In this document: one piece after another, positions 1 through 64,000 of the stretch
How the letters are laid out: each line of letters opens with the position of its first letter
How positions within the stretch are numbered: the stretch's first letter is position 1
DNA from: Nocardioides pini
GTDB lineage: Bacteria; Actinomycetota; Actinomycetes; Propionibacteriales; Nocardioidaceae
Length of the DNA stretch: 64,000 nt
Reading direction: 5' to 3'
Assembly: GCF_026712185.1 (NCBI RefSeq)
Contig: NZ_JAPPUX010000003.1
Coordinates: forward strand, 248,001 to 312,000
Position numbers and translations under genes: made by a program
The notes under the pieces: generated by a model
The model's input: the letters and a program-made list of their open reading frames with translations, nothing else
What the model was told of the DNA's origin: nothing
Databases searched by the model: none

Positions 1-105
1 ATCGGGCAGGGGGAGTGGACGTCGATCCCGGACACCCTGACGGTCCAGGGGGAGGGGCAGGACCTCGAGATCGTCGAGGCGCTCCCGCAGCTCGTCCTCG
101 AGTGA
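1..105 (+). CDS. 3' end of an unidentified protein (partial)
   Basis: An open frame runs from the first base to a TGA at 103-105 and gives about 34 C-terminal residues. The tail is rich in Glu, Gln and Leu (it ends EALPQLVLE) and is not membrane-like. The start lies outside the window. The fragment is too short to assign a family. It does not match the C-terminus I would expect for LexA, which is often near nrdR in Actinobacteria. Confidence 0.5.
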   Translation: MGQGEWTSIPDTLTVQGEGQDLEIVEALPQLVLE

Positions 106-153
106 CGACAACGTGGAAGATCCGAGCCACCAGGTGACGCGGATGTTCCACGC

Positions 154-501
154 TCAGCGAGCCGCGCGCTTCCCGCCGACGGGCCGCGGAGGAGCGCCGT
201 CGGAGGGTGGGGGCGAGGTGATCCCCAGCGCCCGCGTCAGCCGCGCCAGCAGCAGCAGCCCGACGAAGAGGCAGGCGATCGCGCCGAGGCAGGCGAGCGC
301 CATGAAGCTCCAGGCCGACCCGCCCGACCCCGCGCGCGCCGCCGTACCGAAGTCGATGGCCGCGTAGACGAGGTAGCCCCAGGCGACCAGGCAGAGGGTG
401 ATCGCGGCACCCAGACCGAGGGCAGCCTTGTTCAGGGTCCGCGGCGCCGGGGCGGCCCTCCGCGACCCTGCTCGCTTACCCCCCGTGGACACGGACCTCA
501 T
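154..501 (-). CDS. small membrane protein with two predicted helices
   Basis: A 115-residue protein with a basic N-terminus (MRSVSTGGKRAGS), two hydrophobic segments at roughly residues 25-50 and 65-90, and a basic, proline-rich C-terminus (PPPSDGAPPRPVGGKRAAR). This is the pattern of a small inner-membrane protein with both ends probably cytoplasmic. I chose the ATG at 501 because the longer open frame upstream is Arg-rich low-quality sequence. The gene is divergent from nrdR, so the 337-bp gap holds control sites for both directions. I do not recognise the family. Confidence 0.6.
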   Translation of the reverse strand: MRSVSTGGKRAGSRRAAPAPRTLNKAALGLGAAITLCLVAWGYLVYAAIDFGTAARAGSGGSAWSFMALACLGAIACLFVGLLLLARLTRALGITSPPPSDGAPPRPVGGKRAAR

Positions 502-683
502 TGTGTCGGACGCGGCCTGATCGGGCACGGAATCGGGTGAGGTGTGGGCCCCGACACGCCGCCGGAGGACGTCCCCACGACGGGTGACAGGGGCACTGAC
601 CTGCGGTTTTACCGAGGCCCGGAAATTGATCCGACGAGGTCGGGCATTCGCTTGCGCAGCGTTGTGGTCGGGGCGTACGGTTA

Positions 684-732
684 CCACTACATCTAGTAGT
701 TACACCGCTGTAGTTATCCACATCTGGTGCAC
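684..732 (+). promoter_or_regulatory. pair of NrdR-type operator boxes
   Basis: Box 1 at 684-701 contains inverted arms ACTAC (686-690) and GTAGT (696-700) around ATCTA. Box 2 at 715-732 repeats the core as CCACATCTGGTGC. The shared ATCT(A/G)GT cores start at 691 and 722, exactly 31 bp apart, or three helical turns. NrdR is known to repress ribonucleotide reductase genes through two 16-bp boxes 30-32 bp apart. The sites lie 107-155 bp upstream of the nrdR start codon and would make nrdR-nrdJ autoregulated. Box 2 is the weaker match. Confidence 0.7.
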
Positions 733-775
733 AGGCCAGAGGGCGAACCACACAGCAACCGGCTAGTTGTCCACA
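714..775 (+). promoter_or_regulatory. two DnaA-box sequences in the nrdR promoter
   Basis: TTATCCACA at 714-722 is identical to the strong E. coli DnaA-box form. TTGTCCACA at 767-775 matches the form favoured in high-GC Actinobacteria. Both lie on the same strand, 53 bp apart, and the first overlaps NrdR box 2. In E. coli, DnaA-ATP binding upstream of nrdAB adjusts RNR transcription, so a similar role here is plausible. Function is inferred from sequence match and position only. Confidence 0.5.
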
Positions 776-838
776 GGAACACCCCCAGTCCACACCCTGT
801 TCTACAGGTGTGTGAAGCGCGCCCGAGAGGAGGGCCCC

Positions 839-1315
839 ATGCACTGTCCCTACTGCAAGAACGAGGACACCAAGGTCCTCGACTCCCGGGTCGCCGACGA
901 CGGGGGTTCGATCCGCCGCCGTCGTACGTGCGCCGCCTGCGACCGCCGTTTCACGACGGTCGAGAAGATGCAGCTCACGGTGCTCAAGCGCTCCGGCGCG
1001 ACCGAGCCGTTCAACCGCGACAAGGCGATCGCCGGCGTCCGGAAGGCCTGCAAGGGTCGCCCGGTCACCGACGCCCAGCTCGCCTGCCTCGGCCAGGAGG
1101 TCGAGGACGCCCTGCGCCTGAGCGGGCAGGCCGAGTTCGACGCCAACGAGGTCGGGCTCGCGATTCTGGCGCCGCTGCGGGTGCTCGACGAGGTGGCGTA
1201 CCTCCGCTTCGCGAGCGTCTACCGCGCGTTCGAGTCGGTCGACGACTTCGACGCCGAGATCAAGATGCTGCGGCTCGAGCGAGCCGCGGACGATCAGCCC
1301 GTCCAGACGGGCTGA
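839..1315 (+). CDS. nrdR: transcriptional repressor NrdR
   Basis: A 158-residue cytoplasmic repressor of ribonucleotide reductase genes. The N-terminal zinc ribbon has paired cysteines (MHCPYC near residues 3-6 and TCAAC near 31-34) and a basic linker (RRRR). It is followed by an ATP-cone domain over about residues 49-139 that senses ATP/dATP, including [15 protein letters not shown] and [10 protein letters not shown]. Length is typical for the family. The ATG at 839 is chosen because it gives the conserved MHCPYC start and has a GAGAGGAGG ribosome-binding site at 824-832. It is the first gene of an operon with nrdJ and is probably autoregulated through the upstream boxes. Confidence 0.97.
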
Positions 1316-1325
1316 CCCACAGACG

Positions 1326-1359
1326 GCCCGGCAGACCGTGGGGAAGCGGTCTGCCGGGC
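1326..1359 (+). terminator. 13-bp hairpin between nrdR and nrdJ (possible attenuator)
   Basis: Perfect 13-bp arms, GCCCGGCAGACCG at 1326-1338 and CGGTCTGCCGGGC at 1347-1359, enclose an 8-nt loop. No T-tract follows, so this is a terminator-like or mRNA-stabilising hairpin and not a classical intrinsic terminator. It begins just after the nrdR stop and lies 60 bp before the nrdJ start. It could set the ratio of nrdR to nrdJ transcript. I see no B12 riboswitch in this 104-bp gap. Confidence 0.65.
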
Positions 1360-1419
1360 TCACCAAGCACCCGCGAGAAGACTCGCGATGTTGAAACCAC
1401 CACCACCACAGGAGACGGC

Positions 1420-4314
1420 ATGACCGAGACGGTGAGCACCCGCGCCAAGGCGAGGGGCAAGGGCCTGAAGCTGGAGCGCGTCTTCAGCACCGAGGGCACG
1501 CACCCCTACGACGCCATCACGTGGGAGCGTCGCGACGTCGTCCAGCAGAACTGGAAGACCGGCGAGACCGTCTTCGAGCAGCGCGGCGTGGAGTTCCCCG
1601 ACTTCTGGTCGGTCAACGCCTCCACCATCGTCACCACCAAGTACTTCCGTGGCGCCGTCGGCACCGACGCCCGCGAGTGGAGCCTCAAGCAGCTCATCGA
1701 CCGGGTCGTGAAGACCTACACCAAGGCCGGCATCGACCACGGCTACTTCGCCACCGACGGTGACGCCGAGATCTTCGAGCACGAGCTGACCTGGCTGCTG
1801 GTCAACCAGTACTTCTCCTTCAACTCGCCTGTCTGGTTCAACGTCGGCACCCCGTCGCCGCAGCAGGTCTCTGCCTGCTTCATCCTCTCGGTCGACGACT
1901 CGATGGACTCGATCCTCAACTGGTACAAGGAGGAGGGCTTCATCTTCAAGGGCGGCTCCGGTGCCGGCCTCAACCTCTCCCGCATCCGCTCCTCCAAGGA
2001 GCTGCTCTCCTCCGGCGGTACGGCGTCCGGCCCCGTCTCCTTCATGCGCGGCGCCGACGCGTCCGCGGGCACCATCAAGTCGGGCGGCGCGACGCGTCGT
2101 GCGGCCAAGATGGTCGTCCTCGACGTCGACCACCCCGACATCGAGGAGTTCGTGATGACGAAGGCGCGCGAGGAGGACAAGATCCGCGCGCTGCGCGACG
2201 CCGGCTTCGACATGGACCTCGGCGGCGCCGACATCACCTCCGTGCAATACCAGAACGCCAACAACTCGGTCCGCGTCAGCGACGAGTTCATGCGCGCGGT
2301 CGAGGACGGCACCGAGTTCGGCCTGCGCTCGCGCGGCACCGGCGAGGTCATCGAGACCGTCGACGCCCGCGACCTGTTCCGCAAGATCAGCCAGGCCGCG
2401 TGGGAGTGCGCCGACCCGGGCCTGCAGTACGACGACACGATCAACGACTGGCACACCAACCCCGAGACCGGCCGCATCACCGCGTCCAACCCGTGCTCGG
2501 AGTACATGTCGCTCGACAACTCCTCGTGCAACCTGGCGTCGCTCAACCTGCTGAAGTTCCTCAAGGACGACGACACCTTCGACGCCGCGCTCTTCGCCAA
2601 GGCCGTCGAGTTCATCATCACCGCGATGGACATCTCGATCTGCTTCGCCGACTTCCCGACCGAGGCGATCGGCAAGACCACCGTCGACTACCGCCAGCTC
2701 GGCATCGGCTACGCCAACCTCGGCGCCCTGCTCATGGCGATGGGCCTGGGCTACGACTCCGAGGGCGGCCGCTCGATGGCTGCCGCGATCACGTCGCTCA
2801 TGACCGGTACGTCGTACAAGCGCAGCGCCGAGCTCGCCGGCATCGTCGGCCCGTACGCCGGCTACGCCCGCAACGCCGACGCCCACAAGCGCGTGATGCG
2901 CAAGCACCAAGCGGCCAACGACGTCGTCCGCGTGCTGCACACCGAGGACGGCCGCGTGCACAAGCTGGCCACCAAGGCGTGGGCCGACGTGATCAAGGTC
3001 GGCGAGAAGAACGGCTTCCGCAACGCGCAGGCCTCGGTCCTCGCGCCCACCGGCACCATCGGCTTCATGATGGACTGCGACACCACTGGCATCGAGCCCG
3101 ACTTCTCGCTGGTGAAGTTCAAGAAGCTCGTCGGCGGCGGCTCGATGCAGATCGTCAACCAGACGATCCCGCGGGCCCTGAAGAAGCTCGGCTACCAGCC
3201 CGAGCAGATCGAGGCAATCGTCGCTTACATCGCCGAGCACGGTCACGTCGTCGATGCGCCCGGCCTCAAGACCGAGCACTACGAGATCTTCGACACCGCG
3301 ATGGGCGCCCGCTCGCTCAAGCCGATGGGCCACGTGCGGATGATGGCGGCCGCGCAGCCGTTCCTCTCCGGCGCGATCTCCAAGACGGTCAACCTGCCCG
3401 AGGACGCCACGGTCGAGGAGATCGAGGACGTCTACCTGCAGTCCTGGAAGCTCGGCCTCAAGGCGACCGCGGTCTACCGCGACAACTGCAAGGTCGGCCA
3501 GCCCCTCGCCGACGGTGGCGGCAAGGCCAAGAAGGACGCCGCGGACAAGGCTGCCGCCTCGGCTGAGGTCGAGACCAAGGTCGTGGAGAAGGTCGTCTAC
3601 GCCCCGGTCCGCAAGCGCCTGCCGAAGTCACGCGTCTCCCGTACGACGTCGTTCACCGTCGGCGGTGCCGAGGGCTACATGACCTCCGGCGCCCACGACG
3701 ACGGCCAGCTCGGCGAGGTCTTCCTCAAGCTCGGCAAGCAGGGCTCGACCCTGGCCGGCGTGATGGACGCCTTCTCGATCGCGGTGTCGATCGGCCTGCA
3801 GTACGGCGTCCCGCTGGAGACCTACGTCTCGAAGTTCACCAACCTGCGCTTCGAGCCCGCCGGCCTCACCGACGACCCCGACGTGCGGATGTCGCAGTCG
3901 ATCATGGACTACATCTTCCGCCGCCTCGCCCTGGACTACCTGTCCTTCGAGGAGCGGTCGATGCTCGGCATCTACTCCGCCGAGGAGCGCCAGCGCCACC
4001 TCGAGACCGGCTCCTACGAGCCGCTCGTCGAGGAGACCGGCTCGGCTGCCGAGCTCGTGGAGCCCGCCGCCTCGTCCTCCTCGTCGACCGTCCAGGTCGA
4101 GGACGTCGAGACCAAGGACACCCACGGCTCCGAGGCCCGCGAGGTCCCGGCCCACGTGACCACGGGCGAGGCGAAGACCACCGCCGAGCTCTTCGAGAAG
4201 CTCACCGGCACCGCCGTCGACTCCCCGCTCTGCATGACCTGCGGCACGAAGATGCGGCCGGCTGGCTCGTGCTACGTCTGCGAGGGCTGCGGGAGCACCA
4301 GCGGCTGCAGCTGA
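1420..4314 (+). CDS. nrdJ: vitamin B12-dependent (class II) ribonucleotide reductase
   Basis: A 964-residue cytoplasmic enzyme that reduces ribonucleotides to deoxyribonucleotides using adenosylcobalamin in place of a diiron radical partner. Visible landmarks are FNSPVWFNVGTP and SACFILSVDDSM in the N-terminal part. The finger-loop motif NPCSE, with the radical-site Asn, Cys and Glu, is at 357-361. The C-terminal zinc/redox tail begins CMTCG at 938-942 and ends in a Cys-rich stretch. The ATG at 1420 follows AGGAGA and gives MTETVST; a longer open frame upstream overlaps nrdR and is spurious. It forms an operon with nrdR. Length agrees with actinobacterial NrdJ. Confidence 0.97.
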   Translation: MTETVSTRAKARGKGLKLERVFSTEGTHPYDAITWERRDVVQQNWKTGETVFEQRGVEFPDFWSVNASTIVTTKYFRGAVGTDAREWSLKQLIDRVVKTYTKAGIDHGYFATDGDAEIFEHELTWLLVNQYFSFNSPVWFNVGTPSPQQVSACFILSVDDSMDSILNWYKEEGFIFKGGSGAGLNLSRIRSSKELLSSGGTASGPVSFMRGADASAGTIKSGGATRRAAKMVVLDVDHPDIEEFVMTKAREEDKIRALRDAGFDMDLGGADITSVQYQNANNSVRVSDEFMRAVEDGTEFGLRSRGTGEVIETVDARDLFRKISQAAWECADPGLQYDDTINDWHTNPETGRITASNPCSEYMSLDNSSCNLASLNLLKFLKDDDTFDAALFAKAVEFIITAMDISICFADFPTEAIGKTTVDYRQLGIGYANLGALLMAMGLGYDSEGGRSMAAAITSLMTGTSYKRSAELAGIVGPYAGYARNADAHKRVMRKHQAANDVVRVLHTEDGRVHKLATKAWADVIKVGEKNGFRNAQASVLAPTGTIGFMMDCDTTGIEPDFSLVKFKKLVGGGSMQIVNQTIPRALKKLGYQPEQIEAIVAYIAEHGHVVDAPGLKTEHYEIFDTAMGARSLKPMGHVRMMAAAQPFLSGAISKTVNLPEDATVEEIEDVYLQSWKLGLKATAVYRDNCKVGQPLADGGGKAKKDAADKAAASAEVETKVVEKVVYAPVRKRLPKSRVSRTTSFTVGGAEGYMTSGAHDDGQLGEVFLKLGKQGSTLAGVMDAFSIAVSIGLQYGVPLETYVSKFTNLRFEPAGLTDDPDVRMSQSIMDYIFRRLALDYLSFEERSMLGIYSAEERQRHLETGSYEPLVEETGSAAELVEPAASSSSSTVQVEDVETKDTHGSEAREVPAHVTTGEAKTTAELFEKLTGTAVDSPLCMTCGTKMRPAGSCYVCEGCGSTSGCS

Positions 4315-4331
4315 CCTGATCAAAATGTCGA

Positions 4332-4355
4332 GGGCGGGCCGCGCACGGCCCGCCC
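4332..4355 (+). terminator. terminator hairpin after nrdJ
   Basis: GGGCGGGCCG at 4332-4341 pairs perfectly with CGGCCCGCCC at 4346-4355 around a CGCA tetraloop. TCGA flanks the left side and TTCGA the right. It lies 17 bp past the nrdJ stop and marks the end of the housekeeping operon and the left edge of the defence island. Confidence 0.8.
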
Positions 4356-4382
4356 TTCGACGGTGAGACCTGGGGGGTTGCC

Positions 4383-5519
4383 GTGAACGAGCGTCGGGGG
4401 GCTGGTGGCCGACCACCGGACCGGAAGTACAGCGTGATATTCCTCGGTGCTGGAGCATCAAAAGCAGCCGGACTGCCGCTGACCGAGGAACTGCTCCGCC
4501 ACCTCTGGCCCAGAGAGCACGAAGCGACCTCCACGCCGTGGGATGACTTCAAGACAGCTAGACAATGGAAAACAGACCTTGAGAGTGCAGTCAAGGTGCT
4601 TTACCCGGATGGCGAGTCAGATGGTTTCCGGCCCCTAGTGAGTGAGTTCTTCACCCTGCTTGAGGTCATGGATCGTGTTCACTCCGGCCGTGAACGCTTG
4701 CCATTGGACGCGGGGGAGCTTCTGCAATCCCTTCGTTCAGAAATTGCGCTGGGTCTGATCCGGGCTGTTGACGGTCAGAGGCGCCGAACCGCGAGGCTTC
4801 CGCAGTACAAGTGGCTCACCTCTTCAGTCGGGCGGCCGGCCGTCATCGTGACGTCGAACTGGGACACAATTTCTGAACAGGCGGCGCTCCGTGCTGGCTT
4901 GAACGTGAGCCTGGGATGGCCGCGGACAAAATCCGGGGATCGGCTGAAAGAACTTCCAGCTAAGACTGTCGTGATTCTCAAATTGCACGGCTCGACGGAT
5001 TGGGGTCGCGCGGACGATCCACGCGTGCTTGCGGCAGCGAGGGAGTGGGAGTACGAGCGGCTGGACGTCGTCGTCGAGCCAGGCGTCACGCGACGGCGAC
5101 ACAGCCGCGACGGCAGTGAACAGATCGTCCGCTTCCGAACTTATGATCATCCGGTTGCGAGCGAGAGAGCACGGATGGGATTTGATGAGCCACTCATGGC
5201 AACGATGGCTGCGGGAAAGGACACGTTCATCAGTGACCTGCAGGGGATCTGGGACGACGCCTATTGGGTCCTTTCCCGAGCAGACAAGTTGGACATCGTC
5301 GGTTACAGCTTCCCTAGTGACGACTTAGAGCTGCGCACACTCCTGAGAGTGTCAACGCGGCGCGCAGGCGCCGCCGGGCTGAGCGATGGCGTAGAGGTGG
5401 CAGTCTGCAACCCCTCGCCCGATACCCACGATCGAGCGAGGTCGTTCCTAGGGATGGACCTAGTTTCGTCATATGAAGGCGCCGGCGCTTGGCGTATGCG
5501 CAGAAGGAAGAGTTCATGA
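4383..5519 (+). CDS. SIR2-family protein, probable NAD-processing defence effector
   Basis: A 378-residue soluble protein with SIR2/Rossmann landmarks. The nucleotide-binding GAGAS is at 22-26 and continues KAAGLP. TSNWD at 157-161 corresponds to the SIR2 TxNxD motif. LKLHGS follows with the candidate catalytic His202, and DIVGYSFPSDD lies near residue 313. Bacterial SIR2-like proteins of this shape (Thoeris ThsA, DSR, pAgo- or HerA-linked SIR2) act as NADases that deplete NAD on phage infection. Deacetylase activity is less likely because the zinc Cys quartet of classical sirtuins is not apparent. The GTG start at 4383 is used because the SIR2 fold begins at once; the upstream GGGGGG is a loose Shine-Dalgarno. 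Its stop overlaps the next gene by 4 nt. Codon use is less GC-biased than in nrdJ, suggesting transfer. Confidence 0.8.
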   Translation: MNERRGAGGRPPDRKYSVIFLGAGASKAAGLPLTEELLRHLWPREHEATSTPWDDFKTARQWKTDLESAVKVLYPDGESDGFRPLVSEFFTLLEVMDRVHSGRERLPLDAGELLQSLRSEIALGLIRAVDGQRRRTARLPQYKWLTSSVGRPAVIVTSNWDTISEQAALRAGLNVSLGWPRTKSGDRLKELPAKTVVILKLHGSTDWGRADDPRVLAAAREWEYERLDVVVEPGVTRRRHSRDGSEQIVRFRTYDHPVASERARMGFDEPLMATMAAGKDTFISDLQGIWDDAYWVLSRADKLDIVGYSFPSDDLELRTLLRVSTRRAGAAGLSDGVEVAVCNPSPDTHDRARSFLGMDLVSSYEGAGAWRMRRRKSS

Positions 5520-5956
5520 CTGAGAGCTCACATCGAGAAGCAGGTTCAGCCAATGTCCACCCACGCATCGCCGTCACACTTGCACTGATTCTCGCGGTCT
5601 CGGGAATAATCTGCGCTGGCGTCGCGATCGCTGCCGCCGACGACGGGGATGCTTCGGCTCTCTTCTCGACAATGGCCATAGCTGGATGGGCGTCCGGCAC
5701 GCTCGCCTATCGGCGGCGCAGACCGGGACCGTTTCAGGGCTGGCTCGGATACGTGCCGATACTCCTGATGCTGTTGGGCGCCGCAGGCGGTTCCTATGCT
5801 TATGGTCGCGGAATGGCCTCCACCTGGGTTGTGGTCAGCCTGCTGTTGCCCGTCGCTCTCGGGTACGCGTTGGAGGCACGGATGGACGGCAAGCGGGAGC
5901 CCCTGGTTGAGGGGAGGCGCAAGCGTTCATCGGACGCTGTCGGCGCCCGTCGATAG
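5516..5956 (+). CDS. four-helix membrane protein coupled to SIR2
   Basis: A 146-residue protein with four hydrophobic segments at about residues 24-46, 55-70, 82-101 and 107-124, and a basic C-terminal tail (GRRKRSSDAVGARR). Its ATG at 5516 overlaps the SIR2 stop (ATGA), a sign of translational coupling and of joint function. I recognise no family. By analogy with two-gene defence modules it could be a membrane anchor, sensor or immunity partner for the SIR2 protein; that is inference. It could also be a separate hypothetical protein carried along with the island. Confidence 0.7.
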   Translation: MTESSHREAGSANVHPRIAVTLALILAVSGIICAGVAIAAADDGDASALFSTMAIAGWASGTLAYRRRRPGPFQGWLGYVPILLMLLGAAGGSYAYGRGMASTWVVVSLLLPVALGYALEARMDGKREPLVEGRRKRSSDAVGARR

Positions 5957-5965
5957 GGTCATCCT
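5954..5965 (+). promoter_or_regulatory. candidate leaderless -10 element for the DISARM operon
   Basis: TAGGGT at 5954-5959 fits the actinobacterial TANNNT -10 pattern. It sits exactly six bases before the GTG start of drmD at 5966, so transcription would start at or next to the start codon. The hexamer includes the stop codon of the preceding membrane-protein gene. No convincing -35 is visible. Confidence 0.4.
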
Positions 5966-8900
5966 GTGACAGGGGTCGAAAAGGAAAGCCGTCGGGGGAC
6001 GGTCGCAGCAGTTCCGGAGATCGGGCAGATCGTGACAGTCCGCGGTGCCAACTGGGCCGTGACCGACGTGACGCAGCAGGGTCTGACTCGCAGTAGCGCG
6101 GACGATGCCGTCCAGCAGCTACAGCACGCGGTCAGCTTGCAGTCTGTTGAGGACGATCGCCTCGGACACGAGCTTCGCGTCGTCTGGGAGCTCGAGCCCG
6201 GACGAAGCGCGAGCGCGCACCGCGGGCTCCCGGAGAAGATCGATCCCGAGCGCTTCGACGACCCCAACAAGCTGGCGGCATTCGTAGACGCGCTCAGGTG
6301 GGGTGCGATCACCAGCGCCGACGATCAGACGGTGCAGGCACCGTTCCACTCGGGTGCGAACGTCGAGGCATACCAGTTGGAGCCACTCAAGCGCGCCCTG
6401 GCCAGCCCTCGCGCCAACCTCCTGCTGGCCGATGACGTCGGCCTCGGAAAGACGATCGAGGCCGGCTTGGTGATCCAGGAGCTGTTCCTGCGACACCGTG
6501 CGCGCACCGCCATCATCGTCTGTCCGGCTGGCCTCCAGCTGAAGTGGCAAGACGAGATGGACCAGAAGTTCGGCCTCCACTTCGAGGTCGTCAACTCCGA
6601 GACCATGAAGCAGGTGCGTCGCACCCACGGCATCCACGCCAATCCGTTCACCCTGTTCCCGCGCATCATCGTGTCCATGGCTTGGCTGCCCGGTCAGCGA
6701 GCCCAGCGACAGCTCCGCGATGCCTTCAGTGCCAACGACAACCGTTTTGCCTTCGACATCCTGGTCGTGGACGAGGCTCACCATGTCGCACCGAGCAGCC
6801 CCTCCCGTACGGACAATGTCGGGCGCGAGCGTCGTGGTTACGCCGTCGACTCCCAGCGAACACGAGCTGTGCGCGAGCTGGCCGAGCGAGCCGAGCACCG
6901 GTTGTTCCTCTCGGCCACGCCCCACAACGGATACACGGAGTCCTTCGCCGCGCTCCTTGAGATGGTCGACCCTCAGCGATTCGTACGGAGCAACAAGATC
7001 GATCCACAGGCGCTCAGTGAGGTGGCGGTACGCCGCCTCAAGCGTGATCTCCGCGAGGCCAAAGGGTTCCAGGAGCGAGAGGTCCTGCCACTGCCCTACG
7101 AACCTAGCGACGACGAGTCCGAGGCCTACGACCGACTCCTGGCCTTCACGAAGCGCCGTGACGCGGAGGTCGCGCGCCATGGTGGAAGCAAGCACGCGAA
7201 GGACATGGCGACGCTTCTCCTCAAGAAGCGGTTCTTCTCGTCGCCGGTGGCCTTCGCGCGCACGATCGATGTGTACAAGGACACGCGGACGCGCGGGCTG
7301 AACGTCGACTTCGATGCCGAGTACGACGAGATCCTGGGGTTCGCCGCCGACGATCTCGAGGAGGGCAAGGTCGACCAGCCCGAACTCCGGGCGCTCGAAC
7401 AGACCAAGGGCTCGATGCCGGCGCTCAGCGAACAAGACCTGGCGGATCTGCAATGGCTCAGCGAGTGGGGCCACCAGTACGACGCGCGCCCCGACAGTCG
7501 CCTGGAGGCGCTGATCGGCCATCTCGAGGGCCAGCTCCGTCCCACCGGCGACTGGGGCAACGAGCGCATGGTGGTCTTCACCGAGTACGTCGACACCCTG
7601 GAGTGGATCAGGAGCATCCTGCGCCAGCAGGGCTACGACAACGATCGCGTGGAGGTGATCGACGGGAGCACCGACGCCGACGCACGTGAGCTCGTCCGGG
7701 CACGCTTCAACGAATCTCCCGCCAAGACCCCCGTCCGCGTGCTCTTGGCTACAGATGCGGCCGGAGAGGGCATCGACCTCCAGCGCCACTGCCACCGACT
7801 CGTCAACTTCGACATCCCGTTCAATCCGAACCGTCTCGAGCAACGGATCGGGCGCATCGATCGTTACGGACAGAACCAGCCGCCGCAGGTACGCCACTTC
7901 GTCCCTCGTGTCACCGCCACAGGCGCCCTAGCTCAGGACACCGAGATGCTGGGTCGGGTGGCATCCAAGGTCGCCAAGATCATGCACGACCTCGGTTCGG
8001 CCAACGAGATCATCGCCCCCGACATCCAGCGCCAGCTCGGCGGGATCGACGTCAGACCGAGCAAGCCCAAGGCCGAGAAGGACCCGATCACCGGGATGAT
8101 GCAGGGCGAGCGAGTGCTCAACGCGGAGCTGACCAGCCTCGAAGCAAGTCTTGTCGAGAGTCGCGACAAGCTGCACCTCCGCCCGGCCAACCTCCAGCGC
8201 GTCGTCGAGACAGCGTTCGAGCTCAACCAGTTCCCACCGCTGGCGCTTGAGGGCTCGGAGGACACTGATGTTCCCGTCTTCAGGCTGCCTGCCCTCGACG
8301 CGAGCTGGGAGCCGATCACTCGCGAACTGACGAATCGGCTCGACCCGGACCACCTCAGGCCCATCGCCTTCGACCCTCAGGTTCTGGTGGACGACCCGGA
8401 TGTGGCCCACATGCACTTGGGGAGCCAACTCCTCCAGAGGTCCACTCGGCGACTACGTTCGGCACTGTGGGGCGGTGAGCGCTCACTCCAGCGGGTCAGC
8501 GCGATGGTCGTGCCGGATCTCGAGGAATCCTTCGCTGTCGCCGTCACACGACTCGTCCTCGTCGGACGCGCAGGCCTGCGGCTCCACGAAGAGGTCTTTC
8601 TCGCTGGCACCCGCCTCGCGCGCCGTCAGGCAGTCGGCGAGCACCGCGCGGAAGAGCTGCTCGAACAGGCCCTCGACACTGACGGTATCCGCCCTGTGTC
8701 CACGTCGATCGCCCGGCAGCTCGCCGAGGCCTGGAACTCAGAGGACGGCATCAGTCAGCGCGTCGAGGACGCGATCCGTGACCGAGCCGAACGGCGCCGG
8801 CGAGAGGTGGCGGACCTGCTCCAAAGCCGCCGGGAGGCAGATGAGGCACGCGTGGGCAACATCTTCGACCGCTTCTCCGACTCGTTGCGCGACGCCCTGA

Positions 8901-9139
8901 GGGAGGCCGAGCAGATCGACGCGGATCCGCAGTTCGGCCTCTTCGAAGACGAGCGCCGACAGAGCGAGCGCGACCTCCGGGAGATCCGACGCCGCATCGA
9001 CGCACTCGACGATGAGCGTGACCGCGAGCTGGCGGCCGTCGCCGGTCGCTACGAAGACGTGCGCGCGTGGGAATTCCCAGCCGCCGTGATCTTCGCGCTG
9101 TCACCCGATGACGTGGACAAGGGGATGAACATCCGATGA
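5966..9139 (+). CDS. drmD: DISARM SNF2-like helicase DrmD
   Basis: A 1057-residue SF2/SNF2 ATPase, the signature helicase of class 1 DISARM, thought to act on incoming phage DNA with DrmA and DrmB. Visible motifs are Walker A GLGKT at 159-163, DEAH at 269-272 and motif III LSATPHNG. The helicase C-terminal lobe has VFTEYVDTLEWI, ATDAAGEGIDLQ and the arginine-finger motif RLEQRIGRIDRYGQ. A long charged coiled-coil-like tail rich in Glu and Arg covers about residues 920-1035. Length matches known DrmD proteins. The GTG start gives MTGVEKESRRGT and has no clear Shine-Dalgarno, which fits a leaderless transcript. It overlaps drmMI by 4 nt as the first gene of the operon. Confidence 0.92.
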   Translation: MTGVEKESRRGTVAAVPEIGQIVTVRGANWAVTDVTQQGLTRSSADDAVQQLQHAVSLQSVEDDRLGHELRVVWELEPGRSASAHRGLPEKIDPERFDDPNKLAAFVDALRWGAITSADDQTVQAPFHSGANVEAYQLEPLKRALASPRANLLLADDVGLGKTIEAGLVIQELFLRHRARTAIIVCPAGLQLKWQDEMDQKFGLHFEVVNSETMKQVRRTHGIHANPFTLFPRIIVSMAWLPGQRAQRQLRDAFSANDNRFAFDILVVDEAHHVAPSSPSRTDNVGRERRGYAVDSQRTRAVRELAERAEHRLFLSATPHNGYTESFAALLEMVDPQRFVRSNKIDPQALSEVAVRRLKRDLREAKGFQEREVLPLPYEPSDDESEAYDRLLAFTKRRDAEVARHGGSKHAKDMATLLLKKRFFSSPVAFARTIDVYKDTRTRGLNVDFDAEYDEILGFAADDLEEGKVDQPELRALEQTKGSMPALSEQDLADLQWLSEWGHQYDARPDSRLEALIGHLEGQLRPTGDWGNERMVVFTEYVDTLEWIRSILRQQGYDNDRVEVIDGSTDADARELVRARFNESPAKTPVRVLLATDAAGEGIDLQRHCHRLVNFDIPFNPNRLEQRIGRIDRYGQNQPPQVRHFVPRVTATGALAQDTEMLGRVASKVAKIMHDLGSANEIIAPDIQRQLGGIDVRPSKPKAEKDPITGMMQGERVLNAELTSLEASLVESRDKLHLRPANLQRVVETAFELNQFPPLALEGSEDTDVPVFRLPALDASWEPITRELTNRLDPDHLRPIAFDPQVLVDDPDVAHMHLGSQLLQRSTRRLRSALWGGERSLQRVSAMVVPDLEESFAVAVTRLVLVGRAGLRLHEEVFLAGTRLARRQAVGEHRAEELLEQALDTDGIRPVSTSIARQLAEAWNSEDGISQRVEDAIRDRAERRRREVADLLQSRREADEARVGNIFDRFSDSLRDALREAEQIDADPQFGLFEDERRQSERDLREIRRRIDALDDERDRELAAVAGRYEDVRAWEFPAAVIFALSPDDVDKGMNIR

Positions 9140-12100
9140 GGCGCCGTACTCGCTCGGTCGCAGAGCTGCACGAGGACTGGCTGGCTCAGGTCGAGACCGA
9201 AGGGCCGTTCCTCGCGCTCCCGGTCATCAAAGACATCTGGCGTGACGGCGTCGACCGCCTCGGCGACGCGGACGACAGGATGGTCACCTTCAAGCAGGCC
9301 TTTGTCACCTGGCAGCGCGAGGTGGACGCCTACGCACTCGCCGACCGGACGCCGGAGGTCGTGGAGCGGTACGACGAGGTGAGACATGCCTGGATCCACG
9401 CCGTCCTCGATGACCTGGCCGGCTGGGATGGTCTTCGCCACACCACCGATGAGCTCCCCGCGACGTTCGAGATCCGCTCGCCGGGCGAGCAGATCACTGT
9501 GCGCCCGAGCGGCGCGCTGAAGGGCCGCGACGCCGAGTACGCCGCACTGCTCCTCGTCGCAGAGCCGACCACCAGCCTGCGCGAGACAGGCCTCGATGGA
9601 TGGGCCGCCACCGAGATCGACCGGATGGCGATGCTCTTGCGCAAGTCCCATGTAGAGGTCGGCGTCGTCACCGACGGCCAATGGTGGGCCATCGTGTGGG
9701 CCAAGGACGGCAAGCCGACCGGCTCCGGCATGGTCAACGCCCTCACCTGGGCCGAAGAACCGCTGCTGCGCGACGCATTCCTGACCCTGCTCGACCAACG
9801 GCGGTACCGCGCCAAGGACCCCGATCAGCGACTGCCGCGGCTCTTCGAGCGCAGCGAGCTCGAGGCCGAGGAGATCACCGAAGCGCTCGGCACTCAGGTG
9901 CGTCGTTCGGTGGAGCTCCTCGTCCAGTCGTTCTCGGAAGCCAGGCTCGCCGCGGACCGGCAAGGCGATCCCGATCCGTTGACAGAGGATCCGGATGAGA
10001 TCTACCAGGCCGCCGTGACGGTGATGATGCGGGTCGTGTTCCTGCTCTTCGCTGAGGAGCGCGAGATGCTCCCGACGGAGCAGCTCTATTGGGACTCGTA
10101 CGCCATTCGCGATCTCCTGTCGGACCTGAAGCGGCAAGCCGCTCAGGGTGAGGAACCGCTCGACGAGTCCTTCGATGCCTGGCACCGACTCCTGGCCGTC
10201 AGCCAGGCGCTGTACGGCGGTGTCAACTACGACGAGATGCGAATGCCGGCGTACGGCGGGTCGCTGCTGGATCCCGAACGCTTCCCCTGGCTGCACGCCA
10301 CCGACGAGCGCGGCCGGTTGCGGCTCGAGGTCTCCGACCGGGTCATGCTGCACGTCCTCGAATCCGTGCAAACGGTGACCGTGAAAAGTGAACAGCGTCG
10401 CGTCTCCTTCCGCGACATCGACGTCGAGCAGATCGGCTACATCTACGAAGGACTGCTCGGCTACTCCTGTGCGGTGGTCGAAGACGGAGTGATCATCGGC
10501 CTGGTCGGCAAGCCCGGCGAGGAGCCGGAGATCGATGAAGGCACCCTTCAGCGCCTGTACGACGACAGCTCGGACGGAAAGAGCTTCGCCACCGCGCTCC
10601 GCGAGTGGATCAAGAACGATCAGCCCGCAGCGACTCCGCTGACCGCAGCGAAGCTGGCAAAGTTCTACGACGCCGAGCTCGGTGCCGCCGAAGAAGCAGA
10701 CGCGCGACGATTGCTCACCCCGGTCGCCGGTGGCGACGAGGAACTGCTCGGTTTCCTTGTCGACTGGAGCAGATTCATCCGTCGAGACCTCCGCGGCATC
10801 CCGCTTGTCATCCCGGTCGGTGGACTGGTCGTGGTCGAGACCCCGTCACGCAAGAACGCAGGCGCTCACTACACGCCTCGCTCACTCGCTGAGGAGGTCG
10901 TGCTGCACGCCCTTCAGCCGCTCGTCTATGAACCCGGGCCGTTGCAGACCAACGACGAGAACGCATGGCGGCTGAAGTCCAGTAGCGCGATCCTCGACCT
11001 CAAGGTCGCCGACATCGCTGCTGGATCCGGCGCCTTTCTGGTAGCGGCAGCCCGGTACCTCGCTGACCGCGTCGCCGAGGCCTGGACTGTCGAGGGGCGG
11101 CTCAACGCGGACCAGGTCGTGGACCCCCAGCGAGTGAAGGACCAAGCGATCCGCGAGGTCATCGCCCGATGCCTCTACGGCGCCGACATCAACCAGATGG
11201 CAGTCGAGATGTGCAAGCTCTCGCTCTGGCTCGTGTCGATGGACAAGACCAAACCGTTCTCGTTCGTCGACGATAAGGTTTTCTGCGGGAACTCGCTGCT
11301 GGGGGTCACCGACCTCGACCAACTGCGGTACCTCCACCTGTACCCCGACTCGAAACGGATGGACACCCAGCTATTGGTTGACATCGACGGCAAGATCGCC
11401 GACGCGATGCGGCTGCGGAGGGAGCTCGCATCCCCGGTCGAAGAGAATGATCCAATGCGTTCCACTCGGGGAAAACTTGCGTTGCTTGCTCAGCTGGGCC
11501 AGGCTACGAACGACTTGCGGCTCGTTGCTGACGGTGTAATAGCGGCGGGTCTTCCGCTCGACGGTAAGCCGAGCGGCCGTCTTGATGACGCCTATATGGT
11601 GCTGAGTTGGGAGGTCGGTGAGGCATTCCCCGTTGATGGCTCCCAGGGCGATCGTGCGAAGCTTTGGGAGCGTGCTCGCACTGGACTGACTCCGACAGTT
11701 GATACGGACTATCAGCAATGGCGGCCATTGCACTGGGTGCTAGAAGCGCCCGATGTGCTGATCGATAGGGGCGGTTTTGACGCGATCATCGGTAACCCTC
11801 CGTTCCTCGGGGCGAAGAAAGTCACGCCGGCCCTGGGGAAGAATTTCCGCCAGTGGATCATCAACGTGGTGGCGGGAGGACGGGAGGGAAATGCCGACTT
11901 GGTCGCCTACTTCTTCCTCCGAGCGGCCGCCCTGGGGTCGAGCAGGTACGTGAGTGGACTCATCGCAACCAACACGATCGCGCAAGGCGATAGCCGCGAG
12001 GTGGGACTCGACCAGTTGGTCCGACGTGAAACGATCCGACGGTGCGTCCGCAGTGAACGTTGGCCGGCCGCATCGGCTCAACTTGAGTATGCAGCCGTTT

Positions 12101-13167
12101 GGACAACGCGGGTCCCGTTGACTGGCGGTTTATGCGTCGCAGACTCGGTGACATGCTCGCGCATCTCGCCTCTCCTGGAGCCTGAGGGTCGCTCGTCGGG
12201 AGTTCCCTACCGCTTAAGTGCGAACCGCAACCGCGCTTCAGTTGGCTCAAACGTGAATGGGACTGGGTTTGTACTCACAGTTCCCGATGCCGCTCGGCTA
12301 GTTGCGGAAAGCCCAGAGTCCGAGGCCGTGATCAGGCGCTACCTGCGGAGTGACGAAGTCAATGGCTCTTCATCACATGAATCTACGGCTCGGATCATCG
12401 CGTTCGGCGACATGTCTGAGGCTGACGCGCGGAGATTCCACGGAGCCTGGAGACACGTGGAAGCGGCCGTGAAGCCTCACCGATCGCGGATCGCAAACAA
12501 GCCGCGGGTACGAGACATCTGGTGGCAGTTCGAGAGCAGCGCCAAAGCCCTCTACGAGCGACTTGAATCGCTCGATCGTTGCATCGCCATTGTGCAGACA
12601 AGTAGGACCCAGGTTCCCGTTTTCATCAACCATAAAGATGGCGTCTTTACGCACAAGATTGTGGTTGTCTCGTCGGACTCGGCTGCGGAGCTTGCGGTCC
12701 TGACAAGTTCCATGCATTGGTCTTGGATCATCCAGCGGGGATCGACGATGAAGTCGGACACCGTGTACACGCCAACAGACGTCTACCAGACTTTCCCGCG
12801 ACCAGGACTCATCTCAGGACTGGAACGAGTGGGCACTGAGCTGGACACCGTTCGCCACGAAATTATGCGTCGCCGGGACTTGGGGCTGACCGCTCTCTAC
12901 AGCCTCGTAAACGATGCCGATGTCCAACGCGACTCTGACGTCGATCGGATCCGTGAGATACACGTGGAGGTTGATCGAGCCACCATGACGGCGTATGGCT
13001 GGGACGACGTTGACCTTCATCACGGATTCCACACCTATCGCCAGATGGAGCGGTGGACGGTGGCGCCGGCCGCCCGCGTTGAGATCCTCGACCGGCTGCT
13101 TGAGCTCAACCACGAGCGGGCGTGGGCGGAGGGCCAAGACGTGCCGGAGCAAGGAGAGCTCTTCTGA
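9136..13167 (+). CDS. drmMI: DISARM N6-adenine DNA methyltransferase DrmMI
   Basis: A 1343-residue Eco57I/PglX-like methyltransferase that should mark self DNA so that DISARM spares it. The S-adenosylmethionine motif DIAAGSGAF starts at residue 626, and the catalytic NPPF for N6-adenine methylation is at 887-890. A large N-terminal region (1-600) carries helical, nuclease-like or structural sequence, and the C-terminal third is the likely target-recognition region. No PD-(D/E)xK nuclease motif is obvious, but one could hide in the N-terminus. The ATG overlaps the drmD stop by 4 nt, and the stop overlaps the drmA ATG by one base. From about 11,450 to 13,000 base composition turns visibly less GC-rich and codon use more mixed, as expected for a swapped recognition domain. 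Confidence 0.92.
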   Translation: MRRRTRSVAELHEDWLAQVETEGPFLALPVIKDIWRDGVDRLGDADDRMVTFKQAFVTWQREVDAYALADRTPEVVERYDEVRHAWIHAVLDDLAGWDGLRHTTDELPATFEIRSPGEQITVRPSGALKGRDAEYAALLLVAEPTTSLRETGLDGWAATEIDRMAMLLRKSHVEVGVVTDGQWWAIVWAKDGKPTGSGMVNALTWAEEPLLRDAFLTLLDQRRYRAKDPDQRLPRLFERSELEAEEITEALGTQVRRSVELLVQSFSEARLAADRQGDPDPLTEDPDEIYQAAVTVMMRVVFLLFAEEREMLPTEQLYWDSYAIRDLLSDLKRQAAQGEEPLDESFDAWHRLLAVSQALYGGVNYDEMRMPAYGGSLLDPERFPWLHATDERGRLRLEVSDRVMLHVLESVQTVTVKSEQRRVSFRDIDVEQIGYIYEGLLGYSCAVVEDGVIIGLVGKPGEEPEIDEGTLQRLYDDSSDGKSFATALREWIKNDQPAATPLTAAKLAKFYDAELGAAEEADARRLLTPVAGGDEELLGFLVDWSRFIRRDLRGIPLVIPVGGLVVVETPSRKNAGAHYTPRSLAEEVVLHALQPLVYEPGPLQTNDENAWRLKSSSAILDLKVADIAAGSGAFLVAAARYLADRVAEAWTVEGRLNADQVVDPQRVKDQAIREVIARCLYGADINQMAVEMCKLSLWLVSMDKTKPFSFVDDKVFCGNSLLGVTDLDQLRYLHLYPDSKRMDTQLLVDIDGKIADAMRLRRELASPVEENDPMRSTRGKLALLAQLGQATNDLRLVADGVIAAGLPLDGKPSGRLDDAYMVLSWEVGEAFPVDGSQGDRAKLWERARTGLTPTVDTDYQQWRPLHWVLEAPDVLIDRGGFDAIIGNPPFLGAKKVTPALGKNFRQWIINVVAGGREGNADLVAYFFLRAAALGSSRYVSGLIATNTIAQGDSREVGLDQLVRRETIRRCVRSERWPAASAQLEYAAVWTTRVPLTGGLCVADSVTCSRISPLLEPEGRSSGVPYRLSANRNRASVGSNVNGTGFVLTVPDAARLVAESPESEAVIRRYLRSDEVNGSSSHESTARIIAFGDMSEADARRFHGAWRHVEAAVKPHRSRIANKPRVRDIWWQFESSAKALYERLESLDRCIAIVQTSRTQVPVFINHKDGVFTHKIVVVSSDSAAELAVLTSSMHWSWIIQRGSTMKSDTVYTPTDVYQTFPRPGLISGLERVGTELDTVRHEIMRRRDLGLTALYSLVNDADVQRDSDVDRIREIHVEVDRATMTAYGWDDVDLHHGFHTYRQMERWTVAPAARVEILDRLLELNHERAWAEGQDVPEQGELF

Positions 13168-16100
13168 TGAGCATCAGTCCGTCGACGGTCGTCCGGTCCG
13201 AACTGCTCGGGTTGATCGAACAGGAGCTGCTCGGACCGCGGAGCGGCCCAGAGGAAGAGACCAAAGGGACGCCGCGAGCGGCCTACGCCGTGGGCGGCCT
13301 GGCGCCGGTGACCATCGACCCGAGCCGAGTGGGCCCGGTACAGGCAACTGGTGAGGGTGCAGACCCCAACGAGACCGGTCTCGGCATCAACGACATCGAC
13401 CCGACCACCCAGGGGCAGCGTGGCGTTCCGGTACTCACGGATGAGGAACCGAGCACCGCCGATGATGATGAAGAGCGGGACGAGGGGCCCAAGGGGGCGT
13501 TGACCTTCCCGTCGTCGATGGGGCTGCGGTTTCAAGTGCCGCGCGATTGTGAGCTCCTCACCGTTACCGCGAGTTGGGGTCGATACGCCTCGTTCCGTAA
13601 GGAGAACGAGGACGGACGCAAGTTCCTGTGGTCCAAGCGGACACCCGTTAAGAAGACTGCGCAGCTAGATGTCCGCGGTCATGATGAGCACGTCGTCCTC
13701 GCGCCCATCACGCTCGACGACGACGTCACGCTTCGCGTCGAGCTTTTCCCGCGGACCGACCGGGTCATCGTCGAGCTCGCGCTCAGCAACGACCGGGTCA
13801 CCGGTATGGACGCACCGCCCGGAGACTGGCTTTTCCAGACCAAGCTCCGCGTCGCGGCGGCCAGTGGTGACGCGGTGTTCTTGCCGACGAGAGACGTCTT
13901 GCTGCCCGATTACGACGAGGTCGACGAGGAGCGCCAACGCCTCGATCTCCAGTACCGACACCGACTCGAGTTCGCCATCGGCCGCACCACCTCAGTGACC
14001 TGGGACGAGCCGGTCGACGAACACGGCAATGGCATTCGTCTGGCGAGATCCGTGGCGACCACCTGGCTGCCGACGGCTGAGGTGCCGCAGACTATCGCCG
14101 GCTCCGCCGGCGCGGCCGTCACTTCGATGCGCGAGCTCGCCGAGCTCGTGGCCGACCAGGCCGAGGCAGCGTTCGGCCCCCTGGTCGACGGCTACCTTGA
14201 GTGGTTGCGGGGCCAAGAGGAGACAGCGGACGAGTTGCCTGACCATCTCCGCGACCTCGCCGGCGATGCGATCGCGGAGGCGCAGTTGGTGGCCGACCGG
14301 CTCGCCGAAGGCGTACGACTCCTCTCCGAGGGTGGCGAGGCGCTGACCGCGTTCCGCTTCATGAACCGCGCCATGCGCGATCAGCGCATCCGAAGCCAGG
14401 TCGCCGCAAAGCGGGCAGCCGACGACGACCTGTCGATCGCCGATGCCCTGTCGGCCGTCAAGGCCGAGGGCGACAAGGCGGCATCCTGGCGCCCGTTCCA
14501 GCTGGCCTTCATCCTGCTCCAGCTACCCGCGCTCACCGACCCAGCCCATCCCTACCGCAGCGGCGACGCGGCCAACGTCGAGTTGCTCTTCTTCCCAACC
14601 GGCGGCGGCAAGACCGAGGCCTACCTCGGTCTGGCTGCCTTCACGTTCGCCATCCGCCGCCTCCAGGGTGAGCTCGAGACGGATGGCGGAGTCCTCGATG
14701 GCGGAGGCGGCGTCGCCGTGCTGATGCGCTACACACTGCGACTGCTCACCTCACAGCAGTTCCAACGTGCAGCAGCGCTGGTGTGCGCTGCTGAACTGAT
14801 CCGCCAGGAGGACCCGGCGACATGGGGCGAGGAGCCCTTCAGCATCGGCCTCTGGGTCGGGTCCGCGGTGAGCCCGAAGCGGTACGCGGAAGCCGAGGCG
14901 CAGGTCCAGGCGGTCCGCAGCAACGACAGTATGCGTGCGTTCGGGCTCACGGTGCTGCAGCTCCAGCGCTGCCCGTGGTGCGGCACGAGGATCGACCCCA
15001 AACGCGACGTCCACACGGTGAAGACCCGCGAACGGATCGAGGTCTACTGCGGCGATCGGCATGACGACTGCCCGTTCGCGATCGACGGTGATGCCGACGG
15101 ACCGCTTCCGATCACCACCGTCGACGACGAGATCTACCGCAACCCGCCGACGTTCCTGCTCGCCACCGTCGACAAGTTCGCCCGACTGGCCCGGGAAGGC
15201 GAAGCGGCGAGTCTCTTCGGCTATGTCGTCGAATGGTGTCCTCGGCACGGCTACCGCCATCCAGACTCCCACGGCTCCTGCACCGGGCAGTCCCACAACC
15301 CGAAGAGCGAGAATGGGGTCTCCTATCCGAAGGTGACCATCCAGCCCGCGAGCAGGCTGCGGCCACCGGATCTGATCATCCAGGACGAGTTGCACCTCAT
15401 CACCGGTGCGCTGGGCACAGCGGTCGGGGTTTTCGAGAATGCCGTCGACCTGCTGTCGTCCTACGCGCAGAAGGGGCAGAACGTCCGGCCGCTGGTCGTT
15501 GCCTCCACCGCGACGGTCCGGAATGCGGAGAACCAGGTGCGTGCGCTCTACGGGCGCGGGGTTGATGTGTTTCCCCCGCAGGTGCTCGATGTGCGCGACA
15601 CCTTCTTCTCCAGCGAGAAGAAGGTCACCGACGAGGACCCGGGTCGGAAGTACCTCGGCATCTGCGCCCACGGCATCAGGCTGACCCTTGCCGAGATCCG
15701 ACTCTCGGAGGTCCTCCTTCTCGCCGGCCAGAAGCTACTGGACACCCACGGGGATACGGCCGATCCCTACATGACCACCGTCGGCTACTTCAGTGCCACT
15801 CGTGAGCTCGCCGGCATGCGGCGCTACCTCGACGACGACGTCACGATGCGAGTCGCGGGCAACACCGAACCGTTCCCGCGGCGCACCACGGATTGGGAGC
15901 GATTGGAGATCGGTGAGCTGACGTCTCGTATCTCGGCTGAGGAAATCGCCAAGACGCTCGACAAGCTATCGCTGCCGTTTACCGAACGCTGGAGCACTCG
16001 TGGCCGGATCGATGTGAACAGGGCGCGAGCGGAGGCCCGCGCCGCGGGCGAGAAGTTGCCGGAGTGGGGCACCAAGCCGTACGACGTGGTGCTCGCAACT

Positions 16101-16832
16101 TCCATGCTCCAAGTGGGCGTCGACGTTCCCCGGCTCGGGCTGATGCTCGTGGTCGGTCAGCCGAAGAACACGGCGGAGTACATCCAGGCCTCGTCGCGCG
16201 TCGGCCGTGACGCCCGCAAGCCGGGATTGGTCGTATCGCTCGCCAACTGGGCGCGACCGCGGGACATGGCGCACTTCGAGCAGTTCCGTCACTACCACGA
16301 GACCTTCTATGCCCAGGTCGAGGCGCTCAGCGTCACGCCCTACTCCGAGACTGCGATGGAGCGTGGCCTCATGGGCGTGCTGGTCAGTGCGGTCCGCGTC
16401 GCTGACCTTCGCGCGGGTGGTTCGATGTCACCGGAGCGGGGAGCCGGCGAGATCCTCACCAAGATGCCGATCGTCGAGAGGCTCATCGACCAGCTGGTGG
16501 ATCGCGCGACGCGAGCCGTCGACGACGCCGGCGAAGCCAAGCGGATGCGCGACAAACTCGCCCAGCGCATGGACCGCTGGCATGACAAGGCCGCCGACGC
16601 CAGCGGCGCCCTCGTGTACGAGCGTCGTCCGAAGAAGGACGTCGCGTGGCCTCTCCTGATCAGCCCCGAGGACACGTTGCCGTCAGTCGCTGACAGGATC
16701 TTCGTGGTCGCGAACTCGATGCGGGAGGTGCAGCCCGAGATCAACCTGCTCGTGAGTCCCAGCGCAAACCGGCTGGCCTTCAAGGAACCGCTCGACAGCC
16801 CCGAATGGCACATCCCCGAGGTGACGACGTGA
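13167..16832 (+). CDS. drmA: DISARM helicase-related protein DrmA
   Basis: A 1221-residue core DISARM protein with a divergent SF2 helicase module. Walker A FPTGGGKTEAYLGL has GGGKT at 479-483, and motif II appears as DELH at 740-743. A Cys pair (CPWCGTR) and a later CGDRHDDC stretch between about 600 and 640 look like a zinc-binding insert. The C-lobe shows VVLATSMLQVGVDVPRLG, QASSRVGRDARKPG and TPYSETAMERG. In the known system DrmA and DrmB form the DNA-sensing core that is held off by a loop domain until DNA with a free 5' end is met. The ATG at 13167 sits in TGATG with the drmMI stop; a longer frame upstream is not supported. Confidence 0.93.
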   Translation: MSISPSTVVRSELLGLIEQELLGPRSGPEEETKGTPRAAYAVGGLAPVTIDPSRVGPVQATGEGADPNETGLGINDIDPTTQGQRGVPVLTDEEPSTADDDEERDEGPKGALTFPSSMGLRFQVPRDCELLTVTASWGRYASFRKENEDGRKFLWSKRTPVKKTAQLDVRGHDEHVVLAPITLDDDVTLRVELFPRTDRVIVELALSNDRVTGMDAPPGDWLFQTKLRVAAASGDAVFLPTRDVLLPDYDEVDEERQRLDLQYRHRLEFAIGRTTSVTWDEPVDEHGNGIRLARSVATTWLPTAEVPQTIAGSAGAAVTSMRELAELVADQAEAAFGPLVDGYLEWLRGQEETADELPDHLRDLAGDAIAEAQLVADRLAEGVRLLSEGGEALTAFRFMNRAMRDQRIRSQVAAKRAADDDLSIADALSAVKAEGDKAASWRPFQLAFILLQLPALTDPAHPYRSGDAANVELLFFPTGGGKTEAYLGLAAFTFAIRRLQGELETDGGVLDGGGGVAVLMRYTLRLLTSQQFQRAAALVCAAELIRQEDPATWGEEPFSIGLWVGSAVSPKRYAEAEAQVQAVRSNDSMRAFGLTVLQLQRCPWCGTRIDPKRDVHTVKTRERIEVYCGDRHDDCPFAIDGDADGPLPITTVDDEIYRNPPTFLLATVDKFARLAREGEAASLFGYVVEWCPRHGYRHPDSHGSCTGQSHNPKSENGVSYPKVTIQPASRLRPPDLIIQDELHLITGALGTAVGVFENAVDLLSSYAQKGQNVRPLVVASTATVRNAENQVRALYGRGVDVFPPQVLDVRDTFFSSEKKVTDEDPGRKYLGICAHGIRLTLAEIRLSEVLLLAGQKLLDTHGDTADPYMTTVGYFSATRELAGMRRYLDDDVTMRVAGNTEPFPRRTTDWERLEIGELTSRISAEEIAKTLDKLSLPFTERWSTRGRIDVNRARAEARAAGEKLPEWGTKPYDVVLATSMLQVGVDVPRLGLMLVVGQPKNTAEYIQASSRVGRDARKPGLVVSLANWARPRDMAHFEQFRHYHETFYAQVEALSVTPYSETAMERGLMGVLVSAVRVADLRAGGSMSPERGAGEILTKMPIVERLIDQLVDRATRAVDDAGEAKRMRDKLAQRMDRWHDKAADASGALVYERRPKKDVAWPLLISPEDTLPSVADRIFVVANSMREVQPEINLLVSPSANRLAFKEPLDSPEWHIPEVTT

Positions 16833-18913
16833 CCGACATTCCCGCAGAAGACGGCCTCGTCGCAGCGCTCGATCCCTTGGTGCTGGGCGGGTCTCCGCTC
16901 GACCCGATCGCCGACGTCGAGACCAACCGGCCGAAGAACCGCGCCCGGGTCGGCTCGATCCGCCCGTCCGCGATGCTCTACACCAACGGGATCGGCGCAA
17001 CGGTCGACCTCCCGCACCTGTCGGTCATGCCACACGGGCTCGACGCGTGGGAGCCGATCTACGCGCGCAGATCCGGACCGGCGGAGGTCATCGCCGAGCC
17101 GCGGTTGCTGGAGCTCGTGCGGGCGCATCTCGGAAGCCAGGTCACTGAGCTGCGCAAGCCCCCGTGGGCACCGGAAGAGCGGGGTCACGCCGGCTCCGAG
17201 GCGATCGATCTCGGGATCCCGGGCCGGATCTTCCCGCAGTGGCTGCGCTGCACCGGCTGCAACATGCTCGCCCCTGTGTCACACGAGCAGTTCAGCTATG
17301 TGAACGTGAACCGGTTCCGCCCAGACCAGGCTCAGTTCTTTCACGAGCGGTGCACGGGTTGGGGCGGCGACGACAGGCGGTCGTCACGATCGACGAAGAA
17401 GCAGCCAGCTGTCCCAGCGAGATATCTGATCGCCTGCACCAACGGACACCTCGACGAGTTCCCGTACGGGCCTTGGGTCCATCGGGGTCAGCCCTGCGCT
17501 AAGGCGCCGATTCCACATCTGCGGATGCGGGAGTGGAAGAGCAACATCGGTCCGGACGTGCAGATCATGTGCGTCTCCTGCGGTGCGTCTCGCGGGATGC
17601 TCGAGGCCACCGGCCCCAAGGCTGTCGACAAGCTGCCGCACTGCCGAGGCCGCCATGCCCATCTCGACGCCTTCTATGCGTGTGGTCAGCCAGGGCGACT
17701 CATGATGCTCGGGGCTGCTAATCAATGGTTCGCCTCGACACTCGGCCTGCTGGCGCTGCCTCGCGAGGAGGCGCTCACGGCCGAGGATCTGATCCCCCTG
17801 CTGCAAGCTCTGCCAATCGGCGTCCTCAGCGCAGCTCCGGTCAAGGAGGCGCTCCCGGGCTTCCGGATCGCCGCGGGGATGATTGCGCAGACTGACGCTT
17901 TCGAGGACGTCGACGACGACGTGCTGTGGGAGGCTATCGAGCTGGTCAACAGTGGCGGTTCCACGCCCAAGACAATGTCCGCTGAGCGGCGCGCCGACCC
18001 ACTGACCGTGCTCGGGCCCGAGTGGACTGTTCTCACAGACGAGCGGAAGTACACCCGGCACAGCGGATCCATGGACTTCCGCGCCGTGCGGCGGGAGGTG
18101 CCCCCCGCTCTGGCCTCGATCGTCACCTCGGTCGTCGCAGTAGAGAAGTTGAAGAAGGTCAACGCCTTCATCGGGTTCACCCGGATCGACGCACTCGACC
18201 GCATCGACGACGCCTCTGCTCGGGTAGCACCTCTCAACCGCAACGGCCGGCCGACCTGGGTACCCGCAACCGAGGACCGTGGCGAGGGTGTCTTCATCCG
18301 CTTCGAGGAAGCAGCAGTTGCAGCGTGGGAGGACCAAGTCCGGGCACTTCCAGTGTGGGCAGCCTTCCGAGACGCACATCGCATCAACTTCCGTCGTCGC
18401 ACCAGCAAGACAGCCGGTGACATCGACCCCGACTCCCGCTTCCCTGCTCCGCGATACTGGGCGATCCACACGCTGTCTCACCTGCTCATCCGTGAGGCGG
18501 CGATGTCCAGCGGGTACGGATCGGCCAGCTTGACCGAGCGCATCTATGCCTGGCCGGCGGACGGTGAGCGCGGACCGGCCGCGGGGCTCCTCATCACGAC
18601 GACCGCGTCGGACAGCGAGGGCACGCTCGGCGGTCTCGTCGACCTGGCTCGGCCCGGGAAGCTCGGCAAGCTGGTCGCCAATGCGCTCCGGCGTGGGCAG
18701 CGATGCTCATCCGACCCGATCTGTTCACACCGGCTGCCCACTGACAAGGAAGAGTTCCTCCACGGTGCCGCCTGCCACTTCTGTCTCTTTGTGAGCGAGA
18801 CGAGCTGCGAGCGCACCAACCGCTTCCTCGACCGACGTCTCCTGCTGGGGCTCACGACCGATCCGGCCGTGGCGACGCCGGGCCTGCTCGCCGCATTGAC
18901 GGAGGGCATCTGA
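16829..18913 (+). CDS. drmB: DISARM DUF1998 protein DrmB
   Basis: A 694-residue DUF1998 protein, the obligate partner of DrmA. The N-terminal half contains a zinc-like Cys cluster (LRCTGCNM, later CVSCGASRG). The C-terminal DUF1998 part has HTLSHLLIREAAMSSGYGS followed by a cysteine-rich block (GQRCSSDPICSH and GAACHFCLFVSETSCERTNR), typical of metal-binding DUF1998 ends. The GTG at 16829 overlaps the drmA TGA (GTGA), the same junction style seen elsewhere in the operon; an in-frame ATG at 16805 is an alternative that would overlap drmA by 28 nt. It is followed at once by drmC. Confidence 0.92.
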   Translation: MTDIPAEDGLVAALDPLVLGGSPLDPIADVETNRPKNRARVGSIRPSAMLYTNGIGATVDLPHLSVMPHGLDAWEPIYARRSGPAEVIAEPRLLELVRAHLGSQVTELRKPPWAPEERGHAGSEAIDLGIPGRIFPQWLRCTGCNMLAPVSHEQFSYVNVNRFRPDQAQFFHERCTGWGGDDRRSSRSTKKQPAVPARYLIACTNGHLDEFPYGPWVHRGQPCAKAPIPHLRMREWKSNIGPDVQIMCVSCGASRGMLEATGPKAVDKLPHCRGRHAHLDAFYACGQPGRLMMLGAANQWFASTLGLLALPREEALTAEDLIPLLQALPIGVLSAAPVKEALPGFRIAAGMIAQTDAFEDVDDDVLWEAIELVNSGGSTPKTMSAERRADPLTVLGPEWTVLTDERKYTRHSGSMDFRAVRREVPPALASIVTSVVAVEKLKKVNAFIGFTRIDALDRIDDASARVAPLNRNGRPTWVPATEDRGEGVFIRFEEAAVAAWEDQVRALPVWAAFRDAHRINFRRRTSKTAGDIDPDSRFPAPRYWAIHTLSHLLIREAAMSSGYGSASLTERIYAWPADGERGPAAGLLITTTASDSEGTLGGLVDLARPGKLGKLVANALRRGQRCSSDPICSHRLPTDKEEFLHGAACHFCLFVSETSCERTNRFLDRRLLLGLTTDPAVATPGLLAALTEGI

Positions 18914-18914
18914 G

Positions 18915-19619
18915 ATGACCGCCGTGGGGGAACTCGGCGCCTTGCTGAGCGCCGAGGAGGCGGGCTGGATCGCCGCGGAGCTGCGGCAACGACGCCTGCC
19001 GCACCTGGCCGCCAGGCGTGCCTACTCCGAGCATCGGAGCCAGGTGAAGGAACTCCTCGGGCGGCTGCTCGCGGACCAGGGTGCAGTGGAGCTGGCCGCA
19101 GCCGTCCTCGACGGCATCGCGTCCGTGCCGCGCCCGGATCCACTCGAAACGGTGTGGACCTGTCCCAGCGTCCCGGGTGGGGAAGGGCGGACCACGCTCG
19201 CCGTGGCCGAACTGATCAACGAGGCACACTCGACGGTCTACGCGGCAACGTTCTCAGCGTCTTGGGGGTCGGCTTACGTGACTGCACTGGCCAACGCTGC
19301 CCTCCGCGGAGCAGCCGTGACGGTCGTCGTGGACAGGAAGATGCAGAAGGACACGAGTGAGAGGCTCCTGCACCAACTCCCGGGTGCTCGCTTGTGGACG
19401 TATTCGCTGACGGACGATTCGCAGTATCCGCCCCGCCAGCACGCGAAGCTCGTCGTCATCGACGAGAGCGCCTCGTTCGTCACCAGCGCCAACTTCTCCG
19501 ACGCTGCGGCGAAGCGGAACCTCGAGTGCGGCTTGCTGTCTCGCGACATGTCGATCGCTCGGGGGATCAGGTCGCAGCTCGAGACTCTCTACCAACACCA
19601 CGTTCTCGTGGACTACTGA
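18915..19619 (+). CDS. drmC: DISARM phospholipase D-like protein DrmC
   Basis: A 234-residue protein with one clear phospholipase-D half-site near the C-terminus: HAKLVVID with His176, Lys178 and Asp183, followed by SANFSDAAAKRNLE. The N-terminal 80 residues are helical. PLD-family nucleases of this single-HKD size act as dimers. In DISARM, DrmC is the presumed nuclease but has been reported as dispensable for protection in the Bacillus system. It starts one base after the drmB stop, preceded by GGAGGGCATCTGAG, and ends 18 bp before the cytosine methyltransferase gene. Confidence 0.9.
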   Translation: MTAVGELGALLSAEEAGWIAAELRQRRLPHLAARRAYSEHRSQVKELLGRLLADQGAVELAAAVLDGIASVPRPDPLETVWTCPSVPGGEGRTTLAVAELINEAHSTVYAATFSASWGSAYVTALANAALRGAAVTVVVDRKMQKDTSERLLHQLPGARLWTYSLTDDSQYPPRQHAKLVVIDESASFVTSANFSDAAAKRNLECGLLSRDMSIARGIRSQLETLYQHHVLVDY

Positions 19620-19637
19620 ATTGCCATCGGACTTCGC

Positions 19638-20786
19638 GTGCTCGAAGATTCTCGCGTGCGCACGGTAGGGCTCTTCTCGGGAATCGGCGGACTGGAGCTG
19701 GGGCTCGAACGTGCGGGCGCATCGACTGAGCTGCTCTGCGAGTACTGGGGCCCAGCGGCCGCCGTATTGCGCAAACGCTTCGACGTCGAGGTTGTCGGTG
19801 ACATCCGCGAGCTGGGCGCGATTCCAGCGGTAGATGTCGTCACGGCCGGGTTCCCCTGCACGGACCTCAGCCAGGTGGGTCGGACCGCAGGCATCGACGG
19901 CAGCGAGTCCGGCCTGGTGCGCGAGGCGTTCCGGCTCATCGAGCAGACGCCCCCGCGGTGGGTGGTCCTCGAGAACGTGCCGAACATGCTCAGCCTCAAA
20001 GGAGGAGCGGCGATGGCTTTCATCGTCGATTGGTTCGAGGAGCGCGGCTGGAACTGGGCGTACCGCACCGTCGACTCGCAGCACTTCGGGCTCCGCCAGC
20101 GTCGCCGGCGTGTGCTGCTCGTTGCCTCGCGGACCGAGGACCCGCGCGGGGTGCTCTTCACCGACGAGGCGGGGCTCCCGACGACACGTCGGAGTCATTC
20201 CGCATATGGCTTCTACTGGACCGAAGGAAATCGTGGTGTCGGCTGGGGCGATGGGGTCACGCCGACGCTGAAGGGCGGTTCGAAGCTCGGCATCGCTTCA
20301 CCGCCTGCGGTCTGGCGGGTCGGCGCCGAAGCGGGTCGTGCGATCACCCGACCGAGCGTTCGCGCTGGCGAGCGGCTGCAGGGCTTTCGAGCCGGGTGGA
20401 CCGACCTGGGAGCCAAAGACGGCATTCGGTGGAAGATGGTCGGGAATGCAGTTTCGGTGCCGGTCGCGACGTGGATCGGTCGGGGTCTCGCGGAGCCGCG
20501 TTCACCTGTCGATGCGGCTCGGAGGCCCCTCGATGTCGGACGTCGTTGGCCCGCAGCGGCAAGTTCCGTCTCTGGCGTCCGAGAGGAGTGGTCACTTTCG
20601 GAGCGTCCGCTCGCCATGCGACCGCAACAGACTCTCGCGCGCTTGCTCACCGACCACGGTGCTGACCCACTGAGCCTCAACGCAACCCGCGGATTCACCA
20701 CCCGTCTGGTCGCCAGCAATCTGCGACGTCGATCGGACTTCGTGGACGACCTACGTGCCCACATCGAACACATGTCGTCCGTCTGA
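19638..20786 (+). CDS. DNA (cytosine-5) methyltransferase, DrmMII/Dcm-like
   Basis: A 382-residue 5-methylcytosine methyltransferase. Conserved motifs are complete: I (FSGIGGLELGLE), IV with the catalytic Cys (GFPCTDLSQVG), VI (ENVPN), VIII (QRRRR), IX (RAGERLQGF) and X (GNAVSVPVATWIG). The recognition domain between VIII and IX is short, and an extra 95-residue tail follows motif X. The start is uncertain: GTG 19638 is used here, but GTG 19656 gives VRTVGLFSG and is equally reasonable. It lies in the DISARM operon and overlaps vsr. Class 2 DISARM uses a cytosine methyltransferase (DrmMII), but this operon is class 1 with its own adenine enzyme. It may be a second marking activity or part of a separate R-M module. 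Confidence 0.9.
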   Translation: MLEDSRVRTVGLFSGIGGLELGLERAGASTELLCEYWGPAAAVLRKRFDVEVVGDIRELGAIPAVDVVTAGFPCTDLSQVGRTAGIDGSESGLVREAFRLIEQTPPRWVVLENVPNMLSLKGGAAMAFIVDWFEERGWNWAYRTVDSQHFGLRQRRRRVLLVASRTEDPRGVLFTDEAGLPTTRRSHSAYGFYWTEGNRGVGWGDGVTPTLKGGSKLGIASPPAVWRVGAEAGRAITRPSVRAGERLQGFRAGWTDLGAKDGIRWKMVGNAVSVPVATWIGRGLAEPRSPVDAARRPLDVGRRWPAAASSVSGVREEWSLSERPLAMRPQQTLARLLTDHGADPLSLNATRGFTTRLVASNLRRRSDFVDDLRAHIEHMSSV

Positions 20787-21199
20787 TGCCTGAGCCGCTC
20801 GACGCCGTGGTCCGCCGTCGGATGAAGCGCCAAGGGCGACGAGACACGTCGGTCGAACTGGCCATTCGGCGGCAACTCCATGCTCTCGGATATCGCTATC
20901 GGGTCGACTTCCGCCTCGAACCGTCGCTGCGGTGCCGCGGCGACATCGTCTTCACGCGTCGACGTGTGGTCGTGTTCGTGGACGGTTGCTTCTGGCACGG
21001 CTGTCCGGTGCATGCGACAGCACCGAAGAACAACGCCGAGTGGTGGCGCGCCAAGCTCGATGCCAACATCGAGCGGGACAACCGCAACAGAACCGCACTG
21101 GCCCAGCTCGGGTGGAACGTCATCCAGGTCTGGGAGCACGAGGAGCCGGCAGACGCGGTGCACCGGATCCGCGATGCGGTCGAGCAGTCCGCAGTCTGA
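20786..21199 (+). CDS. vsr: very-short-patch-repair (Vsr) endonuclease
   Basis: A 137-residue Vsr-family nuclease that nicks next to T:G mismatches made by deamination of 5-methylcytosine. Family landmarks are intact: RRQGRRDTSVE-like N-terminus (MKRQGRRDTSVELAIRRQL), GDIVFTRRRVVVFVDG with the metal-binding Asp, CFWHGCPVH with catalytic histidines, and WWRAKLDANIERDNRNR. The ATG shares a base with the methyltransferase stop (TGATG), so the pair is coupled. The usual role is to protect the host from mutation at methylated sites; a role as a restriction nuclease of this locus cannot be excluded. It ends 15 bp from a convergent HNH gene. Confidence 0.93.
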   Translation: MPEPLDAVVRRRMKRQGRRDTSVELAIRRQLHALGYRYRVDFRLEPSLRCRGDIVFTRRRVVVFVDGCFWHGCPVHATAPKNNAEWWRAKLDANIERDNRNRTALAQLGWNVIQVWEHEEPADAVHRIRDAVEQSAV

Positions 21200-21214
21200 C
21201 TATGTGGCTCCGTG

Positions 21215-22114
21215 TCAGCCAGCCAGGAATGTCTCGTAGCGGGCGGCCAACCTCTCGGGATCGGGTCGCTGTGCTCGACTGGTCGGGACATGGAGGCGAA
21301 TGCCGTGCATCTCTTGGAGCCCGTGCTTCAGCATCGGCCCGTCGACCTCCTCCATGAGATCGCGATTGATCGCGACCGTGAGGTCGGGCGAGACGCCGAG
21401 GAGGTTCTGGTCGAACGCCGCATGGTGGATCTTGCACATGCTCATTCCGTTGGGAACAACCGGCTCTCCTTCCTCGGCGTCACCGATGATATGAGCCGCA
21501 TCGAGGAGTGTGGGGTGCTTGAGACGACAGATCGCGCAGCTGTCTGTGTAGGCCAAGAGCACCTGCATCCGGAACACCCGTTGATGGAGTCGCGCCCTCG
21601 TGATGCGCTCGACGTAACGCCGAGTCGTGTCGTCCATGGGAGTGCCGGGGGTGATGAACCGCTGACCTTCGTCGACTGCGAGAGCAAACTGTAGTTCGGC
21701 CTGCTCCTCGCCTATGACGTACACGGGATAGATCGGCTCGTACAGTCCGGAGGCCACTCCCACGAACCAGATCAACGGCAGTCGTTGCTCCATCGCGCGA
21801 CGAAGGGCGACGTTCTCGGGGTGATCGGGGTCGGTGCCGCGGTACTTGTACCGCTGGAGGCCGTCTGCCCCGATCTCGTCGTTGTACGGCGGCAGCTGGT
21901 TCGGCGGCGTGAACGTGGTGCGAATTGCCAACGCGGCGTCCATGCCGGCTGGTTTACGGATTCCCCGTTGGCGATCCATGAGCGGGATCCGACGGCCCTC
22001 GTAGGTGAAAGTCGCAAGCCACCCGAAATCAACTCTCGGATCCGTACGCTCGTCGAGCCACGCCATGGCTGAAGTGCGTAGGGCGCGACTGTCGCTAGTG
22101 GGAGTCACGCTCAC
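21215..22114 (-). CDS. HNH restriction-type endonuclease (COG3440-like)
   Basis: A 299-residue protein with an N-terminal recognition-like region of about 180 residues and a C-terminal HNH module: CAIC at 193-196, LLDAAHIIG with the catalytic His, NGMSMCKIHHAAFD and a later DLTVAINRD strand. This order (CxxC, AHI, NG..L/M C..H..FD) is typical of COG3440 predicted restriction endonucleases. The GTG at 22114 overlaps the stop of the upstream DUF262 gene (GTGA), so the two are coupled. A second GTG at 22108 is possible. It probably cuts modified or foreign DNA together with its DUF262 neighbour; substrate unknown. Confidence 0.82.
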   Translation of the reverse strand: MSVTPTSDSRALRTSAMAWLDERTDPRVDFGWLATFTYEGRRIPLMDRQRGIRKPAGMDAALAIRTTFTPPNQLPPYNDEIGADGLQRYKYRGTDPDHPENVALRRAMEQRLPLIWFVGVASGLYEPIYPVYVIGEEQAELQFALAVDEGQRFITPGTPMDDTTRRYVERITRARLHQRVFRMQVLLAYTDSCAICRLKHPTLLDAAHIIGDAEEGEPVVPNGMSMCKIHHAAFDQNLLGVSPDLTVAINRDLMEEVDGPMLKHGLQEMHGIRLHVPTSRAQRPDPERLAARYETFLAG

Positions 22115-23901
22115 AGGGCCTGGTAGTAGTCGCGGATGACGCTGGCCATGAGTCGTCGCCGCTCGGCCAAGAACTCGCGATAGTTCCCCGCTGTGACCTC
22201 TGACAAGAAGTCCGGCACTGCGCTCTCGGACAGGCTCCGAGCGAGGTCGGTTGCGTCGGTGATCTCTCCGAGCTTCAGGACTCCACTGGCTATCTGGTCG
22301 GCGACCTCGCTCATGTAGGTGGTGGGTGGCTTGTTGCTGATGGCGATGTTGACGGCGGTCTCGGTGAGGGTGAAGTTCGCGACCTGGTTGTAGTCGCCGC
22401 GATCGGGGTAGCCGTTCTTGATCAGATAGTCCTTGGGAACGATGTGATGGATGTCGCCGGACTGCTGGTGCATGGCGGCGACTGTGACGCCTTTGGACAG
22501 GAAGCCTCGGGCACCGGTGGCGACCTGTGCGGCCAGGAACGTTTGAAAGAACGGGCTGACCGTGCTGGTCGTCTCCAAGTTGTTCGGCAAGGTCACGGCC
22601 CAGAACGCATCGGACAGCTCGGACTGCTCGATCTGCTTCAGGTAGTTGGCAGCACCTTGCTCGCCGATTCGGCGGATGTCTTGTTCCCAGGTCGACTCGA
22701 AGCTGCCCGAATGGCGCCCCGTCAGCATCGACATCACAAACCAACGCTTCACGATGTGCTTGCGGTCGCCGTCCGACAAGCCCTTGTCGGCCCGCAGCCG
22801 GAGGAAGAGTGCGTAGGCGAAGTTCAACGCGTTCTTTGAGTTCACCATGCCGGTCGTGATGAAGCCGGCGGATTTGATGGTCAGAAGGAAGTTCTCGAAG
22901 TTGTACTTGTTGACGATCTGAAGGAGTGCGCCTTCCAACCTGTCGTACGCGATGGGGATGCGTGCCTCGTCGACTTTTCGCGTCTCCGGGTCGCGTCCGG
23001 ACAGCTCACTCACGATGCTCGAAGCCTTGCCTCTGCTGAATCCCACGAGGCCGGCCACGCGGATGATGTCGCTGTAGGCGGGGTCGTACAGGTCCTCCGC
23101 GTCGTCCTTCAGCCACGAGATCGCGTGCAGGAACGGTGTGGCGGCGAACTCCGTGTCGTTCTCCTTGATGTCCCCGAAGGCATGCGGTGCGACAGCGAGG
23201 TGACAGAAGTAGTCGATCAGCTTCCGGATGTTGCGACCCCTGTCGCCGTACGTCGCGATCTTGCTCATCGCGAAGTCCGCGCTGCTGAGCGGAACGCCCT
23301 TGGAGTTGATGCGGATGAAGATCTCGGACACCGTCTCGACGTCGAGCTCATCGGCGAGCGCGATGATGCCGATCTGGGAGTTCTTGATGCCCTCGAGGCG
23401 TCCGAGATTGGTCTCGAAGGTCTGTTCGTCGGCCTCGGGATTGGCCGTCAGGTAGTGACGGGCGAAGGACAGCGGCGAGGTGGAGTTGAAGAAGTCGCTG
23501 ATGTCAGATATCCACTGAGGATTCTTGTCGAGAACCGGTGTCAAGGTGGCGAACTCTTCCGTAATCGGATTGAACGCGATCTTGATGCGCACCGACTTGT
23601 ACCGCTTGTTGACCACCGGAAGTCCGGCAACGGCAGCTCGGAGTGCCGTGATGCGCTGCTGCCCGTCGATGAGGATCTGCTGGTGTGCAGCGACGTGGCC
23701 GCCCTTCAGCTTGGCTCCGACCGACTGCCAGGTGATCAGGTAGCCGACCGGATAACCCTTGTAGAGCGAGTCCATCAGGTCCCGGACCTTCACGCTGTCC
23801 CAGACGAAGGGACGCTGCAGCTCAGGGATGGCGATCTTCTCGCCCTTCACGTCGGCCAACAGCTGCGTGACAGCAGACTGCGTCACAGAATACTTCGCCA
23901 T
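22111..23901 (-). CDS. GmrSD-like DUF262 plus HNH (DUF1524-type) protein
   Basis: A 596-residue protein. The N-terminal DUF262 (ParB/sulfiredoxin-like) module shows IPELQRPFVWD, LMDSLYKGYPVGYLITW and the NTPase-like motif IDGQQRITAL near residues 78-87. The middle is helical with FIRINSKGVPLS. The C-terminal DUF1524-type HNH reads GDIHHIVPKDYL followed by NQVANFTLTETAVNIAISNK. This is the domain order of GmrSD-type type IV restriction enzymes, which in E. coli CT596 cut glucosylated hydroxymethylcytosine phage DNA. A single-chain form is common. The ATG at 23901 is preceded by a weak GGGGA. It is first in a two-gene unit with the HNH gene and convergent to the DISARM operon. Confidence 0.85.
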   Translation of the reverse strand: MAKYSVTQSAVTQLLADVKGEKIAIPELQRPFVWDSVKVRDLMDSLYKGYPVGYLITWQSVGAKLKGGHVAAHQQILIDGQQRITALRAAVAGLPVVNKRYKSVRIKIAFNPITEEFATLTPVLDKNPQWISDISDFFNSTSPLSFARHYLTANPEADEQTFETNLGRLEGIKNSQIGIIALADELDVETVSEIFIRINSKGVPLSSADFAMSKIATYGDRGRNIRKLIDYFCHLAVAPHAFGDIKENDTEFAATPFLHAISWLKDDAEDLYDPAYSDIIRVAGLVGFSRGKASSIVSELSGRDPETRKVDEARIPIAYDRLEGALLQIVNKYNFENFLLTIKSAGFITTGMVNSKNALNFAYALFLRLRADKGLSDGDRKHIVKRWFVMSMLTGRHSGSFESTWEQDIRRIGEQGAANYLKQIEQSELSDAFWAVTLPNNLETTSTVSPFFQTFLAAQVATGARGFLSKGVTVAAMHQQSGDIHHIVPKDYLIKNGYPDRGDYNQVANFTLTETAVNIAISNKPPTTYMSEVADQIASGVLKLGEITDATDLARSLSESAVPDFLSEVTAGNYREFLAERRRLMASVIRDYYQAL

Positions 23902-24169
23902 ACGAGTCCCCGTTCCAAGGTCAGCCAGAGTTCGATCCGGAGTGCAACGGCCGTCGCGTGGACGGACTCGCTTCCTGCATGACGAAACACCCCCGTTGAT
24001 CGTGGTGGACCAGATGATGCCATCTCGCCATCTCCTAGGGGAGGGAACGCGTTCTCAGTCGGCGGACCGATAAGGGCGCGTATTCAGCGCTTTTGATCAT
24101 TTCGCAGGCAGAAAGGCCCCTCCCGACGCATGATCGTCACTCGTGCTCGGCCTAGGGGGAGAAGAGCTC

Positions 24170-27160
24170 GTGACTGTTCCTGCCACGCTGGTGTTCGCGA
24201 TCGATCTGCTCATGGGCCATCACCCGGAGCTGACGCCTGAGGAGCTCTGCGATCAGCTTCGTGCGCGCAACTGGGACATCGACGTCGAGGCCGTCACGGC
24301 GCACGTCGTGCAGCGCAAAGCCCATGCCACCGTGCCGGAGGCGGACGCGGTGCCAGTGGCGCCCGTGCCGGCTGCCCTTGTGCGAACGCGCGACCGCGGG
24401 CCGTGGCACGTCCAACCAGAGTCATCGGAACAGCTCGTGTTACAGGGAATCGAGCTGGACGCGATCCCGGAGGAGCTGGCCGCCGCTGTGCGGGACTTCG
24501 GTGCGGGACCGGTTCTCTTCGATCCCCCATCGCCCCCGTCGTCGACGATGTCTGCCGAGTTCGAGGATGCACTCCAGGAAATCTCGTCGGCGCTCACGGC
24601 CGAGATCATGGCGAACTCGGAGCTCGCTGCCGATCGTCGAGTCGCACTGAGGTCTGGCCACTTGTTGAGTCGAGGCCGCAACGGGTTCACTGCTCGGTGG
24701 GAAATGGACATCGACATTCCGGTCGTCGACGGCGCAACAGTCAAGCTCACCTCGCAGTCCGTCGTTGCGGACGCTGAAGTCGTCCAGATGGCAGGAACCT
24801 CCATCACCCTCTTCGTCGCGGCAACCGAGAAGCTGCTGGACGAGGAGGTACTCCTGGTCCTCGACGCCTCCTTCCTCCTGGAGCTCCGCCGCGCGTATGT
24901 ACGTCGTCTCCTGAAGGGGGACGCCACACTCGACTCCACAGCCGCCCTTGGCTTCATGAAGGATCCGTTGCCGACCGCACACAGCGGCGATTACCGGGCA
25001 CCCGGGTTGAATGCCGAGCAGGCTGCGTTCGTGGATCGTGCACTCAATCCCGGCACCACGTGGCTGTGGGGTCCGCCGGGCACGGGCAAGACAACGACCT
25101 TGGCTCATCTTCTCCATGAACTACGACGCAAACGCTTGCGAACTCTCTTCGTCTCGAACACCAACGCCGCTGTCGACACCGCCATCCTCAAGTTCCTGGA
25201 CGGGATCGTCGAAGCGCGCCTGGGCGAGATTGTCCGTATCGGCAATCCGAGCAGTGTGGGAATCGCTGGGCGTCAGGAGACACCTGTGCTCATCGATGAG
25301 ATCGCCGCGGCATCCGGACTCGAAGCCGGCGCGCATCTGGCGAGCTGCCGTAAGCAGATCAACAAACTCAAGACGGAGAACGCGAAACGGATCCTCAGCC
25401 TGAAGGATCCCGTGGCAGCGAGGGATCGTGGTTGGCTCGGTACGCCGGATATGGACTACTTCGAGCTGCTACAGGTGCGCGAGGTTTCCGGCACGGAGGC
25501 GGTGCTGGATCGGACCGAAGGGGAGATCGGACGCTTGGTCGAGCAGCGTCGCAGCCTCGAATCGTTGGTGTCACTCATCAAACAAGAGATCGTCGATCGA
25601 GGCCGCACGGTCTTCGCCACCGTCCATCAGACCTACCTGAACGCTCTCGAGGGTCAGCGGTTCGACGTCGTCGTGATCGATGAGGCGAGCATGGTTTCGT
25701 CCGATCTCGTGACTATCGCTGCTGGGCTGGGAACGGGACACACCATCATCGCCGGTGACTTCCGTCAGCTGAGTCCCATTAGCGCGGCAACGTCAGTTGC
25801 TGCAGAGAGATGGCTGAGAGTCAGCCCGTTCGACAAGGCTGGTGTGGCCTCTCGCGTGAGAGAGGGAACCGTTCCTCCGAACTTGACCGCCTTGACGACT
25901 CAGCACCGGATGCGCCCGAGCATCGAGCGCGTGATCGGGTCGAGTTTCTATCCTGAGGTGGGTCTGAGATCAGGTGAGTCGATCGCAACCCGACCCCGAG
26001 GTCGGCCGACGCCGATCGACGACGAGTTGGTCTTCGTGGACACGTCGGGCTTGAGGCCATGGATGACCCGACGCAACGGCCGTTACTCGAGGCTCAACGT
26101 CCTGCATGCCCAAGTCATCGACGCGATCGCTGGTCAGGTCAACGACGGTTCATCGTTCGGAGCCGTCAGTCCTTTTGCGCCGCAGGCTCGTTTGCTCGAG
26201 TCGCTCGTGAGTTCACGGGAGGGACACGCGGCAAGCACTGTGCATCGCTTCCAAGGCGGTGAACGCGATGTGATGGCTTGGGACATGACCGAAGGTCGAG
26301 CCGGCGCAACCAGAGTGAACCGATGGTTCGACGCCACACACGCCGACGAGGAAGGCGCGCGCCTCATCAACGTCGCGATGTCGCGCGCACGTGACCAGCT
26401 ATACGTCGTCGCAGACATGGATCGAGCACGATCCGGGTGTTCCGATCGATCGGTGGTCCGGCGTGTACTGGATGTGGTTCAGGCAGAAGGGACGACGGTC
26501 TCAGCCGTTGACGTCCTGCGCAGTTCCGCTGGGCGCACAACGGCTCATCGTGCGGGCGATTATCACCCGCTCATGGTTGCTCTCGCCCGGGACGAAGAGT
26601 GGGCCGTCGTATACAGCGCCGAGCCTCCGCGTTCGATCGACCCTGCCCTCGAAGTCGAGATCGCTCTGGCCGTCCGAGCTGGACGATCGTTGTATGTCCG
26701 CTGCGGGGTTCCCGATCGCGATTCTCAGCGCGCCGCCCTGGCTCGGTTACTGCTACTCGGGTGCCACGTCCAGCTGGTGCGACCGTGCAGAGAGAACATC
26801 CTCCTCACGCCTTCCGGCGTGATCACTTCGAGTGGCAGTCTCATCTCGCCGGGAGCCACCCAGCTTTGGCTACACACCGTCGACGTCGGGTTCGCTGGCA
26901 CTGCGCTCCGACTGATCAGCCGAAGGGGAGACGCGAATCCGGTGAACGGGGAGGCTGACCATTTGTGCCGTCTGGGTCATCCGCTTTTGGTCGATCACGG
27001 TCGCGAACACGACTTCAGGGGCCGTTGCCTCACCTGTCAGGGGGACGTGACGGAGCACGTGCGAACTACTCGCTCTCGGACGCGGGGAGCGGCTCGCAGT
27101 GCGGCCCGGTGTCATTCCTGCGGACACGAGTTCGATGCGACCGGTTGGTGCAAGTGCTGA
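24170..27160 (+). CDS. UPF1/Dna2-like SF1 helicase with Cys-rich C-terminus
   Basis: A 996-residue protein. About 280 N-terminal residues have no clear motif. The SF1B core starts with Walker A GPPGTGKT at 301-308, then DEASM (motif II), AGDFRQLSPIS (III), TQHRMRPSIERVI (IV), VSPFAPQARLLE, STVHRFQGGERDVM (V) and INVAMSRARDQLYVV (VI). After the helicase, roughly residues 795-915 resemble a degenerate phospholipase-D-like fold (VEIALAVRAGRSLYVRCG, then a strand ending LTPSGVITSSGSLIS) without an obvious HKD triad. The end is a double Cys/His cluster (CRLGHPLL, RCLTCQ; CHSCGHEFDATGWCKC). The GTG at 24170 is preferred over 24143 because GGGGGAGA at 24154-24161 is well spaced. It is divergent from the DUF262 gene with a 268-bp shared upstream region in which I see no firm promoter. 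Likely defence-linked; no named system fits. Confidence 0.8.
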   Translation: MTVPATLVFAIDLLMGHHPELTPEELCDQLRARNWDIDVEAVTAHVVQRKAHATVPEADAVPVAPVPAALVRTRDRGPWHVQPESSEQLVLQGIELDAIPEELAAAVRDFGAGPVLFDPPSPPSSTMSAEFEDALQEISSALTAEIMANSELAADRRVALRSGHLLSRGRNGFTARWEMDIDIPVVDGATVKLTSQSVVADAEVVQMAGTSITLFVAATEKLLDEEVLLVLDASFLLELRRAYVRRLLKGDATLDSTAALGFMKDPLPTAHSGDYRAPGLNAEQAAFVDRALNPGTTWLWGPPGTGKTTTLAHLLHELRRKRLRTLFVSNTNAAVDTAILKFLDGIVEARLGEIVRIGNPSSVGIAGRQETPVLIDEIAAASGLEAGAHLASCRKQINKLKTENAKRILSLKDPVAARDRGWLGTPDMDYFELLQVREVSGTEAVLDRTEGEIGRLVEQRRSLESLVSLIKQEIVDRGRTVFATVHQTYLNALEGQRFDVVVIDEASMVSSDLVTIAAGLGTGHTIIAGDFRQLSPISAATSVAAERWLRVSPFDKAGVASRVREGTVPPNLTALTTQHRMRPSIERVIGSSFYPEVGLRSGESIATRPRGRPTPIDDELVFVDTSGLRPWMTRRNGRYSRLNVLHAQVIDAIAGQVNDGSSFGAVSPFAPQARLLESLVSSREGHAASTVHRFQGGERDVMAWDMTEGRAGATRVNRWFDATHADEEGARLINVAMSRARDQLYVVADMDRARSGCSDRSVVRRVLDVVQAEGTTVSAVDVLRSSAGRTTAHRAGDYHPLMVALARDEEWAVVYSAEPPRSIDPALEVEIALAVRAGRSLYVRCGVPDRDSQRAALARLLLLGCHVQLVRPCRENILLTPSGVITSSGSLISPGATQLWLHTVDVGFAGTALRLISRRGDANPVNGEADHLCRLGHPLLVDHGREHDFRGRCLTCQGDVTEHVRTTRSRTRGAARSAARCHSCGHEFDATGWCKC

Positions 27161-27245
27161 TCGCGAGCGCAATTTGCCTTCGTCGTTCTCGGGCGGCCGT
27201 TGAGAGTGGGAATCGGGTTGGTTCATTCGCCACGCATGACCTGCG

Positions 27246-27272
27246 TTGACTGTCGGTGGTCATCCCTAGAGT
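27246..27272 (+). promoter_or_regulatory. candidate promoter for the TY-Chap/NERD operon
   Basis: TTGACT at 27246-27251 and TAGAGT at 27267-27272 resemble -35 and -10 hexamers, although the 15-bp spacer is short. They lie 45-72 bp upstream of the ATG at 27318. This is a weak prediction based on motif match. Confidence 0.35.
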
Positions 27273-27317
27273 CGTCTTCGTGGGGATCGCGGGGGCGATC
27301 CAGATGGGGGTCGAAGC

Positions 27318-28571
27318 ATGCATGGGCAGCTGGACGACGCGGTTGAGGCAGCTTGGCGGGAGTTCCGCCAGCGGCTCGCCGACCACGTGGCCGAGATGGC
27401 CGAGGGTGACTCGATCGTGGTGGAGCTGCGGCAGCCGCAAGAGAACGGTGCAGCGCCCTACTGCCAGGTGGCCGGTAGCACTGGGATGGTGCGCGTCGAG
27501 GCGGTGAGCAACGTCTACCTCGCGGTCGAGCACGAGCTCGACGAGGCGCAGGAGCGTGCGCTGGAGCGGCTCGGCTTCCATCGCCCCGAGGCCGAGGACT
27601 GGTCCGAGGACGAGACCAACTTCTGGATCGACCTCGAGCCGCGTGAGGCGGACCGGGCGGCGGTCATGATCGTGCGCGCGCTGCACGAGGTCTACGGCGT
27701 GCTGCACCCGGTCTACCTCGAGGCCGGCGGTCTGGAGCCGGAAGCCGCGGCGCAGCAGACGCCGGCGAGCAGCGACCCCGACCCCGACCAGGTCGTCCGC
27801 CCCTCCTCGGTCGACGAGGTGCGAGAGGTCGTGGACCGCGCCGTCGCTGGTCTCTACGACGAGGCGCCGGCGTGGGACAGCGACGGCGACCTCCCGCTGG
27901 TCACCGAGCACAACGTCCTCTGGGTGTCGGTCAACAACGCGAGCCCGCGCATCCTCCTGCACTGCTGCTTGCTCGGCGACGTCACCGACACCGCCGTCGC
28001 GCTGGAGGAGGTCAATCGCCGCAACCAGACGGAGTTCGGCCTGACCTTCGTGCTCCGCGAGGGCCGCATCTCCGTGACGCGGGAGATATGCGTGGAGGCA
28101 GTGACGCTCCGCGCGGTGACAGCTGAGGCCGAGCGGCTCCTCGGGCAGGTCGACCAGTGGGCCGGCGAGATAGCGACGGCGCTCGCACCCCGGCGGGACC
28201 AGGATCGCGCGAAGACGCCGAGCCGGTTCGGCACGGCCTACGCCGTGATGGTCGAGCTCGAGCGCGCCCAGCGCGGGTCGGTCGAGCCGGCCACGATGGC
28301 ACGGATCTTCCACCACGACACGGGGCTGCTGCTGAAGGCGATCCGCATCACCGAGCAGCGCCGCCGCGAGGTGCGGAGCAAGGTGCGGCGGGCGAAGGAC
28401 GAGGGGCGCCACCGCGACGAGCAGGTGGCGCGTGCGCGGCAGGAGTACATGCGCGAGCTCACGGCTCGCATGCGTGCCGCCCTCCGCCTCATCGTCGACG
28501 CGCCGGTGCGCAAGGTGCAGCTCGACCAGCTCGCGCTGTTCGACGAGGACGAGGCCGGGACCGGCCGGTGA
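27318..28571 (+). CDS. TY-Chap (YbjN / type III chaperone-like) protein
   Basis: A 417-residue cytoplasmic protein with two YbjN-like alpha/beta modules. The first (about 1-140) contains WREFRQRLADHVAEM, YCQVAGSTGMVRVEAVSN and FWIDLEPREADRAA. The second (about 175-290) contains LWVSVNNASPRILLHCCLL, TEFGLTFVLREGRISV and VTLRAVTAEAERLLGQVDQW. A helical C-terminal part follows, with a basic coiled-coil-like stretch (RRREVRSKVRRAKDEGRHRDEQVARA has the character, residues 350-375) and the tail VQLDQLALFDEDE. TY-Chap domains are thought to bind peptides or protein tails and occur near defence and secretion genes. It is 46 bp upstream of the NERD helicase in the same direction. High-GC codon use is host-like. 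Precise function unknown. Confidence 0.65.
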   Translation: MHGQLDDAVEAAWREFRQRLADHVAEMAEGDSIVVELRQPQENGAAPYCQVAGSTGMVRVEAVSNVYLAVEHELDEAQERALERLGFHRPEAEDWSEDETNFWIDLEPREADRAAVMIVRALHEVYGVLHPVYLEAGGLEPEAAAQQTPASSDPDPDQVVRPSSVDEVREVVDRAVAGLYDEAPAWDSDGDLPLVTEHNVLWVSVNNASPRILLHCCLLGDVTDTAVALEEVNRRNQTEFGLTFVLREGRISVTREICVEAVTLRAVTAEAERLLGQVDQWAGEIATALAPRRDQDRAKTPSRFGTAYAVMVELERAQRGSVEPATMARIFHHDTGLLLKAIRITEQRRREVRSKVRRAKDEGRHRDEQVARARQEYMRELTARMRAALRLIVDAPVRKVQLDQLALFDEDEAGTGR

Positions 28572-28617
28572 GCGCGTTCGCCGGACGAGACGGGCGCGTC
28601 GGTGATGGGGTGTCCGC

Positions 28618-30264
28618 ATGCCTCGCCTGATCCCGGAGCAGCCGACCTTCACCACCGAGTCCGAGCAGGCGGTGTGGGAGCGGCTGCGTGACGGCCTCGG
28701 TGACGACGACGTGCTCATCACCAACCTGCGCCTCACCGACGAGACCAAGGACCACGAGGTCGACATCGTCGTCCTCATGCCCGACATCGGCATCGTGGCG
28801 CTCGAGGTCAAGGGCGGCAGCGTCTGGTGGGACGACGGCTGGCGCATCAAGCGCCGCGGCCGCGAGGCGGTCATCCACCCGGTCGACCAGGCCCGCGACG
28901 GCAAGTACGCCCTGCGTGCCTACGTCGAGCGCGACGAGCGCTGGGGGAGCCGCACCCGCGTCGCATGGGCGCACGCGGTCGTCACGCCGTACTCCGAGTT
29001 CGACGCCGACTTCGCTCTGACCGACCTGCCGCGCTGGTCGCTCCACGACACCAAGGACCAGGAGCACCTCGTCGGCCGGCTGCGGCAGAACGCCCAGAAG
29101 ATGACCCACGGCCAGCGGGTCGCGACCGCCGACGACGTCGACGCGATCGTCGACATCCTCACGGGTCGGCTGCCCACGTCGTACGACATCCGCGCCGAGG
29201 CCGACGAGCGAGCCGGCGTCGCGGACCGGCTCACGCTCGAGCAGGCCACCATCCTCCAAGTGACCCGGCTGCTCCACCGCGTAGAAGTGCGCGGTGGCGC
29301 CGGCAGCGGCAAGACCGTGCTCGCCCTCCAGCAGGCAAAGGAGCTGACCCGTGGCGGGCAGGACCGCAAGCCGCAGCGGGCCGCCGTGCTCTGCTACTCG
29401 ATCGGGCTTGCCGAGCACCTCAAGCGCGAGGTCGCCACCTGGCACCACCGCCACCGACCTGCCTTCGTTGGCACCTTCCACGACTTCGGGCGCCAGTGGG
29501 GAGCCACTGATGGCGACCGCCAGGACAGTGAGTTCTGGGAGGAGCGGCTGCCGGCCGAGATGGCCGAGCTCGCCGCGGCGCTTCCCGACAACCACAAGTA
29601 CGACGCGGTCATCGTCGACGAGGCCCAGGACTTCGCCGACTCGTGGTGGACGCCCGTGCTGCGCGCGTTGCGCGACGAGGAGGAGGGCGGCCTGTTCGTC
29701 TACTCCGACGAGAACCAACGGATCTTCGCCCGCTTCGGCCGCCCGCCGGTCGCGCTGGTCCCGCTCGTGCTCGACCACAACCTCCGCAACACCAAGCAGA
29801 TCCACGAGTCGTTCGGGCCGCTCGCGCCGAGCCGGATGTACTCGCGTGGCGGCGAGGGTCCGACGGTCCGCTTCATCGACGTCGGCGACGATGACCCGCT
29901 CGACGTCGCGGACGACGAGGTCGACCGGCTGCTCGACGCTGGATGGGACCCCCAGCACGTCGCGCTGCTGACCACCGGACATCGGCACCCGATCCAGGTC
30001 GAGCGGACCGACTTCCACGACCAGGAGGGCTACTGGCGCACCTACTGGGACGACGACGTCTTCTACGGCCACGTCCTCGGCTGCAAGGGGCTCGAGCGCC
30101 GCGCAGTGGTGCTCTGCCTCAACGAGGACGGGTCCCGCGACCGCGCGCGCGAGCGGCTCTACGTCGGGATGTCGCGCGCGACCGACGAGCTGGTCGTCGT
30201 CGGCGAGCCGGAGACGGTGCGTCGGGTCGGCGGACCCGACGTGGCACGGCGGCTGGGGGTGTGA
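28618..30264 (+). CDS. NERD nuclease domain fused to UvrD-like SF1 helicase
   Basis: A 548-residue protein. The N-terminal NERD (nuclease-related) domain, residues about 10-125, has the PD-(D/E)xK-like signature HEVDIVVL followed by VALEVKGG. The C-terminal SF1A helicase begins with Walker A GGAGSGKT at 226-233, then LCYSIGLAEHL, IVDEAQDF (motif II), YSDENQRIF (III), LDHNLRNTKQIH (IV) and YVGMSRATDELVVVG (VI). Such NERD-helicases are presumed to unwind and cut DNA, and are frequent in phage-defence neighbourhoods, but housekeeping repair roles are also possible. ATG at 28618 follows GGTGATGGGGTGTCCGC with only a loose Shine-Dalgarno. It is convergent with the serine hydrolase remnant 7 bp away. 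Confidence 0.85.
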   Translation: MPRLIPEQPTFTTESEQAVWERLRDGLGDDDVLITNLRLTDETKDHEVDIVVLMPDIGIVALEVKGGSVWWDDGWRIKRRGREAVIHPVDQARDGKYALRAYVERDERWGSRTRVAWAHAVVTPYSEFDADFALTDLPRWSLHDTKDQEHLVGRLRQNAQKMTHGQRVATADDVDAIVDILTGRLPTSYDIRAEADERAGVADRLTLEQATILQVTRLLHRVEVRGGAGSGKTVLALQQAKELTRGGQDRKPQRAAVLCYSIGLAEHLKREVATWHHRHRPAFVGTFHDFGRQWGATDGDRQDSEFWEERLPAEMAELAAALPDNHKYDAVIVDEAQDFADSWWTPVLRALRDEEEGGLFVYSDENQRIFARFGRPPVALVPLVLDHNLRNTKQIHESFGPLAPSRMYSRGGEGPTVRFIDVGDDDPLDVADDEVDRLLDAGWDPQHVALLTTGHRHPIQVERTDFHDQEGYWRTYWDDDVFYGHVLGCKGLERRAVVLCLNEDGSRDRARERLYVGMSRATDELVVVGEPETVRRVGGPDVARRLGV

Positions 30265-30271
30265 GCGGCCG

Positions 30272-31682
30272 CTATCGCGGGCGGTGCAGCCTCTTAAGCC
30301 TGCCGCCGTCCAGCGGCGTACCGCGCCACGTGGCTCGCGCGGTCCCGGTCGAGAGGGAGCACTCGACGTCCAGGCGATGAGGTGTCTCGAGGAAGATCGC
30401 CTCGACGCGGAAGGTGTCGTCGTCGATCCAGCCGACCGATGCCGCAACAGGTACGGCGTCCCCTGAGGCGTCGCTCGGCTCGGAGACGAGCCACTCGCCG
30501 GCGCCCGCTGCGAAGGTCAGGGCGTTGTCCGGCTCGTGGAGCGTGAGGCCGACGCTGCCGTGCGCCGTCTCCACCGCGACGGACGACAGCGTGGACACAA
30601 TCTCGGCAGCGGAGGAACCCACCACCGAGAACGTCGTGCCGCTCCAGTCCTCCCACCGCGGCGGCGCCGGCGCACCCGGGCAGGGAGGCAGGCGCAGCGT
30701 GCGGAGCCTCTCCACCAGGCGTGGGTGTGCGTCCTCGGTGATCTCGGTCCCGCCACCGAGGCTGGGGAGCAGGTGCTCCCAGACGTGGTCCAGGACCGTC
30801 TGCATCGCCTCGGTGCCGCCGGTGATGGCGACCACGGCGTCCTGCTCCGGCAGCACCAGGCAGAACTGGCCGAAGGCGCCGTCGCCGCGGTAGCCGTGCC
30901 GCGACATCCAGAAGCCGTAGCCGTAGCCCTGGCTCCAGTCGACCTTATATGCATCCGCATCCACTGTGGCCACCGCCCGGGACGTCGCCTGGGCGACGTA
31001 CGACTCGGGGATCAGCTGCTGCCCGCCCCAACGGCCGCGCTGGAGGTAGAGCTGGCCGAGCTTCGCCACGTCCTCGGCGCGGGCGAAGAGACCGCTGAAG
31101 CCCTGTTCGCGTCCCGGCGGCAGGCAGAACCAGGCGACCGGGTCGATCCCGAGCGGCTGGAGCAGCCGCGGACCGAGGTACTCGCTCAGCCGCTGCCCCG
31201 TCACGCGCTGGATCACAGCGGCGACGGTGTAGGTGCAGGGCTGGCTGTAGGCGAAGACGCTGCCCGGGGTCGCCTCCGGTGGAATCAGCAGGAACCCGCG
31301 GACCGGGTCCTCGCGGTCCCGCGCCACGGCCTCCGGCCACATCTCCCGGTCGTGGCCGCTGGACATCGAGATGAGGTGCCGCAGGGTGAGCGACCGGCTG
31401 CGCGCATCGACGATCTCGTCGGCGTACTCCGGGAAGTGCTGCAGCACCGTGTCGTCGAGGCCGACCAGTCCCTCGTCCACCGCGAACGCCAGGGCCGTCG
31501 ATGTGAAGCTCTTGCTCAGCGAGTAGACCAGCCGCGTCCGCTCGGCCGTGTGTGGCGCCCACCAGCCCTCGGCGACGACGTGCCCGCCGGAGCACCATCA
31601 GCCCGTGGAGCTCGACGCTCGGGTCAGCGTCGACCGCGCTCACGAACGCCAGGACCCCGGCCGGGTCGACACCCTGGCTCAT
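30272..31682 (-). pseudogene. serine hydrolase (beta-lactamase class C fold), frameshifted
   Basis: The main open part (30272-31480 plus upstream codons) encodes a class C beta-lactamase-like hydrolase. It has the nucleophile motif SLSK (read as LVYSLSKSFTSTA just upstream of MDEGLVGL), the FAYSQPCTY motif in the YxN position, and YGYGFWMSRHG plus AITGG in the C-terminal lobe. The natural start appears to be the ATG at 31682 (MSQGVDPAGVLAFVSAVDAD), which lies in another frame. Near 31,585-31,592 the reading moves from LMVLRR into HVVAEGWWAPHTAERTR, so one base too many or two too few are present. All catalytic residues lie after the shift. It may be a true pseudogene, a recent mutation or a sequencing error. 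A shorter intact protein starting at a downstream codon would lack the N-terminus. Confidence 0.75.
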
Positions 31683-31810
31683 GGGCGTGGCTCGTGGGAG
31701 CTGGCGCACGCCGCCAGCGTACGGCGGGACGAGCGCCGGTGGCCGCCATGTTGCCCGGGTGGGTAGGGCCTTTCGGCCCTGCGGCGGCGCGGGCCCGCGC
31801 TGGTTGGGTG

Positions 31811-31911
31811 GTCGTCGAGACGGCAGGACCGGAGCCAGCGGGCTCGGTGGGCCGACAGCACGTCCGCCCCGACCGTGCCCCTGCGGGGTGACCGGTCCTG
31901 TCGTCTTGGTG
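31811..31911 (+). ncRNA. candidate structured RNA (long stem with three inner hairpins)
   Basis: In the 376-bp gap between the hydrolase remnant and the DUF2786 gene, AGACGGCAGGACCGG (31818-31832) pairs with CCGGTCCTGTCGTCT (31892-31906) over 15 bp with one G-U, and further G-U/G-C pairs extend it toward 31813/31911. Inside are three hairpins: GAGCC/GGCTC (31832-31845, sharing its first base with the outer stem), GGGC-C-GAC/GTC-C-GCCC (31849-31869) and CCCC/GGGG (31878-31888). The wobble pairs favour an RNA read on the plus strand. The rest of the gap (31683-31810 and 31912-32058) holds shorter GC hairpins, e.g. AGGGCC/GGCCCT at 31765-31780, and the Shine-Dalgarno of the next gene. It could be a 5' leader element or an independent RNA; in a GC-rich genome some pairing is expected by chance. 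Confidence 0.35.
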
Positions 31912-32058
31912 CTTGCCCCGGTACGCCGTCCACTGCGCGTCGGCGCGGACGGCGACGCGCCGGCGGTGGGCGGGGGGCGCCTGATCCGCCCTGTGGAGGG
32001 AGCGCCGCGGCTGTCGGTGAAGCGTCGTAGCGTCCTGCGGACCACGAAGGGGGACCAC

Positions 32059-33309
32059 ATGGGCGCCAACAGCAGGAAGCGGAAGGCAGCGCGGCAGCGC
32101 ACGCAGGAGCGGAACGAGCAGCCCGGTGAGGACCCGACGCGGGCCGGTGAGAGCTGGGACGCTGCGCGGGCCTACGCGGTCGTCGAGGCGCACGTGCACC
32201 ACGCACTGCGACAGCTCATCCGCAAAAAGCTCAGCTCCGACGAGGTCGCGCGAGTCGCGCAGCACCTCGTCACGAGGGCCGCGCCCCACCCGAGGCACGT
32301 GGTCGAGATCGTGCTGCACGACCTGGCGCACGTGGTGCTCGGCCACGTGGTGGACGGCGGGTGGTCGCCGTCAGACCTCGGCGAGCTGGTCATGCGCAAC
32401 CTCGGCCCGGCGCACCTCCCGCTGCTGGCGACGGCGCTGCGCGAGCACGAGCGCAGCAGTGCATGTGCTCAGGCATGGCGGGACGCGGTCGACGCACTCG
32501 ACGAGCCGGCACTCGCGCTGGGTCCCGGCGAGCCTGTCGCTGCGCTGCTCGGACTGGTCGCCCTGCTCAACGTCGCGCCCCGGCTGACCGATGCGATCGC
32601 CGGCACCGCTGAGCAGACGGGTCCGGAGCACCCGAAGCTCGCGCGGGTCCGGGCGCTGCTCGCCAAGGCCGAGTCCACCGAGTTCGACGAGGAGGCCGAG
32701 GCGTTGTCGGCCAAGGCGCAGGAGCTCATCTCCCGCTACGCGCTGGACCAGCTGCTCGATGACGGGCCCGCGAGCGGACGCAGCGACCTGCGGGTGCGGC
32801 GCCTGTGGCTCGACAGGCCCTACGTGCGGGCCAAGACACTGCTGGTCTCGGCCGTGGCCTCGGCCAACCGGTGCCGTGCGGCGGGTGCGGACCAGCTCGG
32901 GTTCAGCGTGGTGGTCGGGTCCGCGTCCGACCTCGACGCGGTCGAGCTGATGGTGACCTCCCTGCTGGTGCAGGCGGATGCTGCGATGTTGCGCCACGGT
33001 CGCCGCACCAGCGCGACCGGGACGACGCGGATGAAGTCGTTCCGCCAGTCCTTCCTCACCGCCTACGCCCTCCGCATCGCGGACCGGCTGGAGCGGGCCA
33101 ACATCGAGGCCGCCCGCGCCACCGGTGCCGACCTGCTCCCCGTGCTCCGGTCGCAGGAGGCGAAGGTCGCCGAGGAGTTCGTCCGGCTGGTGCCGCACAG
33201 CGTCGGCAGGAGCACGACCGTGAGCAACAGCGAGGGCTGGACGGCCGGTCTCGCGGCGGCCGACCTCGCGCAGCTCGGGGTCAACGGACGCCTCGACCAC
33301 GCCGGGTGA
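32059..33309 (+). CDS. DUF2786 domain protein
   Basis: A 416-residue soluble protein. A basic N-terminus (MGANSRKRKAARQRTQERN) is followed by a helical region of about 150 residues with HHALRQLIRKKLSSDEVARVA. The DUF2786 motif lies at about 190-230: LARVRALLAKAESTEFDEEA and ALSAKAQELISRYALD. A C-terminal DUF7168-like part contains FRQSFLTAYALRIADRL. The family is found in Actinobacteria and phages and has no established function. ATG 32059 is chosen for the GAAGGGGGA Shine-Dalgarno at 32046-32054; the open frame upstream overlaps the hairpin-rich gap and is spurious. It is convergent with the helicase gene at 33317. Confidence 0.85.
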   Translation: MGANSRKRKAARQRTQERNEQPGEDPTRAGESWDAARAYAVVEAHVHHALRQLIRKKLSSDEVARVAQHLVTRAAPHPRHVVEIVLHDLAHVVLGHVVDGGWSPSDLGELVMRNLGPAHLPLLATALREHERSSACAQAWRDAVDALDEPALALGPGEPVAALLGLVALLNVAPRLTDAIAGTAEQTGPEHPKLARVRALLAKAESTEFDEEAEALSAKAQELISRYALDQLLDDGPASGRSDLRVRRLWLDRPYVRAKTLLVSAVASANRCRAAGADQLGFSVVVGSASDLDAVELMVTSLLVQADAAMLRHGRRTSATGTTRMKSFRQSFLTAYALRIADRLERANIEAARATGADLLPVLRSQEAKVAEEFVRLVPHSVGRSTTVSNSEGWTAGLAAADLAQLGVNGRLDHAG

Positions 33310-33316
33310 CCACGCG

Positions 33317-36118
33317 TCAGGACCAGTGGCGCCGCATGACCGTGGTGGCTGCGAACGGGTCCTCACCCGAGACCGCGGCCACGATCCCAGCACCCTCCGG
33401 CTTGGCGGCAGCCAGCAGGCGGCCCTCGCCGACCCACCTGCGCCAGGCGTCGAGGTAGTGGCCGGCGTTGGTGGCGTTGCGGCCGAGGACGGTCGGGACC
33501 GGGTGCCACGCCTCGCCGGTGGGCCCGGCGGCCAGCAGCGCCGATCGGGCGCCCCGGCGCGTACGGATCGGGCGGCCCGGCAACTGCGCGTCGGTATAGC
33601 GGGACACGAGGTAGCGCGGGGCGCCGACCGGTCCGATCGCCTCGTCGAACGCGGCTGCAAACACCGCGGCGTCGTCCTCGGTGCCGACGAGGCGGAAGCG
33701 GTACTCCCCGCCCGGGTGGACCTCGACCGCGAGCGCCGACGCGCCGATGCTCGTCAGCCCGGCCGCGGCGAGAGCGTCCGCGACTGCCGCCGCGACCGCC
33801 TCCAGCGGCGGGACGGCTGCCGTCCGGGCGACCTGCTCTCGCACCCACGACGTGAGGTCGTCCGCCTGCGCGCGTCCGGTGACCGCACTCCGGCCGAGGG
33901 CGGCGAGCCCGCCGACGGCGCCGGCCACGAGCGCCCAGTCGCCGACGGCGAACGAGGCGGCACCGGCGCCGGCCGAGCCCGCGGCGAGCACCCACGACGT
34001 ACGCCAGCTGGTCTCGGGCACCGGGGCCTCGGTCGTCATGCCGTCCGAGGTCAGCCGCCACGTCGGCGGGGCAGGCGTGAGCGTGACGACCTCGTCGAGC
34101 GGCGTGATGTCCGAGGCGGGGCGGCGTACGCGCAACGACGCGAGCGTGACGTCCTGGTAGGGCTCACCCACCTCCCAGGCGTCGCGGATCGCGTCGCGGT
34201 CGGCGGCAGCGACGAGCATGCGGGCGTTCAGGGCGTCGAACGAGTCGACCGGCGGAGGCGCGTAGGGGGAGAAGGACGCGTCGATGTGGGCGACCCCGTC
34301 GACGATGTCGCCGTCGGCGTCGATGCCGTGGAACCCCTGGTGCTTGCGGACCAGCCGGGACCAGTCGTTGTCGCCCTTGGGGTGCGCCTCCGACACGCAC
34401 ACGACGGTCCAGTTGGTGGCGACCTTGTCCGGCCAGGTCGGGTCGGTGCGCAGCGCCCGGCCCCGCGTCTGGACGACGGCCGTCAGGGTGGTCGCGGTGG
34501 TCAGGTCGATGAGGGTGGACACGCCGCGGGCGTTCCAGCCCTCGCCGAGGAGGCCGCGGGTGCCGACGAGGACCTGCGTGCGGCCGGCCTCGAAGAACGC
34601 GGTGACGTGGGTGACCCAGGTGCGCGAGGTCCATCCGGACGTGCACGTCGCGACCGGGCCGGCGCTCGTCTCGACGCGGAGCCGCGAGGCCAGGTCGGGG
34701 TCGCGGCCGGCGACGAAGGCGACGAGGTCGTGCAGCGTCGACTCGGACGCGGCGACGACGGACCCGGTGACCAGCATCGGGTCGAGAAGGGCGGTGCTCG
34801 GGTCTGCCAGCAGCGCCTCGAGTGCCGCGATCGCCGATCCGGCCTCGGCATCGAGGACCCCGTCCAGGGTGACCGGCACCGTCGCGGCCGCGCGCTCGTG
34901 GTCGCACAGCACCAGCACCCGCGCGCGGTCGCCAAGGGCGGCGTGCTCGGCAGCGATGATCTGCGCGGCGGCGCCGGGCTTGGCGTACGACCGGGCGAGC
35001 ACGCGGTCGACGGTGGAGCGCCCACGGCGTACGCCGCGACGCGTCCACTGGTAGCCCACCGACGGCAGCGCGGCCCTCACCACCGCGAGCACCTCTGCGT
35101 CGGCCGGGTCGTCGGACTCGGCGACGTGGTGGAGCAGCCAGTCGCCGAGGAGCCGGACCCAGTCCTCGGCCGACGGGGCGTGCCGGTGCTCCTCGCGCAA
35201 CCGGGCGCCGACGGGCAGGGCGAGCAGGCCGGCGTGGTGCATGCGCAGGGCGCCGTCGCACAGGTCGGGCTCGCGCTCGGCGAGCGCCGCCCAGGTGGTC
35301 GTGGCGGGGACCGGTTCGACGAACCGGGTGGTGAGCCACTCGTAGAACCCGACCGAACCGAAGCCCGGGGTGGTGAGCAGGGCGGTGAGCTCGGTGAAGC
35401 GCAGCGCCTCGCTGGTGAGCCAGTCCTCCTCGGTGGGCGTGGGGGTGGTCAGCCAGACGAGCTCGTCGAACGGCGCGAGGTGGCCCTCCTTCACCACCGC
35501 CGGCACCGAGACGCGGTAGCGGATGTTCCCGAAGAGCTGGTCGACGAGGGCGCGCTGCTCGCCGGCGAGGCTCTCGGGCGGAGTCGCGGTGAGCGCCAGG
35601 ACGTGCGCGCGGCCGACGGCGTCGAGCAGCTCGGCGAGCAGGCGCCCCCACACCTCGAGCAGGTGGTGGCACTCGTCGAGGACGAGCACCAGGCGGGTCT
35701 GGGCGCGGATCCGCTCGAAGAGGGCGACGCCGTTGGGGTGGAGCCGGTCGACGACGGTGTTCGCGTCGGCGTCCGTGGCTTCGGAGTCGAAGACGGCCAG
35801 GGACTGGTAGGTCAGGCAGGTCAGCGGACTGGCGAGTGACGTGTCGTCGCTCGCGTCGAGCCCCAACGTCCGAGCCTCGGCGATCCACTGGGACTGGATG
35901 GCGGTGTTGGGGGCGAGCACGACGGCGCGCGTGTCGGGATGTGTGCGGAGCTCGCCGGCGACGGCCTCGAGGCCGACACGGGTCTTGCCCGCGCCGGGAG
36001 GCAGCACGACCCAGGCCCGCGGGTGGTCCGCGTCGTCCCACGCGCGGGCGAGCGCCTCGAGCGCCTCACGCTGGTGGACGCGCAGCGGTGGCACGGCCAA
36101 CGTGTCCGGGTCGGGCAC
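33317..36118 (-). CDS. DEAH-type SF2 helicase
   Basis: A 933-residue protein. The SF2 core starts with LRVHQREALEAL (Q-motif-like), Walker A LPPGAGKT (PGAGKT at 41-46), LDECHHLLEV as motif II (DECH) and LALTATPPESL (motif III). The C-lobe has TQVLVGTRGLLGEGWNARGV and QTRGRALRTDP (motif VI). Past about residue 670 there are two hydrophobic runs (WVLAAGSAGAGAASFAVGDW and LVAGAVGGLAALG), unusual for a cytosolic helicase, then an alpha/beta C-terminal domain with YRFRLVGTEDDAAVFAAAF. The GTG start lies 3 bp after the EEP gene stop, so the two are an operon. Substrate and role are unknown; the overall layout resembles type I/III restriction helicases without a visible nuclease. Confidence 0.82.
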   Translation of the reverse strand: MPDPDTLAVPPLRVHQREALEALARAWDDADHPRAWVVLPPGAGKTRVGLEAVAGELRTHPDTRAVVLAPNTAIQSQWIAEARTLGLDASDDTSLASPLTCLTYQSLAVFDSEATDADANTVVDRLHPNGVALFERIRAQTRLVLVLDECHHLLEVWGRLLAELLDAVGRAHVLALTATPPESLAGEQRALVDQLFGNIRYRVSVPAVVKEGHLAPFDELVWLTTPTPTEEDWLTSEALRFTELTALLTTPGFGSVGFYEWLTTRFVEPVPATTTWAALAEREPDLCDGALRMHHAGLLALPVGARLREEHRHAPSAEDWVRLLGDWLLHHVAESDDPADAEVLAVVRAALPSVGYQWTRRGVRRGRSTVDRVLARSYAKPGAAAQIIAAEHAALGDRARVLVLCDHERAAATVPVTLDGVLDAEAGSAIAALEALLADPSTALLDPMLVTGSVVAASESTLHDLVAFVAGRDPDLASRLRVETSAGPVATCTSGWTSRTWVTHVTAFFEAGRTQVLVGTRGLLGEGWNARGVSTLIDLTTATTLTAVVQTRGRALRTDPTWPDKVATNWTVVCVSEAHPKGDNDWSRLVRKHQGFHGIDADGDIVDGVAHIDASFSPYAPPPVDSFDALNARMLVAAADRDAIRDAWEVGEPYQDVTLASLRVRRPASDITPLDEVVTLTPAPPTWRLTSDGMTTEAPVPETSWRTSWVLAAGSAGAGAASFAVGDWALVAGAVGGLAALGRSAVTGRAQADDLTSWVREQVARTAAVPPLEAVAAAVADALAAAGLTSIGASALAVEVHPGGEYRFRLVGTEDDAAVFAAAFDEAIGPVGAPRYLVSRYTDAQLPGRPIRTRRGARSALLAAGPTGEAWHPVPTVLGRNATNAGHYLDAWRRWVGEGRLLAAAKPEGAGIVAAVSGEDPFAATTVMRRHWS

Positions 36119-36121
36119 GGT

Positions 36122-36775
36122 TCACGCCTCCTGCGCGTCGACGACGTACGCGTCGTGGTCCGAGAGGCGCTTGCCCCCGCGCCTCGCCACGACCCGCCAC
36201 GTGGACGCAGCCGACCCCGCAGGCACGGCGACGTGGTCGATGCTGAGCAGGCCCTCGATCGCGTGCGGCAGGTAGGTCGTCGGCACGACCAGGCCGAGCT
36301 CGTCGAGGGCGCCGGTGATCGCGTCCCGACCGGCCTTCGACCCCGCGTGCTCCTTGCCGGTCAGCGCGTGGTTCCAGTCGCCGCCCCACACCAGGGACGG
36401 GGCGGCGCGAAGCCGCAGCAGCAGGTCGTCGACGGCATGCGCGGTCTTGTCGGCGTGACGCTCGCCGACCCACACCGGCCCTGATCGGGCACTGCGCCAC
36501 GGCAGCACCGAGCTGACGTACGTCGTCGCACCGACCTGGGCGGCCGCGCTCGCGGGGTGCGGGTCGGGGCTTGAGACCATCGGCAGCCGGCTGGCGACCG
36601 CGGCCCAGCGCCGGCGGGCCGCCATTGGCGCGGCCGACAGGTGCACGGCGAAGCCGGGAAGGCTCGTCCGCTCGTTGACCTCCGTCAGCAGCCAGACGTC
36701 GCAGTCGGCCTCGAGCAGGAGCCGTCGATGATCGTCCGACCACCGGCCGGCGAGGTTCCACGTCCCGATACGCAC
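36122..36775 (-). CDS. endonuclease/exonuclease/phosphatase-family protein
   Basis: A 217-residue EEP-fold hydrolase. All the usual catalytic blocks are visible in order: IGTWNLAG (Asn), DVWLLTEVN (Glu), GGDWNHAL (Asp/Asn), LSIDHVAV (Asp-His) and LSDHDAYVV (the terminal Ser-Asp-His). It has no signal peptide, so it acts in the cytoplasm, on a nucleic acid or another phosphoester. The GTG at 36775 gives VRIGTWNLAG, the typical family start, whereas the longer frame upstream runs through a terminator hairpin. It is the first gene of a two-gene unit with the SF2 helicase 3 bp downstream, which suggests that the pair works on the same DNA substrate. Confidence 0.82.
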   Translation of the reverse strand: MRIGTWNLAGRWSDDHRRLLLEADCDVWLLTEVNERTSLPGFAVHLSAAPMAARRRWAAVASRLPMVSSPDPHPASAAAQVGATTYVSSVLPWRSARSGPVWVGERHADKTAHAVDDLLLRLRAAPSLVWGGDWNHALTGKEHAGSKAGRDAITGALDELGLVVPTTYLPHAIEGLLSIDHVAVPAGSAASTWRVVARRGGKRLSDHDAYVVDAQEA

Positions 36776-36800
36776 GCCCGCATCCTGTCGGACGGATCGG

Positions 36801-36834
36801 ACGCCCGCCGGAGGACCCCACCTCCGGCGGGCGT
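36801..36834 (-). terminator. strong hairpin terminator
   Basis: ACGCCCGCCGGAGG (36801-36814) and CCTCCGGCGGGCGT (36821-36834) form a perfect 14-bp stem with a 6-nt loop. It lies 40 bp past the stop of the minus-strand membrane protein gene at 36875 and 26 bp before the EEP start, so it separates the two minus-strand units. Confidence 0.8.
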
Positions 36835-36874
36835 TCGGCGCGCCCACCCCGTTTGCGGACCACCGCCGCGTCGG

Positions 36875-37585
36875 TCAGTGGACGACCGGTGCCGCCCGGG
36901 ACGACGACACGGCTGTCGCGGAGTCACGCTCACGGGCGATCCGGCGGCCGAGGATCCCGAACGCGAAGGAGATCGGCAAGAACACGCTGCCGAGCGACGT
37001 CACCTCCGAGATCACGAACAGCCCCGGGAAGGTGAGCGCGAGCAGCCACGCCGGCAGACCGAGGCCGCGTCGGATCAGCACGATGCCCAGGAAGGTCGAG
37101 GCGACCATCGTGAGCAGCAGGACCGGGATGAGGACGACGAAGACCGCCTCGAGGAGTCGCTCGTTGCCGTCGCCCCACTGGGTCCAGTACTCGGCGAAGC
37201 ACCCGACCGTGGCCAGCACCAGCGCGGTCAGGGTGATGCGCCACGCCCAGCGCTCGGCCCCGCGAAACCCGGCGACGGACCGCCGACGGTGGACGACGAA
37301 CGCGGCCAGCGTCGCTGCCCCGACGACGGGGCCCCAGACCTTGCCGTAGGTCAGGTAGACCACGGCGGGCGAGGACCAGTCGAGCAGCGGCGCGAGCGCC
37401 GTCGACGCCGGCTCGGCCCAGAGGTGCATGAGCCCCTCGTCCGCGTCGGACGCGCCGTCCCTGGTGGCGACCCGGGCGAGCGCGTGCAGCTGGCCGACGA
37501 CGAGTCCGACCCACGCCATCACCCAGGCGAGGCGGCCGATCCGGCGCTGGTGCTCGGGCCGGTCCAAGATGGTGAGAAGCGACAT
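36875..37585 (-). CDS. integral membrane protein, about six helices
   Basis: A 236-residue protein with hydrophobic segments near residues 20-40, 75-95, 110-130 (after a basic HRRRS), 140-165, 175-195 and 200-220. It ends in a polar tail (RDSATAVSSSRAAPVVH). ATG 37585 gives MSLLTILDRPEHQRRIGRL and is preceded by GAAGGAG; a much longer open frame upstream is spurious. I recognise no family. It is divergent from the histidine kinase gene with a 130-bp shared upstream region, so it may be a target of that two-component system. Confidence 0.7.
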   Translation of the reverse strand: MSLLTILDRPEHQRRIGRLAWVMAWVGLVVGQLHALARVATRDGASDADEGLMHLWAEPASTALAPLLDWSSPAVVYLTYGKVWGPVVGAATLAAFVVHRRRSVAGFRGAERWAWRITLTALVLATVGCFAEYWTQWGDGNERLLEAVFVVLIPVLLLTMVASTFLGIVLIRRGLGLPAWLLALTFPGLFVISEVTSLGSVFLPISFAFGILGRRIARERDSATAVSSSRAAPVVH

Positions 37586-37703
37586 GGCTGCTCCTTCGCT
37601 CGACGGACCTCCACCATCGACCGGTCGCGGGGCGCGCCGCATCGGCGTGGGGTCCGATCTGCGATCAACCCCTGGTTTGACGGAAGCCGGGAGCCGAGCC
37701 GCG

Positions 37704-37715
37704 TAGCCTCGACGT
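37704..37715 (+). promoter_or_regulatory. candidate leaderless -10 for the two-component operon
   Basis: TAGCCT at 37704-37709 lies exactly six bases before the GTG start of the kinase. The same hexamer and spacing precede the MalT-like gene at 49721. A TTGACG at 37677-37682 is too far upstream (21 bp) for an ideal -35. Confidence 0.4.
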
Positions 37716-38828
37716 GTGAGAGGGCGCGCGCCGTCGACCGTGACCGACTGGGGCGTCCCGGCGGTCATCGCCGCGGCGTCCCTGCTCGAGATCGTCCTCG
37801 TACGACCCGAGGGAGCCGTCGCGGCAGCCGTGCTGGCGGTCGCGGCCTGCCTGGCCCTCGTCCCGCGTCGTCGGTGGACGGTGCTGTCCGCGCTGGTGGC
37901 CGGGACGCTGACCCTGTTCACCCCCTGGTTCGGCGCCGAGCTGGACGACCTCGCGGCGCCGATCATGGTCCTGGCCGTCGTGGCCTACTCGCTTGCGCGG
38001 TGGGTGCCCAGCTACGGCGGCCTGCTCGTGCTCGGCGTGCTCATGGTGCTGCTCGCCTCCGACTACCTCTTCACCGACGAGCGGGACAACGACGTCACCG
38101 ACGTCTTCTTCGTGGCCTCGCTGCTCGTCCCGCCGTACGTCCTGGGGCGGGTGACGCAGCGGCTGGCCGCGCAGGCCGCCGAGCTCGAGCGCCGGCAGGA
38201 CCTGATCCGGGAGCAGGCGGTCCGCGACGAGCGCGACCGGATAGCCCGCGACCTGCACGACGTGATCGCCCACTCGGTCAGCGCGATGGTGGTGCAGACG
38301 GCCGCCGCCCAGGACCTCCTCCGCACGGATCCGGACAGGGCCGCCCGGGCCCTGGACGTCGTCGCCGCCACCGGGCGACAGGCGCTCGCCGAGACGGGGC
38401 GGCTCCTGCACCTGATCCGCGACAGCGCGGACGAGCTCGGACTGGCGCCGGCCCCGGGGCTGGCCCAGCTGCCCGAGCTGGTCGAGCGCTTCCGCGTCGA
38501 CGGTCTCGAGGTGGACCTGCAGCTGGCCGACCCGGCCCCCGAGCTGCCCGCCGGCGTGGACGTGTCGGCGTACCGCATCGTGCAGGAGGCCCTGACCAAC
38601 GCCCTGCGCTACGGCGCCGACCGACGCGCGGAGGTCACGATCAGCTGCGACTCCGACATGGTGCGGATCCGTGCCGCCAACCAGGTCGACGGGCGCTCCG
38701 GCCAGGGGAGCGGGCTCGGGCTGCTGGGCATCGCCGAACGGGTCCACGTGCTCGGCGGCCACCTCGTCCACGGGGTCACCGACGGTCGGTACGAGGTGGA
38801 CGCGAGCCTGCCGGTGGACGCGACGTGA
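37716..38828 (+). CDS. NarL-family sensor histidine kinase
   Basis: A 370-residue membrane kinase. Four or five hydrophobic helices lie in the first 145 residues, with no large extracytoplasmic domain, so it probably senses a membrane or intracellular signal. The HisKA_3 dimerisation domain has ERDRIARDLHDVIAHSVSA with the phosphorylated His181. The HATPase module has YRIVQEALTNALRYG (N-box) and GSGLGLLGIAERV (G-box). GTG 37716 has no Shine-Dalgarno and fits a leaderless message. The stop overlaps the response regulator start (GTGA), so the pair is a coupled two-component system. Confidence 0.9.
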   Translation: MRGRAPSTVTDWGVPAVIAAASLLEIVLVRPEGAVAAAVLAVAACLALVPRRRWTVLSALVAGTLTLFTPWFGAELDDLAAPIMVLAVVAYSLARWVPSYGGLLVLGVLMVLLASDYLFTDERDNDVTDVFFVASLLVPPYVLGRVTQRLAAQAAELERRQDLIREQAVRDERDRIARDLHDVIAHSVSAMVVQTAAAQDLLRTDPDRAARALDVVAATGRQALAETGRLLHLIRDSADELGLAPAPGLAQLPELVERFRVDGLEVDLQLADPAPELPAGVDVSAYRIVQEALTNALRYGADRRAEVTISCDSDMVRIRAANQVDGRSGQGSGLGLLGIAERVHVLGGHLVHGVTDGRYEVDASLPVDAT

Positions 38829-39502
38829 CGGCGCCGACCCGGGTGGTCATCGCCGACGACCAGGACCTCGTCCGCAGCGGCCTGCAGCTGGTGCTCGAGG
38901 CGCGCGGGATCGACGTCGTCGACGCGGTCGGTGACGGCCGGGAGGCCGTGCGGTCGGTCGCCGCGCACGTGCCCGACGTGGTGCTGATGGACGTCCGGAT
39001 GCCGGTGCTCGACGGCATCGCCGCGACCCGGGAGATCGTCGCCGGAGGCGGGCCGACCCGGGTGCTGGTGCTGACGACGTACGACATCGACGCCTACGTC
39101 TACGGCGCGCTCCGGGCGGGCGCCGCGGGGTTCCTCCTCAAGGCCACCCCTCCCGAGCGGCTGGTCGCCGGCATCGAGACCGTGGTCGCCGGTGAGGCGC
39201 TCCTGGCTCCCGCCCTGACCCGGCGCCTCATCGAGGACCACGTGCGCCGGCCGCGGGGGAGCGACGCCGCGCTCGACGTGCTCACCGAGCGCGAGCGGGA
39301 GGTGTTCGTCCTGATGGCCCGCGGCCTGGCCAACGCCGACATCCAGGCGCAGCTGGTGATCTCGGAGGCGACCGTGAAGACCCACGTGAACCGCATCCTG
39401 ACCAAGCTCGGCCTCTCCACCCGGGTGCAGGTCGTGGTCCTCGGTTACGAGACCGGCGTGGTGCGCCCGGGCGACGGCGTGCTGCCGTCCGCCCGGGCGT
39501 GA
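38825..39502 (+). CDS. NarL/FixJ-family response regulator
   Basis: A 225-residue regulator. The receiver domain (about 1-120) has the acidic pair IADDQD, the phospho-acceptor Asp56 in LMDVRMPVLDG, a Thr switch in VLTTYD and Lys in FLLKATPP. The C-terminal LuxR helix-turn-helix begins LTEREREVFVLMARGLAN and continues ISEATVKTHVNRILTKLGL. It is the cognate partner of the kinase immediately upstream (4-nt overlap). Targets are unknown; the divergent membrane protein at 36875-37585 is a natural candidate. Confidence 0.93.
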   Translation: MTAPTRVVIADDQDLVRSGLQLVLEARGIDVVDAVGDGREAVRSVAAHVPDVVLMDVRMPVLDGIAATREIVAGGGPTRVLVLTTYDIDAYVYGALRAGAAGFLLKATPPERLVAGIETVVAGEALLAPALTRRLIEDHVRRPRGSDAALDVLTEREREVFVLMARGLANADIQAQLVISEATVKTHVNRILTKLGLSTRVQVVVLGYETGVVRPGDGVLPSARA

Positions 39503-39517
39503 CCGCGGTCCGCAGCC

Positions 39518-39997
39518 TCAGGAGTCGAAGGCCTCCACGTTGGCCCGTCCCTCGGTGGCCAGGATGAGCGAGACCCAGCCGTCGGTGCCGCGCAGCTTGC
39601 GCTGCGTGGCGTCGGCGACGACGTAGCGGCCCACGAAGCGGTGGGTGACTACGTAGGTCGCGTCGGCGTACTCGCCGCACACCTCGCCGACGGCGTCGAG
39701 GGACAGCGTCCGCTTCGGCGACGTCACGTCGAGCGTGCCGGTGGCGGGCTCGCACGAGCCGGGTGCGGGCAGCGAGCCGTCGTCGGCGGCCAGCGTGGCG
39801 ACGTACGCGCCGTCGAAGGGGTCGCCGGTGACGGACCCCGAGAGGTGCGCGGTGCCGGCCGCGTCCAGGGCGTACGTGCCGACGTCGGCGCCGCGGAGGT
39901 CCACGAGGGGCTTGGGCGCGGCGACGGCGGGGGAGGCGATGGCCGGCACGGCGAGCGCGGTGACGGCCAGGGCGGTGAGACGGGTGGTGCGGTTCAT
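39518..39997 (-). CDS. small secreted protein
   Basis: A 159-residue exported protein. A Sec signal peptide (MNRTTRLTALAVTALAV, then PAIASPAVAAP) predicts cleavage after AVAA, near residue 27. The mature part is a beta-rich domain with two cysteines (GSCEPATG and GEVCGEY) that could form a disulfide outside the cell. No family recognised. ATG 39997 is preceded by CAGGAG. Three CAAGT-type repeats with 11-bp period sit 49 bp upstream on the same strand, so it is probably controlled by a BTAD-type regulator, perhaps the divergent gene at 40160. Confidence 0.75.
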   Translation of the reverse strand: MNRTTRLTALAVTALAVPAIASPAVAAPKPLVDLRGADVGTYALDAAGTAHLSGSVTGDPFDGAYVATLAADDGSLPAPGSCEPATGTLDVTSPKRTLSLDAVGEVCGEYADATYVVTHRFVGRYVVADATQRKLRGTDGWVSLILATEGRANVEAFDS

Positions 39998-40046
39998 CGG
40001 TGTGCTCCTGACGTGTTCGTTCGAGGAGACCACCGTCGCGCGGAGG

Positions 40047-40073
40047 CCTTGGCGTCGACTTGGAGCCCACTTG
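40047..40073 (-). promoter_or_regulatory. 11-bp-period direct repeats (SARP-type operator, site 1)
   Basis: On the minus strand the pentamers CAAGT (40073-40069), CAAGT (40062-40058) and CAAGG (40051-40047) start 11 bp apart. The proximal repeat ends 49 bp before the start codon of the secreted-protein gene. Direct repeats at one-helical-turn spacing are the classical SARP/BTAD operator geometry. Confidence 0.6.
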
Positions 40074-40159
40074 AGGAGTGGCGCAGCGTGCCCAGAATCG
40101 GGGCCGCGGACAGCCGTCGAAGCGCCCTATCCTCGACGGAGGTCGACACGAGGAATGGG

Positions 40160-42037
40160 GTGGACGGACAGCCGGATCTCAACCTGCACGTGCTCGGCGA
40201 GCTCACGGCCACCCGGGATGGCGCGGTCGTGGACCTCGGCGGGCGACGCCAGCGCGCCGTGCTGGCGGCGCTGGCGATGCAGCGTGGCCAGGTCGTGACC
40301 GCTGACCACCTGGTCTACTGCGTGTGGGGCGACCACACGCCGGCGAACGCGAGCGGCGCGCTGCAGGCGTACGTCAGCCACCTGCGCAAGCGGCTCCAGC
40401 CCGACGCGACAGCACGGCAGCGTGACGGGGTCATCGCCCGGGCCGGGCCCGGCTACGTGCTGCGGCTGCCGCCCGACGCCGTGGACGCGTGGGCGTTCGA
40501 GGCCGCGGTCGAGGCGGCGGCGGGCCAGGCGCCGGGGGACGCGGTGTGCACGCTGGAGACGGCGCTGCGCACCTGGCGCGGGCCGGCGTACGCCGACTAC
40601 GCCGGGGAGGCGTGGGCCGAGGCCGAGGTCGCCCGGCTCACCGAGCTGCGCGGGGTCGCCCGCGAGCGGCTGCTCGCCACCCGGCTCGAGCTCGGGGAGG
40701 CGCAGCTCGTCATCGGCGACCTCGAGGCGCTGGTCAAGGAGGACCCGCTGCGCGAGGAGCGTTGGCGGCTGCTCACCCTCGCGCTCTACCGGGCGCACCG
40801 GCAGGCGGCCGCGCTCGAGGCACTGCGACGGGCGCGGACGGTGCTCGCCGACGAGCTCGGTGTCGACCCCGGACCGGCGCTGCGCGCGCTGGAGGCCGAG
40901 GTGCTCGCGCAGTCGCCCGACCTCGACGGGCCGCGGGCCGCACCGACCGCCGCCCCGGCGACGCTGGTCCCACGACCCCGCACCCCCGACGGTCTCGTCG
41001 ACCGCGACCACGAGATGGACCTCCTCAGGACCAAGCTCGACGAGCTGGCCGACGGGACGTCGGGCTGCGTGCTCATCGAGGGTCCGGCGGGGATCGGCAA
41101 GACGCGGCTGCTCGAGGAGCTCCGCCGCCTCGCCGTGGCGGCCGGCACCTGGGTGCGGTCGGCGCGGTGCAGCGCGCTGGAGCAGGACTTCGAGTGGGGA
41201 GTGGCCCGGCAGCTCTTCGGCGCCGGGGTGGACGGCGTCCTGGCGCGCGACGAGCGCTTCGCCGTGCTGCGAGGGCTGTGCGAGCTGACGACCCGGCTCG
41301 CCGAGGAAGCGCCGTTCGTGCTGTGCGTCGACGACGTCCAGCGGTGCGACGAGGCGTCGCTGCAGTTCCTCGCGTACCTCGTCCGGCGCCTCGAGGGACT
41401 GCCCGTCCTCGTCGTCCTGGCGATGCGCACCGGCGAGTCGCACCAGGCCGACGACCTCGCCGAGCTGGTCGCGGACGAGACGGTGACCGTCGTACGCCCC
41501 GAGCCGCTCACCGAGCAGGGCACCGCCGCGCTCGTCACCGACCGGCTCGGTCGCGGCGCCGACGCGTTCGTCGCCACCTGCCACCGGATGACGTCGGGCA
41601 ACCCGCTGCTGCTGCGCCAGCTGCTGCGCGCGCTCGCCGACCAGGGCATCCCGCCCGACGCCGCCCACGTCGACACCGTCCGGGCCGTGGGCTCGCGCGC
41701 GGTGACCTCGCTGGTGACGCTCCGCCTGCGGCGGATGCCGGCCGCGGTCACCACGGTCGCGCGCGCGGTCGCCATGCTCGGGCCGATGGCCGACCTGCGG
41801 AGCGTCGCCGACCTCTCGCAGCACTCTGAGGAGGAGGTCGCGAGCGCCCTCGACCTGCTCGCGCGCAGCGAGATCCTGCGCGACGGGCACCCGCTGGACT
41901 TCGTGAACCCACTCGTCCGCGACGCGATCCACGCCGACGTCCCCACCGGCGAGCGCGCCCTGCTCGTCGAGCGGCTGAACCGGCGGCTCAAGTCAGCCTC
42001 AAGTTCTGCTGACCATGCTGGAGCGCCGAGATCGTGA
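40160..42037 (+). CDS. BTAD/AfsR-type regulator with ATPase, short form
   Basis: A 625-residue regulator. It carries an N-terminal OmpR-like DNA-binding domain (LHVLGELTATRDG, GRRQRAVLAALAMQRGQVV, YVSHLRKRLQP), the BTAD domain (about 100-245, with DPLREERWRLLTLALYRAHR and LGVDPGPALRALEAEVLA) and an AAA-type ATPase with EGPAGIGKTRLL and FVLCVDDVQRCDEASLQ. It stops after NPLVRDAIHADVPTGERALL with no TPR region, whereas large relatives such as the 60365 gene continue for hundreds of residues. The last codons (RRLKSASSSADHAGAPRS) overlap the CAAGT repeats of the next promoter, which suggests a deletion that joined it to the oxidoreductase promoter. GTG 40160 follows GAGGAATG. Binds DNA in the cytoplasm; likely controls the neighbouring repeats. 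Confidence 0.82.
   Translation: MDGQPDLNLHVLGELTATRDGAVVDLGGRRQRAVLAALAMQRGQVVTADHLVYCVWGDHTPANASGALQAYVSHLRKRLQPDATARQRDGVIARAGPGYVLRLPPDAVDAWAFEAAVEAAAGQAPGDAVCTLETALRTWRGPAYADYAGEAWAEAEVARLTELRGVARERLLATRLELGEAQLVIGDLEALVKEDPLREERWRLLTLALYRAHRQAAALEALRRARTVLADELGVDPGPALRALEAEVLAQSPDLDGPRAAPTAAPATLVPRPRTPDGLVDRDHEMDLLRTKLDELADGTSGCVLIEGPAGIGKTRLLEELRRLAVAAGTWVRSARCSALEQDFEWGVARQLFGAGVDGVLARDERFAVLRGLCELTTRLAEEAPFVLCVDDVQRCDEASLQFLAYLVRRLEGLPVLVVLAMRTGESHQADDLAELVADETVTVVRPEPLTEQGTAALVTDRLGRGADAFVATCHRMTSGNPLLLRQLLRALADQGIPPDAAHVDTVRAVGSRAVTSLVTLRLRRMPAAVTTVARAVAMLGPMADLRSVADLSQHSEEEVASALDLLARSEILRDGHPLDFVNPLVRDAIHADVPTGERALLVERLNRRLKSASSSADHAGAPRS
41989..42004 (+). promoter_or_regulatory. 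11-bp-period direct repeats (SARP-type operator, site 2)
   Basis: CAAGT at 41989-41993 and 42000-42004, each preceded by CT (CTCAAGT), lie exactly 11 bp apart inside the last codons of the BTAD gene. The proximal repeat ends 43 bp before the GTG at 42048. That spacing agrees with the other sites and supports this start for the oxidoreductase. Confidence 0.6.
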
Positions 42038-42047
42038 GGTGGTGACG

Positions 42048-43406
42048 GTGAAGCAGGCCGAGGGTCTACGCCCACTGGCGGGCGGTGCTGTCCACCTGCC
42101 CGGCGACCCCCTCTACGACGAGGCGCGGATGCCGTGGAACCTCCAGGTCGACGAGCACCCGGCCGCGGTCGCCTACCCGGCCGACCCGCACGAGGTCGCG
42201 CGGATCGTCCGCGCCGCCACGGAGGCCGGCCTCCGGGTCGCGCCCCAGGGCACCGGCCACGGGGCCCCGCCCCTCGCGGGCCGGCTCGGCGACGCGGTGC
42301 TGCTGCGCACGTCGGCGATGACCGGGCTGCGCGTCGACGCCGCCGGTCGTACGGCGCGCGCCGAGGCCGGCGTGCTGTGGGGCGACGTCGTCACCCGCGC
42401 CGGCCGCGTCGGTCTGGCCGGTCAGCACATGTCCAGCCCGGGCGTCGGCGTCGTCGGCTCGTCGCTCGGTGGCGGCGTGAGCTGGTACTCGCGCCAGCAC
42501 GGCCTGCAGTGCAGCGGGATCACGGCCGTCGAGCTCGTGCTCGCCGACGGGACGTTCGTCCGCGCCACCGACGACCAGGACCCGGACCTGCTGTGGGCGG
42601 CCCGCGGCGGCAGCGGCGGCTTCGGGGTGGTCACCGCGCTCGAGTTCGACCTGCTGCCGATCCGGACGGCGTACGCCGGCATGCTGGCGTGGGACTGGCG
42701 GCACGCCCAGCGCGTGCTCACCGCCTGGGGCGAGTGGACGGCGGACGCCCCCGAGTCGGTGACGAGCGTCGCGCGGATCTTCCAGGTGCCCGACATCGAG
42801 TGGCTGCCCGGCGAGCTGCGCGGCCGGAAGATGGTGATGATCGACGCCGTCGCGCTCGGCGACGCCGAGGAGGGTGCCCGCTCCATCGCCCCGCTGCGCG
42901 CGCTGAAGCCCGAGATCGACACCTTCACGCAGATGCCTGCACCCGACATCGCGCACCTGCAGATGGACCCGCAGGAGCCCACCGCGGTCTACGCCAACAG
43001 CGTCCTCGTCGAGGGCTTCCCCGCGGGCGCGGTCGACGCGCTCGTCGAGGCCGCCGGCCCCGAGTCCGGCAGCAACCTGCTCTTCGTGGAGCTGCGCCAG
43101 CTGGGCGGCGCGCTCTCGCGCCCCTCGCCCCGCGGTGGCGCGCTCGACCATCTGCCGGCCGCGTTCCTGGTGCTGGGCGTCGGCCTCGACGTGGGCACCG
43201 GGTGGGACGCCGTCCGGGCGGACGCCCTGCGGATCCTGGACTCGCTGGCGCCGTGGTCGTCGCGTGCGTCGTACCTCTCCATGGCCTACGAGGCCGCCGC
43301 CCGGCGCGGGTTCGCGGCAGAGGCCTACGAGCGGCTGGTGCGGATTCGTGAGTCCGTGGACCCCAATCGTGTGTTTGTCGCACCTCGCGCATCCGCCGAC
43401 GACTGA
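42048..43406 (+). CDS. FAD-linked oxidoreductase (FAD-binding_4 / BBE type), copy 1
   Basis: A 452-residue flavoprotein of the VAO/berberine-bridge fold. The FAD-binding region has PADPHEVARIVRAA, the His-containing loop PQGTGHGAPPLAG, the diphosphate loop GVGVVGSSLGGGVSW and AARGGSGGFGVVTALEFDL. The C-terminus (YERLVRIRESVDPNRVF) is the usual substrate-lid end of the family. No secretion signal is seen, so it is cytoplasmic. It oxidises an unidentified alcohol, sugar or secondary metabolite. Starts at 42015, 42042 and 42048 are possible; 42048 leaves room for a promoter downstream of the CAAGT repeats. It is paralogous to the next gene. Confidence 0.85.
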   Translation: MKQAEGLRPLAGGAVHLPGDPLYDEARMPWNLQVDEHPAAVAYPADPHEVARIVRAATEAGLRVAPQGTGHGAPPLAGRLGDAVLLRTSAMTGLRVDAAGRTARAEAGVLWGDVVTRAGRVGLAGQHMSSPGVGVVGSSLGGGVSWYSRQHGLQCSGITAVELVLADGTFVRATDDQDPDLLWAARGGSGGFGVVTALEFDLLPIRTAYAGMLAWDWRHAQRVLTAWGEWTADAPESVTSVARIFQVPDIEWLPGELRGRKMVMIDAVALGDAEEGARSIAPLRALKPEIDTFTQMPAPDIAHLQMDPQEPTAVYANSVLVEGFPAGAVDALVEAAGPESGSNLLFVELRQLGGALSRPSPRGGALDHLPAAFLVLGVGLDVGTGWDAVRADALRILDSLAPWSSRASYLSMAYEAAARRGFAAEAYERLVRIRESVDPNRVFVAPRASADD

Positions 43407-43421
43407 ATCCGCGACGCGGCT

Positions 43422-43448
43422 CAAGTCGACCTCAAGTCTTCTGCAAGT
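43422..43448 (+). promoter_or_regulatory. 11-bp-period direct repeats (SARP-type operator, site 3)
   Basis: Three perfect CAAGT pentamers start at 43422, 43433 and 43444, exactly 11 bp apart, in the 92-bp gap before the second oxidoreductase. The proximal repeat ends 50 bp before the ATG at 43499. This is the clearest of the five copies in the window. Confidence 0.75.
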
Positions 43449-43498
43449 GCCCGGGTGCACCTTCGTGACGTCAACGACGACATCACACGGAGGAAGCA

Positions 43499-44866
43499 AT
43501 GACCATCGCACAGACCAGCCCCGCAGCCGTACCGTTCGCGGAGCTGGACGCACTCACGATCGGCACCGTCGCGGTGCCCGGCGACAAGGCGTACGACGCC
43601 CTCGTCTCGCCGTGGAACCTCGCCGTCCCGGTCCAGCCGGCCGCCGTCCTGGCCGCCTTCGACGCCTGGGACGTCGTCGAGGCCGTGCAGTTCGCGGCCC
43701 GCCACGGCATCCGCGTCACCCCGCAGGCCACCGGCCACGGCCCGATGGCGGAGCTGACCACCGAGCTGCTGGTCACCACCAAGGAGCTCGACGAGGTCGT
43801 CATCCACCCCGAGGAGGGCTGGGCCCGCGTCGGAGCCGGCGTGAAGTGGCTGAAGGTCGTGGAGGCGGCCGCGCCGTACGGCCTGGCGCCCCTCTCGGGC
43901 TCGATCACCGACGTCGGGATCGTCGGCTACACCACCGGCGGCGGGCTCGGCCCGATGGCCCGCACCCACGGGCTCGCGATCGACAAGGTCCGCGCCATCG
44001 AAGTCGTGACCGGTGACGGCGCGCTGCGGAGGGTCACGCCGACCGAGCACCCCGAGCTCTTCTTCGCCCTGCGGGGCGGCAAGGGGATGCTGGGCATCGT
44101 CACGGCGATCGAGTTCGACCTGGTCCACCAGCCGCGCTTCTACGGCGGCTCGACGTGGTTCGACGGCGCGGACGCGCCGGCGGTCATCGAGGCCTGGCGC
44201 GCGTGGTCGGCCGAGCTGCCCGAGGAGGGCACGACGTCGTTCGCGCTCTTCCAGCTGCCCGAGATGGAGGGCGTGCCGCCGATGCTCGCCGGCCGGCTCA
44301 CCCTGTCGATCCGCTTCGTGTGGACCGGCTCCGCCGAGGAGGGGGAGCGCTGGTTCGCCGCGATGCGGGCCGCCGCGCCGGCCATCCTCGACGACGTCAC
44401 CGAGAAGCCCTACGCCGCGATCGACTCGGTGCACACCGACCCGCTCGACCCGACGCCGGCCCACGAGGCGGCCGAGGTGCTCGCCGAGTTCCCCGCGGAG
44501 GCGGCTTCTGCCTTGCTGGAGCTGACGGGACCGGGCGTCGCGTCTCCGCAGATCCTGGTCGAGGTGCGCCAGCTCGGTGGCGCGTACGCCCGGCCGGGCG
44601 AGCACCCCGCCGCGTTTGCCTCGCGCGACGCGGCGTACTCGCTGCTCGTCGTCGGCATCGCCGCGATCCCCGGTGTGGAGGACCACGCCGCCGCGATCCT
44701 CGAGGCGATGGCGCCGTGGGTCGGCGGCCACCGGCTGCCGAACTTCACGTTCACGCCCGAGGAGTACGTCGACGCCTACGACGAGGTGACCCTCGCCCGG
44801 CTGCGGCGCGCGCGCCGGACGTACGACCCGGACGGCGTGCTGATGATCGGCGGCGTGCTGGCGTGA
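43499..44866 (+). CDS. FAD-linked oxidoreductase (FAD-binding_4 / BBE type), copy 2
   Basis: A 455-residue flavoprotein, paralogous to the gene at 42048. Matching landmarks are PGDKAYDALVSPWNLAVPVQP, PQATGHGPMAEL, ITDVGIVGYTTGGGLGPMAR and ALRGGKGMLGIVTAIEFDL. The C-terminal part (LARLRRARRTYDPDGVLMIG) is the family's usual ending. It is cytoplasmic, with substrate unknown. ATG 43499 is preceded by GGAGGAAG. Its own repeat-bearing promoter shows that it is not simply an operon follower of copy 1 but is controlled in parallel. A strong hairpin at 44875 ends the unit. Confidence 0.87.
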   Translation: MTIAQTSPAAVPFAELDALTIGTVAVPGDKAYDALVSPWNLAVPVQPAAVLAAFDAWDVVEAVQFAARHGIRVTPQATGHGPMAELTTELLVTTKELDEVVIHPEEGWARVGAGVKWLKVVEAAAPYGLAPLSGSITDVGIVGYTTGGGLGPMARTHGLAIDKVRAIEVVTGDGALRRVTPTEHPELFFALRGGKGMLGIVTAIEFDLVHQPRFYGGSTWFDGADAPAVIEAWRAWSAELPEEGTTSFALFQLPEMEGVPPMLAGRLTLSIRFVWTGSAEEGERWFAAMRAAAPAILDDVTEKPYAAIDSVHTDPLDPTPAHEAAEVLAEFPAEAASALLELTGPGVASPQILVEVRQLGGAYARPGEHPAAFASRDAAYSLLVVGIAAIPGVEDHAAAILEAMAPWVGGHRLPNFTFTPEEYVDAYDEVTLARLRRARRTYDPDGVLMIGGVLA

Positions 44867-44874
44867 CCCCCCGG

Positions 44875-44911
44875 CGACCCGTGGCCCCCTGGTTGGTGGG
44901 GCCACGGGTCG
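44875..44911 (+). terminator. 37-nt hairpin terminator, one of two near-identical copies
   Basis: CGACCCGTGGCCCC (44875-44888) pairs perfectly with GGGGCCACGGGTCG (44898-44911) around a 9-nt loop (CTGGTTGGT). It lies 8 bp after the oxidoreductase stop. A very similar 37-nt element occurs at 47412-47448, so this is also a dispersed repeat. Confidence 0.8.
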
Positions 44912-44990
44912 TGTCGCGCCTCGAGGCCGTTGTCCACAGATGCGCGGGAGCGTCTGGCGCCGCGCCGACGTGACGCCGTTCAGTGGGGAC

Positions 44991-46229
44991 ATGCCTCGAT
45001 CACGTCACCGTCGAAAAGGACGCAGCCGCACATCGCATTCGTCTCCGGTGCGACCCCTCGCATCGCCATTCGACGTCGACATCCGGGCCCAGATGCCCTG
45101 GCTCCGGCGGATGCTGGCTGTCGACGATGCCGAAGCCGCGGGCAACGCCGCGAAGGCGCTCGCCTTGGTTGAGGGAATGCCCATTGGGCCCGATGGCAGG
45201 CCGTGGTGGCGGCCCCAGCGCGTGCGCAGGCTGCGCCAGCTGGTGGCCCTCGGCGACGCGGTGCCCGACTGGGTGTGGGGGCGCTGGGTGATCGCCCAAG
45301 CGGCACAGCCGAGGCCCGGCCGCGACACGGACGCCTCGGACGTCGCCGTCGAGATCCGGGGTGGTCGCAGCACGCTCTGGGGCGTGGACCCGGACGACGC
45401 CATGACCAAGGTCATCGGCCACGACTGGGTCTTCCGTCAGCTGATCCTGCACGAGCGCGGCGGTCTCGACCACTTCCTGCGACGCGTCGCGGGGCCGCGC
45501 CTCCTCGATCTAGCCGGCGACGTCCACTCCTGGGTCGGGGTCCCCATGGGCGCGTTCGAGCTCGTGTCCGAGCGGGCCGACCGAATCGTGTGGCGCGATC
45601 TCGGCACCGGGGTGGCCGTCGACACCCTCAATCTCGGAGGGGCGTCATTGATGGCGCTGGGTGAGGCAGCCATCGGTCGCGTCGTGCGCTCAGGTGAGGT
45701 GTCTTTGTTCGAGAGCCCTCCGCTCTGTGTCCCGCCCGACGTCGCGCACGACGTCGCCACGTCACCAGCCAACTGGATGGATGCCCTGAATCGGGGGTGC
45801 CGCGAGGAGTGGGGTGCCGTCCTGGCGGACCTGATCGCGAAGGCCCACGAGTTCGACCTCCTCTTCGACCTGTCCTCACGCCTTCGTCGACACGTCCTGC
45901 AACCGGTCGACCCGGACCTGCGCTGCGACAACGTGGGCACCGGGGGCAACGGAGCGGACTACGACGTGGCGCTGGTGCTTGCTGCTCTGGGCGGCGAGCT
46001 GCCGCTCAAGGGTGACGACGCCTACGACGCGCGGTGGGGAGCCGATGCCATGCGACCACTTGCGCCGCTGGTCTCGGCCGCGCTCCTTGAACCGGACACT
46101 CGCGCGGCGATCGAACCGCTCCTCCTGGCGTCGGACGCCGCGGCCGTGTCGCGTCTGGTGGACGTCCTCGTGCCACCCGCCGACGCGTTATGCCGGCAGA
46201 TCCGCGACCAGCTCTCCGGCGCGGCCTGA
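44991..46229 (+). CDS. hypothetical protein
   Basis: A 412-residue soluble protein with a short basic N-terminus (MPRSRHRRKGRSRT). The rest is mixed alpha/beta, with acidic loops, e.g. FDVDIRAQMPWLRRMLAVDD, VIGHDWVFRQLILHERGGL, WVGVPMGAFELVSERADRIV and DLRCDNVGTGGNGADYDVAL. No membrane segment, signal peptide or catalytic motif is recognised. ATG 44991 follows AGTGGGGAC; upstream in-frame codons lack a ribosome-binding site. It stands alone after the terminator at 44875 and ends 26 bp before the toxin-antitoxin pair. Codon use is host-like. Confidence 0.65.
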   Translation: MPRSRHRRKGRSRTSHSSPVRPLASPFDVDIRAQMPWLRRMLAVDDAEAAGNAAKALALVEGMPIGPDGRPWWRPQRVRRLRQLVALGDAVPDWVWGRWVIAQAAQPRPGRDTDASDVAVEIRGGRSTLWGVDPDDAMTKVIGHDWVFRQLILHERGGLDHFLRRVAGPRLLDLAGDVHSWVGVPMGAFELVSERADRIVWRDLGTGVAVDTLNLGGASLMALGEAAIGRVVRSGEVSLFESPPLCVPPDVAHDVATSPANWMDALNRGCREEWGAVLADLIAKAHEFDLLFDLSSRLRRHVLQPVDPDLRCDNVGTGGNGADYDVALVLAALGGELPLKGDDAYDARWGADAMRPLAPLVSAALLEPDTRAAIEPLLLASDAAAVSRLVDVLVPPADALCRQIRDQLSGAA

Positions 46230-46241
46230 TGCCATCGGCGC

Positions 46242-46259
46242 GGTATGATCATGGTATGA
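46242..46259 (+). promoter_or_regulatory. leaderless promoter with direct repeat before the antitoxin
   Basis: TATGAT at 46244-46249 is a good -10 and ends six bases before the antitoxin ATG at 46256, consistent with a leaderless mRNA. GGTATGA occurs twice, at 46242-46248 and 46253-46259, around the palindrome ATGATCAT, which is a plausible operator for the ribbon-helix-helix-type antitoxin. Confidence 0.5.
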
Positions 46260-46492
46260 CCGCGAAGATCGCCGTGAGCCTGCCCGACCACCTGGTCGAG
46301 GAGGCACGTGCCGCGGTCGCCGGGGGTCGCGCCACATCGGTGTCTGCTTACGTCGCCGAAGCGCTTGCCGAGAAGTCGAGGCGCCGCACGCTCTCAGAGG
46401 TGCTGGACGAGATGGACGAGGAGCTGGGTGCCCCCGACGCCGCAGCCGTGGCTCGGGCGGCCCGCATCCTCGAGGCTCTCCACTCCCAGTGA
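46256..46492 (+). CDS. VapB-like antitoxin (ribbon-helix-helix type)
   Basis: A 78-residue protein. The N-terminus (MTAKIAVSLPDHLVEEARAA) has the short beta strand plus helix pattern of ribbon-helix-helix DNA-binding domains, continued by SVSAYVAEALAEKSRRRTLSE. The acidic, helical C-terminus (EVLDEMDEELGAPDAAAVAR) would wrap the toxin. It is expected to repress its own promoter and to neutralise the PIN toxin encoded next, whose GTG overlaps this stop (GTGA). Longer in-frame starts upstream overlap the preceding gene and ignore the -10 at 46244. Confidence 0.85.
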   Translation: MTAKIAVSLPDHLVEEARAAVAGGRATSVSAYVAEALAEKSRRRTLSEVLDEMDEELGAPDAAAVARAARILEALHSQ

Positions 46493-46866
46493 GCGGGATC
46501 AGCCTCGACGCAGGGGCCTTGATCGCGATCGAACGAGGAGACCCTGAGGTCCGCGCGCTGCTGCGACAGGCAGCAGAACGAGGGCTGGAGGTGCATGTGG
46601 TTCCCGAGGTCGTCGCCCAGGTGTGGCGCGGCGGATCGCGGCAGGCGCGGCTCGGTGCGTTGCTCTCGGCGCGAGGCGTGACGACGCCGGAGTACGACGT
46701 GCACGCCGCGCGCGAAGTCGGCCGGCTCTGCGGCACCTCAGGACGTCACGACGTCGTCGACGCGCACGTCGTCTGGCATGCCCGTCGTCTCGGCCACCTC
46801 GTCGTCACGTCGGACCCGGAGGACCTGCACGCCATCGACCCCACGGTGCCGCTCGTGTCGGTCTGA
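46489..46866 (+). CDS. PIN-domain (VapC-like) ribonuclease toxin
   Basis: A 125-residue PIN-domain protein. Acidic metal-binding positions are visible as ISLDAGALIAIERGD (first Asp), VVPEVVAQVW (Glu), RHDVVDAHVV (Asp) and VVTSDPEDL (Asp). VapC toxins cut tRNA or rRNA and halt translation when freed from antitoxin. The gene is translationally coupled to the antitoxin by a 4-nt overlap, and length is normal for the family. It is followed by a convergent gene 43 bp away. Confidence 0.87.
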   Translation: MSGISLDAGALIAIERGDPEVRALLRQAAERGLEVHVVPEVVAQVWRGGSRQARLGALLSARGVTTPEYDVHAAREVGRLCGTSGRHDVVDAHVVWHARRLGHLVVTSDPEDLHAIDPTVPLVSV

Positions 46867-46909
46867 ACGCCCCGGACCCCAGGCCGTGGAGGACTCAGGT
46901 CGTCTGGCG

Positions 46910-47278
46910 TCAGTCGCGCTCCCAGGGCGCCTCGTCACCCATCTTCGAGTAGTACTTCGCGAGGTGGCTCTTGACGCGCTCGACGTCCTTCGACGGCAGG
47001 TTCACGCCGCCACGGCCGCCCGCCATGACGTTGCCGGCGGCCATCACGCCGCGGGGGACCGCGCGTAGCCGGCCGTCGACCACGTCGGCGATCAGCAGCT
47101 TGTAGGCGGTGAAGTTGTCCTTCTTGTCCGCGTCGTACCAGACATGGGCGTCGCGGTACTTCTCGTTCGGTTCGGCCTCTGCGCCAGCCCACGTGCGTAC
47201 GCGCTTCTCGGCGGCGTCGCCGTCCCAGTCGTGGTCGCGGTCGGCGAGGGGCAGGTCCTGGAAGCTCGTCACAGCCAT
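46910..47278 (-). CDS. orphan phage-head-like small protein
   Basis: A 122-residue acidic, soluble protein. Its middle and C-terminal part (FTAYKLLIADVVDGRLRAVP, RGVMAAGNVMAGGRGGVNLP, then a helix ending HLAKYYSKMGDE) resembles the short module found with prohead-protease and capsid-region proteins of actinophages, where an ALxGARGG(V/L)xIP motif precedes a helix. No other phage gene lies nearby, so it is either a domesticated fragment or a standalone family. ATG 47278 follows GAGGAACCG. Function unknown. Confidence 0.6.
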   Translation of the reverse strand: MAVTSFQDLPLADRDHDWDGDAAEKRVRTWAGAEAEPNEKYRDAHVWYDADKKDNFTAYKLLIADVVDGRLRAVPRGVMAAGNVMAGGRGGVNLPSKDVERVKSHLAKYYSKMGDEAPWERD

Positions 47279-47411
47279 GCCGTCACGGTTCCTCTGTCCC
47301 GCGCGGTGGGGCACCCCCGAAGAGGCGGGTGGTCGTGCGACCGCGACGGTGGGCGGCACGCGCATCCACGTGCGGGGGCGGCGTGGTGTCCTGATCCTGC
47401 GCGGTCTGGTG

Positions 47412-47448
47412 CGACCCGTGGCCACCTTGTTGGTGGGGTCACAGGTCG
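47412..47448 (-). repeat. second copy of the 37-nt hairpin element
   Basis: CGACCCGTGGCCACC... to ...GGGTCACAGGTCG spans 37 nt and matches the element at 44875-44911 at all but a few positions, several of which weaken the stem. It lies just past the stop of the minus-strand lipoprotein gene, a terminator-like position for that gene. Confidence 0.65.
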
Positions 47449-47454
47449 TTGGCG

Positions 47455-47838
47455 TCAGTCGGCCCACTCCAGCTCGAGGTCGTCGGTGATCTCCAGCTCC
47501 TGGTGCTCGCAGACCTCACGGTCCGCGAAGTCGTGGCTGACGCGCACGTCGCCGTCGCCGTCGCGGACCTCGAACGAGCCGTCCTCCGCCACGAGGCACT
47601 GACGCTCGCGGTCGGTGAACTGCGTGTCGAACCGGAACGCCGGGTCCAGGGCGGCCTCCCTGAACGGCTTGCCGTTCCCGTCGAGCACGACGACGCGCAG
47701 GTCGTCGCGGCCCGACGTGTTGGTGAGCAACGCCGTTCCGTCGTCGCTCGCCTCGGTCCCGGTGCAGCCGGCCAAGCCGACGAGCACGCCAGCGAGCACG
47801 CCAGCGATCGCGAGGACGAGGCGCTGACGAGCGGTCAT
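47455..47838 (-). CDS. small lipoprotein
   Basis: A 127-residue exported lipoprotein. The signal peptide is MTARQRLVLAIAGVLAGVL followed by the lipobox VGLAGC, so the mature chain starts at Cys near residue 26 and is anchored to the outer face of the membrane. The mature part is acidic, with a pair of cysteines (RQCLVAEDG and REVCEHQ) that may form a disulfide. Family not recognised. ATG 47838 is used because it begins the signal peptide directly; the upstream extension is basic and has no signal. Divergent from the HNH gene promoter. Confidence 0.75.
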   Translation of the reverse strand: MTARQRLVLAIAGVLAGVLVGLAGCTGTEASDDGTALLTNTSGRDDLRVVVLDGNGKPFREAALDPAFRFDTQFTDRERQCLVAEDGSFEVRDGDGDVRVSHDFADREVCEHQELEITDDLELEWAD

Positions 47839-47899
47839 GGCGTCATCCTCCACGGCCTTCGCTCGCGGCGGGCGCGATCGGGAATCATGTTTCAGCCGG

Positions 47900-47939
47900 T
47901 AGAACATGCTTGCGAATAGTGCCGATCCTCGGGTAGAAT
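47900..47939 (+). promoter_or_regulatory. promoter with an imperfect SOS/LexA-like box
   Basis: TTGCGA (47910-47915) and TAGAAT (47934-47939) with an 18-bp spacer form a fair promoter. TAGAACATGCTTGCGA at 47900-47915 overlaps its -35 and matches the actinobacterial LexA box TCGAAC-N4-GTTCGA at 9 of 12 fixed positions. The roughly 180-nt leader from here to 48125 includes a CCCCAGCTGGGG hairpin. Several mycobacterial 13E12/DUF222 genes are known LexA targets. Confidence 0.4.
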
Positions 47940-48125
47940 CGAGCTACGCTCCGCCAGATCAGGGCCACCAGGACGAGTCACCAGTGCGCCAAACCCTGGC
48001 TCGTGGGGCGAGTTGCGAGGGTCATGTAATTGCCTCCCCAGCTGGGGGCCTCCAGGAGCGACGACCGTTGATCAGCCGCGCGCGTGCGCGGCGGACCCGT
48101 CGTCGTTGTCGTGAGGAGGACCATC

Positions 48126-49421
48126 GTGAGTCACCCGATCCTCGTCGCCGCCTCCGACGTCCGGTCGACGCTCAAGGCCGTGGCTGATGCCAACCCGACC
48201 TTCATGACAACCGGGGAGAAGGCCGAGGCTCTGCGGGAGCTCGTGGCGGCGGAGGCCCAGGTCACCGAGCTGCGGCTGAGGATCCTCGCGGACGCCGGTG
48301 ACCTCGCTGCGGAGACTGCGGCGAGGGACGCAGCGGGATGGCTGGCACAGCACACGCGCACCCGGTACGCCGACGCCCGCGCCGACCTGCGCCTGGCCGT
48401 GGCGCTGGACCGGGACCGGCCGCTGCTCGACGCTGCCATGCGCGACGGCAGGACCACCTTGGCCCAGGCGCAGGTCATCGACCACGCACTCGCCGCTCTT
48501 CCGGCCGAGGTCGATGCCGCGACGGTGCACCGGGCGGAGGCCCACCTGGTCGAGGCGGCGGGCGAGTTCGGGCCCAAGGAGCTGGGGCGGATCGGTCGCC
48601 ACATCCTCGACGTTGTCGCCCCCGAGCTCGCCGAGGCGGTGGAGGGCGCCCGGCTCGCGGAGCTCGAGGCCGACGCGCGGGAGGTCACCCGGTTGACCAT
48701 GCGCCGGCTCGGTGACGGCAGCACCCGCCTCTCCGCCCGGATCCCAGACGCGGCCGCGACGCGGCTCGCGACTTACCTCGAGTCCTTCGCGAACCCTCGT
48801 CGCGTCGCTGCCGGCGGCGACCTCGCCGATCGAGCGTGCACGTCCGACACGGCCACGTCGCACGACCCGGTGGCCCGGCTGGCCTATCCGCGCAGGATGG
48901 GTGAGGCGTTCGTCGCGTTCCTCGAGGCCGCCGATGCCAGCCGCCTGCCGATCCACGGCGGCAACGCCACCACGGTGGTCGTCACCATCTCGCTGGAGGC
49001 TCTCCGGGCCGAGCTGGCCAGCGCCGGTCTCGTCGGGGCGGGGCTGGTGCCGGGTGACGACCTCAGCGGGGATCGGATCACCGCCGCGCAGGCCCGCCGG
49101 CTGGCGTGCACCGCTCAGATCATCCCGGCTGTCCTCGGCGGCAGCAGCGTGCCGCTCGACCTCGGCCGGGCGCGTCGGCTCTTCTCACCGGCCCAGCGCC
49201 TGGCGATGGGTGTGCGTGACACGATGTGTCGTGCCGAGGGCTGTGACGTCCCCGCCACCTGGTGCGAGGCCCACCACCTCCATCCGTGGGAGCACGGCGG
49301 GCGCACCGACATCGACGACGGCGCCCTGTTCTGCGGCCATCACCACCATCGGATCCACGATCCGGCCTATCGCGCCGATCGCCTCGCCAACGGCGACTTC
49401 CGGTTCAACCGACGCAGATAG
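48126..49421 (+). CDS. DUF222-HNH (13E12 repeat family) endonuclease-like protein
   Basis: A 431-residue protein. The N-terminal DUF222 region (about 1-300) is helical, with QVTELRLRILADAGDLA, AAGWLAQHTRTRYADARADL and YPRRMGEAFVAFLEAADAS. The C-terminal HNH reads CRAEGCDVPATWCEAHHL, HPWEHGGRTDIDDGALFCG and HHHHRIHD, a complete set for the family. These are multi-copy in Actinobacteria, with nuclease activity assumed; links to mobile DNA or SOS response have been suggested. GTG 48126 has an excellent AGGAGG at 48114-48119; the in-frame GTG at 48084 has none. Possibly SOS-regulated. Confidence 0.9.
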   Translation: MSHPILVAASDVRSTLKAVADANPTFMTTGEKAEALRELVAAEAQVTELRLRILADAGDLAAETAARDAAGWLAQHTRTRYADARADLRLAVALDRDRPLLDAAMRDGRTTLAQAQVIDHALAALPAEVDAATVHRAEAHLVEAAGEFGPKELGRIGRHILDVVAPELAEAVEGARLAELEADAREVTRLTMRRLGDGSTRLSARIPDAAATRLATYLESFANPRRVAAGGDLADRACTSDTATSHDPVARLAYPRRMGEAFVAFLEAADASRLPIHGGNATTVVVTISLEALRAELASAGLVGAGLVPGDDLSGDRITAAQARRLACTAQIIPAVLGGSSVPLDLGRARRLFSPAQRLAMGVRDTMCRAEGCDVPATWCEAHHLHPWEHGGRTDIDDGALFCGHHHHRIHDPAYRADRLANGDFRFNRRR

Positions 49422-49442
49422 GGGGCGGAGTCGTACGACGTG

Positions 49443-49631
49443 TCACGCGCCGAGCGCGTCGAGGCCGTAGTAGACGGCGAAGGCCGGCCAGACGATGCCC
49501 TCCAGGATGGCGAGGAGGTGCTGCCAGAGTCCGTCCGCCTGCATCCAGAAGTAGACCCAGGCGCCGAAGATGCCGAGTCCGTAGATGGCGTTGCCTGCCT
49601 GGCCCGCGGCCGTGCCGGTGCGATCGCTCAT
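49443..49631 (-). CDS. tiny membrane protein
   Basis: A 62-residue protein with hydrophobic segments IYGLGIFGAWVYFWMQA and LLAILEGIVWPAFAVYYGL, so probably two membrane helices. The ATG at 49631 is preceded by AAGGGAGC. Small proteins of this type (YxxW-rich, ending VYYGLDALGA) are common and uncharacterised in Actinobacteria. A TAGCGT at about 49657-49662 on the minus strand could be its -10. Convergent with the DUF222-HNH gene. Confidence 0.7.
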   Translation of the reverse strand: MSDRTGTAAGQAGNAIYGLGIFGAWVYFWMQADGLWQHLLAILEGIVWPAFAVYYGLDALGA

Positions 49632-49708
49632 GGTGGTGCTCCCTTCACCACCCACGCTAGGCAGCGGGGGTCCGCCTCGGCAGGGTCCTTCGGCCTGACC
49701 CGCGGCAC

Positions 49709-49720
49709 TAGCCTGAGGCC
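49709..49720 (+). promoter_or_regulatory. candidate leaderless -10 for the MalT-like regulator
   Basis: TAGCCT at 49709-49714 is followed by six bases and the ATG at 49721, the same hexamer and spacing as at 37704. No Shine-Dalgarno is present, consistent with a leaderless transcript. Confidence 0.45.
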
Positions 49721-52384
49721 ATGGCGGTGCCCGGCACGAAGCTGCGCGTGCCGCTGTCGCGCCGAAAGCTCGTGGACCGCACCCGCCTCACGGACCGGCT
49801 GCCCACCGGCCGCGACGCGATGCCACGGCTCGTGCTGGTGGCGGCGCCGGCCGGGTCGGGGAAGACCACGCTGCTGGGCCAGTGGCTCGCGGCCGGTGAC
49901 GTCCGGTCCGCCTGGCTCTCGCTCGACGCGGCGGACGGTGACCTGCGGCGGTTCCTCACGCACCTCGTCGCGGCCGTCCGGTTGTGCGCGCCCGAGGTGG
50001 GTGCCGAGGCCGCGGCGCTGCTCGCCGACGGGCGGAACGTCCGGGCGGAGGACCTGCTGGCCGGCTTGGTCGACGACCTCGACGCGCTGGCGGGACCCAC
50101 GGTCATCGCGCTCGACGACTACCACGCTGTCGACGGCACCGAGGTGCACGAGGCGGTCTCCTTCCTGCTCGACAACCTGCCGCCGCGGGTGACGGTGGCG
50201 ATGACGACGAGGTCAGACCCGCCGCTGCCCCTGTCGCGGCTCCGGGCCCGTGGTGACCTGCTCGAGGTCCGGGCCGGCGACCTCCGGTTCACCACCGCGG
50301 AGGCGACGACGTTCCTCAACGAGGTCATGGGGCTCGGCCTCGAGCCCCGGCACGTCGCCGCGCTCGAGCAGCGCACCGAGGGGTGGGCCGCCGGGCTGCA
50401 GCTCGCCGCACTGTCGGCCGCCGGCACGGCCGACCCGGACGGCTTCGTCGAGGCGTTCGCGGGCAGCCACCGGTTCGTCCTCGACTACCTCGTCGACGAG
50501 GTGCTCGCCGGCCAGCCCACCGACGTCCGGTCGTTCCTGCTCGACACCTCCGTCCTCGACGACCTCAGCGGGCCAGTGTGCGACGCCGTCACCGGCCGGA
50601 CCGACGGCCAGCAGCTCCTGGAGGCGCTCGAGCGGGCGAACCTCTTCGTGGTCCCGCTCGACGACGAGCGGCAGTGGTGGCGCTACCACCACCTCTTCGC
50701 CGAGGCGCTGCGCGCGCGGCTCGCTGCCGGCGGCGCCGAGCGCGCCGGGCACCTCCACCAGCTCGCGGCGAGCTGGTACGCCGAGCACGACCGCCTCCCC
50801 GACGCCGTCAGGCATGCCCTCGCCGGTGGCGACGTCGACCAGGCCGCCGACCTCGTGGAGCTCGCCGTGCCCGGGATGCGCCAGCGACGAGAGGACCGGG
50901 CGATGCGCGAGTGGCTGCGGGCCCTGCCGGAGGACGTCGTACGACACCGCCCGCTGCTGGCGATGCACCTCGCGTGGGCACGTCTGTCCGAAGGGGACCT
51001 CGACGGGCTCGACCGGTGGCTCGACGCGGCCGAGACCGCCTTGGAGTCGCCGCGGGCGCCGCGGCCGTCGGCCGTTCCGGCTCACGCACGCGAGGAGCGC
51101 GACCGTGACCTGGCGACCTTGCCGGCCATGGTCGAGGTCTACCGGGCCACCGTCGCCCAGGCCCGGGGCGACGTCGGCGGGACGACCGCCCACGCGACCC
51201 GGGCCCGCGACCTCGTCGGGCCCGACGACCACTTCGTGCTCGGGGCATCGTCGGGCTTCCTCGGCCTGGCCGCCTGGGCCGCCGGGGACCTGGCGGGTGC
51301 TTCGGAGACGTTCGGCGAGGCGGCGCGCCACATCCGGGCCGCGGGCAACATCGCTGACGGGCTCGGGATGACGGTCGTGCTGGCCGACATCGCCCGCGGG
51401 CGGGGCCGACCGGACGAGGCCCGACGCCTCCTCGAGCGCGCACTGGCGACGGCCGAGTCGACCCCTGGTCCGCTGTCGACCACCGGCGACCTGCACGTCG
51501 CGCTCGCCGACGTGCTGGTCGAGCACGGCGCGCTCGCCGAGGCCGAGGCACACCTGCACGCGGCAGCCGAGCTGGGCGAGCGGGCGTCCCTGATCGAGAA
51601 CCGGCACCGCCTCCACGTGGCGCGGGCCGCGCTGCTCCGGGCGCGTGGTGACCTCGACGGCGCGGTCACCGCGCTGGACGAGGCGCAGGCGCTCCTGCTG
51701 CCCGGCTACCTCCCGGAGGTGCGGCCCGTCCCGGCGCTGCGGGCCCGGATCCGCATCGTGCAGGGCCGGCTCGACGACGCACGGGAGTGGGCGTCCGCGC
51801 ACGGGGTGGACCTCGAAATGGGGGACCACCTCAGCGAGGTCGACCGGCTCACCCTCGCCCGGCTGCTCGTCGCGGAGGGCGACCGACTCGACGACGTGGT
51901 CGCCGCGACCGAGCGGATCGCGACGGAGGCCGGGGCCGCCGGGCGCGGGGGAAGCGTCGTCGACGCGCACGTCGTACGCGCCCTCGCGCACCGGGCCGAG
52001 GACGACCGCGACGCCGCGCTCGCGGCCCTGGGGGAGGCGCTCGCGCTCGGGGTGCCCCACGGGTGTCGCCGGCTCTACCTCGACGAGGGCGCCGCGATGG
52101 TCGGGCTGCTCGAGGCGCGCGGGGACGAGCTCGCGGCCACAGTGCTCGCGGCGGGTGCGAACGACGAGCCCGCGCCGCGGCCCGCGCAGGCCAACGGGCT
52201 CAGCGAGCGCGAGCTCGCGGTCCTGCGGCTGCTCGCGACCGATCTCAGCGGACCCGAGATCGCGCAGCGGCTCTACGTCTCGCTCAACACCCTCCGCACC
52301 CACACCCGGCACATCTTCGCCAAGCTCGACGTGAACACCCGCCGGGCCGCCGTGCGCAGCGCGACGGAGCGCGGGCTGCTCTGA
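49721..52384 (+). CDS. MalT/LAL-type LuxR-family transcriptional regulator
   Basis: An 887-residue ATP-dependent activator. The N-terminal ATPase has Walker [16 protein letters not shown] near residue 45 and a Walker B-like [12 protein letters not shown], followed by the [18 protein letters not shown] and [11 protein letters not shown] region typical of MalT. TPR-like repeats fill about residues 360-800. The C-terminal LuxR helix-turn-helix reads [20 protein letters not shown] and [18 protein letters not shown]. It probably senses a small ligand or protein partner and activates the membrane-protein operon just downstream (52495-54037). The start is set by the -10 at 49709. Confidence 0.9.
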
Positions 52385-52494
52385 CGCAGATCACCACGCA
52401 GGTCACACGACGATGCGATGTGGGGTCACCACCTTGCTCCCTAGCGTCCTGGACATCGCCGGAGCCTCCGGCCACCACCGTCCAGGAGCCCACC

Positions 52495-53175
52495 ATGACC
52501 ATCACCAGCACCGGACTCACGAAGGCCGCCGGCGTCGCCGCCGCGGCCGCCGGGACCATCTTCATCGCCGTCCAGGTCAACCACCCCGCCGAGGCGGCCT
52601 TCGACACCGAGACGACCGAGTGGGTCGTGCGGTGCTCCGCCAAGGCTGTGATGACGGTGCTCGCCCTCGCGGGGATCACCGGCATGTACCTCCGCCAGCA
52701 CCGGCAAGCCGGCCCGCTCGGCCTCGTCGGCTACCTGGTCTTCACGCTCGGCTACCTGCTGCTGCTCAGCGTCGAGGTCGTCGCCGCCGCCGTCCTCCCG
52801 GCGCTGCTCGACACCGACCCCGGCTACGTGATGGACGTCGTGAGCGCCGCGGCCGGAGGCAAGCCGGACGGTGACATCGGCGGCATCCAGGTCGTCCTCA
52901 ACGTCGCCGGTGCCGGCTACGTCCTCGGCGGCCTGATCTTCGGCATCGCCCTCTTCCGCACCGGCATCCTGCCCCGCTGGGCCGCGGCGTTGCTCGCCGT
53001 CAGCACCGTCAGCACCGCCGCGCTCGCCGTCCTGCCCGAGTCCTTCAACCGCCCGTTCGCCGTCCCCGAGGGCATCGCGCTGATCGCCCTGGGCATCGCC
53101 CTGTGGCGCAACCCCGGTGACGCCGACGCTCGCACCGCCGACCCCGCCGCCGTCCTCGAGCCCGCGGTCCGATGA
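52495..53175 (+). CDS. integral membrane protein
   Basis: A 226-residue protein with about six hydrophobic segments (e.g. GVAAAAAGTIFIAVQV, AVMTVLALAGITGMYL, GYLVFTLGYLLLLSVEVVAA, VAGAGYVLGGLIFGIALF, WAAALLAVSTVSTAALAV, GIALIALGIALW). It is of the type often encoded next to MalT-like regulators in Actinobacteria; no enzyme motif is seen. ATG 52495 follows CCAGGAGCC. First gene of a three-gene coupled operon; the next start overlaps its stop by 4 nt. Confidence 0.75.
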   Translation: MTITSTGLTKAAGVAAAAAGTIFIAVQVNHPAEAAFDTETTEWVVRCSAKAVMTVLALAGITGMYLRQHRQAGPLGLVGYLVFTLGYLLLLSVEVVAAAVLPALLDTDPGYVMDVVSAAAGGKPDGDIGGIQVVLNVAGAGYVLGGLIFGIALFRTGILPRWAAALLAVSTVSTAALAVLPESFNRPFAVPEGIALIALGIALWRNPGDADARTADPAAVLEPAVR

Positions 53176-53831
53176 CCCGCCGCACCGGCTGGGCGCTTCC
53201 CGTCGCGTTGCTCGCCCTGTGTTTCGTGCCCGTGCTGTCGGGAGGCCTCCGGCTGGTGCAGCTGGCCGGGGGGCCGGAGATCATGCCGGCCGACGACCGG
53301 TGGGCGGGCTGGCCCGTGGCGCTGGTCGTGCACATCGTGGGGTCGGCCGTCTTCGCCCTGGCCGGTGCGTTCCAGCTCGTCCCCGGCCTCCGCAGCCGCC
53401 ACCCGCGGTGGCACCGGAGGGCGGGCCGGGTCGTCGCCGTGGCCGGGCTGATGGTCGCCGGGTCGGCGCTGTGGCTCACCCTGTTCCACGACCCGCAGCC
53501 CGGCACCGGCCCGCTGCTCCTCGTCCTGCGGCTCGTCGTCGCGCCGGCGATGGCCGGGTGCCTCGTCGTCGGTGTGGCGGCCGCCCGCCGCCGCGACTTC
53601 TCCGCACACCGCGCCTGGATGATCCGTGCCTACGCGATCGCCGTCGCGGCCGGGACGCAGGTCTTCACGCAGGGCTTCGGCGAGGCCGTCGTCGGCCACG
53701 GCGAGCTCCGCGGCGACCTGCTCAAGGCGGCGGGCTGGGTGATCAACCTGGCCGTCGCCGAGTGGGTCATCCGGCGGCCCGCCCGGCGTCGTACGCCACG
53801 CCCGGTGCCGGTCGAGGTCGGCGCGCCATGA
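53172..53831 (+). CDS. DUF2306-like membrane protein
   Basis: A 219-residue integral membrane protein. Family-like landmarks are VVHIVGSAVFALAGAFQLVP, RSRHPRWHRRAGRVVAVAG and DFSAHRAWMIRAYA, with paired histidines facing the membrane as in haem- or metal-binding helix bundles. About six helices and a basic tail (RRPARRRTPRP). ATG at 53172 overlaps the previous stop (ATGA), and its own stop overlaps the next start. Biochemical role unknown. Confidence 0.75.
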   Translation: MTRRTGWALPVALLALCFVPVLSGGLRLVQLAGGPEIMPADDRWAGWPVALVVHIVGSAVFALAGAFQLVPGLRSRHPRWHRRAGRVVAVAGLMVAGSALWLTLFHDPQPGTGPLLLVLRLVVAPAMAGCLVVGVAAARRRDFSAHRAWMIRAYAIAVAAGTQVFTQGFGEAVVGHGELRGDLLKAAGWVINLAVAEWVIRRPARRRTPRPVPVEVGAP

Positions 53832-54037
53832 CCGCGGCGTACGCCATCCGCGTCGAGGGGCACCTCGACGACCACTGGTCCGACCGGCTCGGGGGCCTGG
53901 CGGTCACGCGCCACGACGACGGCACCACCACCCTGTCCGGTCGGCTCGCCGACCAGTCCCAGCTGTACGGCGTGCTCTCGGGGCTGCGCGACCTCGGCGC
54001 CACGTTGCTCTCGCTCGAGGTCAGTCCAGGGCGCTGA
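53828..54037 (+). CDS. small hypothetical protein
   Basis: A 69-residue soluble protein (begins MTAAYAIRVEGHLDDHWSD) with a predicted beta-alpha-beta pattern and the end LRDLGATLLSLEVS. Similar short proteins occur downstream of DUF2306 genes. The start overlaps the previous stop (ATGA), so it is co-translated. Its 3' end overlaps the convergent DUF2237 gene by 17 nt. Function unknown. Confidence 0.7.
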   Translation: MTAAYAIRVEGHLDDHWSDRLGGLAVTRHDDGTTTLSGRLADQSQLYGVLSGLRDLGATLLSLEVSPGR

Positions 54038-54410
54038 GGTCGGGCGGCACGTCGACGGAGTGCGCCCGCAGCACCTCGAGGGGTACGACGTCGAGCGCGC
54101 GCTCCGAGGTCGCCGACAGCACGACCGGGGCGGCCACCCCGGCGTCGTACGCCTGGAGCCAGCGGACGGCGACCACGCACCACCGGTCACCGGGGACGAG
54201 ACCGGGGAAGTGCCACTCCGGTCGGGGGGCGGCCAGGTCGTTGCCCACCGACGCCTGGTGGGCGAGGAACTCCTCGGTCATCACCGCGCAGACGGCGTGG
54301 AGGCCCACGTCCTGCGGGCCGACGGTGCACGTGCCGTCGCGGTGGAAGCCCGTCAGGGGGTCGGTGCCGCACGGGTCCAGCTCGCCGCCGAGGACGTTGC
54401 GTTCCGTCAT
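54021..54410 (-). CDS. DUF2237 family protein
   Basis: A 129-residue protein with the family pattern MTERNVLGGELDPCGTDPLT, GFHRDGTCTVGPQDVGLHAV, CAVMTEEFLAHQASVGNDL and PGDRWCVVAVRWLQAY. Full length, cytoplasmic, function unknown; conserved cysteines suggest a metal or redox site. It follows a weak AUCUCCCC-complement (GGGGAGA is the reverse strand) and overlaps the convergent small ORF by 17 nt. Confidence 0.87.
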   Translation of the reverse strand: MTERNVLGGELDPCGTDPLTGFHRDGTCTVGPQDVGLHAVCAVMTEEFLAHQASVGNDLAAPRPEWHFPGLVPGDRWCVVAVRWLQAYDAGVAAPVVLSATSERALDVVPLEVLRAHSVDVPPDLSALD

Positions 54411-54480
54411 GGGGAGATCATCGCGCGAGGAGGGCAGAAGGTCCCTTGCCGGGAGGCCGGGAGCGGCGCATGGTGGACGG

Positions 54481-54666
54481 ATGAAGGCTCAGGTGGGCGA
54501 CAACCTGGTCGCCGAAAGCAACAAGGTGGACGCCGCGCCGAGGCGCGGCGAGATCGTCGAGGTGCGCGGCGAGGACGGTGGCCCGCCCTACGTCGTGAGG
54601 TGGAGCGACGGCCACGAGGGACTCGTCTACCCCGGCAGCGACGCGCACGTCGTACCCCACGACTGA
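54481..54666 (+). CDS. DUF1918 family protein
   Basis: A 61-residue protein matching DUF1918, an SH3-like barrel common in Actinobacteria: MKAQVGDNLVAESNKVD, RRGEIVEVRGEDGGPPYVVR and WSDGHEGLVYPGSDAHV. Complete. ATG 54481 lies after GGGAGCGGCGCATGGTGGACGG with a distant GGAGG. Role unknown, possibly nucleic-acid or protein binding. It stands alone between a divergent DUF2237 gene and the terminator at 54667. Confidence 0.88.
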   Translation: MKAQVGDNLVAESNKVDAAPRRGEIVEVRGEDGGPPYVVRWSDGHEGLVYPGSDAHVVPHD

Positions 54667-54699
54667 GGGCCGGCGCCCCCCCGAGGGGAGCGCCGGCCC
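54667..54699. terminator. bidirectional terminator hairpin
   Basis: GGGCCGGCGC (54667-54676) pairs with GCGCCGGCCC (54690-54699), with additional C/G pairing inside the loop. It lies directly after the DUF1918 stop and 16 bp from the end of the convergent MMPL gene, so it can serve both. Confidence 0.75.
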
Positions 54700-54715
54700 G
54701 GGGACGCCGGTCGGG

Positions 54716-56827
54716 CTAGACCCCGACGAGCTCGCGCTCGGGGGTCGGCTCCTCCTCGGCCTCGACCCGGACGGTGGGCAGCAGCCGGTCGAGCCAGCCG
54801 GGGAGCCACCAGTTCCAGTGCCCGAGCAGCGACATCGTGGCCGGCACGAGCACCATCCGGACGAGGGTCGCGTCCAGGACGATCGCGACGGCCATCCCGA
54901 GCCCGAGCTGCTTGACGACCACGTCGCCCTCGGTGGCGAAGCCGAGGAACACGACCACCATGATCGCGGCGGCCGAGGTGATGACCCGGCCGGTCGACGA
55001 GAGGCCGCGGACCACGCTGCCGCGCGGGTCGCCGGTGCGCAGGTAGTCCTCGCGGATCCGCGACAGCAGGAACACCTCGTAGTCCATCGACAGGCCGAAC
55101 AGGATCGCGAACTGCAGGATCGGCATCCAGCTCGAGACGGGCATGGGCTGGTCGACGCCGATCAGCTCCGCCGCCCAGCCCCACTGGAAGACCGCGACCA
55201 GCACGCCGTAGGCGGCGCTGATGGACAGCAGGTTCATCGCCGCGGCCTTGAGGGGCACCAGCACCGAGCGGAACATCAGCGCGAGCAGCAGCACCGAGAC
55301 GCCGACGACGAACGCGATCACCAGCCACAGGCGCTGCTGCAGCATGTCGGAGATGTCGGAGAAGTACGCCGTCCAGCCGGTCACCTCCGCGCTCGCCGGG
55401 AGCGCCGCCCGCAGGTCCTCGACCAGGGCCGGGGTGCGCTCATCCGTCGGCCCGAAGGCGGGCTCGGCCGTGATGATCGAGAGCGCGCCGTCAGGGGTGG
55501 TGACCACCGGTTCGACGCCGGCGATGCGGTCGTCCGCACGCAGCGTCGCCACCGCCTCGTCCGCGGCACCGGTGGCGGAGGTCGGCACCACCACGGTCAG
55601 CGGGCCGTTCGCACCGGGACCGAGCTCGGCGGCGACCAGGTCGTACGCCTGCCGCGTGGTGTTGCCGGCCGGCTGGCTGCTCGCGTCGCCGGGCCACGTG
55701 CGCAGGTCGAGCACGGGCGCAGCGAGCACCAGCAGGGCGCCGAGGCTGACCAGCGCCCAGACCAGCGGCCTGCGTCCGACGCGCGTGGCCCAACGGGCGG
55801 TGAGCGGCTCGCGGGTGCGCACCGGACGGTTGCGGCGGACGGCGCGGGGCAGCAGCCGGCGACCACCCAGCCGGCACAGCGCCGGCACCAGGGTCAGGGC
55901 CGCCCCCGCGACGAACACGACGGCGATCGCGGTGGCGAGGCCGAACGAGTCGTACGTCGACAGCCCGGCGAGGCGCAGGCCCATCAGCGAGACCAGCACG
56001 GTCACCGCGGCGAACACGACCGAGCGGCCCGACGTGGCGACCGCCCGGCCGGCGGCCTCGACGGCGTCGTGCCCGAGGCGGAGGTTCTCCACGTGGCGGG
56101 TCACCATCAGCAGCGCGTAGTCGATGCCCACGCCCAGCCCCACCATGGAGGCGACCATCGGCGCGGAGGTGCTCACCGTCATGGTGGCGGCGAGCAGGGC
56201 GATGCCCGAGCTGCCGACGGCGAGACCGGCGACGGCCGCGCCGATCGGGATCCCGGCGCCGACGGCGGAGCCGAGAGCGATCACGAGGATCAGCAGGGCG
56301 ACCCCCACGCCGACGAGCTCACCGGTCCCGCCGATGGCCTCGCCGGCGGTGTCGGGGACCTCGCCGCCGAGCTCCACCTGCAGGCCGGAGTCGATCGTGG
56401 CGGCGATCGCGCCCTCGAGCGGCTCGATGTTGCCCATCAGGTCGGGGTGCGTGATCGGTTCGGCGTACTGCACGGTGAGGACAGCGGTGTCGCCGTCGTC
56501 GCTGAGCCGGGCCGGACCGACGTCGGCGACGTGCTCGAGGCCGCGCAGGCGCTCGGTCAGCGCGCCGACCTCGGAGGAGGGGAGCGCGTCGCCCTCGCGG
56601 TCGTGGACCACGACGCGGGCGCTGGCGAACCCGCCGACGCCGTGCTCGCGCAGCTGGTCGATGCCCTGCTGGGCACGGGCGCCCGGGACGTCCCAGTCGT
56701 CGCGCAGCGGGGCGCCGAGCGACGAGGCGAGCGCCGCGGCGGTGGCCACGAGCAGGACCCAGGCGCCGATCACCCGCCACGGATGGGCGGCGGACGAGCG
56801 GCCGAGACGGTTGAGGTACGACGACAT
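54716..56827 (-). CDS. MMPL/RND-family membrane transporter
   Basis: A 703-residue exporter with a 12-helix duplicated MMPL fold: one helix at 20-40, an extracytoplasmic loop, five helices, then the repeat. The duplicated GxxxDY proton-relay motif appears as LGVGIDYALLMVTRHVENLR in the first half and LFGLSMDYEVFLLSRIREDY in the second. Relatives move lipids, siderophores or drugs out of the cell; the cargo cannot be read from sequence. ATG 56827 (MSSYLNRLG) is preceded by AGGAGAC; the longer frame upstream is spurious. CAAGT-type repeats lie 53 bp upstream. It ends at a bidirectional terminator. The BTAD regulator gene is directly upstream in the same direction. Confidence 0.9.
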   Translation of the reverse strand: MSSYLNRLGRSSAAHPWRVIGAWVLLVATAAALASSLGAPLRDDWDVPGARAQQGIDQLREHGVGGFASARVVVHDREGDALPSSEVGALTERLRGLEHVADVGPARLSDDGDTAVLTVQYAEPITHPDLMGNIEPLEGAIAATIDSGLQVELGGEVPDTAGEAIGGTGELVGVGVALLILVIALGSAVGAGIPIGAAVAGLAVGSSGIALLAATMTVSTSAPMVASMVGLGVGIDYALLMVTRHVENLRLGHDAVEAAGRAVATSGRSVVFAAVTVLVSLMGLRLAGLSTYDSFGLATAIAVVFVAGAALTLVPALCRLGGRRLLPRAVRRNRPVRTREPLTARWATRVGRRPLVWALVSLGALLVLAAPVLDLRTWPGDASSQPAGNTTRQAYDLVAAELGPGANGPLTVVVPTSATGAADEAVATLRADDRIAGVEPVVTTPDGALSIITAEPAFGPTDERTPALVEDLRAALPASAEVTGWTAYFSDISDMLQQRLWLVIAFVVGVSVLLLALMFRSVLVPLKAAAMNLLSISAAYGVLVAVFQWGWAAELIGVDQPMPVSSWMPILQFAILFGLSMDYEVFLLSRIREDYLRTGDPRGSVVRGLSSTGRVITSAAAIMVVVFLGFATEGDVVVKQLGLGMAVAIVLDATLVRMVLVPATMSLLGHWNWWLPGWLDRLLPTVRVEAEEEPTPERELVGV

Positions 56828-56880
56828 GGTGGTCTCCTGCGGGTGCGGGTCGGGCTGACCCCACGACCCTGCGGCCGCGA

Positions 56881-56907
56881 CCTTCGGGCGCACTTGGACC
56901 TCGCTTG
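56881..56907 (-). promoter_or_regulatory. 11-bp-period direct repeats (SARP-type operator, site 4)
   Basis: On the minus strand the pentamers CAAGC (56907-56903), CAAGT (56896-56892) and a weaker GAAGG (56885-56881) start 11 bp apart, 53 bp before the MMPL start. They lie just after the BTAD gene stop at 56937. Confidence 0.5.
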
Positions 56908-56936
56908 GGTCCTCGACCCAAGAGCGCCCCAACCGC

Positions 56937-59900
56937 TCAGAAGCCGAGCTGCTCGCGGCGCGCGACCAGCCAGTCGGCGTACGCCGTGAAGCCCCACTCC
57001 TCGCCCTGGTGCAGGGCGCGGGCTGCCGCCTCGGCCGCCTCCTGCCGCCGTCCGGTGGCGGCCAGGGCCAGCGCGAGGTAGCCGTCGATCGGGCCCATCA
57101 CGGTCGAGATGCCGCTGATCGCGATCCGACCGCGCAGCGGTGCGAGGCGCGCGGCCATCTGCTCGGACAGGGGTACGTCGCCCGCTACGGCCGCCGCCTC
57201 GGCGACGGCGCACCACGTGGTCGCGCTGCTCCAGTTGTCCACCCGGTGGATGATCGGCGTGACCAGCTGCGCGCGCAGCCGGCCGAGGTCGCCGACGCGG
57301 GCGATGGCGAGGAGCAGGACGTCGGCGGCCATGTCGTTGTCGGCGACCTCCATCGCCGTTGCGATCGGTTCGATGAGCTCACCGATGCGCTCGTCCCACA
57401 GGTGCGACATCAGGTGGATGCCCATGAGGTGCAGTGCCTCGTTGCCCGCGTTCAGCCGCGGTCGCAGGGCGTGGAGCTCGCCCGCCAGCCGACCCACGGT
57501 CGCCTCGTCGCGCCGCAGCGAGGCGAGGCTGAGGTCGATCCACCCCAGCGCCACCTGCGCGTAGGAGTTGCGGCGGCGGGACGCGAGCCGGGCGGTCGCC
57601 GCCGCGGCGTCGACGTACGCTGGCCGGTCGCCCAGCTCCAGCAGGTTGCCGGTCAGCAGGACCGACGCGACGACCTCGGCGTCCGGGTCCGCCGCCTCCC
57701 GAGTGGCGCGCAGCGCCTCCCGCGCCAGCTCGAGCCGGGCGTCGGCGTGGGCCGGGGTCCAGAGGGCCTTCCAGGCGGTCTCCGCCGCCCAGGCCAGCAG
57801 CGCGGGGTCGCCGACCCGGCGGGCCATGGCGACGCCCTCCTCGGCGAGCGCGCGCACCTCGGCGCGGGCAGAGGGCTCGTAGTAGAGGAGCACTGCGAGC
57901 GCCAGCATCACCCGGCACCGCTCCACCGAGTCACCGTGTGGCAGCTCGGCCATCGCCCAGCGCAGGTCCTCGACGGCGTCCTCGGGCACGTCGTTCCACT
58001 GCTGCGGCATCCAGACCGACCCGTCGGACGCGGCCGCTGCTGCCGCGGCGAGCCGGGGCAGGTCGCCCTCGCGACGGGCCAGGGCGATCGCCTCCTCCGC
58101 GCACGGCAGGACCTGGTCCCACTCCGCGTTGGGACGGCAGTCGTGCGCCCGGGTCAGCAGGAGGTCGATCCGCTCCTCGGTCGTGCCGAGGGGGTCGCGA
58201 CGGTGCGCGTCGATCGCCGCGGCGACGAGCTGCTCGGCCTCGACCCACGAGAAGGTACGACGGGCCTGCGCCGCCGCGTCGGCCGCTGCCCGCCAGGCCC
58301 GGCCGACGTGGGTGGGTCCGGCAGCGAGCCAGTGCCGGGCGAGCTCGGCGACGCGCTCCTCGCGGCCGACCGTCCCGCCGGCCGCGGCGTCGTCGGCGAG
58401 GGTGTGGGCCACCTGGGCGTGCAGCCGCGCGAGCCGCGACGGGCTCGCGGTCGTCACGACGGCGTCGCGGGTGAGGGCGTGCGTGAAGGCCACGACGCCG
58501 GCCTCGGGGTCCTCCACCAGCCCCGCCTCGCGTGCCGGGGTCAGCGCGTCGTCGACGTCCTCCGCCGGCTCACCCGCCACCGCCGCCACGAGGTCGAGCG
58601 AGGAGCGCCGGCCCAGGACGGCGGCGAGGAGGAGCAGCTCGCGGGTCCGCTCGGGCAGGTCCTGCAGCCGCCGCACGATGACGTCGCGGACGGTCGCTGG
58701 CAGCGTGGTGCTGTCGCGGGCGTCGAGCCGGGCGAGCTCGACGAGGAAGTAGGGGTTGCCGCCCGAGCGCCGGTGCCAGTCGTCCAGCACCTCGGCGGGT
58801 ACGACGGTGCCCGTCACGGCGTCCACCAGGCTCCGGGCCTCCTGCGGGGTCAGGCCGGAGAGGTCGAGACGGGTCACGTGGTGGCGCGCCAGCTCCTCGC
58901 CGACCTCGGCCAGGTCGCCGGTCGGCTCGGGCAGCCGGCGTCGTGTCACGACCACCGCGAGCCGGTGCCCGGGTGCGGCGCTCGTGACGAGGTGGCGCAG
59001 CACCTTGAGGCTGGCCGTGTCGGCCCAGTGCAGGTCGTCGAGCACCAGCAGGACCGGACCGGACGACGACCGGGAGGTGACCTCGTGCGCCAGCCGCTCC
59101 CGGGCGAGGAACGCCTCGCGCTCGGCGTTGCCGTCGGTGCCGGACGGTGCGCCGGCCAGCAGCTCCGCGACGCGGCTGTCGAGGTCGCCGTCGGAGAGCT
59201 CGCGCAGGGCCTGGCCCCAGGGCCACAGGCTGGGGGCGCCGTCGTCCTGCGAGCACCTGCCGGTCGCCACCCGGAACCCGCGCTCGCGTGCCGCGGCCAT
59301 CACCTGGGAGACCAGCCGCGACTTGCCGATGCCGGGCTCGCCGACGAGGAGGGCGGTCGCCGGCGTGCCGGCCTCGGCGCGGGCCAGCACGTCGAGCAGC
59401 GCGGCCTCCTCGGCCTCGCGGCCGACCGTCGGCCACCCGACGGTCGTCCCGGTCGTCGATGCCCCCGGTGCCGGTGACGGTGCCGGGGTGTCGGCCGCCG
59501 GCGCGGGCGCGGGAGCGGACCCGTTCGCGCTGGCGCGCAGCCAGCGGTGCAGGGCGGGGTCCTGGACGAGCACGGCCTGCTCGAGCTCGCGCAGCTCGTG
59601 CCCCGGGTCGAGGCCGAGCTCGTCGGCGAGGACGGACCGGATCTGCCGCAGCGCGGCGAGGGCCTCGGCCTGCCGGCCGGAACGGGTCAGGGCGAGCGCG
59701 TGCATCGCCCAGACGCGCTCGCGGAGCGGGTACCTCGCCGTCGCCTCCTCAGTCGCGGCCACGACCACGGCATGGTCGCCGAGGGCGAGCAGGCCCAGGA
59801 CCCGCGCCTCCTCGGCGTCGAGCCGGAGCTGGTCGAGGGACGTGCGCTCGAGGACGACCTCGGGCTCGTCGGGGAGGTCGGCGTACGCGTCACCGGTCCA

Positions 59901-60365
59901 CAGGGCGAGCAGCTCCTCGATCCGGTCCACGCTCCGCGAGACCTCCTCCCGGCTCGGCCAGTCGGCCCTCGGCCCGGTGGAGAGCTGGCCGGCGAGGGGC
60001 GCGAGCGACCGGTGCAGGCTGCGGACCTCGTCGGCGAAGCGGTGGGCGTCGACGTGCTCGCGGTCGAGCGCCAGCCGGTAGCCGTGGTCGCTGGTCAGCA
60101 GCACCCGGGGCTTCTCCCGCGGGCCGAGGCCGGGCTCGAGGACGCGACGGACGCCGGAGAGGTAGGAGTGCAGGGTGCCGTGCGCGCCGCGGGGCGCGTC
60201 CTCGCCCCAGACGAGACGGACCAGCGCGTCGGGCGGGACGTCGCTGCCGAGCCGGAGGGCCAGTGCGGCGAGGACGGAGCGCGGCTTGCGGGCGCCGACG
60301 TCCACGGTGGCGGCCGGTTCGTCGCCGAGCGCCACCTGGCTCGTACCGAGCACGCGGACCCACAC
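56937..60365 (-). CDS. BTAD/AfsR-type regulator with ATPase and TPR region
   Basis: A 1142-residue regulator. The OmpR-like DNA-binding domain (VWVRVLGTSQVALGDEP, RKPRSVLAALALRLGSDV, SYLSGVRRVLEPGLG) is followed by a BTAD domain (RYPLRERVWAMHALALTRSG and LGLDPGHELRELEQAVLVQD), an Ala/Pro linker near 285-310 and an AAA_16 ATPase with LLVGEPGIGKSRLV and LLVLDDLHWADTAS. A long TPR-like helical region runs to the end. GTG 60365 gives VWVRVLG, the normal family start; upstream codons to 60395 have only a TTG. No Shine-Dalgarno is visible. It is divergent from the hemerythrin gene and upstream of the MMPL gene, both of which carry CAAGT repeats, so both are likely targets. Confidence 0.88.
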   Translation of the reverse strand: MWVRVLGTSQVALGDEPAATVDVGARKPRSVLAALALRLGSDVPPDALVRLVWGEDAPRGAHGTLHSYLSGVRRVLEPGLGPREKPRVLLTSDHGYRLALDREHVDAHRFADEVRSLHRSLAPLAGQLSTGPRADWPSREEVSRSVDRIEELLALWTGDAYADLPDEPEVVLERTSLDQLRLDAEEARVLGLLALGDHAVVVAATEEATARYPLRERVWAMHALALTRSGRQAEALAALRQIRSVLADELGLDPGHELRELEQAVLVQDPALHRWLRASANGSAPAPAPAADTPAPSPAPGASTTGTTVGWPTVGREAEEAALLDVLARAEAGTPATALLVGEPGIGKSRLVSQVMAAARERGFRVATGRCSQDDGAPSLWPWGQALRELSDGDLDSRVAELLAGAPSGTDGNAEREAFLARERLAHEVTSRSSSGPVLLVLDDLHWADTASLKVLRHLVTSAAPGHRLAVVVTRRRLPEPTGDLAEVGEELARHHVTRLDLSGLTPQEARSLVDAVTGTVVPAEVLDDWHRRSGGNPYFLVELARLDARDSTTLPATVRDVIVRRLQDLPERTRELLLLAAVLGRRSSLDLVAAVAGEPAEDVDDALTPAREAGLVEDPEAGVVAFTHALTRDAVVTTASPSRLARLHAQVAHTLADDAAAGGTVGREERVAELARHWLAAGPTHVGRAWRAAADAAAQARRTFSWVEAEQLVAAAIDAHRRDPLGTTEERIDLLLTRAHDCRPNAEWDQVLPCAEEAIALARREGDLPRLAAAAAAASDGSVWMPQQWNDVPEDAVEDLRWAMAELPHGDSVERCRVMLALAVLLYYEPSARAEVRALAEEGVAMARRVGDPALLAWAAETAWKALWTPAHADARLELAREALRATREAADPDAEVVASVLLTGNLLELGDRPAYVDAAAATARLASRRRNSYAQVALGWIDLSLASLRRDEATVGRLAGELHALRPRLNAGNEALHLMGIHLMSHLWDERIGELIEPIATAMEVADNDMAADVLLLAIARVGDLGRLRAQLVTPIIHRVDNWSSATTWCAVAEAAAVAGDVPLSEQMAARLAPLRGRIAISGISTVMGPIDGYLALALAATGRRQEAAEAAARALHQGEEWGFTAYADWLVARREQLGF

Positions 60366-60392
60366 GCGCAGCAACGTAGCGGGAAACGGGCC

Positions 60393-60419
60393 CAAGTCGC
60401 TCTGGAGTGTGGCTCAAGA
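60393..60419 (+). promoter_or_regulatory. 11-bp-period direct repeats (SARP-type operator, site 5)
   Basis: CAAGT (60393-60397), a degenerate GGAGT (60404-60408) and CAAGA (60415-60419) start 11 bp apart. The proximal repeat ends 43 bp before the hemerythrin ATG. The site lies in the gap shared with the divergent BTAD gene, so it may also serve autoregulation. Confidence 0.5.
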
Positions 60420-60462
60420 GTCGGGGGAGATCGTGCTCGCACCACCACCCGAGGAGAGCCCG

Positions 60463-61194
60463 ATGAAGCACAGCGACACCAGCCCGACGTCGTACCGCCC
60501 GCAGCTGACCCTGCCCGGCCAGGCGCACACCGCCGAGGGGCCGCACGACCAGACGGGGATGTACGTGATGCACCACGCCCTGCGGCGCGACTTCGACAGG
60601 TTCGCGGCCGCGGTGGCGAGCACGCCGGTCGCGGAGCACGAGGTGTGGGCCGCGCTGGAGCGGCGCTGGGTGGCGATGGCCGAGGTGCTGCACCACCACC
60701 ACTCCGCCGAGGACGACGAGCTGTGGCCGCGGCTGCAGCAGCACGCGGAGGCCGCCGGTGCCGAGGCGGACCTCCGGGTGCTCGCCGAGATGGAGGACGA
60801 GCACACCGACATCGACCCGGCGCTCGAGAACGTGCGCGACGCCTTCGCCGCGATGGGCGCGCACCCGTGCACCGACCACCGCAACGCGCTGGAGATCCGG
60901 CTCGGAGCCGCCCACGAGCTGCTGCTGTCGCACCTGGCCCACGAGGAGCGGCACGCGCTGCCGATGCTGCAGCGCACCCTCACCGAGGAGGAGAACGCGG
61001 CGTTCGAGAAGGCGGTCGAGAAGCGCTACCCGCTGCGATCGGTCCCGTTCATCCTCCCGTGGGCGATGGACGGGGTGCCGGCCGACGCCCGCGAGCGCCT
61101 GCTCGAGTCGACCCCGCCCGGCTACGGCCTGCTCCTGCGGATCTTCCGACGCCGCTACGAGCGCGGGGAGCGCCTCGCCTTCCGGTTCGCCTGA
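60463..61194 (+). CDS. hemerythrin-domain protein
   Basis: A 243-residue cytoplasmic helical-bundle protein. Candidate diiron ligands are in MHHALRRDF, LHHHHSAEDDELWP (HxxxE), EMEDEHTDIDP and the HELLLSHLAHEERHALP helix (HxxxH/E), in the order seen in the hemerythrin/HHE family. Such proteins sense or carry O2, NO or iron. A C-terminal extension of about 60 residues (ALPMLQRTLTEEENAAFEKA onward) is shared by actinobacterial homologues. ATG 60463 follows GAGGAGAG. CAAGT-type repeats lie 43 bp upstream. It is followed at 11 bp by a membrane protein gene in the same direction. Confidence 0.85.
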   Translation: MKHSDTSPTSYRPQLTLPGQAHTAEGPHDQTGMYVMHHALRRDFDRFAAAVASTPVAEHEVWAALERRWVAMAEVLHHHHSAEDDELWPRLQQHAEAAGAEADLRVLAEMEDEHTDIDPALENVRDAFAAMGAHPCTDHRNALEIRLGAAHELLLSHLAHEERHALPMLQRTLTEEENAAFEKAVEKRYPLRSVPFILPWAMDGVPADARERLLESTPPGYGLLLRIFRRRYERGERLAFRFA

Positions 61195-61205
61195 GAGGAC
61201 CTGAC

Positions 61206-61904
61206 ATGACCACCACCCCCGTCCTCGGGGCCGCGCCCGCCACCGCCGATCGCACGCTGGCACGGCTGAGCGCCGGCTTCGGCATCGCGTTCGCGTTGGG
61301 CCAGCTCCTGGTGATGACCGGGATGTCCGTCCTCGTCCTCCCACACGTCGGCGCGCCCGGTGACCCGGCAGCCCAGCGTGGGCAGGACATCCTCGACGTC
61401 GAGACCGCCTACCGGGTGAGCAACTACGCCTTCATGGTCGCCGGCACGCTCCTGCTCGGGTTCCTCGGCGTGGTCCACGTCCGCCTGCGTCGCGCCGACG
61501 CCAGCGGCGTCCTCTCGACCGTCGCCGTCGCGGCCGGGAGCCTGCTGGCGCTGGTCTGGCCGTTCGCCGGGGTGCTGCACGACGTCGCGACGGGCGCCGC
61601 CGCGGAGGGCACGGACGTACGCCTCCTCGCGGGGTGGGACGCGGTGGCGCCGTACTCGTTGGCGTTCTCCGTCTTCCCGCGCCTGTTCTTCGTCGGCGCT
61701 CTCGTCGTCGGCCTCCGGCTGGCCGGGACGTCGCCGTGGCTGCAGCGGATCGGGCTGGTGCTGCTGCCGGTGAGCCTGCTCGGCAGCGCGACCCTGCTCA
61801 CCGACGCCCTGTTCCCGCTGCTCGCCCTCAGCACCCTCGCGTACGAGCTGTGGGTCGGCGCACTCGCGTGGCAGTGGCTGCGCGCGGAGCGACTGCCTGG
61901 CTGA
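61206..61904 (+). CDS. integral membrane protein
   Basis: A 232-residue protein with about six hydrophobic segments (e.g. FGIAFALGQLLVMTGMSVLV, YAFMVAGTLLLGFLGVVHV, LLALVWPFAGVLHDVA, FPRLFFVGALVVGL, IGLVLLPVSLLGSATLL, LSTLAYELWVGALAWQWL). ATG 61206 is preceded by GAGAGGACCTGAC. Spacing of 11 bp from the hemerythrin gene makes them one operon, so it should share the repeat-bearing promoter. Family unknown; the layout recalls DUF4386-type proteins. Confidence 0.72.
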   Translation: MTTTPVLGAAPATADRTLARLSAGFGIAFALGQLLVMTGMSVLVLPHVGAPGDPAAQRGQDILDVETAYRVSNYAFMVAGTLLLGFLGVVHVRLRRADASGVLSTVAVAAGSLLALVWPFAGVLHDVATGAAAEGTDVRLLAGWDAVAPYSLAFSVFPRLFFVGALVVGLRLAGTSPWLQRIGLVLLPVSLLGSATLLTDALFPLLALSTLAYELWVGALAWQWLRAERLPG

Positions 61905-61926
61905 CCGCCGCCGTCAGTTGGCGGTC
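61903..61926. terminator. short hairpin between convergent genes
   Basis: GACCGCC (61903-61909) pairs with GGCGGTC (61920-61926) around a 10-nt loop. It overlaps the stop of the membrane protein gene and lies 14 bp from the end of the convergent cupin gene. Only 7 bp, so a weak call. Confidence 0.4.
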
Positions 61927-61939
61927 GTCGTGGCGAGGA

Positions 61940-62512
61940 TCAGCTGCGTCGCGGCAACGGCTCGGAGGTGTAGCGCGGGTACCACCCGCGGTAGCCGAGT
62001 GTCCGGCCGACCAGCGCGAGGGGCGTGAAGACGACTCGCTGGACCACGGCGGGCGGGCGAGCCAGCCGGATCTCGTCGTCGTACTCCTGCAGGATCACTG
62101 CCGTGCTCAGGGGATTGGGCAGCCCCTTGTCGTTGGTCCTGCCGTCCTTGGCCAGCCCGAAGAAGGTCTCGAAGAACATCTCGGTGCGTAGCGCCGGCGT
62201 GATCTCGACGCGCACGCAGGCTTCCTCGTCGCCGACGTTGGCCCACGTGTGGGCGCACCCGGGAGGGACGGACGCGGTCTCGCCGGCGCCCAGGATCCGC
62301 TCGGTGCCGTCGACCTCGAGGCGCACCGTGCCGTGCACGATCCGGAACCGTTCCTCCTGGTGCGGGTGCCCGTGGGCGGCGGCGGGGTGCCCGCCCGGCC
62401 TGGCGAACATGTCGGCCTCGAGCATCCGGCCGCCGGTGTCGCCCGCGACCTTGAGCCAGACGATCGTCTCGCCCGTCCGCGGGTGCTCCAGCAGGTCACC
62501 TGCCCTGGCCAC
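61940..62512 (-). CDS. cupin-domain protein
   Basis: A 190-residue protein with a single cupin barrel. Motif 1 is HGHPHQEERFRIVHG (the metal-binding His/His/Glu set) and motif 2 is PPGCAHTWANVGDEE with the last His. The C-terminal 60 residues form a helical/aromatic tail (GYRGWYPRYTSEPLP). It may be a small metal-dependent enzyme or a binding protein. GTG 62512 is chosen for the GGGAGGTG Shine-Dalgarno; the longer frame upstream is Arg-rich and spurious. Stands between a convergent membrane gene and the desaturase gene. Confidence 0.82.
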   Translation of the reverse strand: MARAGDLLEHPRTGETIVWLKVAGDTGGRMLEADMFARPGGHPAAAHGHPHQEERFRIVHGTVRLEVDGTERILGAGETASVPPGCAHTWANVGDEEACVRVEITPALRTEMFFETFFGLAKDGRTNDKGLPNPLSTAVILQEYDDEIRLARPPAVVQRVVFTPLALVGRTLGYRGWYPRYTSEPLPRRS

Positions 62513-62594
62513 GGCACACCTCCCGACACCCGACTGTAGGACGGCCGTCGGACGTCCGTCATCACCAAGGCGAGGGGGTCCAGCCCACCTCCCC

Positions 62595-63533
62595 TCAGGC
62601 GCTCGTCCGGCGTGCGGCCTTCTTCGCCGCCGCCTCGTCGCGCCGCTCGACAAAGCGCGTCGCCTCGCCGTCGAGCGCGGCGACGGCTGCGGCCAGCTCG
62701 TCGCGGGCCGCCTCGCCGTCGGCGTCCAGCCCAGTCAGCTCCCACACGCCCCACTGCCGCAGCAGCGGGCTGACGATGTCGTCGTGGTGGATGCGGAGGT
62801 CGTAGATGCCGGCCTTGGCCATCTGCACCGCCTTGCGCGAGAAGCCCGGGATGACGCTGCCGGGCATCTCGAACCCGACGACCTCCTCGGTGATCGCGCG
62901 CATGGTCTGGCTGGGCGCGATCTCGAGGGCCGCGGCGACGAGGTTGCGGTAGAAGATCATGTGCAGGTTCTCGTCCTTGGCGACGCGGGCGAGCAGCTTG
63001 TCGGCGATCGGCTCCTCGGTGTAACGCCCGGTGTTGCGGTGCGAGACGCGGGTGGCGAGCTCCTGGAACGAGACGTACGCGCACACGTTGAGCAGCGACT
63101 TGTCCATCGCCTCGTAGCCCGTCTCCATCGTCTCCATCCGGGCGCGCTCCAGCTCGACGGGGTCGACACCGCGGGTGACGAGGAGGTAGTCGCGGATGCA
63201 GAACGCGTGCCGCCCCTCCTCGGCCGTCCACCGGTTCACCCAGGTGCCCCACGCGCTGTCGCGGCCGAAGGCGCGGTCGATCTCGCGGTGGTAGCTCGGG
63301 AGGTTGTCCTCGGTCAGGAGGTTGACCTCCAGCGCGGTGCGCGCCACGGGGGAGAGCTGCGACTGGGCGAGCTCCCACGGCTCGCCGCCGAGGTCGGCGA
63401 AGTCCCGGCCGAGGCTCCACGGGACGTACTCGTGGGGCATCCACTCGTCGGCGATGGACAGGTGCCGGTTGAGGTTCTCCTCGACCACCGGCTCGAGCTC
63501 GGTCAGCAGGGCGGTGCTCTCGAGTGCGGCCAT
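62595..63533 (-). CDS. acyl-ACP desaturase (DesA-type, ferritin-like)
   Basis: A 312-residue soluble diiron enzyme of the stearoyl-ACP desaturase family (like mycobacterial DesA1/DesA2), which puts a double bond into acyl chains on acyl carrier protein. Diiron ligands are visible as LLTEDNLPSYH (Glu75), WTAEEGRHAF (Glu105/Glu106, His109) and DENLHMIFYRN (Glu and His), with a further Glu-x-x-Thr-like FQELATR. The length is normal. ATG 63533 follows GAGGAGATGGC. The C-terminus is Ala/Arg-rich. Neighbours do not extend a lipid pathway, so it probably acts with genes elsewhere. Confidence 0.88.
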   Translation of the reverse strand: MAALESTALLTELEPVVEENLNRHLSIADEWMPHEYVPWSLGRDFADLGGEPWELAQSQLSPVARTALEVNLLTEDNLPSYHREIDRAFGRDSAWGTWVNRWTAEEGRHAFCIRDYLLVTRGVDPVELERARMETMETGYEAMDKSLLNVCAYVSFQELATRVSHRNTGRYTEEPIADKLLARVAKDENLHMIFYRNLVAAALEIAPSQTMRAITEEVVGFEMPGSVIPGFSRKAVQMAKAGIYDLRIHHDDIVSPLLRQWGVWELTGLDADGEAARDELAAAVAALDGEATRFVERRDEAAAKKAARRTSA

Positions 63534-63626
63534 GCCATCTCCTCGTCCGGCGGGCGCGAGGACGGGTGGCCTCGCCCTCCTTGCCTACACCCGCGGGCGG
63601 CCCGGTGGATAGGGCTCGTCGACCGC

Positions 63627-63986
63627 TCAGGCCGGCCCGGGCCGTGTGGCGGCCACCCACATGACCGCGCCGCCGGCGCCGACGGAGGCCCAGAACGCCC
63701 ACGCCCCGGGCGCCAGGTCCGCGAGCGGGTAGACCGAACCCCAGCCCAGGAACCCTGTGACGATCACCGGCGCCAGGACGGCGAACGAGACGACGGAGGC
63801 CAGGAGCGAGCCGGGCGTGCCCACCTCGCGCCGGGAGGCCAGGGCGGCCACGCCGGAGACGAGGGCAGTGGTCGCCGCTCCCACGGACCACCACGCCCAT
63901 CGGTCGAGCGGCAGGTCGCCCGGGCCGGCCAGCACGACCGCGCCCCACACCGCGAGCGGCAGGAGGGCCACGGCCAGCCGCGACAC
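63627..63986 (-). CDS. membrane protein (5' end uncertain at window edge)
   Basis: At least 119 residues with about four hydrophobic segments (LAVALLPLAVWGAVVLAG, WWSVGAATTALVSGVAALA, LLASVVSFAVLAPVIVTGFL, AWAFWASVGAGGAVMWVAA). GTG 63986 is a possible start, but no Shine-Dalgarno is visible and the frame stays open to the window edge, so the true start may lie outside. No family assigned. Confidence 0.6.
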   Translation of the reverse strand: MSRLAVALLPLAVWGAVVLAGPGDLPLDRWAWWSVGAATTALVSGVAALASRREVGTPGSLLASVVSFAVLAPVIVTGFLGWGSVYPLADLAPGAWAFWASVGAGGAVMWVAATRPGPA

Positions 63987-64000
63987 CTGCCGCCATCCGC

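Follow-up and report, generated by a model that had tools for sequence, protein, structure and literature searches.

Direct repeats of the CAAGT type with an 11-bp period as candidate operators of AfsR-like regulators in Nocardioides pini

Five promoters in a stretch of 64,000 nt from the genome of Nocardioides pini (hereafter the window) carry CAAGT-type direct repeats with an 11-bp period. Our analysis suggests, with a probability of about 0.8, that these boxes are operators of the adjacent AfsR-type activators (large SARPs), which would drive cassettes of oxidase, exporter and hemerythrin genes. The box, its geometry, its conservation, its linkage to BTAD genes and the gene families at the sites are directly observable in the genomes. 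At the level of sequence, the linkage seen in the genomes, the geometry of the promoters and the conservation of the sites give strong support to the assignment to BTAD/SARP regulators made in the original prediction. Most work on SARPs concerns their role as switches for antibiotic clusters in Streptomyces.

Results

Boxes and -10-like hexamers

The candidate operator can be defined from the DNA alone as three CAAGT-like units spaced by 11 bp, followed after 9 nt by [CG]ANNNT. Site A (40073-40047, minus strand; CAAGT/CAAGT/CAAGG) lies 5' of secA, and site B (41989-42004, plus strand; two units only, CAAGT/CAAGT) lies within the last codons of BTAD1, 5' of FAD1. Site C (43422-43448, plus strand) has three exact CAAGT units and is intergenic, 5' of FAD2. 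Site D (56907-56881, minus strand; CAAGC/CAAGT/GAAGG) precedes the MMPL gene, and site E (60393-60419, plus strand; CAAGT/GGAGT/CAAGA) precedes HHE, divergently from BTAD2. The coordinates, strands and 11-bp spacing originally given for the five sites proved correct when the sequence was re-read, and repeats of this type are present at all five promoters, with the qualification that B has only two units and that D and E are imperfect boxes with one exact CAAGT apiece. The proximal repeat was said to end 43-53 bp before a start codon; we measured 49 (A), 43 (B, assuming that FAD1 starts with the GTG at 42048), 50 (C), 53 (D) and 43 nt (E). A feature absent from the earlier description is a putative -10 hexamer, separated from the last unit by exactly 9 nt at all five sites: GACGGT at A (40032..40037, minus strand), CATGCT at B (42014..42019, plus strand), CACCTT at C (43458..43463, plus strand), CAGGGT at D (56866..56871, minus strand) and GATCGT at E (60429..60434, plus strand).

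Regulators and target proteins

Two BTAD regulators were predicted beside the sites, and both carry a BTAD domain above the Pfam cut-off. BTAD1 (40160..42037, plus strand; 625 aa) is an AfsR/EmbR-like protein in which the wHTH domain (Trans_reg_C) also exceeds its cut-off, and BTAD2 (56937..60359, minus strand; 1140 aa) is AfsR-like, with 105.6 bits for BTAD and 22.2 bits for Trans_reg_C, below the cut-off of 26.2; its alignment to EmbR and AfsR starts at residues 14 and 17. An N-terminal OmpR-type wHTH followed by BTAD, the mark of a SARP, is thus found in both proteins. Large SARPs have a STAND/NOD ATPase and a TPR sensor; AAA_16 is above the cut-off in both proteins, and Pfam called no TPR family in either. 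As judged by eye, their recognition-helix regions differ.

The targets named in the original prediction (a secreted protein, two FAD oxidoreductases, an MMPL exporter, and a hemerythrin protein with its membrane neighbour) are borne out by FAD_binding_4, MMPL and PF01814 matches and, for the first and the last protein, by visual inspection. SecA (39518..39997, minus strand; 159 aa) has an N-terminus resembling a signal peptide and matches neither Pfam nor NCBIfam at E 0.001. FAD1 (42048..43406, plus strand; GTG start inferred) and FAD2 (43499..44866, plus strand) are FAD_binding_4 oxidases, for which mitomycin radical oxidase (McrA) is the closest solved structure (9r43; FAD1: 208.3 bits, E 1.7e-60; FAD2: 262 bits, E 8.8e-77; both over about 425 residues, nearly full length in each) and EncM the next-best match in the structure sequence search. 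On sequence this likeness is one of family, and the scores for the NCBIfam BagK/FevA1 oxygenase (NF041226; 295.8 and 388.5 bits) are below the curated cut-off of 800. The genome encodes a fourth FAD2 homologue at C11:587 kb. The MMPL family exporter (54716..56827, minus strand) has 703 aa. HHE (60463..61194, plus strand; 243 aa) matches PF01814 with 44.6 bits (cut-off 25.3) and by eye has the His/Glu ligand positions; further hemerythrin homologues are encoded at C10:193 kb and C11:363 kb. The 232-aa protein 3' of HHE (61206..61904, plus strand) looks hydrophobic and has no Pfam match.

Significance in the window and the genome

The box model used for scoring comprises CAAGT-like units with a period of 11 bp, a spacer of 9 nt and the [CG]ANNNT part, the last learned from 11 sites of other families only, with the unit consensus CAAGT taken from the original prediction. 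Sites A-E are the top five positions of the window (28.3, 23.1, 33.3, 21.9 and 23.1, respectively), the next scoring 13.7. All five exceed the best score in 20 simulated first-order Markov windows (19.0). An earlier model ranked the same five positions highest (23.0-35.7; next 13.4) and was replaced, since its probabilities had been chosen by hand with the window sites also in view.

Exact CAAGTN6CAAGT occurs four times in the 4.53-Mb genome, always at A-C (twice within C), and its reversed counterpart five times. For CAAG-N7-CAAG-N11-A-N3-T, which combines two units with the -10 part, there are five occurrences, three of them A-C, and two of the reversed pattern. Each of the five has a BTAD match no more than 2.6 kb away, and together they form three clusters; the 14 BTAD matches with 5 kb on either side make up about 3.1% of the genome. 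Both matches outside the window are within 1.2 kb of another BTAD match: one precedes another hemerythrin gene, and the other precedes another secreted-protein-like gene. The BTAD gene beside the latter has another FAD_binding_4 gene behind it, whose box is weaker (17.5). Two further BTAD genes of this genome have similar boxes, and the box by a third BTAD reads CAAGA three times.

Conservation in relatives

One check proposed originally was for conservation of the repeats upstream of orthologues. Sites B and C are present in all nine Nocardioides loci, B followed at an unchanged distance by the hexamer [CG]ANGCT, C with a third or second unit that is often CAAGC or CAACC and with the hexamer CACCTT in eight loci and CACCGT in one. 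Site A occurs in three of the nine, precisely those where secA was found, is absent from the other six, and is also present in locus L178. A counterpart of site D exists in L177, L178 and L179, the three of five fetched loci with an MMPL homologue, and its units are unchanged in L177 and L178. At site E the units and the hexamer are identical in the window and three orthologues (L133-L136), with varying spacer letters. In L178 the BTAD1 and BTAD2 modules are contiguous and all five boxes are present; a homologue of the 232-aa protein follows HHE in L177 and L179, and none was found in L178. Among nine distant BTAD1 relatives (L028-L036), CAAGT pairs or triples occur at four loci only, and L030 has adjoining BTAD, HHE and FAD genes, yet no CAAGT pair or triple.

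Distribution in the class

A scan of 394 genomes of the class for triples at 11 bp found 33 places in 28 genomes, compared with 33 places in 24 genomes for the reversed control, 70 in 53 for the 12-bp control and 14 in 9 for the 10-bp control. The raw count was rejected as proof, since it equals the reversed control, is below the 12-bp one and exceeds only the 10-bp one; the support rests on position, not number, and gene neighbours and the phase of the -10 hexamer were used instead. Twelve bp is a multiple of the codon, and the 12-bp matches look lysine-codon-like by eye; the reversed control, read on the other strand, is of the GTTCA type and may include some genuine PhoP/AfsR-like sites. 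An open-frame test of the sites was dropped as uninformative, the patterns having unequal stop-codon content in this GC-rich DNA.

Homologues of the FAD oxidases, MMPL or HHE lie within 1.5 kb of the 11-bp triple at 14 of 30 loci (out of 33), compared with 0/14 for 10 bp (all 14), 0/30 for 12 bp (out of 70) and 1/30 for the reversed pattern (out of 33); Fisher's test of the 11-bp against the pooled 10- and 12-bp counts, which ignores relatedness, gives 3e-7. The xAxxxT hexamer, which was outside the search pattern, stands at offset 9 in all 15 target-gene loci and in 8 of 15 others, with 0-2 at other offsets. Starting from the genes, 12 of 30 FAD2 homologues (the window's included; sample drawn from 66 genomes with a FAD2 match) have a box scoring at least 12 within 230 nt upstream, compared with 0 of 60 control windows; at the thresholds used, 18 of the 30 FAD2 and 23 of 30 HHE homologues (from 34 genomes with an HHE match, the window's included) have no box directly upstream.

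Among the matches listed, a BTAD gene lies within 6 kb of a site in at least 15 of 19 genomes tested and near none in 4; the two C16 sites of genome G139 have no BTAD nearby. These 19 belong to the 27 hit genomes other than that of the window (G000); the eight left out (G260, G374, G039, G173, G057, G301, G259, G369) all have no target-gene homologue at the site, as do six of the 19 (G093, G095, G275, G055, G215, G241), and their omission favours the SARP reading. Within 1.5 kb, BTAD was found at 4/30 loci for 11 bp and 5/30 for the reversed pattern, the latter five forming one tandem array. The oxidases, the exporter and the oxygen/iron-binding protein are a recurring gene set and no local accident: the operator precedes it in five families of the class (f1, f5, f21, f34, f41), and in L098 and L099 FAD, BTAD2-type, HHE and MMPL genes stand together with two boxes per locus. 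Related sites also occur in Streptomyces and Streptosporangiaceae records. The counts are not independent, as box and flank sequences identify near relatives among the hit genomes (G003/G159/G231; G228/G358) and two genomes are probable duplicates between samples (G136 with L020, G422 with L019).

On a BTAD tree of 46 rows, 31 labelled "site" (four labels, for L029, L034, L035 and the BTAD at C9:616 kb of this genome, were set by hand), this label clusters with 6 changes against a shuffled mean of 12.9, none of 500 shuffles being as low, a clustering inflated by near-copies and with some "no site" rows on short contigs. The labelled proteins do not form one clade. By eye, the loop that follows the recognition helix is longer in site-linked BTADs.

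Discussion

Alternative explanations

The original prediction spoke of one regulon. SARP-type control is supported, but two adjacent modules (BTAD1 with A-C, BTAD2 with D and E) fit at least as well, because the departures of D and E from CAAGT are retained in orthologues and two more BTADs of this genome have similar boxes. Within SARP control, we give nearly even odds to several independent local modules in which each BTAD reads boxes of its own dialect: A-C are nearly pure CAAGT, the unit series of D and E are kept in orthologues, and the CAAGA box of the third BTAD and the differing recognition-helix regions point the same way. However, the two modules are contiguous in L178, and at each of L098 and L099 a single BTAD2-type regulator accompanies FAD and MMPL genes which both have strong CAAGT boxes. 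The position of site B in coding sequence and raw triple counts no higher than two of the three controls might suggest repeats due to chance or codon constraint, a notion already disfavoured and now of negligible probability in view of the ranking and simulation, the conserved -10 phase, the retention of intergenic site C in 9/9 loci and the lack of target genes at all 44 loci with 10- or 12-bp spacing.

The PhoP box is likewise built of 11-nt repeat units, and PhoP-type repeats are GTTCA-like. That PhoP or another OmpR/PhoB-type response regulator reads the boxes, with the BTAD genes as mere neighbours, would find a parallel at afsS, where, according to the available part of PMC10972967, AfsR and PhoP compete for the same direct repeats. 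We regard it as very unlikely, given BTAD near sites in at least 15 of 19 genomes and at both four-gene loci (where neighbours were screened for BTAD), and given that the GTTCA-like reversed control marks target genes in only one of 30 loci. It is less improbable, if still on the unlikely side, that the cassette is biosynthetic, serving an unrecognised small-molecule pathway, and not protective. EncM is a biosynthetic enzyme, the FAD_binding_4 relatives BagK/FevA also belong to biosynthesis, and SARPs mostly activate biosynthetic clusters (PMC10972967, available part). Against this, the set is small (FAD, MMPL, HHE and regulator) and recurs in several families, and no polyketide or peptide synthase was seen among the Pfam-typed site neighbours (part of those in the window; in other genomes, neighbours were compared with window proteins only).

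Proposed mechanism and implications

If the boxes are SARP operators, BTAD1 would read A-C and BTAD2 would read D and E, possibly with cross-talk. The regulator would bind as adjacent protomers, each on its own CAAG(T) unit and all on one face of the DNA at intervals of a helical turn. The protomers would overlap the -35 region and keep RNA polymerase and its sigma factor at the [CG]ANNNT -10 element, which is weak. Gating of activation by a signal may involve the STAND ATPase part and, in BTAD2, also the long C-terminal region. The genes switched on could form a defence or processing cassette, in which the FAD oxidases reoxidise or oxidise a redox-active aromatic or quinone compound, the MMPL pump exports it, and the di-iron hemerythrin protein handles oxygen, peroxide or iron, the secreted protein also being part of the cassette. 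As the oxidases are nearest to mitomycin radical oxidase, the handling of redox-active compounds is a specific hypothesis. The redox or secondary-metabolite stress regulon envisaged originally gains from this likeness to McrA and from the recurrence of the gene set in several families; its role is still hypothetical.

A broader and rather doubtful proposal is a widespread and hitherto undescribed actinobacterial stress system, in which paralogous STAND-SARP sensors, several per genome, would each sense a class of redox-active natural products and induce, via module-specific CAAGN-triplet operators, a McrA-like reoxidising flavoenzyme, an MMPL pump, a hemerythrin-type peroxide/iron handler and a secreted protein. 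SARPs would then be primarily detoxification switches, later recruited by antibiotic clusters. The operator definition makes the regulon directly testable and offers candidate targets for AfsR-like proteins otherwise without assigned ones; it also points to a function that McrA-like flavin oxidases and hemerythrin proteins may have beyond antibiotic clusters.

Comparison with known systems

The published systems are compared here as described in the available parts of the papers cited. In the literature as judged by titles and abstract openings, with subscription papers mostly and preprints wholly outside its scope, we recognised no BTAD-hemerythrin-MMPL-FAD regulon and no CAAGT SARP box. The mcrA gene, whose product is, among solved structures, nearest to FAD1 and FAD2 (at family level only), is a self-resistance gene outside the mitomycin cluster (PMC6804068). 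EmbR of Mycobacterium tuberculosis (2fez) is the best PDB match of both regulators (BTAD1: E 1.6e-41; BTAD2: E 5.5e-26); it has a C-terminal FHA domain (PMC10936776), whereas BTAD1 and BTAD2 have a STAND ATPase instead.

The SARP-LAL regulators PimR, SanG and PolR recognise the heptamer CGGCAAG, which contains the CAAG core and with 4-nt spacers yields the same 11-bp period; the PimR site has three copies, like most sites here (PMC3367932). There are differences: the PimR operator is described without -35 overlap (PMC3367932), the CGG prefix is absent before all units of A-E (A: CCT, CTC, CGC; B: GCT, CCT; C: GCT, CCT, CTG; D: ACC, GTC, CCC; E: GCC, TCT, GCT), and the targets of the three proteins (pimaricin, nikkomycin, polyoxin) are unlike those found here.

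AfsR of Streptomyces coelicolor differs in its box unit, CGTT(T/C)ATCGNN (PMC10972967), in having two units where four of our five sites have three, and in its targets, which are unlike the oxidase/exporter/hemerythrin set; BTAD1, short and with no TPR called, also departs from it. AfsR combines wHTH, BTAD and STAND ATPase as BTAD1 and BTAD2 do, and both match its structures by sequence (8hvr/8jke/8k60), in which a side-by-side dimer lies over the -35 element (PMC10936776). The afs box likewise has direct repeats with an 11-bp period, closely followed by a weak -10, CACTGT in afsS (PMC10936776). The general SARP rule is of repeats 11 or 22 bp apart, with 8 bp between the 3' repeat and the -10 (PMC10936776). 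All of A-E have the 11-bp spacing, and the 9 nt to the inferred hexamers become 8 if one more base is counted in the repeat; as far as the sequence tells, the geometry of the boxes is that published for SARP operators.

Promoter boxes in the window

The promoters of the genes for a secreted protein (secA, site A), two FAD_binding_4 oxidases (FAD1, site B; FAD2, site C), an MMPL exporter (site D) and a hemerythrin-domain protein (HHE, site E) carry CAAGT-like units in promoter orientation with an 11-bp period: CAAGT/CAAGT/CAAGG in A, CAAGT/CAAGT in B, CAAGT/CAAGT/CAAGT in C, CAAGC/CAAGT/GAAGG in D and CAAGT/GGAGT/CAAGA in E. The last unit ends 49, 43, 50, 53 and 43 nt before the start codon in A to E, respectively, and the original prediction of five such repeat sites, 43–53 nt before starts, was thereby confirmed throughout. 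A -10-like hexamer follows 9 nt past the last unit (GACGGT in A, CATGCT in B, CACCTT in C, CAGGGT in D and GATCGT in E) and ends 28–38 nt ahead of the start codon.

A genome-wide scan (4.53 Mb, 15 contigs) found the exact pair CAAGTN6CAAGT only four times, on every occasion at sites A–C, while the reversed pattern occurs five times. A looser pattern of two units plus the -10 letters is found five times in the genome (twice when reversed), namely in A, B, C and at two further places, which lie 384 and 1193 bp from two others of the 14 BTAD matches in this genome. We also scored positions with a box model that combines relaxed CAAGT units with a -10 part trained only on 11 sites from other families. 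The five sites are the top positions of the window (C 33.3, A 28.3, E 23.1, B 23.1, D 21.9; next 13.7); since the unit consensus was taken from the finding itself, the real test is not this ranking alone, but the comparison with 20 simulated windows, in which the best score was 19.0, below all of A–E. The five sites are more than a chance pattern.

Sites A–C lie beside the gene for one AfsR-like regulator, BTAD1, and D–E beside that for another, BTAD2. The gap of ~10 kb between these modules includes genes for a DUF222 protein and a MalT-like LuxR regulator with AAA_16, MalT TPR and GerE domains (49721–52384, + strand). Just beyond the hemerythrin/membrane protein pair are genes for a cupin protein (61940–62653, - strand) and an FA_desaturase_2 fatty acid desaturase (62595–63533, - strand), at which no position reaches a box-model score of 10. 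Elsewhere in the window, a defence island (4383–18913, + strand) sits in lower-GC DNA and comprises genes for a SIR2-like match (4383–5519), the DISARM-type proteins DrmD (5966–9139) and DrmMI (9136–13167), both detected by PADLOC, a Helicase_C protein (13122–16832) and an MZB protein (16805–18913), the last two of which would presumably fit DrmA and DrmB. It is adjoined by the gene for a class II (B12-dependent) ribonucleotide reductase (727–4314, + strand).

Conservation among relatives

Among named records, the closest BTAD1 loci are from Nocardioides. Nine Nocardioides loci have a BTAD1 orthologue, and all nine keep sites B and C, with the hexamer offset unchanged; the hexamer of C reads CACCTT in eight of them and CACCGT in one, that of B [CG]ANGCT in all nine. 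Site A was found in 3/3 Nocardioides loci with secA and in 0/6 loci without secA within the stretch examined. In E, the units and the hexamer of the window recur unchanged at the three closest hemerythrin orthologues, with differing spacer letters. A counterpart of D precedes the MMPL gene in three of five further loci (L177–L179). The other two (L180, L181) have no MMPL homologue in 20 kb; BTAD2- and HHE-like genes are present there, with weak boxes (15.8–16.3). In one locus (L178) both modules are contiguous, in the order FAD2-C-FAD1-B-BTAD1-A-secA, then HHE-E-BTAD2-D-MMPL.

Distribution in the class

Among the 394 genomes of the class searched, the exact triple CAAGTN6CAAGTN6CAAG occurs at 33 places in 28 genomes. 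This raw count is no evidence, because control triples give 33 (reversed), 14 (10-bp spacing) and 70 places (12-bp spacing). It is the neighbour genes, not site counts, that are evidence for the box beyond the genus: a FAD1/2, MMPL or HHE homologue lies within 1.5 kb of 14 of 30 loci with the 11-bp triple, as against 1/30, 0/14 and 0/30 in the reversed, 10-bp and 12-bp controls. The pattern xAxxxT at offset 9 is present in 15/15 target loci (the 14 plus window site A) and in 8/15 other loci; at other offsets it occurs in 0–2 loci. BTAD homologues within 1.5 kb are not commoner at the 11-bp triples (4/30) than in the reversed control (5/30, one tandem array); a BTAD match within 6 kb of the site was found in at least 15 of the 19 genomes tested. 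In two 20-kb loci (L098, L099), each with two boxes, FAD, BTAD2-type, HHE and MMPL genes occur together, and in two others (L109, L110) FAD, BTAD2-type and MMPL genes do.

In two genomes of one genus (G057, G301; loci L057, L058) a CAAGT triple stands immediately upstream of what by eye is a lipoprotein-like gene, and no protein resembling BTAD1 or BTAD2 is encoded within 1.5 kb. A control search also turned up eight overlapping TGAAC tandem matches with 11-bp period near a BTAD homologue (G172:C56:26455–26557; L074, L093–L096), possibly a GTTCA-type SARP operator array.

Starting from the genes, a box scoring at least 12 was found within 230 nt upstream of 12 of 30 FAD2 homologues (the 30 best loci found in 148 genomes, counting that of the window) versus 0 of 60 control windows; the other 18 homologues have no such box. 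Within the genus, 7/30 hemerythrin homologues (again including the window's own) have a box of at least 16 directly upstream; by eye, some others bear CCAGC/CCAGT variants in the same phase, and some begin right past the apparent end of an MMPL gene. Among distant BTAD1 relatives, exact CAAGT pairs or triples precede a hemerythrin homologue in three Streptomyces loci (L029, L034, L035), where the -10-like AAGACT is one base closer, and in a Streptosporangiaceae MAG (L028). The remaining five (L030–L033, L036) have none, L030 despite adjacent BTAD, HHE and FAD genes. In L223, L225, L230 and L144 the 11-bp repeats before FAD/HHE homologues appear by eye to be CTAG, CATG or CCAG rather than CAAG, as if the regulators had box dialects.

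Other BTAD modules of the genome

On contig C1 (986 kb), a BTAD gene and a second hemerythrin gene (Pfam 53.1 bits) are divergently arranged; the latter has a CAAGA x3 box and is accompanied by an ABC transporter gene. On C9 (616 kb), another BTAD gene lies behind a gene that by eye encodes a secreted-like protein and bears a two-unit box, and precedes another gene of the FAD_binding_4 family, whose box is weaker (17.5). The surrounding 20-kb stretches of the other ten BTAD matches, one of which is 0.8 kb from the stretch end, contain no position scoring 14 or more; thus, 4/14 BTAD matches have such boxes nearby. The genome also holds a fourth FAD2 homologue (C11, 587 kb) and hemerythrin homologues at C10 (193 kb) and C11 (363 kb).

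Possible function and comparison with known SARP systems

Mitomycin radical oxidase matches both FAD1 (E-value 1.7e-60) and FAD2 (8.8e-77) along almost their entire length, ahead of EncM. The mitomycin self-resistance gene mcrA is described in PMC6804068 as situated outside its cluster. Together with a pump and a di-iron protein, an oxidase that reverses the activation of a quinone drug by reduction would form a coherent protective set; that the gene set is biosynthetic rather than protective stands as an alternative.

BTAD1 would act on A–C and BTAD2 on D–E, since each module is self-contained and the departures from CAAGT in D and E are retained among orthologues; cross-talk may occur. That the BTAD/SARP family reads the boxes, as originally predicted, is very likely right. 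We did not find a description of the regulon, or of its recurrence across families, in the literature searched. The promoter architecture itself is of the known SARP kind. In the SARP promoters described in PMC10936776, the repeat period is 11 or 22 bp and 8 bp separate the 3' repeat from the -10 element, which in afsS is CACTGT; in the AfsR structures two protomers lie side by side across the -35 region, holding sigma region 4. Boxes A–E share this geometry and the weak -10 type with AfsR/afsS, and BTAD1 and BTAD2 align to AfsR and EmbR across the SARP part. The CAAG core is similar to the heptamer CGGCAAG of PimR, SanG and PolR (PMC3367932), but the CGG prefix is absent from the window boxes.
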